In this document: positions 1-22,001 of the stretch, piece after piece
Layout: the number at the start of each line of letters is the position of its first letter
How positions within the stretch are numbered: position 1 is the stretch's first letter
Assembly: GCA_029553845.1 (NCBI GenBank)
Contig: JAKPKF010000207.1
Location: 1-22,001, forward strand
Direction of reading: 5' to 3'
Length of the DNA stretch: 22,001 nucleotides
Source: a bacterium
GTDB taxonomy: Bacteria > Patescibacteria > Dojkabacteria > SC72
Notes under the pieces: model-generated
Seen by the model: the letters and a program-made list of their open reading frames with translations, nothing else
Database searches by the model: none
Told to the model about the DNA's origin: nothing
Position numbers and translations under genes: made by a program

Positions 1-470
1 TCCCTAGCGGCATCCCAAGCCGCATCCCAAGCCACGCATAGCTCCTCAATGGAAGCTTCGCCAATTGCATATCGTTCCGCAACTTCAACCGACTGCTTAC
101 TACGTTCATCCTTCAGCAGATGCCATACTTGCCGCACACACCAGCAGGCAAACAAGCGTAGGGTCTTGTCGTCCCATGTCTCAATCTTACAGGTTAGCCG
201 GATGCTGCTACAGGCATACTTGTCGTTATCCTCATCGGCTACCGCTCCGATGACTTCACATTCGTATAGTTGTGCGTTTGCCCAGTCTAGCAAATGGTTA
301 GCATCAATGACATGATATCCACTTTTGCACATGACGACGGGATGTTCAGGTGTCCACTTGCCAGGCGTCCAGCTTTCGTCATCGTTTTTGGTTGGTAGGT
401 ATTCTGTCCAATCAAAGTTACCACCGTTGCATGACTTATTGTTTTCGTCAATGATCTTAAAGTATTTCAT
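1..470 (-). CDS. Phage hypothetical protein, N-terminal part (cut by window edge)
   Basis: Leftward open frame starting at the ATG whose complement is 468-470 and running off the left edge. The N-terminus reads MKYFKIIDENNKSCNGG, followed by a segment with WTPGKWTPEHPVVMCKSGYH. Then come LRLFACWCVRQVWHLL and the start of an Ala/Trp/Asp repeat (AWDAAWDAA). From general knowledge, this combination (short N-terminal domain plus LRLFACWC helix plus AWDAA repeats) recurs in uncharacterised phage and bacterial proteins; no function is known to me. The start overlaps the stop of the upstream gene by ATGA, which supports the start and translational coupling. Codon use (GCA, GGC, TGC, CTG) is less AT-biased than in genes right of about 1060, suggesting a separate origin for the leftmost genes. 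Confidence 0.75.
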   Translation of the reverse strand, partial: MKYFKIIDENNKSCNGGNFDWTEYLPTKNDDESWTPGKWTPEHPVVMCKSGYHVIDANHLLDWANAQLYECEVIGAVADEDNDKYACSSIRLTCKIETWDDKTLRLFACWCVRQVWHLLKDERSKQSVEVAERYAIGEASIEELCVAWDAAWDAAR

Positions 471-856
471 TCTCCCTCCTGTGGTGGTTGTGGTAAGGGT
501 TGCCAATGTAATGGTGGTTCATCAGATGGAAAAAATTTATCCGACCCATAATTCCAATGTTGCCAACCTACATAATCTGTTCCGTTAGACCATTCTTCTG
601 GTTCATTCTCCCAAAACCAAATACCAACTGTTATTTCATTATTACCTAAATCTATCAATGCTGGTTGTCCTTCTTCCGGCAGTCTCTCACTCACCGGTAT
701 CCACCGCCGTTCTTGTTCAAGCTCCTGCACACGTGCTTGAAGGCGTTCGATTTCGTCAAGGGCTTCATTTGCTAAATCGCAACTCCAAACATACAAACCT
801 TCGTTTTCTTTTATCAATAATCTGTGTGTTTCAATATTTTCTTTTGTAAATCTCAC
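467..856 (-). CDS. DUF551-like small phage protein with coiled coil
   Basis: 129 residues from a GTG start (complement 854-856) preceded by an AGGTGAAGG ribosome site. Residues about 27-52 (LANEALDEIERLQARVQELEQERR) are a predicted coiled coil. They are followed by WIPVSERLPEEG and a Trp-rich tail ending LHWQPLPQPPQEGE. The WIPVSERLPE...V.HWQPLPEPP frame is the signature of the DUF551 family, common in phage accessory regions; the function is unknown. It overlaps the next leftward gene by 4 bp and is 10 bp from the gene upstream, so it sits in a leftward operon. Confidence 0.85.
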   Translation of the reverse strand: MRFTKENIETHRLLIKENEGLYVWSCDLANEALDEIERLQARVQELEQERRWIPVSERLPEEGQPALIDLGNNEITVGIWFWENEPEEWSNGTDYVGWQHWNYGSDKFFPSDEPPLHWQPLPQPPQEGE

Positions 857-866
857 CCTTCACCTC

Positions 867-1052
867 TCAATCATAATCACTTGATGGGCGACCTTGCTCA
901 ACTTCACCCGTGCCGTTACAATTGGGACACTTTTCAACAACCCATTCATCAAGGTCATCATCAAATACATCAAATCCAGTGGTACCCCTACCACCACAAT
1001 CATTGCATCGTTGCTTTTCGGTAGGCTCATAATATCCGTATCTATATATCAT
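867..1052 (-). CDS. Small zinc-ribbon protein, DnaJ-type CxxCxGxG motifs
   Basis: 61 residues with two motifs, CNDCGGRGTTG and CPNCNGTGEVE, about 21 residues apart. These are the CxxCxGxG repeats of the DnaJ zinc centre, so four cysteines probably bind one zinc. There is no J domain, so it is not a DnaJ. Free-standing proteins of this kind are common in phages and bacteria and are often mistaken for chaperones. The start is well supported by AAGGAGATCCTAAAATG. It lies in the leftward operon, 12 bp from the upstream gene. Confidence 0.8.
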   Translation of the reverse strand: MIYRYGYYEPTEKQRCNDCGGRGTTGFDVFDDDLDEWVVEKCPNCNGTGEVEQGRPSSDYD

Positions 1053-1064
1053 TTTAGGATCTCC

Positions 1065-1370
1065 TTAGAATCGATATTTTTTGAAGAGCTCATCTGAGAT
1101 ATCTAAAATTCGACGAATATGTTCTCGAGTAATTAGTTTATCTCCATAAGCTTCTATAGAAAAGTCAGTCATTTCATCTGCCCACCCTACATATACTGAC
1201 CAATCATCATTATATCCTTTGACTGCAACCCATCGTAAAAATCTCCCAAAGAAATCTCTTGTCATAAAGATCCCTTGAGGATGATTTTTGATCTCTCCTG
1301 AAGCAAAGATTCCCGACTTCGCTTTCGAAAAAGCTTTATCTGAAACAGAAACTCTTGTATATTGAAACAT
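1065..1370 (-). CDS. Hypothetical protein
   Basis: 101 residues, mixed alpha/beta with aromatic-rich middle (FFGRFLRWVAVKGYNDDWSVYVGW) and a helical, basic C-terminus (REHIRRILDISDELFKKYRF). I do not recognise a family. The start is preceded by GAGGGAAT directly before ATG, the same short-spaced arrangement as in the gene starting at 2226. Codon use is AT-rich with frequent AGA/TCT, like the main phage genes and unlike the three genes to its left, so the compositional boundary is near 1060. It lies 45 bp downstream of a strong hairpin (1415-1453). Confidence 0.7.
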   Translation of the reverse strand: MFQYTRVSVSDKAFSKAKSGIFASGEIKNHPQGIFMTRDFFGRFLRWVAVKGYNDDWSVYVGWADEMTDFSIEAYGDKLITREHIRRILDISDELFKKYRF

Positions 1371-1414
1371 ATTCCCTCTCTAGTTAGTTGAAAAGGTCCT
1401 AAAGTCCGAGAGAT

Positions 1415-1453
1415 TAGTTAGTTGAGATATACTACGTATATCTCAACTAACTA
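1415..1453 (-). terminator. 18-bp hairpin with three-base loop, possible terminator or regulatory palindrome
   Basis: Arms 1415-1432 and 1436-1453 are perfectly complementary with a TAC loop (GTA on the other strand). The hairpin begins right after the TAA of the 1454-1930 gene. In the leftward direction it is not followed by a T run, so simple intrinsic termination is uncertain. Its centre, read leftward, is TATACGTAGTATA, identical to the centre of a second hairpin at 12674-12704 although the outer arms differ. A half-site TAGTTAGTTGA also occurs just left at 1381. Confidence 0.6.
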
Positions 1454-1930
1454 TTACTCGAGGATGGTGAAATTTCGCCTAATTGAACGGGCTGTTGTCC
1501 ACCACCAATTTGATCTATCTGATTCTCGACTAATTCGAACTCTTTCATCTCGAATTTCATCGATGATATAGATTTTATTTGGGTCTTTATTTGAGAAAAC
1601 TCTCATATTTTGAATGACTTTTGATCTTAAAATTTCTTCTCGAGGAGAAGGGCCCTCATCTAAGATAGTTGCATGAGAAAGGTAGTGTTCAGGAAGTTGA
1701 AGGACTAGACGAATTCTAGATCCTTGATGGGCTTGAGACTTTAATCCCTTCTTCTTACGACCACTCTTAGGTCCTTGATGAAGTTTTATAAGTGTTTCCC
1801 ACCCCGATTCAGTAAAGTCTTCCTGCTTAACCATTACTAGATAAGACGTAAGATCATCACAAAGCCCCAAGACTTCACAAACCCCTCTAGCAGGAGAAAC
1901 CATTCGAACTATAGAACCTCGCTTTATCAT
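1454..1930 (-). CDS. Hypothetical protein, basic central region
   Basis: 158 residues. The N-terminus (MIKRGSIVRMVSPARGVCEVLGLCDD) looks like a small beta-barrel of the KOW/SH3 kind. This is followed by a Lys-rich linker (GPKSGRKKKGLKSQAHQGSR) and a C-terminal part with IYIIDEIRDERVRISRESD and a WWWTT cluster near the end. I do not recognise a family; nucleic-acid binding is only a guess from the basic linker and barrel-like start. It overlaps the upstream gene by ATGA (1927-1930), so the two are probably translated in a coupled way. Confidence 0.7.
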   Translation of the reverse strand: MIKRGSIVRMVSPARGVCEVLGLCDDLTSYLVMVKQEDFTESGWETLIKLHQGPKSGRKKKGLKSQAHQGSRIRLVLQLPEHYLSHATILDEGPSPREEILRSKVIQNMRVFSNKDPNKIYIIDEIRDERVRISRESDRSNWWWTTARSIRRNFTILE

Positions 1931-2226
1931 TGTGACTCCTTAGATAAATACTTCTTATCTTCCCGAGCTCGATGAACAGCAGCCTTTAATTCTTTATAGG
2001 GAATTTTATACTTAAGGCTGAGATGCTCAATTGTCTTACAGTGATTGAAAACTACATAAGGTTTTCTTTTTGAGATTTTTCTTTCAGCTCTAGCACAGCA
2101 AGGTTGACGTTCTGTAGGAGTTGGGATCCAAACTCCCAACTCTTCATCAAAGGTCCCTTCGGGAGTAATTTGATTTTCGACTATTTGTTTCGCAATTTGA
2201 TTTTGAAATCTGAGTTTTAGCAACAT
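1927..2226 (-). CDS. Hypothetical protein, first gene of leftward operon
   Basis: 99 residues, basic, with a CC pair in RQPCCARAERKISKRK and a C-terminal helix pair (TIEHLSLKYKIPYKELKAAVHRAREDKKY). The segment HLSLKYKIPYKELKAAV has the look of a helix-turn-helix, since a 'sLAekygipyktL' pattern is common in terminase small subunits and HTH proteins. A DNA-binding role is therefore possible but unproven. It is the first gene after the leftward promoter at 2261-2303. The ATG follows GAGGGAAC; a better AGGAGG lies further upstream (about 2246-2251), so the exact start is not fully certain. Confidence 0.65.
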   Translation of the reverse strand: MLLKLRFQNQIAKQIVENQITPEGTFDEELGVWIPTPTERQPCCARAERKISKRKPYVVFNHCKTIEHLSLKYKIPYKELKAAVHRAREDKKYLSKESQ

Positions 2227-2260
2227 GTTCCCTCTATAGGGTACCTCCTTTCTTACCCTA

Positions 2261-2303
2261 ATTATAAGATGTGAACATTAGCGACACATTAAGAGAACAT
2301 TAG
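2261..2303 (-). promoter_or_regulatory. Leftward 11-bp-box promoter (three boxes)
   Basis: Read leftward: CTAATG (2303-2298), TTAATG (2292-2287) and CTAATG (2281-2276), starting 11 bp apart. A TATAAT -10 (complement 2261-2266) begins 15 bp after the start of the last box. It drives the gene at 2226 and those beyond. It mirrors the rightward copy at 2321-2363. Confidence 0.85.
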
Positions 2304-2320
2304 AAAATTGTCCCAAAATG

Positions 2321-2363
2321 CTAATGTTCTCTTAATGTGTCGCTAATGTTTGTATTCTATAAT
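2321..2363 (+). promoter_or_regulatory. Rightward 11-bp-box promoter (three boxes)
   Basis: Boxes start at 2321 (CTAATG), 2332 (TTAATG) and 2343 (CTAATG), with TATAAT at 2358-2363. Box spacing is 11 bp and last box to -10 is 15 bp, as in all other copies. It is placed to transcribe the candidate RNA at 2393-2544, the 39-residue ORF and the methyltransferase. Confidence 0.85.
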
Positions 2364-2392
2364 AAGAGAAACATAATATTAAAAGGAAGAAA

Positions 2393-2544
2393 GAGGGAGC
2401 ACTACGGTAGGAACGTGAGAGTATGCCCGGAGTTGGTGGGAACCGTAAGGCGCGTACGAGCCCTGAGTACAAAATCATCTAGGACTAAAAGCTCAATCAG
2501 GTGACAATTACCATGAGAACTGGGAAACAAATCCTGACTCCCTC
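2393..2544 (+). ncRNA. Candidate structured RNA or long structured leader, unknown family
   Basis: An approximately 150-base stretch with no coding potential and higher GC than its surroundings. It is enclosed by a perfect 7-bp closing stem (GAGGGAG 2393-2399 with CTCCCTC 2538-2544). Inside are TACGGT (2403-2408) paired with ACCGTA (2442-2447), a GTAC/GTAC hairpin (2454-2457/2467-2470), AGGA (2481-2484) with TCCT (2532-2535), and CTCA/GGT (from 2492) with ACC/TGAG (to 2517). It lies between the rightward promoter and the ribosome site of the next ORF, so it is either a discrete RNA or a cis-acting 5' leader. I do not recognise a riboswitch, intron or tmRNA signature. Confidence 0.5.
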
Positions 2545-2559
2545 ATAAAAAGGAGATGT

Positions 2560-2679
2560 ATGGAAAGAACAGTTGATATTCTTATACTTTTGGCTGTAAT
2601 AGGTCAAGCAGTCGCTAATACTATTATTTTAGTAATTCATATAAAGGAGAAAAGACGTGGACGAAGACGTAGAAGTTGA
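2560..2679 (+). CDS. 39-residue membrane peptide with strongly basic tail
   Basis: ATG at 2560 preceded by AAAAAGGAGATGT, a good ribosome site. The peptide has one hydrophobic helix at about residues 5-27 (DILILLAVIGQAVANTIILVI) and then a tail, KEKRRGRRRR, so it is probably a single-span inner-membrane protein with a cytoplasmic basic tail. The stop overlaps the methyltransferase start by 23 bp. The tail is encoded in the same bases as the methyltransferase ribosome site and first codons. The function is unknown. Confidence 0.6.
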   Translation: MERTVDILILLAVIGQAVANTIILVIHIKEKRRGRRRRS

Positions 2680-3682
2680 AGATTTTGTTCTGAAATTTGC
2701 TAAAAGACTTGATTCTTCAAAAATGGATTCTGAAGAATTCGCCAATGAACTGGAAGAAACTTTGAAAGAGAAATATCCAGAACTTTCTTACGATAGGAGA
2801 GCAGATTTGATTGCTATGTCATTGAACGAAAAGAATCGTTCTCTGAAACAACAAGTAACCAGACCACCAGAAGTAACTACTGGAGATTCAATTCAAAAAG
2901 ACCCAAGGTCATGGTCATATCCAAATACTGGTATCTTCCTATATCAGCAAGATAATATATCAGTTCTCAAAGAAATTCAACCTCAAAAGATAGATCTAAT
3001 ATATGCTGATATGATCTATGAGAATCTGGATTTTTCTTGGGTAGTCTGGGCTCTTCAAACTCTAAAAGATAATGGAGTTATTATTGTTCAAACGGATTAC
3101 CATACTTCTGCTCAGATGAAGCTCTGCCTAGACCGGCAAGGCCTTACATTTATTAATTGGGCAATCTATAAGCAGGAATGGGGAGGGACCTCAAAAAGAT
3201 TCTTTCCCAGGAAGCATGATGATATTCTAATCTATGGGAAGGGGAAAGACTATAAATTCTATCCCGATCGAATCCAGATCCCAAAGGCTACAGCAGGAAC
3301 AGCTCTTGATAAAAAGGGAACAGGTATGAAGACCCCTTGTGATGTGTTTGATGATCTAGGGAACTTTATGACCACGTCTCCTGAACGAGTTAAAGTCAAT
3401 GGGAAAAATGTTTCCTGGCAGAAACCTCTCAAACTGATGGATAGACTCCTTAGGCCTTTCACAGATATTGGAGATACTATTTTAGATCCCTTCTTGGGAA
3501 CGGGGACTACTGCTCTCTGGGCAGGCCAAAATAATAGAAACTTCATTGGGATTGAAAATTCTCCTGAGATATACTCTCTTGCAGTAAATCGTCTTGAGAA
3601 ATTCTTCCCTCGATTGATCAATCTTTCAGCATTCCCTGGGTCCTATTTAGGGTATTTTTATGGAGCATCCGATGAGAAGTGA
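2657..3682 (+). CDS. DNA methyltransferase, beta-class (N6-adenine/N4-cytosine), with altered catalytic motif
   Basis: 341 residues from a GTG start behind AAAGGAGAAAAGAC. It transfers methyl groups from S-adenosylmethionine to DNA, typically protecting phage DNA from host restriction. Evidence for the family: motif IV comes before motif I, as in beta-class enzymes. KIDLIYADMIYE lies at about residues 111-122 and the SAM-binding KPLKLMDR...DTILDPFLGTGTTALW at about 256-288. FPRKHDDILIYGKG (about 183-196) is also typical of this family. The odd point is that the catalytic DPPY/SPPY is DMIY (118-121), losing both prolines. The N-terminal 85 residues are helical, acidic and not part of the catalytic core. 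The gene shares its transcript with the candidate RNA and the membrane peptide. Confidence 0.88.
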   Translation: MDEDVEVEDFVLKFAKRLDSSKMDSEEFANELEETLKEKYPELSYDRRADLIAMSLNEKNRSLKQQVTRPPEVTTGDSIQKDPRSWSYPNTGIFLYQQDNISVLKEIQPQKIDLIYADMIYENLDFSWVVWALQTLKDNGVIIVQTDYHTSAQMKLCLDRQGLTFINWAIYKQEWGGTSKRFFPRKHDDILIYGKGKDYKFYPDRIQIPKATAGTALDKKGTGMKTPCDVFDDLGNFMTTSPERVKVNGKNVSWQKPLKLMDRLLRPFTDIGDTILDPFLGTGTTALWAGQNNRNFIGIENSPEIYSLAVNRLEKFFPRLINLSAFPGSYLGYFYGASDEK

Positions 3683-3872
3683 TTGGAAGTACCGAAAGTC
3701 TAAGGTTAAAGAGGAACCTCCTCAAGAGTTATCAGTCCGAGCTTCAATGTTCCCGGACTTTCCTCCCCCATCTCCCTTGAAAGTTATTATTATCGTTGGA
3801 GGGAGCATCCTTCTATCCTGGGGGCTTTTTAATATAGCCCTTGATATTCTCATCTTCCTATTTAGATTCTAA
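3660..3872 (+). CDS. Small membrane protein
   Basis: 70 residues. The first 40 are polar and proline-rich (EEPPQELSVRASMFPDFPPPSPL). Residues about 41-69 are one long hydrophobic segment (IIIVGGSILLSWGLFNIALDILIFLF), probably one membrane span. It overlaps the methyltransferase end by 23 bp. The ribosome site is weak at 3660, and the second ATG at 3672 is an alternative. No family recognised. Confidence 0.6.
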   Translation: MEHPMRSDWKYRKSKVKEEPPQELSVRASMFPDFPPPSPLKVIIIVGGSILLSWGLFNIALDILIFLFRF

Positions 3873-3922
3873 TCAAATTCTAATCCTCTCTTAATGTATC
3901 GCTAATGTTCCTATTCTATAAT
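3869..3922 (+). promoter_or_regulatory. 11-bp-box promoter (four boxes)
   Basis: Boxes start at 3869 (CTAATC), 3880 (CTAATC), 3891 (TTAATG) and 3902 (CTAATG). TATAAT is at 3917-3922, followed by the short leader ATAAAAGAAAAAGGAGG. No TTGACA-like element occurs 16-18 bp upstream of the -10. The first box overlaps the stop of the upstream gene. Confidence 0.88.
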
Positions 3923-3943
3923 AAAAGAAAAAGGAGGAATAGA

Positions 3944-4195
3944 ATGATAGAAGAAGTTGAAGCCAAGTTTTATGAAGCCTATCACAGCTCACCAAAGACT
4001 TTTGTTGAAAATATGACTAAGTTCATTAATACTTATCTAGACTCAGCAAATGTCCATGTTCAGGCTCTTCGAAGATTTGTTCATCTTTGTAGAGATAGTG
4101 ATAATACTCCTGGGATGATTTACGGGATGATTAGTTCAGCATTCCATAAAGCCATATCAAGTGATGGGATCAAGAAAGGAGACCCTAATGAGTAA
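3944..4195 (+). CDS. Hypothetical helical protein
   Basis: 83 residues from ATG 3944, chosen because AAAAAGGAGG ends 7 bases before it; upstream in-frame starts at 3905 would lie inside the promoter. The protein is probably all alpha-helical (EVEAKFYEAYHSSPKTFVEN..., VQALRRFVHLCRD). No family recognised. First gene of a seven-gene cluster (3944-5565) with overlaps or very short gaps. Confidence 0.72.
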   Translation: MIEEVEAKFYEAYHSSPKTFVENMTKFINTYLDSANVHVQALRRFVHLCRDSDNTPGMIYGMISSAFHKAISSDGIKKGDPNE

Positions 4196-4340
4196 TGACG
4201 AGAAGCTTAGAGACCTACTTGAAGAATTTGTTGAATCACTTGGACTTTCTGATAGTGATGAGTCTAAATTTGTCTGGAAAGTTGAGGATATGACTGTTCC
4301 AGAACTGAGTGATCTATTAGATAAGCATGGGTTAAAATAG
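4188..4340 (+). CDS. Small acidic hypothetical protein
   Basis: 50 residues from ATG 4188 (MSNDEKLRDLLEEFVESL...), ending LSDLLDKHGLK. It overlaps the preceding gene by 8 bp, and the AAAGGAG in that gene's end acts as its ribosome site. Acidic and helical. The C-terminal TVPELSDLLDKHGL resembles the small helical motif 'L..LL..G.' found in short nucleic-acid-associated proteins, but this is too weak for a call. Confidence 0.7.
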   Translation: MSNDEKLRDLLEEFVESLGLSDSDESKFVWKVEDMTVPELSDLLDKHGLK

Positions 4341-4348
4341 GAGGGATG

Positions 4349-4663
4349 ATGTCAGAGAAGAGATCTACTTTAGAATTATCAACACTCAAATCTCAATGGC
4401 GAAGTGATCCTATTTGGGATCTTGAATTAACCGAAGGGTTCGAAGCTCACTTTGAAGAACTTCGAGCATACCGGGAGTTTTGGGAAACTCAGTGGGTAAC
4501 GGATAGAGTAAACCGTCTCCAGAAAGCCGCTGATGATTGGAATTGTGCTCCAAAGACTGCTGAGTACCTTCTACACCTGGAAGAAAAGGTCACTGAGTTA
4601 GAGGGGACTGTCCTCTCGATACTAGATCGTCTATCAAACCTGGAGAGCAACCATGAAAAGTGA
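4349..4663 (+). CDS. Hypothetical protein with C-terminal coiled coil
   Basis: 104 residues. Two consecutive ATGs lie at 4346 and 4349; the second is chosen because the TAGGAGG ribosome site sits too close to the first. The N-terminal half is aromatic-rich (FEELRAYREFWETQWVTD). The C-terminal 30 residues form heptads (LLHLEEKVTELEGTVLSILDRLSNLE), so it is likely to oligomerise. Function unknown. Confidence 0.72.
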   Translation: MSEKRSTLELSTLKSQWRSDPIWDLELTEGFEAHFEELRAYREFWETQWVTDRVNRLQKAADDWNCAPKTAEYLLHLEEKVTELEGTVLSILDRLSNLESNHEK

Positions 4664-4853
4664 GTATACCGGATATGCTAAAGCAAGTGATGGTACCATA
4701 TGGTTATCAGATAACCCTAACGACCTAGAGGAATACCCCGGGAGAGTGTTTCCTCTACATCTAACATCCCTAGAAAATTTGGGAGACCTGTCTTCCCACC
4801 TTTCGAAGGGATGGGGACTAGTGGATTTAAGGAGAAAAAATACTAATGCCTAA
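4653..4853 (+). CDS. Hypothetical protein
   Basis: 66 residues, overlapping the previous gene by 11 bp. The N-terminus (YTGYAKASDGTIWLSDNPNDLEEYPG) looks like short beta strands. The Arg/Lys-rich end (DLRRKNTNA) overlaps the next start. The ribosome site is GGAGAGCAACC within the previous gene. No family recognised. Confidence 0.65.
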   Translation: MKSEYTGYAKASDGTIWLSDNPNDLEEYPGRVFPLHLTSLENLGDLSSHLSKGWGLVDLRRKNTNA

Positions 4854-5031
4854 GTATACTATTGTTTTTGAAGATGTTCGTATGTATCAGACTACTGTCT
4901 TCGCCCTCTCTGAAGAGGAAGCCGAAGAAGCCTTATCTGCAGGGAACCATGGGAAGCTAATCTCTCTACCAATCTGGGATCCTTCTCAAAGAATTCGGAT
5001 TACATCGGTAACTCAAGAGGAAGAAGAATGA
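4846..5031 (+). CDS. Hypothetical protein, short beta/alpha fold
   Basis: 61 residues (MPKYTIVFEDVRMYQTTVFALSEEEAEEAL...). The layout of a beta strand with YTIVFEDV, a second strand TTVFALSEEEAEEAL and a late strand IRITSV is that of small DpnD/PcfM-like or 'YxVxxxExxxxxxxVxAxsxeeA' proteins common in phages. The function is unknown. It ends EEEE and overlaps the next gene by ATGA. Confidence 0.7.
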   Translation: MPKYTIVFEDVRMYQTTVFALSEEEAEEALSAGNHGKLISLPIWDPSQRIRITSVTQEEEE

Positions 5032-5234
5032 CAGTCCCTCCTCGAAAACTCTTCTATAATGTAACTTTGAGAGTCTCAACTGAAGATTCTCAGTCCAAGG
5101 ATCCTCAAGAACTTCTAGAATCTCTGGACAGTACTCTCCACAATACTAATGGAGATCTCTCTAAGATTGGAGAGCTATTTGTAATCTTAGAATCCTGGTT
5201 GGTTGATCAGAAAAGTGGGAGGAAGATTGCCTAA
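5028..5234 (+). CDS. Hypothetical protein
   Basis: 68 residues beginning MTVPPRKLFYNVTLRV, coupled to the previous gene by an ATGA overlap with a GAGGAAGAAG ribosome site. It probably has a beta strand followed by a helical segment (DPQELLESLDSTLHN) and an amphipathic C-terminus. No family recognised. Confidence 0.68.
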   Translation: MTVPPRKLFYNVTLRVSTEDSQSKDPQELLESLDSTLHNTNGDLSKIGELFVILESWLVDQKSGRKIA

Positions 5235-5565
5235 ACTATTTACAAGATGGAATGTTGTTGAAGAAATTTGGGAGACTCATCTCCAAGAAGAGGTGAGTTT
5301 CATAGGAGAAGCTTTGATTCAAGAATACCTTCAGAGTATTCTTGATGAAGTTTCAAGGTTCAGACCTCATCGAGTTCTCTTATTTGATGTAAAAGGAAGA
5401 ACATGCCGGCAGATGAGGGATCAGAAAGGTGAGACTTACCTAGTTCTCAAAGATTCTCAGGTTCTCTACGGGAGTTTTATTATTGATACCTCTACCCAGA
5501 GATTCCAAAGATTTTACCAGGAAGAACAAGGATATCTCAATTGGAGGGAAATCTCAAAATTCTAA
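5227..5565 (+). CDS. Hypothetical protein, TTG start
   Basis: About 112 residues if translation begins at TTG 5227, which is preceded at four bases by GGGAGG and overlaps the previous stop. An in-frame TTG at 5203 is an alternative but lacks a ribosome site. The first half is helical (EEIWETHLQEEVSFIGEALIQEYLQSILDEVSRF). The second half is beta-rich (HRVLLFDVKGRTCRQM, YLVLKDSQVLYGSFIIDTST). It looks like a phage 'PD-like' beta sheet protein, but I cannot place it. It is the last gene of the cluster; its stop lies in the next promoter. Confidence 0.65.
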   Translation: MPKLFTRWNVVEEIWETHLQEEVSFIGEALIQEYLQSILDEVSRFRPHRVLLFDVKGRTCRQMRDQKGETYLVLKDSQVLYGSFIIDTSTQRFQRFYQEEQGYLNWREISKF

Positions 5566-5604
5566 TCTTCTCTTAATGTATCGCTAATCTTCATATCCTA
5601 TAAT
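5562..5604 (+). promoter_or_regulatory. 11-bp-box promoter (three boxes), long leader
   Basis: Boxes start at 5562 (CTAATC), 5573 (TTAATG) and 5584 (CTAATC), with TATAAT at 5599-5604. The expected fourth, upstream box would lie in the coding end of the preceding gene and is absent. The leader carries the longer form with CCAAATTTTAGATAGGAG. Confidence 0.85.
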
Positions 5605-5639
5605 AAGAATATAACCAAATTTTAGATAGGAGATTCAAC

Positions 5640-5867
5640 ATGCCCAAATTATGGATTCAAGATCTATCAGCGTCGGGAGATCATCAGGGAAAGACTGTCT
5701 GTGAGAATTGCTACAAGGCCTTCCCAAATGATGAAGTCAAGTATGGAGCTCGCTCCTGTATTGGTCCCTTCAAGCATTACTGTAAGGCTTGTGCAAGGAA
5801 ACTAGGGATCCTAGATATGGAAGAGTTTGATGCTGCCAATCAGAATTTCTTTGGAGTAGATTACTAG
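5640..5867 (+). CDS. Small zinc-finger-like protein
   Basis: 75 residues from ATG 5640 behind ATAGGAGATTCAAC. Cysteine pairs CENC (about 21-24) and CKAC (about 48-51), with an extra Cys and a His between (SCIGPFKHYC), suggest one bound zinc. Zinc-binding treble-clef or HNH-like remnants look like this, but no nuclease residues are visible. Function unknown. It is followed by a gene starting in its stop codon. Confidence 0.72.
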   Translation: MPKLWIQDLSASGDHQGKTVCENCYKAFPNDEVKYGARSCIGPFKHYCKACARKLGILDMEEFDAANQNFFGVDY

Positions 5868-6085
5868 TGACTCATTTCATTACTACTCGAGTCTGTCCCT
5901 GTTCTTCTACCCTAGAAGGAGTTCATGCAACTCAAGCAAGAATTACTTGGGACCCTGAAGTTCTGAAAGATTTCAAAACCCAAGAATTCGAGTTAATAAT
6001 ACAGAGTCACTCTACCCCACTTTCTAAAATCCGTGAACAGGTTCTCTGGAGAATGACTTATTCTTATCTAGGGAAGGATAACTAG
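5867..6085 (+). CDS. Hypothetical protein, GTG start
   Basis: 72 residues. GTG at 5867 overlaps the preceding TAG by one base, a typical coupled restart, although no strong ribosome site is present. N-terminal ITTRVCPCSSTLEGVHATQARITW looks beta-rich. The rest is amphipathic. No family recognised. Confidence 0.6.
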   Translation: MTHFITTRVCPCSSTLEGVHATQARITWDPEVLKDFKTQEFELIIQSHSTPLSKIREQVLWRMTYSYLGKDN

Positions 6086-6090
6086 ATTTT

Positions 6091-6144
6091 CTAATCAGAT
6101 TCTAATCTTCTCTTAATGTATCGCTAATGTTCTTATTCTATACT
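6091..6144 (+). promoter_or_regulatory. 11-bp-box promoter (four boxes), TATACT -10, long leader
   Basis: Boxes start at 6091, 6102, 6113 (TTAATG) and 6124 (CTAATG), with TATACT at 6139-6144. The leader contains ATAAATAAATTTTATTATAG before AAAGGAG. Confidence 0.87.
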
Positions 6145-6180
6145 AAAGATAAATAAATTTTATTATAGAAAGGAGATAGA

Positions 6181-6429
6181 ATGGCCCCAAAGAATACCCC
6201 TCTTCCCGCAAGACTCGTAGGAGAAACTCTTCAATCTAAGGGGATTTACCCAGATAGAATCTTTCGAAGAGGTTCCCGGTATATTGCTCGATTTATGTTC
6301 TTCTATACCCATGGAAAAACAGTTGAGTACTGGAGAAAGAAGTTTGAGAGTGCCGGGTTCAAAGTTATCACATGTTCAGAAGTTTGGAACCCTTGGCCTA
6401 AGGATTCTTATTGGGAAGTTCAATTTTAA
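6181..6429 (+). CDS. Hypothetical alpha/beta protein
   Basis: 82 residues (MAPKNTPLPARLVGETLQSKGIYPDRI...). Middle strand YIARFMFFYTHGKT, helix VEYWRKKFESAGF, strand KVITCSEVWNPWP and terminal strand SYWEVQF. This beta-alpha-beta layout with conserved-looking Trp/Pro is reminiscent of small phage ferredoxin-like proteins. Function unknown. First gene of a three-gene unit. Confidence 0.72.
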   Translation: MAPKNTPLPARLVGETLQSKGIYPDRIFRRGSRYIARFMFFYTHGKTVEYWRKKFESAGFKVITCSEVWNPWPKDSYWEVQF

Positions 6430-6443
6430 AAAGGAGAGCTATA

Positions 6444-6659
6444 ATGTCAGAAGATACCCGAGCTAAATACCTAAATACTTTTACCCAGAGAATCAAAGGA
6501 TTCTTAGAATCATCTATTAGTAAGAGTGAATTAGCTGTTCAGACTTATTCTGAAGAAGAATGGGGGGTTATTACCCTAGGATTCCAGGATAAAAGAACTG
6601 GGGAGTTTGTAAGAGTTACCATTGAGAAAGAGGATCCTGAAGAAAGTGAGAGGGAGTAA
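6444..6659 (+). CDS. Hypothetical acidic protein
   Basis: 71 residues from ATG 6444, chosen for the AAAAAGGAGAGCTATA ribosome site; the upstream in-frame TTG 6411 lies in the previous gene. Helical N-terminus (TRAKYLNTFTQRIKGFLESSI), beta hairpin (WGVITLGFQDKRTGEFVRVTIEKED) and a Glu-rich end. The stop and next start overlap as TAATG. Confidence 0.7.
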   Translation: MSEDTRAKYLNTFTQRIKGFLESSISKSELAVQTYSEEEWGVITLGFQDKRTGEFVRVTIEKEDPEESERE

Positions 6660-6856
6660 TGGAATACCGAGTTATCAAGGCTTCATTCAGACGGTCTGGG
6701 AAGACTAAATATGAACCCCAGAAGAGATCTTCTCCAGAAGATCCTTGGGTTCCCTTGATAGGTCCTTTCCAGAATTTTGATAGTATGGTTACAATGTGTA
6801 AGACCTATTATCAAGTAGACTTGAGGTTTGTTCCCGTAGAAGAAGTCAAACGCTAA
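6659..6856 (+). CDS. Hypothetical basic protein
   Basis: 65 residues (MEYRVIKASFRRSGKTKYEPQKRSS...), restarting at TAATG of the previous gene. A beta strand, then a basic segment, then WVPLIGPFQNFDSMVTMCKTYY and the final strand LRFVPVEEV. No family recognised. Its stop codon TAA is part of the first box of the next promoter. Confidence 0.68.
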   Translation: MEYRVIKASFRRSGKTKYEPQKRSSPEDPWVPLIGPFQNFDSMVTMCKTYYQVDLRFVPVEEVKR

Positions 6857-6906
6857 TCAAATTCTAATGTTCTCTTAATGTATCGCTAATGTTTATGGGG
6901 TATAAT
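6853..6906 (+). promoter_or_regulatory. 11-bp-box promoter (four boxes)
   Basis: Boxes start at 6853 (CTAATC), 6864 (CTAATG), 6875 (TTAATG) and 6886 (CTAATG). TATAAT is at 6901-6906, with the short leader AAAAGAAAAAGGAGG. Confidence 0.88.
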
Positions 6907-6925
6907 AAAAGAAAAAGGAGGTAAG

Positions 6926-7063
6926 ATGAACCAAGTACTTGATCTTAGAGTTAAAGTAGTCCCTACAAGAACGGGAGTAAACGTTCATGTATTTGATGCT
7001 ACTGGTAAGGAGATCCCTAGAGAGAAAGATCGGGATAGTGTAAACAGTTGGGAGGGAAGGTGA
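6926..7063 (+). CDS. Small hypothetical protein
   Basis: 45 residues from ATG 6926 behind AAAAAGGAGGTAAG: MNQVLDLRVKVVPTRTGVNV..., ending DSVNSWEGR. Two beta strands are likely. The excellent ribosome site and promoter argue that it is real despite its length. No family recognised. It may be the shortened remnant of a longer gene, since the next two genes have foreign-looking codon use. Confidence 0.68.
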   Translation: MNQVLDLRVKVVPTRTGVNVHVFDATGKEIPREKDRDSVNSWEGR

Positions 7064-7067
7064 ACTA

Positions 7068-7262
7068 ATGAGAATTTACAAAGCATGGGCAATCAATGAC
7101 CAGGGGGCAAGTTGTGAGGTTGGCGATGGAGGAAGTTTTTCATCTGTACGCATGGCAGAGGAAACCGCAAGGGATGAATTTGCTAAAGGTTGGAAAATTC
7201 ACATTATAGACAATGAAACAGGCGAAGAGGTGAAAGTATTCAAAATAAGGGGCAGAAAATGA
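7068..7262 (+). CDS. Hypothetical protein, atypical codon use
   Basis: 64 residues (MRIYKAWAINDQGASCEVGDGGSFSSV...), ribosome site GGGAGGGAAGGTGAACTA. Strand-helix-strand pattern with RMAEETARDEFAKGWKIHIIDNETGEEVKVFKI, like small phage proteins described only as hypothetical. Codons such as GCA, GGC, CGC and TGT are frequent here and rare in the neighbours, which suggests recent acquisition with the next gene. It overlaps that gene by ATGA. Confidence 0.7.
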   Translation: MRIYKAWAINDQGASCEVGDGGSFSSVRMAEETARDEFAKGWKIHIIDNETGEEVKVFKIRGRK

Positions 7263-7441
7263 AATACAGCTTAGATGATGTAATGGACATGACAGGCGCA
7301 ACCAATGGACAAGATTTTATTGATGCATTCAAAGGGAAAACAGAACAAGAGATTAAAGAGCTACTTGTTTACATGTTTCCAGGTGAACCAATAGAGCAAG
7401 AATTCATCCAGGAAATAAAAATTCATGCTAACAGCTTGTAA
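7259..7441 (+). CDS. Hypothetical protein, atypical codon use
   Basis: 60 residues (MKYSLDDVMDMTGATNGQDFIDAFKGKTEQEIKELLVYMF...), probably all helical and acidic. Coupled to the previous gene by ATGA. It shares that gene's composition, so the two appear to have come in together. No family recognised. Confidence 0.7.
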   Translation: MKYSLDDVMDMTGATNGQDFIDAFKGKTEQEIKELLVYMFPGEPIEQEFIQEIKIHANSL

Positions 7442-7712
7442 GGGTTTACCCCACACGCGAGATGAGCCTGATGGAGAGGAGGGAGTTTTTATCTACCTGG
7501 ATAATAAGTTTGACTCTTCAAGTTGGTCACCTCATCTACCTGAGACTAAGGAGTTTGACCTCTTTCTAGAGTTTGAACCTGGAAACCTCTTCAAGAGTCT
7601 CTTTGAGATCAACATGAGAATCCGAGTTAACGATTACGAACTCCCTGAAGGTCTTTCTGTAATCTGGGAGAACCAAGTCTTGAATCATCTTCTCGGAGTA
7701 TCCGTTTTCTAA
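7425..7712 (+). CDS. Hypothetical protein, start uncertain
   Basis: Up to 95 residues from ATG 7425, overlapping the previous gene by 17 bp. The first dozen residues (MLTACKGLPHTRDE) look unlike the rest, while the body (FIYLDNKFDSSSWSPHLPETKEFDLFLEF...) has the codon use of the local phage genes. It may be an older gene whose 5' end was replaced when the 7068-7441 pair was inserted. No family recognised. Confidence 0.6.
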   Translation: MLTACKGLPHTRDEPDGEEGVFIYLDNKFDSSSWSPHLPETKEFDLFLEFEPGNLFKSLFEINMRIRVNDYELPEGLSVIWENQVLNHLLGVSVF

Positions 7713-7762
7713 TCAAATTCTAATGTTCTCTTAATGTATCGCTAATGTTCTTATCCTATACT
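7709..7762 (+). promoter_or_regulatory. 11-bp-box promoter (four boxes), TATACT -10, long leader
   Basis: Boxes start at 7709, 7720, 7731 (TTAATG) and 7742 (CTAATG), with TATACT at 7757-7762. The leader has TATATAAATAAATTTTAG before AAAAAAGGAG. The first box overlaps the previous stop. Confidence 0.87.
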
Positions 7763-7803
7763 AAGTATATAAATAAATTTTAGTTAGAAAAAAGGAGAAT
7801 ATA

Positions 7804-8349
7804 ATGACAGAGAGTAAGCGAAATATTTTGGAGCAGGTTGAGGACAATTTTGATCTTGATAAACCTGCTCGGTATGGAGGACGCTCATACAACTTATTTT
7901 ACGATTGGTTCTGCAAAGATGAGAGCCTCCCTCGGAGAGGGGCTACCTTGGCCAAGAAATACCTAGCCGTACAGAAAGCCAATGCCCAGGCTAAGATTCC
8001 TTGGTTTGACCCCTCAAGAACTTATCTATTCTTCAAGAATAATGCTCCCATGGCCATCAATACTACTTATGATGACTTTCGGATTTGTGACCTGGAGTCA
8101 GGAGATGTTCTATTCACTATTGCTCCCTCTTATCCACGGGTAACTGGGACCAAACCAGTCAGAGATCAAATTGTCTGCATTCCTCAGATTTCCCGGAGAG
8201 CTGAAATGTGGGGAAGAGTTAATAACTTTGATGAACCTCTAGTGGAGGGGTCTTGGAAAGATATCCTGGAGTTCTTCAAGAAAGGGAGAGACTCCCTAAC
8301 TCCAAGAGAGATCGCAAGAAATCTCTTAGAAAATCCCGTGATTGGTTAG
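7804..8349 (+). CDS. Hypothetical protein, 181 residues
   Basis: The largest single gene of the small-gene region, from ATG 7804 behind AAAAAAGGAGAATATA. Its N-terminal third is helical (NILEQVEDNFDL..., LAKKYLAVQKANAQ). Residues about 70-125 are beta-rich (TYLFFKNNAPMAINTTYDDFRICDLESGDVLFTIAPSY). The C-terminal helix DSLTPREIARNLLENP ends it. I see no catalytic motif. It is the sole gene of its unit and is followed by two terminators, so it may be expressed strongly on its own. Confidence 0.78.
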   Translation: MTESKRNILEQVEDNFDLDKPARYGGRSYNLFYDWFCKDESLPRRGATLAKKYLAVQKANAQAKIPWFDPSRTYLFFKNNAPMAINTTYDDFRICDLESGDVLFTIAPSYPRVTGTKPVRDQIVCIPQISRRAEMWGRVNNFDEPLVEGSWKDILEFFKKGRDSLTPREIARNLLENPVIG

Positions 8350-8358
8350 ATTATAGCG

Positions 8359-8406
8359 CCCCGAGGAGGTTTTCCCCTATCCTTTTTCCCTCCTCGGGGA
8401 TTTTCT
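8359..8406 (+). terminator. Intrinsic terminator
   Basis: 11-bp GC-rich stem (8359-8369 with 8389-8399; CCCCGAGGAGG/CCTCCTCGGGG), 19-base pyrimidine-rich loop, followed by ATTTTCTT. It ends the 7804-8349 unit. Confidence 0.85.
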
Positions 8407-8432
8407 TCAAAAAGGACAAATGAGTAATAGAG

Positions 8433-8465
8433 ACCTGGGTCTGAAAATAGGCCCAGGTTTTTCTT
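8433..8465 (+). terminator. Second intrinsic terminator
   Basis: Stem ACCTGGG (8433-8439) with CCCAGGT (8452-8458), followed by TTTTCTTT. It is a backup to the terminator 50 bases upstream and insulates the next promoter. Confidence 0.8.
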
Positions 8466-8479
8466 TGACCTCCAATCCT

Positions 8480-8533
8480 CTAATCAAATTCTAATCCTCT
8501 CTTAATGTATCGCTAATGTTGATATCTTATACT
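8480..8533 (+). promoter_or_regulatory. 11-bp-box promoter (four boxes), TATACT -10, long leader
   Basis: Boxes start at 8480, 8491, 8502 (TTAATG) and 8513 (CTAATG), with TATACT at 8528-8533. The leader is nearly identical to that of the 7709 copy. Confidence 0.88.
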
Positions 8534-8575
8534 AGGTATATAAATAAATTTTAGTTTAGAAAAAGGAGGACTAAA

Positions 8576-8815
8576 ATGAACATGACCTTAGATGAAGTAA
8601 TTGAGAAACTCCAGAAGATCCGTGAAAGAACTCCTGGATGGACTCCGGTTAGAATACTGGATACCAATACCCGAGTTTTTGATATTGAAGAAATTCAAGT
8701 GGAGCCTAGTGATAGGATCATCCATGAAATCCTTCTCTACCAAAAGGGATGGAGTACCCCATTGAAGAGATTAGTAAAGAAATCCAAGGACCCTCACTGG
8801 CTAGTGGATGTTTAG
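8576..8815 (+). CDS. Hypothetical protein
   Basis: 79 residues from ATG 8576 (AAAAAGGAGG ends 7 bases upstream): MNMTLDEVIEKLQKIRERTPGWTPVRI.... The pattern 'TLDEVIEKLQKIRERTPGWTPVRIL...' recalls the many small phage proteins with 'L..LL..hp.d..V' N-termini. The rest has a beta strand IIHEILLYQKGW and a basic end. Function unknown. Single-gene unit. Confidence 0.73.
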   Translation: MNMTLDEVIEKLQKIRERTPGWTPVRILDTNTRVFDIEEIQVEPSDRIIHEILLYQKGWSTPLKRLVKKSKDPHWLVDV

Positions 8816-8819
8816 TCCT

Positions 8820-8873
8820 CTAATCAAATTCTAATCTTCTCTTAATGTATCGCTAATGTTGATACCCTATAAT
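8820..8873 (+). promoter_or_regulatory. 11-bp-box promoter (four boxes)
   Basis: Boxes start at 8820, 8831, 8842 (TTAATG) and 8853 (CTAATG). TATAAT is at 8868-8873, with the short leader AAAAGAAAAAGGAGG. Confidence 0.88.
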
Positions 8874-8894
8874 AAAAGAAAAAGGAGGAATAAA

Positions 8895-9305
8895 ATGTTA
8901 CACTTTTCAGATGGTATCTCAATTGATACTTCAGGAAGATACCGGGTTAGAACTCTTCCGGATGGAAGGTATATGGTTGGACATGGGATGATGATCCCTA
9001 CTAATTCCATAGAGGAAGAAGCCAAGTTATTCCATGAAGAGTTAATCGATGAGTTTATGGCCTTCCTTAAAAAGACTCTTGAGGAAACTCCAGAATTCAA
9101 GGGAGGATTCAAAGTTATTAGAACCTCCGGAGAAGAGTTTTTAGATATTGAGGAAAAAGCCTGGCCGGTAACCTATAGAATCCATGGTTTCCAGATTATC
9201 GAGGAGGGTATAGGTCTGGAGTGGGGGGATAATATTGAACCTCCCATTCACCATCCTACCTACCGGTTGAGACTCCAATTAGAGGAATGGTTAGAGAATT
9301 GGTAA
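8895..9305 (+). CDS. Hypothetical protein
   Basis: 136 residues from ATG 8895, fixed by AAAAAGGAGGAATAAA. N-terminal beta region (GISIDTSGRYRVRTLPDGRYMVGHG), central helix (EEEAKLFHEELIDEFMAFLKKTLEE), beta strands (FKVIRTSGEEFLDIEEKAWPVTYRIHGFQII) and a C-terminal amphipathic helix (YRLRLQLEEWLENW). No family recognised. Single-gene unit. Confidence 0.75.
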   Translation: MLHFSDGISIDTSGRYRVRTLPDGRYMVGHGMMIPTNSIEEEAKLFHEELIDEFMAFLKKTLEETPEFKGGFKVIRTSGEEFLDIEEKAWPVTYRIHGFQIIEEGIGLEWGDNIEPPIHHPTYRLRLQLEEWLENW

Positions 9306-9309
9306 AATT

Positions 9310-9352
9310 CTAATCTTCTCTTAATGTCTCGCTAATGTTCATATCCTATAAT
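9310..9352 (+). promoter_or_regulatory. 11-bp-box promoter (three boxes)
   Basis: Boxes start at 9310 (CTAATC), 9321 (TTAATG) and 9332 (CTAATG), with TATAAT at 9347-9352. The upstream box is absent because the previous gene ends there. Confidence 0.86.
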
Positions 9353-9392
9353 AAAAGAAAAGGATATAGAGAGTTTTACAAAGGAGTAAATC

Positions 9393-9545
9393 ATGAAAAC
9401 CTATCCAGAAAAAGCCCTAAGCTCCCTGGGAGTAATATTCATCCTAGGAATTTTGATCATAGGGTACCTTCTCTTCACATCCCTGGGAGGAGACTCGGAG
9501 GGAATCCTATCCTTCCTAAAATCCCTACTTCTAATCAAATTCTAA
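9393..9545 (+). CDS. 50-residue membrane protein
   Basis: ATG 9393 follows ACAAAGGAGTAAATC. One strong hydrophobic helix at about residues 11-30 (SLGVIFILGILIIGYLLFTS), then a short polar turn and a second amphipathic/hydrophobic segment (ILSFLKSLLLIKF). It is probably a small inner-membrane protein with one or two spans. The last codons are the first boxes of the next promoter (boxes at 9531 and 9542), so coding and control DNA overlap. No family recognised. Confidence 0.72.
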   Translation: MKTYPEKALSSLGVIFILGILIIGYLLFTSLGGDSEGILSFLKSLLLIKF

Positions 9546-9584
9546 TCCTCTCTTAACCTATCGCTAAGGATTACTTCCTATAAT
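9531..9584 (+). promoter_or_regulatory. 11-bp-box promoter (four boxes), TTAACC/CTAAGG variant
   Basis: Boxes start at 9531 (CTAATC), 9542 (CTAATC), 9553 (TTAACC) and 9564 (CTAAGG), with TATAAT at 9579-9584. The spacing rule is kept while the last two boxes change their sixth and neighbouring bases. Confidence 0.85.
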
Positions 9585-9605
9585 AAAAGAAAAAGGAGTA
9601 ATAAA

Positions 9606-9794
9606 ATGTCCGAAAAATTAGTAGCCATAGTCCAAAAGAAGGGGAGTGACCGGGTTGAAGTGATCTCTAGGATCTCGGTATTCGTAGTCCGTGATGGAGT
9701 TCTTATCCTTGTTCTTGATGGGAGTGATGGGAGGGTAGAGGATGTAACTTCCATCCCAATGGAGGATGTTTTCAGTATTGGTATTATCCCCTAG
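9606..9794 (+). CDS. Small beta-rich hypothetical protein
   Basis: 62 residues from ATG 9606 (AAAAAGGAGTAATAAA): MSEKLVAIVQKKGSDRVEVISRISVFVVRDGVLILVLDG.... Almost entirely beta strands with turns, like a small barrel (Sm- or SH3-like). No membrane span: the hydrophobic runs are broken by charged residues. Function unknown. Confidence 0.7.
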   Translation: MSEKLVAIVQKKGSDRVEVISRISVFVVRDGVLILVLDGSDGRVEDVTSIPMEDVFSIGIIP

Positions 9795-9805
9795 AACCGA
9801 GTAAA

Positions 9806-9837
9806 TAGGCCCCATGGAATTTCTTACCCGGGGCCTA
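9806..9837 (+). terminator. Hairpin, probable terminator
   Basis: TAGGCCCC (9806-9813) pairs with GGGGCCTA (9830-9837), loop 16 bases, just after the 9606-9794 gene. No T run follows, so it may act as a transcript 3' stabiliser or a weak terminator. Confidence 0.55.
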
Positions 9838-9865
9838 AGATTGGCTCAAAATCCTCCAGAATCCT

Positions 9866-9919
9866 CTAATCAGATTCTAATGTTCTCTTAATGTGTCGCT
9901 AATGTTCCCATCCTATAAT
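9866..9919 (+). promoter_or_regulatory. 11-bp-box promoter (four boxes), longest leader
   Basis: Boxes start at 9866, 9877, 9888 (TTAATG) and 9899 (CTAATG), with TATAAT at 9914-9919. About 60 bases of A-rich leader follow before AAAAAAGGAG. Confidence 0.87.
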
Positions 9920-9984
9920 AAAAATATAAATAAATTAGGAACCTTAATAACCTAATATTCAACCACCAAAAAAGGAGAAATAAA

Positions 9985-10383
9985 ATGGCACGCAGAAAAT
10001 CTTCAAAAAAGGAAATTATTGACCAAGTAGAGGACCCAATTGAGGTCCAGGAAGAACCAAAGGAAGAAATTCCCCAGGAAGAACCAAAGGAAGAAATTCT
10101 AGAGGAAACCCCAGAATTAACCCCTAAGGGAGAAACCATTTTCACTTTTACCCGGGAATTCACGGTAAAAATCAAAGTAATGACCGAGGCCGAAATTGCC
10201 AAAGAGATGGAGACCTGGAGTGAGAAAGAAACCCTTGGACTCATCCAATATCGGGAAAAGAGAGAAGCCGAAGTTCTAAGAATTTGGGGAGGACCCGGAG
10301 TCCGGAAATCCCAAATTCTCCTCCCCAATGGAGAGGTCAGGAAAGTCTGGTATTACGAAAAATATGGTTGGAGTGAGGCATAA
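9985..10383 (+). CDS. Hypothetical protein with acidic Pro/Glu/Lys linker and C-terminal GYW-type domain
   Basis: 132 residues. Basic start (MARRKSSKKEI), then a tandem 8-residue repeat QEEPKEEI-type at about 21-38. Next are FTREFTVKIKVMTEAEIAKEMETW and a C-terminal segment REAEVLRIWGG...QILLPNGEVRKVWYYEKYGW. That last segment matches the C-terminus of the gene at 12878 (EAKILRTW...VQLPDGSTTKWKSSRAPEWWGW), so the two share a domain. Function unknown; the linker suggests a flexible tether. Single-gene unit followed by a hairpin. Confidence 0.75.
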   Translation: MARRKSSKKEIIDQVEDPIEVQEEPKEEIPQEEPKEEILEETPELTPKGETIFTFTREFTVKIKVMTEAEIAKEMETWSEKETLGLIQYREKREAEVLRIWGGPGVRKSQILLPNGEVRKVWYYEKYGWSEA

Positions 10384-10399
10384 CAATTGAATAAACCAA

Positions 10400-10432
10400 A
10401 AAGAGGATAAGAAATAAAACCTTATCCTCTTT
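10400..10432 (+). terminator. Hairpin, probable terminator
   Basis: 12-bp perfect stem (10400-10411 with 10421-10432; AAAGAGGATAAG/CTTATCCTCTTT), 9-base loop, right after the 9985-10383 gene. The downstream strand has only TTTGGGAGTT, so termination depends on the T-rich end of the stem. Confidence 0.65.
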
Positions 10433-10482
10433 GGGAGTTAAAAAGAAAAGGAATTTTCTCTGGGTACCCCGGACTCAATCCT

Positions 10483-10536
10483 CTAATCTAATTCTAATCT
10501 TCTCTTAACCTTTCGCTAAGGTTGATCTCTTATAAT
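10483..10536 (+). promoter_or_regulatory. 11-bp-box promoter (four boxes), TTAACC/CTAAGG variant
   Basis: Boxes start at 10483 (CTAATC), 10494 (CTAATC), 10505 (TTAACC) and 10516 (CTAAGG). TATAAT is at 10531-10536, with the short leader AAAAGAAAAAGGAG. Confidence 0.86.
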
Positions 10537-10557
10537 AAAAGAAAAAGGAGAATAAAA

Positions 10558-10692
10558 ATGAAAGAAAAATTCCAAATCAAAATTGAGGTAGAGGTGGAAA
10601 TGGAACCGGGTTCCGATGTGTGGGAGGAAATGTCCAAAATGGTTGAAATGATCCAGAAAACCCCTCTGAACCAAAATATAAAGGAAGGATAG
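10558..10692 (+). CDS. Small acidic hypothetical protein
   Basis: 44 residues from ATG 10558 behind AAAAAGGAGAATAAAA: MKEKFQIKIEVEVEMEPGSD... ending NQNIKEG. A short beta segment of alternating charged and hydrophobic residues, then a helix (VWEEMSKMVEMIQK). The start resembles that of the next rightward gene (MKKVIFEVEIWLGDDE), so the two may be distant copies. Confidence 0.65.
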   Translation: MKEKFQIKIEVEVEMEPGSDVWEEMSKMVEMIQKTPLNQNIKEG

Positions 10693-10732
10693 AGAGGAGG
10701 CCGGAGGAGGGAGAAGGTGGATTTAGAGAGTA

Positions 10733-10760
10733 AATAGGATAGGGATTTCTCTATCCTATT
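10733..10760. terminator. Hairpin between convergent transcripts
   Basis: 10-bp stem AATAGGATAG (10733-10742) with CTATCCTATT (10751-10760), loop 8. It is placed downstream of the 10558-10692 gene and, from the other side, about 55 bases downstream of the leftward promoter at 10815. It can serve both directions. Confidence 0.6.
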
Positions 10761-10814
10761 CCTTTGGCGAGTTTTATGGTTATGAGAAAAATCTCCCACC
10801 AGGGGTCTAAATTA

Positions 10815-10868
10815 ATTATAAGGGGTGAAGGTTAGCGAGAGGTTAAGAGAGGATTAGAATTAGGTTAG
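10815..10868 (-). promoter_or_regulatory. Leftward 11-bp-box promoter with no gene downstream
   Basis: Read leftward: CTAACC (box end 10868), CTAATC (10857), TTAACC (10846) and CTAACC (10835). TATAAT (complement 10815-10820) begins 15 bp after the start of the last box. All spacing rules hold. There is no open frame with a ribosome site before the hairpin at 10733-10760, so the product would be an approximately 75-base RNA, or the promoter has lost its gene. Confidence 0.75.
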
Positions 10869-10874
10869 AAAATT

Positions 10875-10917
10875 CTAATCCTCTCTTAATATGTCGCTAA
10901 TGTTCATAAGGTATAAT
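10875..10917 (+). promoter_or_regulatory. 11-bp-box promoter (three boxes), divergent partner of 10815
   Basis: Boxes start at 10875 (CTAATC), 10886 (TTAATA) and 10897 (CTAATG), with TATAAT at 10912-10917. It forms with 10815-10868 a second divergent pair like 2261-2363. Confidence 0.84.
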
Positions 10918-10950
10918 AAAAGAAAAGGATGGAAAATTAGGAGGAGTGAA

Positions 10951-11163
10951 ATGAAAAAGGTAATTTTTGAGGTAGAAATTTGGTTGGGAGATGATGAAAA
11001 TTTGGAAGAGGAAATTGGATTTGAAATTTTTGGTGGGGAAGGTAGGGGGTTAGGAAAGGGGAGGATTTTTGAGGAAGGAGAAATTTTAGGAGGGAGAATT
11101 ATTGGAGAGGATGGAAAAGAGGAAGGAAAATTTAATGGGGCCGGGTATATAAGAAAAAATTAG
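10951..11163 (+). CDS. Low-complexity Gly/Glu-rich protein
   Basis: 70 residues from ATG 10951 with TTAGGAGGAGTGAA before it. Composition is dominated by G, E, I, K and R (FEIFGGEGRGLGKGRIFEEGEILGGRIIGEDGK), encoded by an almost pure purine strand (GGA, GAA, AAA codons). A repeated 'GGRII/GKGRIF' pattern hints at a short beta solenoid or repeat sheet. No family recognised. The coding sequence may have been shaped by base-composition pressure. Promoter, ribosome site and terminator (11174-11208) all support expression. Confidence 0.65.
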   Translation: MKKVIFEVEIWLGDDENLEEEIGFEIFGGEGRGLGKGRIFEEGEILGGRIIGEDGKEEGKFNGAGYIRKN

Positions 11164-11173
11164 AGGAGGGAGT

Positions 11174-11208
11174 AAATAAGAGAGAAAAATTTTCTCTCTT
11201 ATTTTTTT
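11174..11208. terminator. Intrinsic terminator, effective in both directions
   Basis: 13-bp stem (11174-11186 with 11192-11204) of AAATAAGAGAGAA type, 5-base A/T loop, then TTTT. It ends the 10951-11163 unit rightward and would also stop a leftward transcript from 11247. Confidence 0.78.
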
Positions 11209-11246
11209 GGTGGAAATTTGGATAGGAATAGGGGTAATTATAAATA

Positions 11247-11300
11247 ATTTTAAGGTGTGAGTATTAGCGAAAGGTTAAGAGAGTATTAGAGTTTGATTAG
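11247..11300 (-). promoter_or_regulatory. Leftward 11-bp-box promoter with weak -10 and no gene
   Basis: Read leftward: CTAATC (11300), CTAATA (11289), TTAACC (11278) and CTAATA (11267), then TAAAAT (complement 11247-11252) at the usual 15-bp distance. Only about 35 bases separate it from the terminator at 11174-11208, so no protein could be made. Confidence 0.65.
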
Positions 11301-11394
11301 AATTTCCCTGGGGTGGTGGAAATGGAAAAGTTGGGAGAGGGGTAGAGTGAGGAGGGTTTGGATAATTTCCCTCCTCTCTCTCACCCAACCTTTC

Positions 11395-11443
11395 CTTAGC
11401 GACAGGTTAAGAGAAGATTAGAATTTGATTAGAATTAGATTAG
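11395..11443 (-). promoter_or_regulatory. Box array without -10 (decayed or non-promoter copy)
   Basis: Five in-phase leftward boxes at 11439, 11428, 11417, 11406 and 11395 (ATTAG, ATTAG, ATTAG, GTTAA, CTTAG on the + strand). The expected -10 position (11379-11384) reads TCTCAC, so no promoter remains. Confidence 0.55.
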
Positions 11444-11449
11444 AATTTT

Positions 11450-11668
11450 CTAATCAAAACTCTAACCTTCTCTTAACCTTCTCTTAACCTTCTTAACTTT
11501 TCAAATTCCCTCTCCTCAAACCCCTTCTTTTTACCCTCTCTCTCCCAATTATATTACTAGGATAATTATTACCTTAATCCCTCTCTCCCTTTTCTCTCTT
11601 CCTCTTTTTGGTCCTATTTTTCTAATCAAACTCTAATCTTCTTTTAACCTTCTCTTAACCTTTTTAAC
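11450..11668 (+). repeat. Two decayed rightward box arrays, part of a tandem duplication
   Basis: Array A: boxes at 11450, 11462, 11473 and 11484, then 11493 (out of phase). Array B: 11622, 11633, 11644 and 11655, then 11664 (out of phase). Both end in multiple TTAAC boxes, lack CTAATG and have no TATAAT 15 bp on. They are followed by matching sequence, including the exact repeat at 11545-11578 and 11739-11772. Confidence 0.6.
11545..11578 (+). repeat. 34-base exact repeat, copy 1
   Basis: Identical to 11739-11772, 194 bases downstream. Contains AATTAT...ATAATT inverted arms and a near-palindromic GGATAATTATTACC. Flanks are similar but diverged, so a unit of about 190 bases was duplicated. 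Confidence 0.75.
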
Positions 11669-11738
11669 TTTTCCACTTTTCAATCCCAACCTCTCCATTT
11701 CCTCTCCTTTTATTTTCCTTCTTTTTACCCTCTAATTA

Positions 11739-11772
11739 CCAATTATATTACTAGGATAATTATTACCTTAAT
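11739..11772 (+). repeat. 34-base exact repeat, copy 2
   Basis: Second copy of the 11545-11578 element. It precedes the promoter at 11815 that is used by the 11908 gene. Confidence 0.75.
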
Positions 11773-11814
11773 TTATTTCTCACCTTTCTCTATTCCTCTT
11801 TTTAATCCAATTTT

Positions 11815-11868
11815 CTAATCTGATTCTAATCTGATTCTAATCCTCTCTTAACCTTCGAACCTTATAAT
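11815..11868 (+). promoter_or_regulatory. 11-bp-box promoter, re-registered variant
   Basis: Boxes start at 11815, 11826 and 11837 (all CTAATC) and 11848 (TTAACC), with TATAAT at 11863-11868. The usual CTAATG last box is missing, yet four boxes remain and the last is still 15 bp from the -10. Number and phase seem to matter more than the exact last box. Confidence 0.75.
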
Positions 11869-11907
11869 AAAAATATGAAAACTACCAATTTTATGGAGGC
11901 AAAAGAA

Positions 11908-12279
11908 ATGGAAACTAAAAAGGATTTTTATTATTGGGATGAGAATTGGAAAAAGGTTCCGGTTCCTCCTCAGATCCAAAAAATGGCCGAGGAATATTTA
12001 GAGACATTTTTCGAAACCTTTCCCCACCTTAGAAATTTTATCCAGGACCTGGAGGTGGATGGGGAGATTTTCCGAAGGGAAATTAAGGAATTGGTTGGGA
12101 ATAAAAATAATCCAAATTTAATGGATAAGGGAATTTTTCTCCGGTGGGAAATTAAGGTCCGGGAGGTTTATAAAATCTATAAAAATGGGAATAAAAGGGT
12201 TGGGGAATGGGGGGGCCATTATCTATTTGAAGAATTGATAAGAAGAGAAGAAATTGGGGAATGGTGGGATAGGAGGTAG
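11908..12279 (+). CDS. Hypothetical Trp/aromatic-rich protein
   Basis: 123 residues from ATG 11908, chosen for the GGAGG ending eight bases upstream; ATG 11875 would fall at the transcription start and be leaderless. Sequence: METKKDFYYWDENWKKVPVPPQIQKMAEEYLETFFETFPHLRNFIQD..., then a GNKRVGEWGGHYLFEELIRREEIGEWW end. Mostly helical with many Trp/Tyr. No family recognised. Codons are strongly purine-rich, as in the gene at 10951. Last gene before the 12.3-12.8 kb regulatory region. Confidence 0.7.
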   Translation: METKKDFYYWDENWKKVPVPPQIQKMAEEYLETFFETFPHLRNFIQDLEVDGEIFRREIKELVGNKNNPNLMDKGIFLRWEIKVREVYKIYKNGNKRVGEWGGHYLFEELIRREEIGEWWDRR

Positions 12280-12332
12280 GGGAAATAAATGGAAATGGGT
12301 ATTTTAAAATAATAAATTAAATAAAAAATTAA

Positions 12333-12362
12333 GGGTGGGGACCTGAGTTATACCCCCCACCC
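12333..12362. terminator. GC-rich hairpin
   Basis: GGGTGGGG (12333-12340) pairs with CCCCACCC (12355-12362), loop 14. The T-run side (AATTTTTT when read leftward) makes it a good leftward terminator. Rightward it lacks a T run but lies just after the 11908-12279 gene. Confidence 0.6.
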
Positions 12363-12673
12363 ACCACCTCTCTCCTCTCACCCTCTCTCCCACTAGGACG
12401 GTCTACTCTCACACTCTTCCCTCTCTCAACCCTTCCCAAATACTTTACTACTCTATTTCCTACCTGAGAGATCACGATAACTTCAATCTTCCCTACCCAA
12501 TTAGGTAACTGTTTTAACTGTTGAATTCAACTATTAGTTTTACCTCCTTTTATCCTTCTCACGACAATCCTAATAGTTGAACCTAATAGTTAAAACAATC
12601 AAACTCACACCGTTTTCTCACCCCCAAAACCCACCCCAGTCTCCCTCTGAAACCTAATAGTTGAATTAGTTGA

Positions 12674-12704
12674 AGTCTCACGTATACGTAGTATACGTGA
12701 GACT
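12674..12704. repeat. 14-bp palindrome with GTA centre
   Basis: Arms 12674-12687 (AGTCTCACGTATAC) and 12691-12704 are perfectly complementary around GTA. The inner TATACGTAGTATA equals the inner part of the 1415-1453 hairpin, while the outer arms differ but remain paired. Confidence 0.75.
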
Positions 12705-12739
12705 GACCAAACTATTATTCAACTATTAGTGAAGACTTC

Positions 12740-12751
12740 ACCTAATTAGGT
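12740..12751. repeat. 12-bp palindrome ACCTAATTAGGT
   Basis: Perfect palindrome ACCTAATTAGGT with a half-site (CCAATTAGGTAACT) at about 12498. It is adjacent to a GTGAAG/CTTCAC palindrome (12729-12741). Probable operator-type site. Confidence 0.55.
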
Positions 12752-12812
12752 AATAGTTGAATAATAGTTGAAATTCCCTCCAAACTCCCTCCAAATTGAT
12801 ACCTCTAGGGGG

Positions 12813-12841
12813 TTGCCGTTTCTAGTAAAATAACTTATAAT
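12813..12841 (+). promoter_or_regulatory. Late-type promoter with -35 and -10
   Basis: TTGCCG (12813-12818), 17-base spacer, TATAAT (12836-12841). There are no 11-bp boxes. An 11-bp inverted repeat (12828-12838 AAATAACTTAT with 12855-12865) covers the -10 and start region and may be an operator or a 5' hairpin. Drives the 12878 gene. Confidence 0.8.
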
Positions 12842-12877
12842 ATTAATAAATACAATAAGTTATTTGGAGGGATCGAA

Positions 12878-13141
12878 ATGAAAGAAAAAGTCGTACCTGT
12901 CGTTAAAAAACGTCGGGGACCTAAAGTTCAAGAAGTAGTAGAGTCTCCGACTAATTGGCCTCCTCTTCTTCAGACCAAGCTCAAAGAAAAGCTGATCAAA
13001 TACGAAGCAAAGATTTTACGAACTTGGAAAACCGTAGGAACGGGAACTTTAGTATATCATGTTGAAGTCCAGCTACCTGATGGATCTACCACGAAGTGGA
13101 AGTCGTCACGCGCACCCGAATGGTGGGGCTGGATATCTTAG
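12878..13141 (+). CDS. Hypothetical basic protein, shares C-terminal domain with 9985 gene
   Basis: 87 residues, ribosome site TTGGAGGGATCGAA. Basic N-terminus (MKEKVVPVVKKRRGPKVQEVV). C-terminal half EAKILRTWKTVG...VQLPDGSTTKWKSSRAPEWWGW aligns with the end of the 9985-10383 product (EAEVLRIW, LLPNGEVRKVW, YGW). A small DNA- or protein-binding beta domain is plausible but unproven. It is the first gene after the iteron region and is followed by a strong terminator, so it is expressed as a separate unit, perhaps a regulator. Confidence 0.75.
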   Translation: MKEKVVPVVKKRRGPKVQEVVESPTNWPPLLQTKLKEKLIKYEAKILRTWKTVGTGTLVYHVEVQLPDGSTTKWKSSRAPEWWGWIS

Positions 13142-13143
13142 AT

Positions 13144-13193
13144 GTTCGGGAGTTGAGGTTAGCCTCCTTTCCATACAACTCCCGAACTTTTTT
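13144..13193 (+). terminator. Strong intrinsic terminator
   Basis: 12-bp stem GTTCGGGAGTTG (13144-13155) with CAACTCCCGAAC (13176-13187), then TTTTTTT. It separates the 12878 gene from the late genes. Since no promoter lies between it and 13208, that gene depends on read-through or antitermination. Confidence 0.88.
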
Positions 13194-13207
13194 ATCAGGA
13201 GATTAAG

Positions 13208-13555
13208 ATGGCAATTCAAGCTAAATTAAAAGATGACGTGACTATGAAGAGTATCGTAGCCTGTGGGGGAATTGTATTCTATAAAGATTGGCAGGATGTT
13301 CCCTTTTGGGAAGAAAAAGCCGCTAAGAATAATCCGTACTTAGATACTAGGGAATTGGTCAAAGAAGTTCAGACTAAAGTTGAAGAACCTGTTAAAGAAG
13401 AAATTCCTATCATCAAAGCTGAAACTCCAGTAGAAGAAGTTACTATTGAAGAGCCTCAAGAGATTTCTCTTAAAGAAGAGAAGAAACCAGCAGGGAAGAA
13501 ATCTAAAGGTCAAAAAGCCGTAGATGAAATCTCATTTGAGGATCTTACCAAATAG
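13208..13555 (+). CDS. Hypothetical protein with acidic/Lys-rich C-terminal tail
   Basis: 115 residues from ATG 13208 (TCAGGAGATTAAG). Residues 1-50 form a compact domain (AIQAKLKDDVTMKSIVACGGIVFYKDWQDVPFWEEKAAKN). From about 56 on comes a low-complexity tail of EEPVKEEIP, TPVEEV and KKPAGKKSKG type. The short barrel-like N-terminal domain plus disordered tail resembles small head-proximal or DNA-associated phage proteins, but no family is certain. The gene ends inside the -35 of the next promoter. Confidence 0.7.
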   Translation: MAIQAKLKDDVTMKSIVACGGIVFYKDWQDVPFWEEKAAKNNPYLDTRELVKEVQTKVEEPVKEEIPIIKAETPVEEVTIEEPQEISLKEEKKPAGKKSKGQKAVDEISFEDLTK

Positions 13556-13584
13556 TTGTTGTTCATGGAGAATTAACTTATAAT
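13556..13584 (+). promoter_or_regulatory. Late-operon promoter
   Basis: TTGTTG (13556-13561), 17-base spacer, TATAAT (13579-13584). It shares TAACTTATAATA with the 12813 promoter. No 11-bp boxes. Likely drives the acetyltransferase and the head operon. Confidence 0.78.
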
Positions 13585-13613
13585 AAAAGAGTAAGCGGTC
13601 CTAAGGAGATAGA

Positions 13614-14045
13614 ATGACAGTTCGTCTAGGAGTCCTCCAAGATTATGAAAGCATTCGAAAGTCGAATAATTCGACTAACGCTCTGGAGAACTCTGCTTAC
13701 TTCCCTAATGCGATCCGTGAAGATCTAGAAAATGGGTATCTTATTTTCGATGATGAGACTCACGGGTTTTTAGCGTTCTATCCAACCAAAAAGTCCGATC
13801 CTCCGAGAGTAACGATCTATAATATCTACGTCCCAAAGTCTTCTAGAAAGAAAGGGTCTGGTTTCCAGATGGTGGAATTCTTACGGGAATTGTATCCAGA
13901 CCGCCCGATATTGGCGAAATGCCCTGTAGACATTGAATCTAATAAATGGTATGAACATACCGGATGGAAGCTCAAAGAGGTTCTTCCTCCTGAAGGTCGT
14001 AGAAAACGAGCTCTTAATCTGTGGGTCTATGAGGTAGAATCATGA
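13614..14045 (+). CDS. GNAT-family N-acetyltransferase
   Basis: 143 residues (MTVRLGVLQDYESIRK..., ribosome site TAAGGAGATAGA). It fits the GNAT fold: N-terminal beta strand and helix, then central strand RVTIYNIYVPKSSRKKGSGFQMVEFL (about 64-89) with the acetyl-CoA loop SRKKGSG, and late strand plus helix ILAKCPVDIESNKWYEHTGWK (about 98-118). It would transfer an acetyl group from acetyl-CoA; the substrate is unknown. A GNAT enzyme before terminase genes is seen in several phages. It overlaps the next gene by ATGA. Confidence 0.8.
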   Translation: MTVRLGVLQDYESIRKSNNSTNALENSAYFPNAIREDLENGYLIFDDETHGFLAFYPTKKSDPPRVTIYNIYVPKSSRKKGSGFQMVEFLRELYPDRPILAKCPVDIESNKWYEHTGWKLKEVLPPEGRRKRALNLWVYEVES

Positions 14046-14758
14046 CTCAGGTTACGCCAGGATCACGAGTCCGAGAAGTAACTCCTTCAGAAGGAGTTAA
14101 GAGATGTGGTGCTACTAAATCTGATGGTCAACCGTGTCGTGGATATGTGGTCCCAGGGGCTAATAGATGTAAGTTTCATGGAGGTGCAGTTCCCCGAGGG
14201 ATAGCTAGTTCTAATTTCAAGGATGGGAAGTATTCAAAATACTTGCCCACCGGCTTGCTTGAGATCTATAAGCAGACTCAGGAAGATGGAGAGCTTCTAT
14301 CCCTGGAGGATGAGATCCGATTAGTAGATGTTAGAGTTCGTGAGCTTCTAGGTCAGCTAGAGGCGGGGCCTTCTGACGAAATTTGGGAGAAGGCTCTAGG
14401 GTTGGTAGGATCTCTTCGTGCTTATGTCAATCAAGAAGAGTATAGTAAGGTGCCTGCGGTCTTGGAAGCCTTGGACCGGTTGGTCTTGGAAGGTAGTAAT
14501 GAAAAGGAAGTTTGGCAGGGTGTCCTTCAACTTATGGAGACCCGTCGACGTCTGGTGGAAGGAGAAAGAAAACGTCTAGTTGAAATGAACCATGTTATTA
14601 CGAGTGAGAATGCTATGGTTCTAGTAGTTGCATTAGCTTCGGCGGTCAAAAAATATGTCACAGACAAAAGTACCCTCAACAAAATCTCGCGAGAGCTTGT
14701 TCACATCACTGCGGGACAACCTGGCGAGGTCCTTGGATCCGTCCGGTTCCCTGAATGA
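14042..14758 (+). CDS. Putative small terminase subunit, N-terminal zinc motif
   Basis: 238 residues. Residues about 21-47 have the pattern RCGATKSDGQPCRGYVV...RCKFHGGAVPRG: three cysteines and a His, followed by HGG. From general knowledge this Cx(n)PCx(n)RCxxHGG motif is common in phage proteins encoded just before the large terminase and is thought to bind zinc. The rest is helical (EIYKQTQEDGELLSLEDEIRLVDVRVRELLGQLE...), as expected for a DNA-recognition/oligomerisation subunit. The position directly before the large terminase supports the call. Its last about 104 bases are also in the large terminase frame if that gene starts at 14655. Confidence 0.75.
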   Translation: MTQVTPGSRVREVTPSEGVKRCGATKSDGQPCRGYVVPGANRCKFHGGAVPRGIASSNFKDGKYSKYLPTGLLEIYKQTQEDGELLSLEDEIRLVDVRVRELLGQLEAGPSDEIWEKALGLVGSLRAYVNQEEYSKVPAVLEALDRLVLEGSNEKEVWQGVLQLMETRRRLVEGERKRLVEMNHVITSENAMVLVVALASAVKKYVTDKSTLNKISRELVHITAGQPGEVLGSVRFPE

Positions 14759-16196
14759 GAAGTTCGCTGCTCGCTATTGGAATGATCCAGTAGCTTGGGT
14801 GAACAATTGTATCATTCATACTAAGGGGGGACCGGCTGCGTATCAAGAGGATGTCTTATCTCGTGTTTCTATAGAAAAGCGGGTAAGTGTCCGGGGACCT
14901 CATGGTCTAGGGAAGTCTACCCTGATGGCATGGGCAGTTCTGTGGTTCGCTACCACTAGGGATTCACTTGGGGTTGATTGGAAGGTTCTTACTCTTGCAT
15001 CAGTTTGGAGGCAGTTGGAAAAGTACCTTTGGCCAGAAATCCACAAGTGGGCTCGCCGATTGAATTGGGTGGAAATAGGACGGGAGCCTTTTACCGATAG
15101 AGAATTGCTTCAACTCTCGCTTCGCCTAAAGACGGGAGAAGCATTTGCGGTAGCTTCAGATAATCCTGAATCTATCGAAGGTGCTCATGCGGATTATATT
15201 CTCTATGTGTTTGATGAAGCAAAGATCATCCCAGATGCAACTTGGAATAGTGCTGAAGGTGCTTTTTCATCTGGTTCCGAAACCTATTGGCTGGCAGCTT
15301 CTACTCCAGGAGAGCCTCTAGGACGGTTTTACCAGATCCAAACTAAGGTAAGAGGGTATTCTGACTGGTGGGCACGGCATGTTACATTAGATGAAGCAGT
15401 TCAGGCAGGTAGAATTAGTAAAGATTGGGCAGAAGCCCGTCGCATCCAGTGGGGTGAGAATTCTGCTGCTTATAAGAATAGAGTTTTAGGAGAGTTCGCA
15501 GAGAGTTCTTCTGATGGAGTTATTCCTCTTGCTTGGGTGGAAAAAGCTATTGACCGGTGGTATGATCTTCAGAAGAAAGGTTCCCCCAAGCGTCTATCAG
15601 CTTTCGCAGTTGACGTTGGGAGAGGAGGTGATCCTTCTACTATTGCTCCGAGATATGAGATGTTTATCCCTACGATTTTCAGGTCGGATACATCCGATAC
15701 CATGCACTTAGTGGGAGAAATCATTTCCCATGTAGGTAGTAGAGATATCCCAATCGTTATTGATATAATCGGTCTTGGGGCTGGTGTTTATGATAGACTC
15801 AATGAGCAGAAGTATAATGTTATTTCCTTTATTGCTAATGAGTCAACTCTCTGGGAATCTAGGTCAGGGAATTTTAGGTTTTCAGATACAAGGTCAGCTG
15901 CTTGGTGGAATGCAAGAGAGCTTCTAGATCCCTTTAGTGGGCCAGGTCTCGCTTTGCCTCCAGATGATGAAGATTTATTGATCGGAGATTTAACCGGTCC
16001 CACTTGGAAATATATGTCAGATGGTAAGATCAAGGTTGAAAGTAAAGATGTGTTAAGGACGAGATTGGGTAGGTCTACAGATTATGGTGATGTGATTATC
16101 ATGTCTCTATGGGCTGAAGGATCTTCTCGTCAAGTTACTTGGGAAGACTTGGTCGGATTATCTCATGTGGAAGGGTATGTTAGTCGATGGGCATAA
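14655..16196 (+). CDS. terL: Large terminase subunit (packaging ATPase-nuclease)
   Basis: 513 residues. It pumps DNA into the prohead and cuts concatemers. Walker A GPHGLGKST (81-89) and Walker B YILYVFDE (181-188) define the ATPase. The nuclease half has acidic motifs AVDVGRGGD (318-326), IVIDIIGLGAG (367-377) and DYGD (476-479), the RNase H-like arrangement of terminases. ASTPGEPLGRFY (215-226) looks like the coupling motif. Start: ATG 14655 gives a 104-base overlap with the previous gene and has only a weak ribosome site. In-frame TTG 14697 or 14733 could be the true start without loss of a motif. It overlaps the portal gene by 10 bp. Confidence 0.93.
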   Translation: MSQTKVPSTKSRESLFTSLRDNLARSLDPSGSLNEKFAARYWNDPVAWVNNCIIHTKGGPAAYQEDVLSRVSIEKRVSVRGPHGLGKSTLMAWAVLWFATTRDSLGVDWKVLTLASVWRQLEKYLWPEIHKWARRLNWVEIGREPFTDRELLQLSLRLKTGEAFAVASDNPESIEGAHADYILYVFDEAKIIPDATWNSAEGAFSSGSETYWLAASTPGEPLGRFYQIQTKVRGYSDWWARHVTLDEAVQAGRISKDWAEARRIQWGENSAAYKNRVLGEFAESSSDGVIPLAWVEKAIDRWYDLQKKGSPKRLSAFAVDVGRGGDPSTIAPRYEMFIPTIFRSDTSDTMHLVGEIISHVGSRDIPIVIDIIGLGAGVYDRLNEQKYNVISFIANESTLWESRSGNFRFSDTRSAAWWNARELLDPFSGPGLALPPDDEDLLIGDLTGPTWKYMSDGKIKVESKDVLRTRLGRSTDYGDVIIMSLWAEGSSRQVTWEDLVGLSHVEGYVSRWA

Positions 16197-17902
16197 TTCA
16201 AAATATACGTAATTTATGGAATGGGCGAACTGATGCTCCTCTGGAATCTTCTCCTGTAGAAGCTGAGGCAGCTCCTAGGGCTCCTTCCCAATACGTTACA
16301 AAAGAGGTCGGGTCTTCGGGGTTAGATCTAACCGGAGGTTGGGTTCGTGAAGCCTATACTTCTGAGCTCTATTGGCCCCAGGTAGCTCCTCTCTATCTAC
16401 GTATCTGGAGAAGTGATCCTGAAGTCACCGTTGTTCGTGTGATCATGGAAACTTTAGCATCTAAGATTCAATTAGGTGTAGAGATTCCCGAACACGAGGG
16501 AAGCAGGGAGCTGGATAAGCCGACCGATGATGATAAGAAAGCCCAGGATTTCATGTATGAAGTTCTGGAAGACCTAGAGGGAGGGATCCAGTCCTGGTTG
16601 ACGTCATGTATGTCTAGAGTTCCTTTCTTCGGTTGGGGATGGTGGGAAGTCCTGCCTGGAATTAGGAATCCTAAATGGAAGCCTCCCGAAGGTGACCCTT
16701 GGAGATCTGAGTTTTCAGATAATCTGGTTGGGTATCGTCGATTTGCTTTTCGACACTATTCTTCATTCTTTCAATGGGATGGAGATGATCGAACCGGTCG
16801 GATTAACGGAATGATTCAACTAGCTCCTCCGAATCCTCAAGTAACCATTCCTCTACAGAATTCTCTTCATATCAAGTTTGGAGATCAAGATAATCCCGAA
16901 GGTTTAGCAACTCTTGAAGCCATGTGGAGACTTGAAAGACTCAAGTATGGTCTTGAAATAGTTCAAGGGATTGGGTTTGAACATGCTGCAGGGTATTTGA
17001 ATGTAGAAGCAACCAAGACTTTAACGGATACCGATAGAGATTTCGTGAAGAAGGCAGCTCGTGCTGTTCTTACTGCTCAAGAAGGGAATTATGCTCTTTG
17101 GCCAAGTGGATTTAAAGGTGAGCTAAAGGATGTCCCATTTCAAGCTGCATCTAGTATCCTAGATGCTATTCGATATTATGGGATCCTCAAACTTGCTCTT
17201 TTAGGTATGCAATGGGCTGCTCTAGGAACCTTATCCCCATATGGGTCGTTCTCTACTATGCAGGATGCATCAAGTCTATTCTTGACTACCTATAATGCTA
17301 TGGTTGAAGGATTTGTCAATCAAGCAGACCAGCAAGTAGGGAAGAGACTATTCTCATATGAAGCAAATCAAGCAGCATTCCCAAATAGAACCCGACGTCC
17401 AAAGATTACTATTCTTCGTCGAGTGGAGAAAGGTGTCAAGCTTACAGAATTAGGTCAATTCTTACAAGCTATTTCAACTATTCTACCGATGGATGATGAA
17501 GATCTCTTAGCAATTCGTCGGTCGAGTGAAGTGCTTCCCGATAGACTCCCCGAAAATGGGAAAGTAATTGCTCAGCCAATCGGAGGTTCCGGGTTTGTAA
17601 CTCCTACGGGAACAGCAGGATCCAGTATGCCTAAAACTGCACAGAAGGTTGAGACATCGGGAATTAAAGAGGAAGCTCCACAAGAAGAAGGAGTCTCCGA
17701 AGAAGAGGGAGAACTTGCATTACGTCGTGTCCTAGTTAGTGATGAAGAGATGCCGACCGATGTTAGTCATGAAGCCGATACAGTAGGTCCTGATAGTTTG
17801 AAGAAAGCTCTTACTAAGTTTAGATCTTGGGCAAGAAAGAATGCTCCTGAATTTGTATCAATTTTAGATGCTAAAGTTGAGGATTCTTCTGATGATGAGT
17901 GA
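16187..17902 (+). CDS. Portal protein, Mu gp29 (DUF935)-like
   Basis: 571 residues. The dodecameric portal forms the DNA channel at one head vertex. Evidence: position between terminase and minor head gene; the N-terminal Ser/Pro-rich start; TSELYWPQVAPLYLRIWRSDPEVTVVRVIMETL (about 59-91); the conserved-looking RRFAFRHYSSFFQW and LHIKFGDQDNPEGLATLEAMWRLERLKYGLE (about 230-260). Also SPYGSFSTMQDASSLFLTTYNAMVE and a helical C-terminus. Length exceeds the usual 450-530, with an acidic tail (KEEAPQEEGVSEEEGEL...) of about 100 residues rich in Glu/Ser. It overlaps the next gene by 11 bp. The exact subfamily should be confirmed by profile search. Confidence 0.85.
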   Translation: MGIIQNIRNLWNGRTDAPLESSPVEAEAAPRAPSQYVTKEVGSSGLDLTGGWVREAYTSELYWPQVAPLYLRIWRSDPEVTVVRVIMETLASKIQLGVEIPEHEGSRELDKPTDDDKKAQDFMYEVLEDLEGGIQSWLTSCMSRVPFFGWGWWEVLPGIRNPKWKPPEGDPWRSEFSDNLVGYRRFAFRHYSSFFQWDGDDRTGRINGMIQLAPPNPQVTIPLQNSLHIKFGDQDNPEGLATLEAMWRLERLKYGLEIVQGIGFEHAAGYLNVEATKTLTDTDRDFVKKAARAVLTAQEGNYALWPSGFKGELKDVPFQAASSILDAIRYYGILKLALLGMQWAALGTLSPYGSFSTMQDASSLFLTTYNAMVEGFVNQADQQVGKRLFSYEANQAAFPNRTRRPKITILRRVEKGVKLTELGQFLQAISTILPMDDEDLLAIRRSSEVLPDRLPENGKVIAQPIGGSGFVTPTGTAGSSMPKTAQKVETSGIKEEAPQEEGVSEEEGELALRRVLVSDEEMPTDVSHEADTVGPDSLKKALTKFRSWARKNAPEFVSILDAKVEDSSDDE

Positions 17903-18566
17903 TATTACTGTAGACTGGGCTCAAACCAAGATCTATAGAGAGATTATTCATGATCTCGCTTCTAGAGTTGGGTTTATATTTGATCGGAGTATCGGTAGGT
18001 ATCGAGATCTTGCTACTGGAAGATTTGTCTCAGAAAAATCATTGGGAGTTTTAATGAATTCCTATGCAGATGATTTTTTAGCTTATAATATAGATAAAAT
18101 TACCAGTGATTTCCTAGATGGTAAGATTACTCTAACAGTTTGGCAAGAAAGAATGGCTAGAGAATTAAAGGATGCTTATGTGGTTACAGGTTCCGTTGGT
18201 CGAGGAGGTCGATATCTAATGGACTATAGTGATTATGGTCGAATAGGTGGACATCTTCGTGCGGAATATCGGTATTTAAATCAGTTTGCTCAGGAGATAA
18301 AGCTTGGGACCCTATCTTCTGCTCAAATTCGATGGAGAGCACATCTCTATGCTCGTGGGGCTCAAATGTCCTATTGGGAAGGTCGTAGAAAAGCTTTTCA
18401 AGATGCAGGTAAGTCTCTCGAGAGGAGAGTCTTACATCCTGCAGAGCATTGTGAGGATTGCATTCAATATGCTGCTCAAGGTTGGCAATCAATTGGTACT
18501 TTTCCTCCTCCCGGTCTCGGGTCCCGTTGTATGCATGGGTGCCGGTGTTCGATGGAATGGAAGTGA
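17892..18566 (+). CDS. Minor head protein, Mu F-like
   Basis: 224 residues from ATG 17892 (GAGG nine bases upstream). The upstream in-frame start at 17868 lies in the portal gene; ATG 17895 is an alternative. The C-terminus, HPAEHCEDCIQYAAQGW...PPPGLGSRCMHGCRCSMEW, is the cysteine pattern of the Mu F/SPP1 gp7 family (C..C...G...P..S.C...CRC). This protein binds the portal and helps DNA injection or head assembly. Positive helix-rich middle section (ERMARELKDAY..., RWRAHLYARGAQMSYWEGRRKAF). Shorter than typical Mu F (about 400), so it may be a compact variant. Confidence 0.8.
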   Translation: MMSDITVDWAQTKIYREIIHDLASRVGFIFDRSIGRYRDLATGRFVSEKSLGVLMNSYADDFLAYNIDKITSDFLDGKITLTVWQERMARELKDAYVVTGSVGRGGRYLMDYSDYGRIGGHLRAEYRYLNQFAQEIKLGTLSSAQIRWRAHLYARGAQMSYWEGRRKAFQDAGKSLERRVLHPAEHCEDCIQYAAQGWQSIGTFPPPGLGSRCMHGCRCSMEWK

Positions 18567-18574
18567 GGTGAATA

Positions 18575-19969
18575 ATGCCAGAAGAAGTTAAAGATCTCTT
18601 GGAATTAGAAGAAGTTGATTCTCAAGAGAATCCCTCGCAGGATCCATTAGAAGAACCCTCTTCTCAAGAAGAGGAGATCTATTCATCGATTTTTTTCGTG
18701 AATTTATCTCTTCCGGATTTGATTGAAGGTCGTTCTTTCGATGGAGTTGCTTCTGGAGTATTTACGGATATGTTTGGGAGGAAAGTCGAGCTTAGGCTAG
18801 AAGATTTTCCTGAATACGTCCAGAATACTCAAGAGTTGATTGATGCATCAAAGACAGAATCAGGAGAAGTGGTCGGTCTCCCAATTGATGCAGCTGATCA
18901 CAATAAGGGAGATGCTGCGGGGTGGATCGTAGGAGTAGAATTAGCAGGGTCTGTTATTCGATTTATCCCTAGATGGACAGAACGGGGGATCGAATATCTC
19001 AAGAAAGGGATCCGCAGAATGTTTTCTCCTACGATAAGTCTTTCGAATAAGACAGTCCTTGGAGGGAGTTTGACCAACTGGCCGGCGACTCGAGATTCTC
19101 GAGGGAAAGTTCTTTTACGTCCCATCGAGCTTTCTTCGAGTCTTCACACAATTACATGGGAGAGCCCTAGTGCGGAAGATCGACTACGAGGATTCTGTAA
19201 AACCTCTCTTCCAGATTGTGAATTAGAGAGTATTCATCCAGAGTATCTATCTATTAGATCCGGAAAAGATGATAAGCTCTATCGTGTTAGTTATACCCTA
19301 GACTCATCTGGGGTGTATAATTTAGGGGATCCTTCGACCTGGGAAGAAGAGATACTTCCTTTGAAGGATCCTACTCTTGAAGGAGATAAAAATATGGGTG
19401 AATTATCTCAAGAACAGATGGCAGAGCTTGCCCAGAAAGTTGCAGGGATTTTAGCCGAGTCACACAAACAGTCGTCTCCTCCCGATCCTTTAGCGAATTT
19501 GCTAGAATTGGAAGGACTTACCGAAGATGCTAAGAAACAGCGAAAGATCGAACTTCAAGGCCAATTAGCAGCTATTCGGAAACAGGCTGAGTTAGAGTAC
19601 CGAGAAGAGCTTGCTCGTCTCTCATTCGAGAATTCAATGATGGAACTCTCTCAGAAATTAACCCAGGGGTTGGATGAAGCTCCTCGAGGATTTCGTGTTT
19701 CAGCTGAAGAGCTCAAATCTCATCTGTTGAAGCTACCTCATGAGGAAGCAAAGTTCTGGGGTGAACTTATGACTCACACACTTGTTGATGGCTTCATTGA
19801 ATTCAGTGAGCGAGGGTCTGGGAAGGCTCCCAAGGGAACCCATCAACTCCCGGATGAAATCGTGAAAAAGTTAGATTCTGGAAGTTTTACTCTCAGTGAT
19901 CTAAGTAACCCGATCCTTGAACTTGGTGATCTAGATCAGTATGATCTTACCAAGTGGGCTCAGAAGTAG
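18575..19969 (+). CDS. Head maturation protease with C-terminal scaffold domain, Mu I-like
   Basis: 464 residues from ATG 18575 behind AAGTGAGGTGAATA. Residues about 54-180 match the protease pattern: FDGVASGVFTDMFGRKVELRLEDF, then GLPIDAADHNKGDAAGWIVG (101-120) and RRMFSPTISLSNKTVLGGSLTNWPATR (147-173). His 109 and Ser 151 are candidate catalytic residues. The second half (about 274-464) is a helical Gln/Glu-rich scaffold (MGELSQEQMAELAQKVAGIL...), with an own ribosome site and ATG at 19394. It would thus make both a protease-scaffold fusion and a free scaffold, as Mu I/Z does. It lies directly before the capsid genes. Confidence 0.86.
   Translation: MPEEVKDLLELEEVDSQENPSQDPLEEPSSQEEEIYSSIFFVNLSLPDLIEGRSFDGVASGVFTDMFGRKVELRLEDFPEYVQNTQELIDASKTESGEVVGLPIDAADHNKGDAAGWIVGVELAGSVIRFIPRWTERGIEYLKKGIRRMFSPTISLSNKTVLGGSLTNWPATRDSRGKVLLRPIELSSSLHTITWESPSAEDRLRGFCKTSLPDCELESIHPEYLSIRSGKDDKLYRVSYTLDSSGVYNLGDPSTWEEEILPLKDPTLEGDKNMGELSQEQMAELAQKVAGILAESHKQSSPPDPLANLLELEGLTEDAKKQRKIELQGQLAAIRKQAELEYREELARLSFENSMMELSQKLTQGLDEAPRGFRVSAEELKSHLLKLPHEEAKFWGELMTHTLVDGFIEFSERGSGKAPKGTHQLPDEIVKKLDSGSFTLSDLSNPILELGDLDQYDLTKWAQK
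19394..19969 (+). CDS. Nested scaffold protein (internal start in the protease gene)
   Basis: ATG 19394 is in frame with the protease gene (codon 274) and is preceded by AGGAGATAAAAAT, a ribosome site as good as those of independent genes. The product would be about 191 residues of alpha-helical, Gln/Glu/Lys-rich sequence, as expected for a capsid scaffold. The known Mu I/Z arrangement is the model. Confidence 0.7.
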   Translation: MGELSQEQMAELAQKVAGILAESHKQSSPPDPLANLLELEGLTEDAKKQRKIELQGQLAAIRKQAELEYREELARLSFENSMMELSQKLTQGLDEAPRGFRVSAEELKSHLLKLPHEEAKFWGELMTHTLVDGFIEFSERGSGKAPKGTHQLPDEIVKKLDSGSFTLSDLSNPILELGDLDQYDLTKWAQK

Positions 19970-19980
19970 GAGATGAAATT

Positions 19981-20460
19981 ATGACAGCATTAACTGCAAA
20001 TGTGAATCGCCCCTATCGAATGCCTCCGGGAGGTCTACGCCTGGAGAAAATTCCTTTAGCGGGATACACAAATTATGGAGCTGGTAATACCAGTTTTACT
20101 GTGTACAAGGGCTCTTTGATGTTCTGTGATATCTCAGATACTGATGGATACTTCTCACCAATTGCGGGAACTCCTACAACAGGGGATGTATTTGGAGGTG
20201 TCGCAATGGAAAAGCAAGTTGTTAGTTCTGCTGATACAGCAGATGGGTCAGTAGTTTGTAGTGTTGCTCTTGATGGTGTTTGGGGGTTTGCCAAAGGTAA
20301 TCTTGCTCAAACAGATCTAGGTGCAACTATCTACGCTACGGATGATAATGCTATTACTTCCGCTTCTACAGGAGCAGTCCCAATTGGGATCTTGGAATTA
20401 GTAGATTCGACTTATGCGTGGGTCAACATTGGTGACTACACGATGAAGCCGCAGGCATAG
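19981..20460 (+). CDS. Capsid decoration-type protein (DUF2190-like)
   Basis: 159 residues from ATG 19981 (GTAGGAGATGAAATT); the earlier in-frame ATG 19954 lies in the protease gene. The sequence has the beta-rich pattern of small head-decoration proteins: GDVFGGVAMEKQVVSSADTADGSVVCSVALDGVWGFAKGN..., and a C-terminus PIGILELVDSTYAWVNIGDY. These trimeric proteins sit on the capsid surface and stabilise it. Placement directly before the major capsid gene agrees. The family name is from memory, so moderately sure. Confidence 0.75.
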   Translation: MTALTANVNRPYRMPPGGLRLEKIPLAGYTNYGAGNTSFTVYKGSLMFCDISDTDGYFSPIAGTPTTGDVFGGVAMEKQVVSSADTADGSVVCSVALDGVWGFAKGNLAQTDLGATIYATDDNAITSASTGAVPIGILELVDSTYAWVNIGDYTMKPQA

Positions 20461-20474
20461 AGGAGGATTAGATT

Positions 20475-21446
20475 ATGATTACTCGTTCAGATATTGCTGC
20501 TCACTTAGAACGGTCAGTTCGGGTAGGATTCTTAGCAGGTGGTAAAGAGTATCGCCCTCTTCGAAGTCCTTTCGTCCGAGAAGTCCCTTCTGATGGAGCT
20601 TTCGAATCTTATGCTGATATGGGCATGCTTCCATGGCCTATTCAGAACGCAGGGATGATGGGAGCAGGTGGTACTGATAGCCGTACCGGAGCAACGGTTA
20701 CAAATCGTATGTCCGGAGGTCGTCAGATTACTATCATTGGTGGCCAAGAAAAGTCAATGATCGTTTATAATACCGATTGGGAAATTGCTATTGGTATCGA
20801 ACATAACGCTATTGATGATGACAAGGTTGGTGACTTGGAAGCTTGGGCTCGGGGAGCTGCTTCGAATTTTGAAAAGCATAAAGATTATCTAGCCTTCAGT
20901 GCTTTGAATTCAGGAGCTGCGAGTACTTATGGGAATGCTTATGATGGCCTGTCATTCTTCAATGATTCACATGTTGATAAGAGTGCAGAGTATCAGACAG
21001 TTCAAGATAACAGCTATTCTCTAACCTTGAGCTTAGATAATTTCCAGACTGTAAAAATCGCTGCTTCTAAATTCTTAGATGATCGAGGTCAGCCGGTTGG
21101 GTTTAATCACAACTTACTTATTGTCCCTCCTGATCTTGAATATATGGCTGCTCAGATTACTTTGAATCGAGAAGCTTATGATACAGGTAACCGGGAAATG
21201 AACCCGTACGCAGGATCAGTTCGATCAATTATTGCTCCAGGTGGTTGGTTAGATTCAACTGCTTGGTTCTTAATTGATGGGAGCCAGCCTCAGAAACCTT
21301 TGAATCTTCAAGTTCGTAAGCAACCTTCATTAATAATCTGGGATGAAGAATCTCAAGGTGGAGGTGGAGTTCGTTACTACAAGTGGCATGCTCGATACTC
21401 CGTATTCTACGGTGACTGGAGATTAGCAGTCATGGGTAACACCTAA
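20475..21446 (+). CDS. Major capsid protein, Mu T-like (HK97 fold)
   Basis: 323 residues from ATG 20475 (AGAGGAGGATTAGATT). It forms the head shell. N-terminus MITRSDIAAHLERSVRVGFLAGGKEYRPLRSPFVREVPSDGAFESYADMG; middle EIAIGIEHNAIDDDKVGDLEAWARGAASNFEKHKDYLAFSALNSG..., DGLSFFNDSHVDKSAEYQTV. C-terminal GGGGVRYYKWHARYSVFYGDWRLAVMGN. The length near 310-330, the DGLSFF.DSH segment and the final Tyr/Trp-rich strand ending G(D/N)WR are the Mu gpT/DUF-type head subunit pattern. No N-terminal scaffold delta domain, because that role is covered by the separate scaffold. Confidence 0.9.
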   Translation: MITRSDIAAHLERSVRVGFLAGGKEYRPLRSPFVREVPSDGAFESYADMGMLPWPIQNAGMMGAGGTDSRTGATVTNRMSGGRQITIIGGQEKSMIVYNTDWEIAIGIEHNAIDDDKVGDLEAWARGAASNFEKHKDYLAFSALNSGAASTYGNAYDGLSFFNDSHVDKSAEYQTVQDNSYSLTLSLDNFQTVKIAASKFLDDRGQPVGFNHNLLIVPPDLEYMAAQITLNREAYDTGNREMNPYAGSVRSIIAPGGWLDSTAWFLIDGSQPQKPLNLQVRKQPSLIIWDEESQGGGGVRYYKWHARYSVFYGDWRLAVMGNT

Positions 21447-21459
21447 AAGGAGGTGTCAA

Positions 21460-21894
21460 ATGGCTGGTGAAACTAATTTTACAACTGTTGTAGCCAATCT
21501 AACGGGGAACGTGACTGGAGACGTAGCAGGAAATTTAACTGGAGACGTGACTGGGAATGTTTCGGGTCAAGTTTTAATTGCCGCTCCTACTGCGTACGAT
21601 GGAGGTACGGGGAATAAGGCAATTAGTCCTTCGATCGGGGCTGCTTCTCTTACTAAGGGGTCCGCGGGAACAGACTATACTCTAGCTGTTCCAGGAACTG
21701 CAAATATTGGGAAGAGAATCAAGGTCTACTCAACAGGAGCATATGCTCATGTCGTTACTGTAACAGGACTACTTGGAGGGAATACCCTTACGTTTGCTGA
21801 AGCTGCAGGAGCAGGGTTTACTCTTCTTGCAATTTCAGCTACAGCTTGGGTCGTAGAGTCCTTGAATGGTATTACTCAAAGTCAGGTTGGTTGA
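21460..21894 (+). CDS. Repeat-containing head or fibre-like protein
   Basis: 144 residues from ATG 21460 (AAAAGGAGGTGTCAA). The N-terminus holds a tetrapeptide-like repeat, L/V-T-G-N/D-V (NLTGNVTGDVAGNLTGDVTGNVSGQV), residues about 12-38, which forms a beta stack seen in phage fibres and trimeric decoration proteins. The remainder is Gly/Ala/Thr-rich beta sequence (GNKAISPSIGAASLTKGSAGTDYTLAVPGTANIGKRIKVYST...TFAEAAGAGFTLLAIS). It follows the capsid gene, so a head fibre or decoration role is likely. The gene is followed by two hairpins. Confidence 0.75.
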   Translation: MAGETNFTTVVANLTGNVTGDVAGNLTGDVTGNVSGQVLIAAPTAYDGGTGNKAISPSIGAASLTKGSAGTDYTLAVPGTANIGKRIKVYSTGAYAHVVTVTGLLGGNTLTFAEAAGAGFTLLAISATAWVVESLNGITQSQVG

Positions 21895-21896
21895 TC

Positions 21897-21934
21897 GTAG
21901 GCTGTTTCAAGAGGTTTCTTTTGAGACAGCCTAC
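21897..21934 (+). terminator. Long hairpin after head gene
   Basis: 17-bp stem with two GU pairs (21897-21913 with 21918-21934; GTAGGCTGT/ACAGCCTAC ends), four-base loop. No T run follows, so it may be a weak terminator or mRNA processing/stabilising element that reduces downstream expression. Confidence 0.7.
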
Positions 21935-21956
21935 AGACCTCTCCTGTGGACTGTAA

Positions 21957-21990
21957 GAGTACTAGATGGTCCCCTCCCCATCTAGTACTC
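21957..21990 (+). terminator. Second hairpin, before next gene's ribosome site
   Basis: 13-bp stem GAGTACTAGATGG (21957-21969) with 21978-21990, 8-base pyrimidine loop. It is followed by GAGGAGATTTT, which looks like the ribosome site of the next gene beyond the window. Confidence 0.68.
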
Positions 21991-22001
21991 GAGGAGATTT
22001 T

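Follow-up and report, generated by a model that had tools for sequence, protein, structure and literature searches.

Phased YTAA-box promoters in a phage genome fragment: a regulon probably controlled by an OmpR/PhoB-family response regulator of the host

Background

CtrA is a response regulator of the OmpR family. Phages of Alphaproteobacteria are controlled by this regulator of their hosts, for which binding as well as regulation have been shown; its TTAA half-sites are spaced at 11 bp and collect in front of small genes without known function (PMC9437464). In cyanophages the host phosphate regulator PhoB commands phage promoters through a Pho box of the form PyTTAAPyPyT/A; a putative box was present at seven of 14 induced genes and was not always bound (PMC10976474). 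Similar half-sites are known from chromosomal promoters, such as the PmrA box of Klebsiella pbgP, which has the form CTTAAT-N5-CCTAAG (PMC3973317, PMC4660055). A literature search on phage promoters and host regulators brought up the CtrA and cyanophage cases, and nothing that we recognised on PmrA- or CusR-like boxes in phages.

Here we analyse a 22,001-nucleotide stretch of DNA (the window), part of a phage genome with a dense series of promoter-like arrays. The series resembles the strong early promoters of T4 or SPO1, which likewise occur in many near-identical copies, each with its own cassette of small early genes, but those promoters use -35 elements and, to our knowledge, have no tandem activator boxes. 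Unlike the CtrA-controlled phages, the window and the other array phages described below have three to seven TTAAT/CTAAT boxes docked on TATAAT, and the window has 17 such promoters in less than 10 kb. It differs from the cyanophage genes under PhoB in forming one uniform promoter series.

Results

Promoters were counted where at least two boxes in register precede a hexamer with at most one mismatch to TATAAT or TATACT; every copy has three or four boxes. This rule yields 17 promoters (14 on the plus strand, three on the minus strand), the number of intact copies given in the preliminary description. A scan at up to two mismatches gave 20 rows, of which three were excluded: those at 6133 and 7751, where an array had been entered in a register one box too early, and that at 11443 (minus strand), a chain without docking. 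The exact 11-bp step between the head-to-tail YTAA boxes, as described previously, is present in 17 of 17, and so is the distance of 15 bp from the start of the last box to the start of the -10. The latter reads TATAAT in 13 copies and TATACT in three, as had been stated for all, and TAAAAT in the remaining one (11247-11300, minus strand). A -35 element was sought at spacers of 15-19 in all 17 promoters, and since the best match to TTGACA has two or three of six positions in every copy, we likewise conclude that a sigma70 -35 is absent. The reported core TTAATGTATCGCTAATGTT is exact at six places in the window and within two mismatches at 12. Among the 63 boxes the first base is C in 46 and T in 17, so that window boxes are mostly CTAA.

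Phased chains of at least three [CT]TAA[TCG] boxes number 20 in the window, against a mean of 0.02 and a largest value of 1 in 200 dinucleotide shuffles, in which chains of at least four boxes (14 in the window) never arose. The pattern of three YTAAY boxes followed by TATAMT has 14 exact matches in the window and none in 100 shuffles. Promoters activated by the OmpR/PhoB family have half-sites in the place of the -35, with the -10 at a fixed distance, and these half-sites stand in tandem, head to tail, about 10-11 bp apart; all 17 window promoters display both properties, the second at 11 bp.

At the left end of the series stand two divergent promoters with three boxes and TATAAT. One (2261-2303, minus strand) would serve the minus-strand genes to the left; the other (2321-2363, plus strand) has downstream of it a DNA methylase gene (N6_N4_Mtase, PF01555, 2657-3682, plus strand), which lies inside the regulated block. 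Three boxes and TATAAT are also found on the plus strand at 5562-5604, 9310-9352 and 10875-10917, the first of these ahead of a probably early gene of 75 aa (5640-5867, plus strand), in which four cysteines are conserved in two relatives. Four boxes precede TATAAT on the plus strand at 3869-3922, 6853-6906, 8820-8873, 9866-9919 and 11815-11868, where a gene starts at 11908, 45 bp past the start of the -10, and also at 9531-9584 and 10483-10536, where TTAACC and CTAAG are among the boxes. They precede TATACT at 6091-6144, 7709-7762 (gene 7804-8349) and 8480-8533, all on the plus strand. A gene with a ribosome site follows in 15 of the 17 promoters; none was found within about 260 bp of the minus-strand copies at 10815-10868 (four boxes and TATAAT) and 11247-11300 (promoter-like, with four boxes and TAAAAT). 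Three further box chains, starting at 11443 (minus), 11462 (plus) and 11622 (plus), lie without a docked -10 between 11395 and 11666, and cluster there beside other repeats.

The late genes have no arrays upstream. They include the large terminase subunit (14655-16196, plus strand) and a Mu-type portal (16187-17902, plus strand; PF06074 in many relatives), which has 46% identity over 424 aa to the portal of another phage contig, G001. The window holds no tRNAs, and Rfam returned 19 matches up to an E value of 1, all under the curated scores and mostly to microRNA models at inverted repeats.

Docked promoters of this kind occur in two other phage contigs, G001 (n=12, with four to seven boxes) and G002 (n=10, with three to four boxes). 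G001 has portal and head genes in common with the window, and the phages G010-G012 use the same promoter geometry as both. For the gene at 5640-5867 four IMG/VR relatives were found (27-32% identity), all four with the array kept upstream, two of them being identical to each other in protein and promoter. Docked arrays were present at none of 80 terminase loci kept out of 179 found, and at two of 74 portal loci (G001 and L225); only 41 of these terminase and 43 of these portal loci measure at least 10 kb, and many may therefore not reach an early region. All 42 homologues of gene 7804-8349 (28-44% identity) lack the docked promoter; at one of them, L391, a phased box pair occurs without a -10. 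The exact core is present in no viral contig and in two genome contigs of the collections searched; we take these two as chance matches, and L001, the one inspected, lacks TATAAT at 15 bp. L134, a contig of 4.3 kb in which part of the sequence is terminase-like, was found through the pattern itself and has other box words. The region 5500-10500 showed no DNA similarity to named phages. Relatives of the terminase, capsid, portal and band-7 proteins are scattered and indicate no host; the one named organism among the 120 portal relatives listed is a Desulforudis MAG.

The same geometry is found at bacterial promoters. The phage-derived pattern, applied to 249 Bacillota genomes without regard to genes, matched 27 places, against none for the reversed control. 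The next gene belongs to the pst group at 15 of 25 loci (pstS 8, pstC 3, pstB 4), and is an OmpR-family regulator at one and phosphonate-binding-like at another. The pst promoters have the 15-bp spacing to the -10 seen in the window, as does that of E. coli arnB, a BasR target, where TTAAG and TTAAT stand 11 bp apart and TAAAAT follows at 15. Such PmrA/BasR-box promoters differ from the phage arrays in having two half-sites and in serving chromosomal genes of Gammaproteobacteria. In sequence the window core, CTTAAT-N5-GCTAAT, can be set against CTTAAT-N5-CCTAAG of the Klebsiella PmrA box (PMC3973317).

When Bacillota were searched for TTAAT[CG]T, the box variant of the phage itself, an OmpR-family regulator gene adjoined six of 20 loci. 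L326 and L327, the two regulators that were scanned, scored as RppA/CopR-like below the curated cut-offs; L321, L337 and L338 were assigned by alignment and L322 by eye. L332 and L333 each have a same-strand regulator roughly 500 bp downstream. Phased boxes stand upstream of seven of 20 clade members with a placeable start, including the six best-scoring, and L348 and L351, which belong to these seven, were not found via the pattern. The set of regulator promoters has 10 rows, eight beside the regulator gene and two elsewhere in L343. Since the CusR/RppA-like set was found with a phage-like box as the search key, its base match is partly circular; this does not apply to the gene neighbourhood. 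A relaxed box search gave 16 places against seven in its control, so that much of its yield may be background.

The boxes at pst genes are TTAACA-like and in this respect unlike those of the window. Base 6 of the last box is A in 13 of 15 Bacillota pst promoters. Of the 17 window promoters, 16 have C or G at this position (Fisher p 5e-6), as have 22 of 22 promoters of G001 and G002 (p 2e-8, computed on 23 rows, one being a register inside a seven-box array). The window boxes thus lack the sequence of the Pho boxes at pst genes, with the qualification that the boxes compared are those of Bacillota and may not represent the Pho box of the host.

Discussion

We consider a phage regulon controlled by an OmpR/PhoB-family response regulator of its host to be the best explanation overall, and a probable one. 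The preliminary description had proposed promoters of the OmpR/PhoB type, which gains support from the Bacillota pst loci, the OmpR-family regulator neighbours, the arnB geometry and the other phages. It had also remarked that no regulator is visible, and none is in view: the Trans_reg_C DNA-binding domain is absent from 13 viral records and the receiver domain from six. Most likely the host supplies the regulator. Judged by box sequence (TTAAT[CG]TT, CTAAT[CG]) it would most resemble the CusR/CopR/RppA/PmrA-like clade, an assignment that we make tentatively. Host control is opposed by the near-complete lack of docked arrays among the terminase and portal loci and by their absence from the 42 homologues of gene 7804-8349.

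We suggest that the block from 2.3 to 12.3 kb is a regulon of small, probably early genes, and that host RNA polymerase would transcribe each cassette from a promoter devoid of a -35. Three to four tandem half-sites, one helical turn apart, would replace that element and bind an OmpR/PhoB-family response regulator with a winged helix; with the last half-site docked 15 bp before the -10, the bound regulator could hold sigma region 4 there. In this manner the virus may launch its programme on cues read from the sensing system of its host.

A narrower form of host control would identify the regulator with the phosphate regulator (PhoB/PhoP/SphR) and the arrays with Pho boxes firing under phosphate limitation. 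The identical geometry before pst genes agrees with this, as does L330, one of the 20 loci with phage-like boxes, which by eye precedes a phosphate-permease-like (PiT) gene; furthermore, the cyanobacterial Pho box as published accepts CTTAATCT of G001 and G002, and PhoB control of cyanophage genes is already on record (PMC10976474). Our initial reading, that the arrays are simply Pho boxes, was nevertheless lowered after the comparison of base 6, and the 15 distinct window proteins scanned for domains include no phosphate gene; we regard phosphate control as unlikely. Still less likely is an activator with a different fold that the phage itself encodes, beyond the sequenced part or unrecognised, which would turn the series into a classical early-to-middle switch. 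No regulator gene is in view, the window is a fragment, and the lack of a match in a viral record does not prove absence; G001 and G002 also have an HTH-like protein in common (191 and 199 aa, by eye). However, the geometry is shared by phages as different as that of the window, G001 and G010-G012, and it also serves bacterial genes.

The spacing of the G001 and G002 boxes, which cluster ahead of small genes, equals the TTAA-N7-TTAA of CtrA, and phages under CtrA likewise have their sites in front of small genes whose function is not known (PMC9437464), which would fit an alphaproteobacterial host as in low-positional-entropy phages. Against this stand the prevailing C at the start of the window boxes and the first 16 kb of phiCbK, the one CtrA phage inspected, where the plus strand has three paired TTAA sites, none with TATAAT at 15 bp (one has TATGGT), and the minus strand no docked site; control by CtrA appears very improbable. 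Lowest of all we place the notion that the arrays are iterons or recombination repeats instead of promoters. The chains without a -10 at 11.39-11.66 kb, beside other repeats, are what it can draw on, but 17 copies dock on a -10, nearly all with a ribosome-site gene following, and other phages retain the array together with its gene.

Returning to control by a host response regulator, such regulation is known in phages from CtrA and PhoB, and the window series is a variant of that theme. The regulon had been described as unusual for a phage; control of phage promoters by response regulators of the host is, however, already in print (PMC9437464, PMC10976474). It is conceivable, if somewhat short of probable, that several unrelated phage lineages run their whole host-takeover block from promoters answering a host two-component system (for metal, envelope or phosphate stress), so that what the host senses in its environment would gate or pace infection, through many identical promoter-gene cassettes that can move independently.

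The general assumption is that the host's housekeeping polymerase transcribes phage early genes immediately. If the proposed control is true, all promoters of the series would need an activator in place of a -35, and the start of infection would depend on the signalling state of the host. The array would then provide a sequence signature with which phages wired to response regulators may be sought in metagenomes, beyond the published CtrA and PhoB cases.

Organization of the promoter series

The window is a fragment of a phage. A DNA methylase gene (2657-3682) is followed by a run of small genes and, beyond these, by genes for the terminase, a Mu-type portal, a protease-like protein and the capsid. 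Between positions 2261 and 11868 it contains 17 promoters of one design, 14 on the forward and three on the reverse strand, in which three or four [CT]TAA[TCG] boxes are stepped by 11 bp and the -10 element (TATAAT in 13, TATACT in three, TAAAAT in one) starts 15 bp after the start of the last box. The underlying scan, with up to two mismatches in the -10, listed 20 rows, three of which were set aside: two are arrays taken in a register one box too early, the third is an undocked chain. It bears out the preliminary description, which had reported 17 intact copies with this phasing and docking and no sigma70 -35 in any of them: the match to TTGACA never exceeds 3/6 at spacers of 15-19. The window holds 20 phased-box chains where 0.02 are expected by chance and 14 exact patterns of three boxes plus -10 where none is expected; a chance origin of the arrays is excluded. 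Behind 15 of the 17 promoters a ribosome site and start codon follow within about 260 bp; the reverse-strand copies at 10868 and 11300 have none in that range. No arrays occur in the window past 11868, the part that holds the late genes.

Because the two arrays of the divergent pair at 2261-2363 have nearly identical boxes, together they make up a long inverted repeat (2274-2350). The region 11264-11871, in which a 98-nt unit recurs at 11523 and 11717 (86%) alongside decayed box arrays, resembles a graveyard of promoter copies. Perfect palindromes with 3-nt loops flank the regulated block at 1415-1453 (arms of 18 nt) and 12674-12704 (14 nt) and are operator- or origin-like. Positions 12495-12772, which lie between the block of small genes and the late genes, are dense in repeats, both direct and inverted, around CCTAATAGTTGAA / ATTCAACTATTAG and may represent an origin or a control region.

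Array promoters in other phages

A pattern of three boxes and TATAMT at the fixed distances matched 64 stretches in IMG/VR, many of which are single and may be due to chance, and several of which have other box words; when four boxes were required and the -10 was relaxed, 78 stretches matched, the new ones mostly with other box words. Two contigs stand out by their arrays, G001 (3300033143_006887, 40.8 kb) and G002 (3300033143_006496, 39.3 kb), both with mostly TTAAT[CG] boxes. G001 has 12 docked promoters with 4-7 boxes each; 11 lie among small genes at 23.7-30.3 kb. It matches the window in its portal (46% over 424 aa), its protease-like protein (29%) and, along 54 aa (50%), in a small protein of the head region. 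G002 has ten docked promoters of 3-4 boxes, one with TACAAT as its -10; this 39-kb contig also carries 26 tRNA genes (locus L150, 12981-17786) and, judged by eye, a protein resembling RtcB. The 193.7-kb IMG/VR contig 3300026484_000053 (loci L093, L113, L120, L127) has four separate arrays with 15-bp docking, e.g., TTAATACTACT ... TTAATATTAAT, and possibly represents a further phage group with this promoter design. Other IMG/VR contigs (L275, L282, L297, L304, L311) show recurring TTAACATTAGA-type arrays ahead of TATATTG, with tiny frames behind; these arrays may be cyanophage-like Pho boxes.

Relatives of the 75-aa early protein (5640-5867, forward strand), sought with this protein and two of its relatives, are encoded by four contigs at 27-32% identity to the window's. 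All four genes are directly preceded by CTAATCT-type boxes in register, with TATACT or TATTAT as the -10 at the 15-bp distance, which amounts to three distinct cases, L417 and L418 being identical in protein and promoter. Three of the contigs also matched the array pattern; the array at this gene in 3300031707_000026 had not. By contrast, the docked promoter is absent at all 42 homologues of gene 7804-8349, which lies behind an array in the window. Of 179 terminase relatives found, 80 were kept, and not one of these has a three-box chain; docked arrays are absent at 72 of 74 portal relatives (the exceptions are G001 itself and L225). About half of these terminase and portal loci are shorter than 10 kb, so that some may not reach an early region. 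The distribution of the array promoters matches neither the structural lineage nor all the gene families. It looks like acquisition by particular groups of phages, the pattern expected of promoters that depend on one particular host regulator.

The same geometry in bacterial genomes

The bacterial searches centred on Bacillota. The phage-derived three-box pattern occurs at 27 places in 21 of 249 Bacillota genomes, its reversed control at none. From 25 fetched loci, 22 downstream proteins were scanned (L236, L248 (no ORF) and L252 were left out). They comprise eight PstS, three PstC and four PstB, every one above curated cut-offs, an OmpR-family regulator whose highest score is with YycF and next highest with PhoB, a phosphonate-binding-like protein, both of these below cut-offs, and five others (PHP domain, HtrA-like, VanW-like, two without family). 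As 15 of the 25 loci precede PstS, PstC or PstB genes (fewer than 15 independent cases, given close relatives among L239-L241 and L258/L259), the 11-bp/15-bp geometry is that of pst promoters in Bacillota, where the boxes are TTAACA-like.

Phage-like boxes, with C or G at base 6, were found at eight places in eight of 398 genomes (control 2) and, with a loose -10, at 16 places in 14 of 299 genomes (control 7), together 20 loci. By eye, none of the 20 has a pst gene next door; one (L330) adjoins a phosphate-permease-like gene. An OmpR-family regulator gene adjoins six, downstream at L326, L327 and L337 and divergent at L321, L322 and L338, or about four independent cases given the close pairs L321/L322 and L326/L327; the nearest gene at L332 and L333 is a small reading frame, with a regulator on the same strand some 500 bp beyond it. 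The highest scores of the L326 and L327 regulators, still under the cut-offs, are with RppA and the heavy-metal family TIGR01387; those of L321, L337 and L338 share 47-55% identity with L326. A profile of four of these regulators was searched in 199 genomes, and upstream regions were inspected at 30 fetched loci, ten of them without a placeable gene start. Phased boxes precede seven of the other 20 regulators, the six best-scoring among them; two of these (L348, L351) had not been found through the pattern and have less phage-like boxes. With the same geometry at Bacillota pst promoters and beside OmpR-family regulator genes, sequence comparison supports the PhoB/OmpR-type activator layout proposed in the preliminary description.

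In E. coli, the BasR/PmrA target arnB has TTAAG and TTAAT at an 11-bp step, followed by TAAAAT at the 15-bp distance; at eptA the box pair is present, but the -10 at that distance is poor. The pbgP box of Klebsiella is CTTAAT-N5-CCTAAG (PMC3973317), and another study models how PmrA could present sigma region 4 (PMC4660055).

Candidate regulators

Base 6 of the last box is C or G in 16/17 window promoters, 22/22 in G001/G002 and 2/15 at pst (Fisher p against pst: window 5e-6; G001/G002 2e-8, computed with one row too many), and base 7 is T in 15/17, 22/22 and 2/15, respectively. Beside regulator genes the counts are 7/8 and 8/8, in a set that is partly circular, as most loci were sought by C or G at base 6 and close pairs are included. 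Because of these counts the phage sites look closer to the CusR/CopR/RppA/PmrA type than to Bacillota Pho sites, and we give a regulator of that type slightly less than an even chance. The host Pho regulator seems an improbable candidate on the same counts; on its side are the pst geometry and the possibility that the Pho box of the phage's host phylum differs from that of Bacillota. The cyanobacterial Pho box consensus is PyTTAAPyPyT/A (PMC10976474), which CTTAATCT would fit. A phage protein and other readings share the remaining probability. The preliminary description saw no regulator in the window, and an OmpR/PhoB-like gene is likewise not visible in the viral records scanned, which may be fragments: a winged-helix domain was found in none of 13 (12 retrieved via the array pattern, one terminase relative) and a receiver domain in none of six, while control genomes matched.

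Comparison with known phages and proposed mechanism

Phages obeying host response regulators have been described, for CtrA in Alphaproteobacteria phages (PMC9437464) and PhoB in cyanophages (PMC10976474). In the former, TTAA-N7-TTAA sites, with binding and regulation demonstrated, cluster in terminal repeats or in gaps ahead of small unknown genes. The first 16 kb of phiCbK contain three paired TTAA sites, with TATGGT at 15 bp once and TATAAT never. As far as can be told, four features are new compared with these systems: 17 promoters of 3-4 boxes form one uniform series (G001 reaches seven boxes), docking is strictly at 15 bp, the boxes are of another class, and the design recurs in distant phages. 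A literature search, in which subscription journals were thinly covered, gave no recognisable account of PmrA/CusR-like boxes in phages.

The sequences themselves establish the layout, number and conservation of the promoters and their parallel at bacterial genes; binding, activation, early timing and the signal are inferred. Most likely, a phosphorylated host regulator, possibly of the CusR/CopR/RppA/PmrA type, would align head to tail along the boxes, and the unit nearest the -10 would stand in for a -35 element by contacting sigma region 4 and activate transcription. The small-gene cassettes would then be transcribed jointly, presumably early, for as long as the host signal is on.
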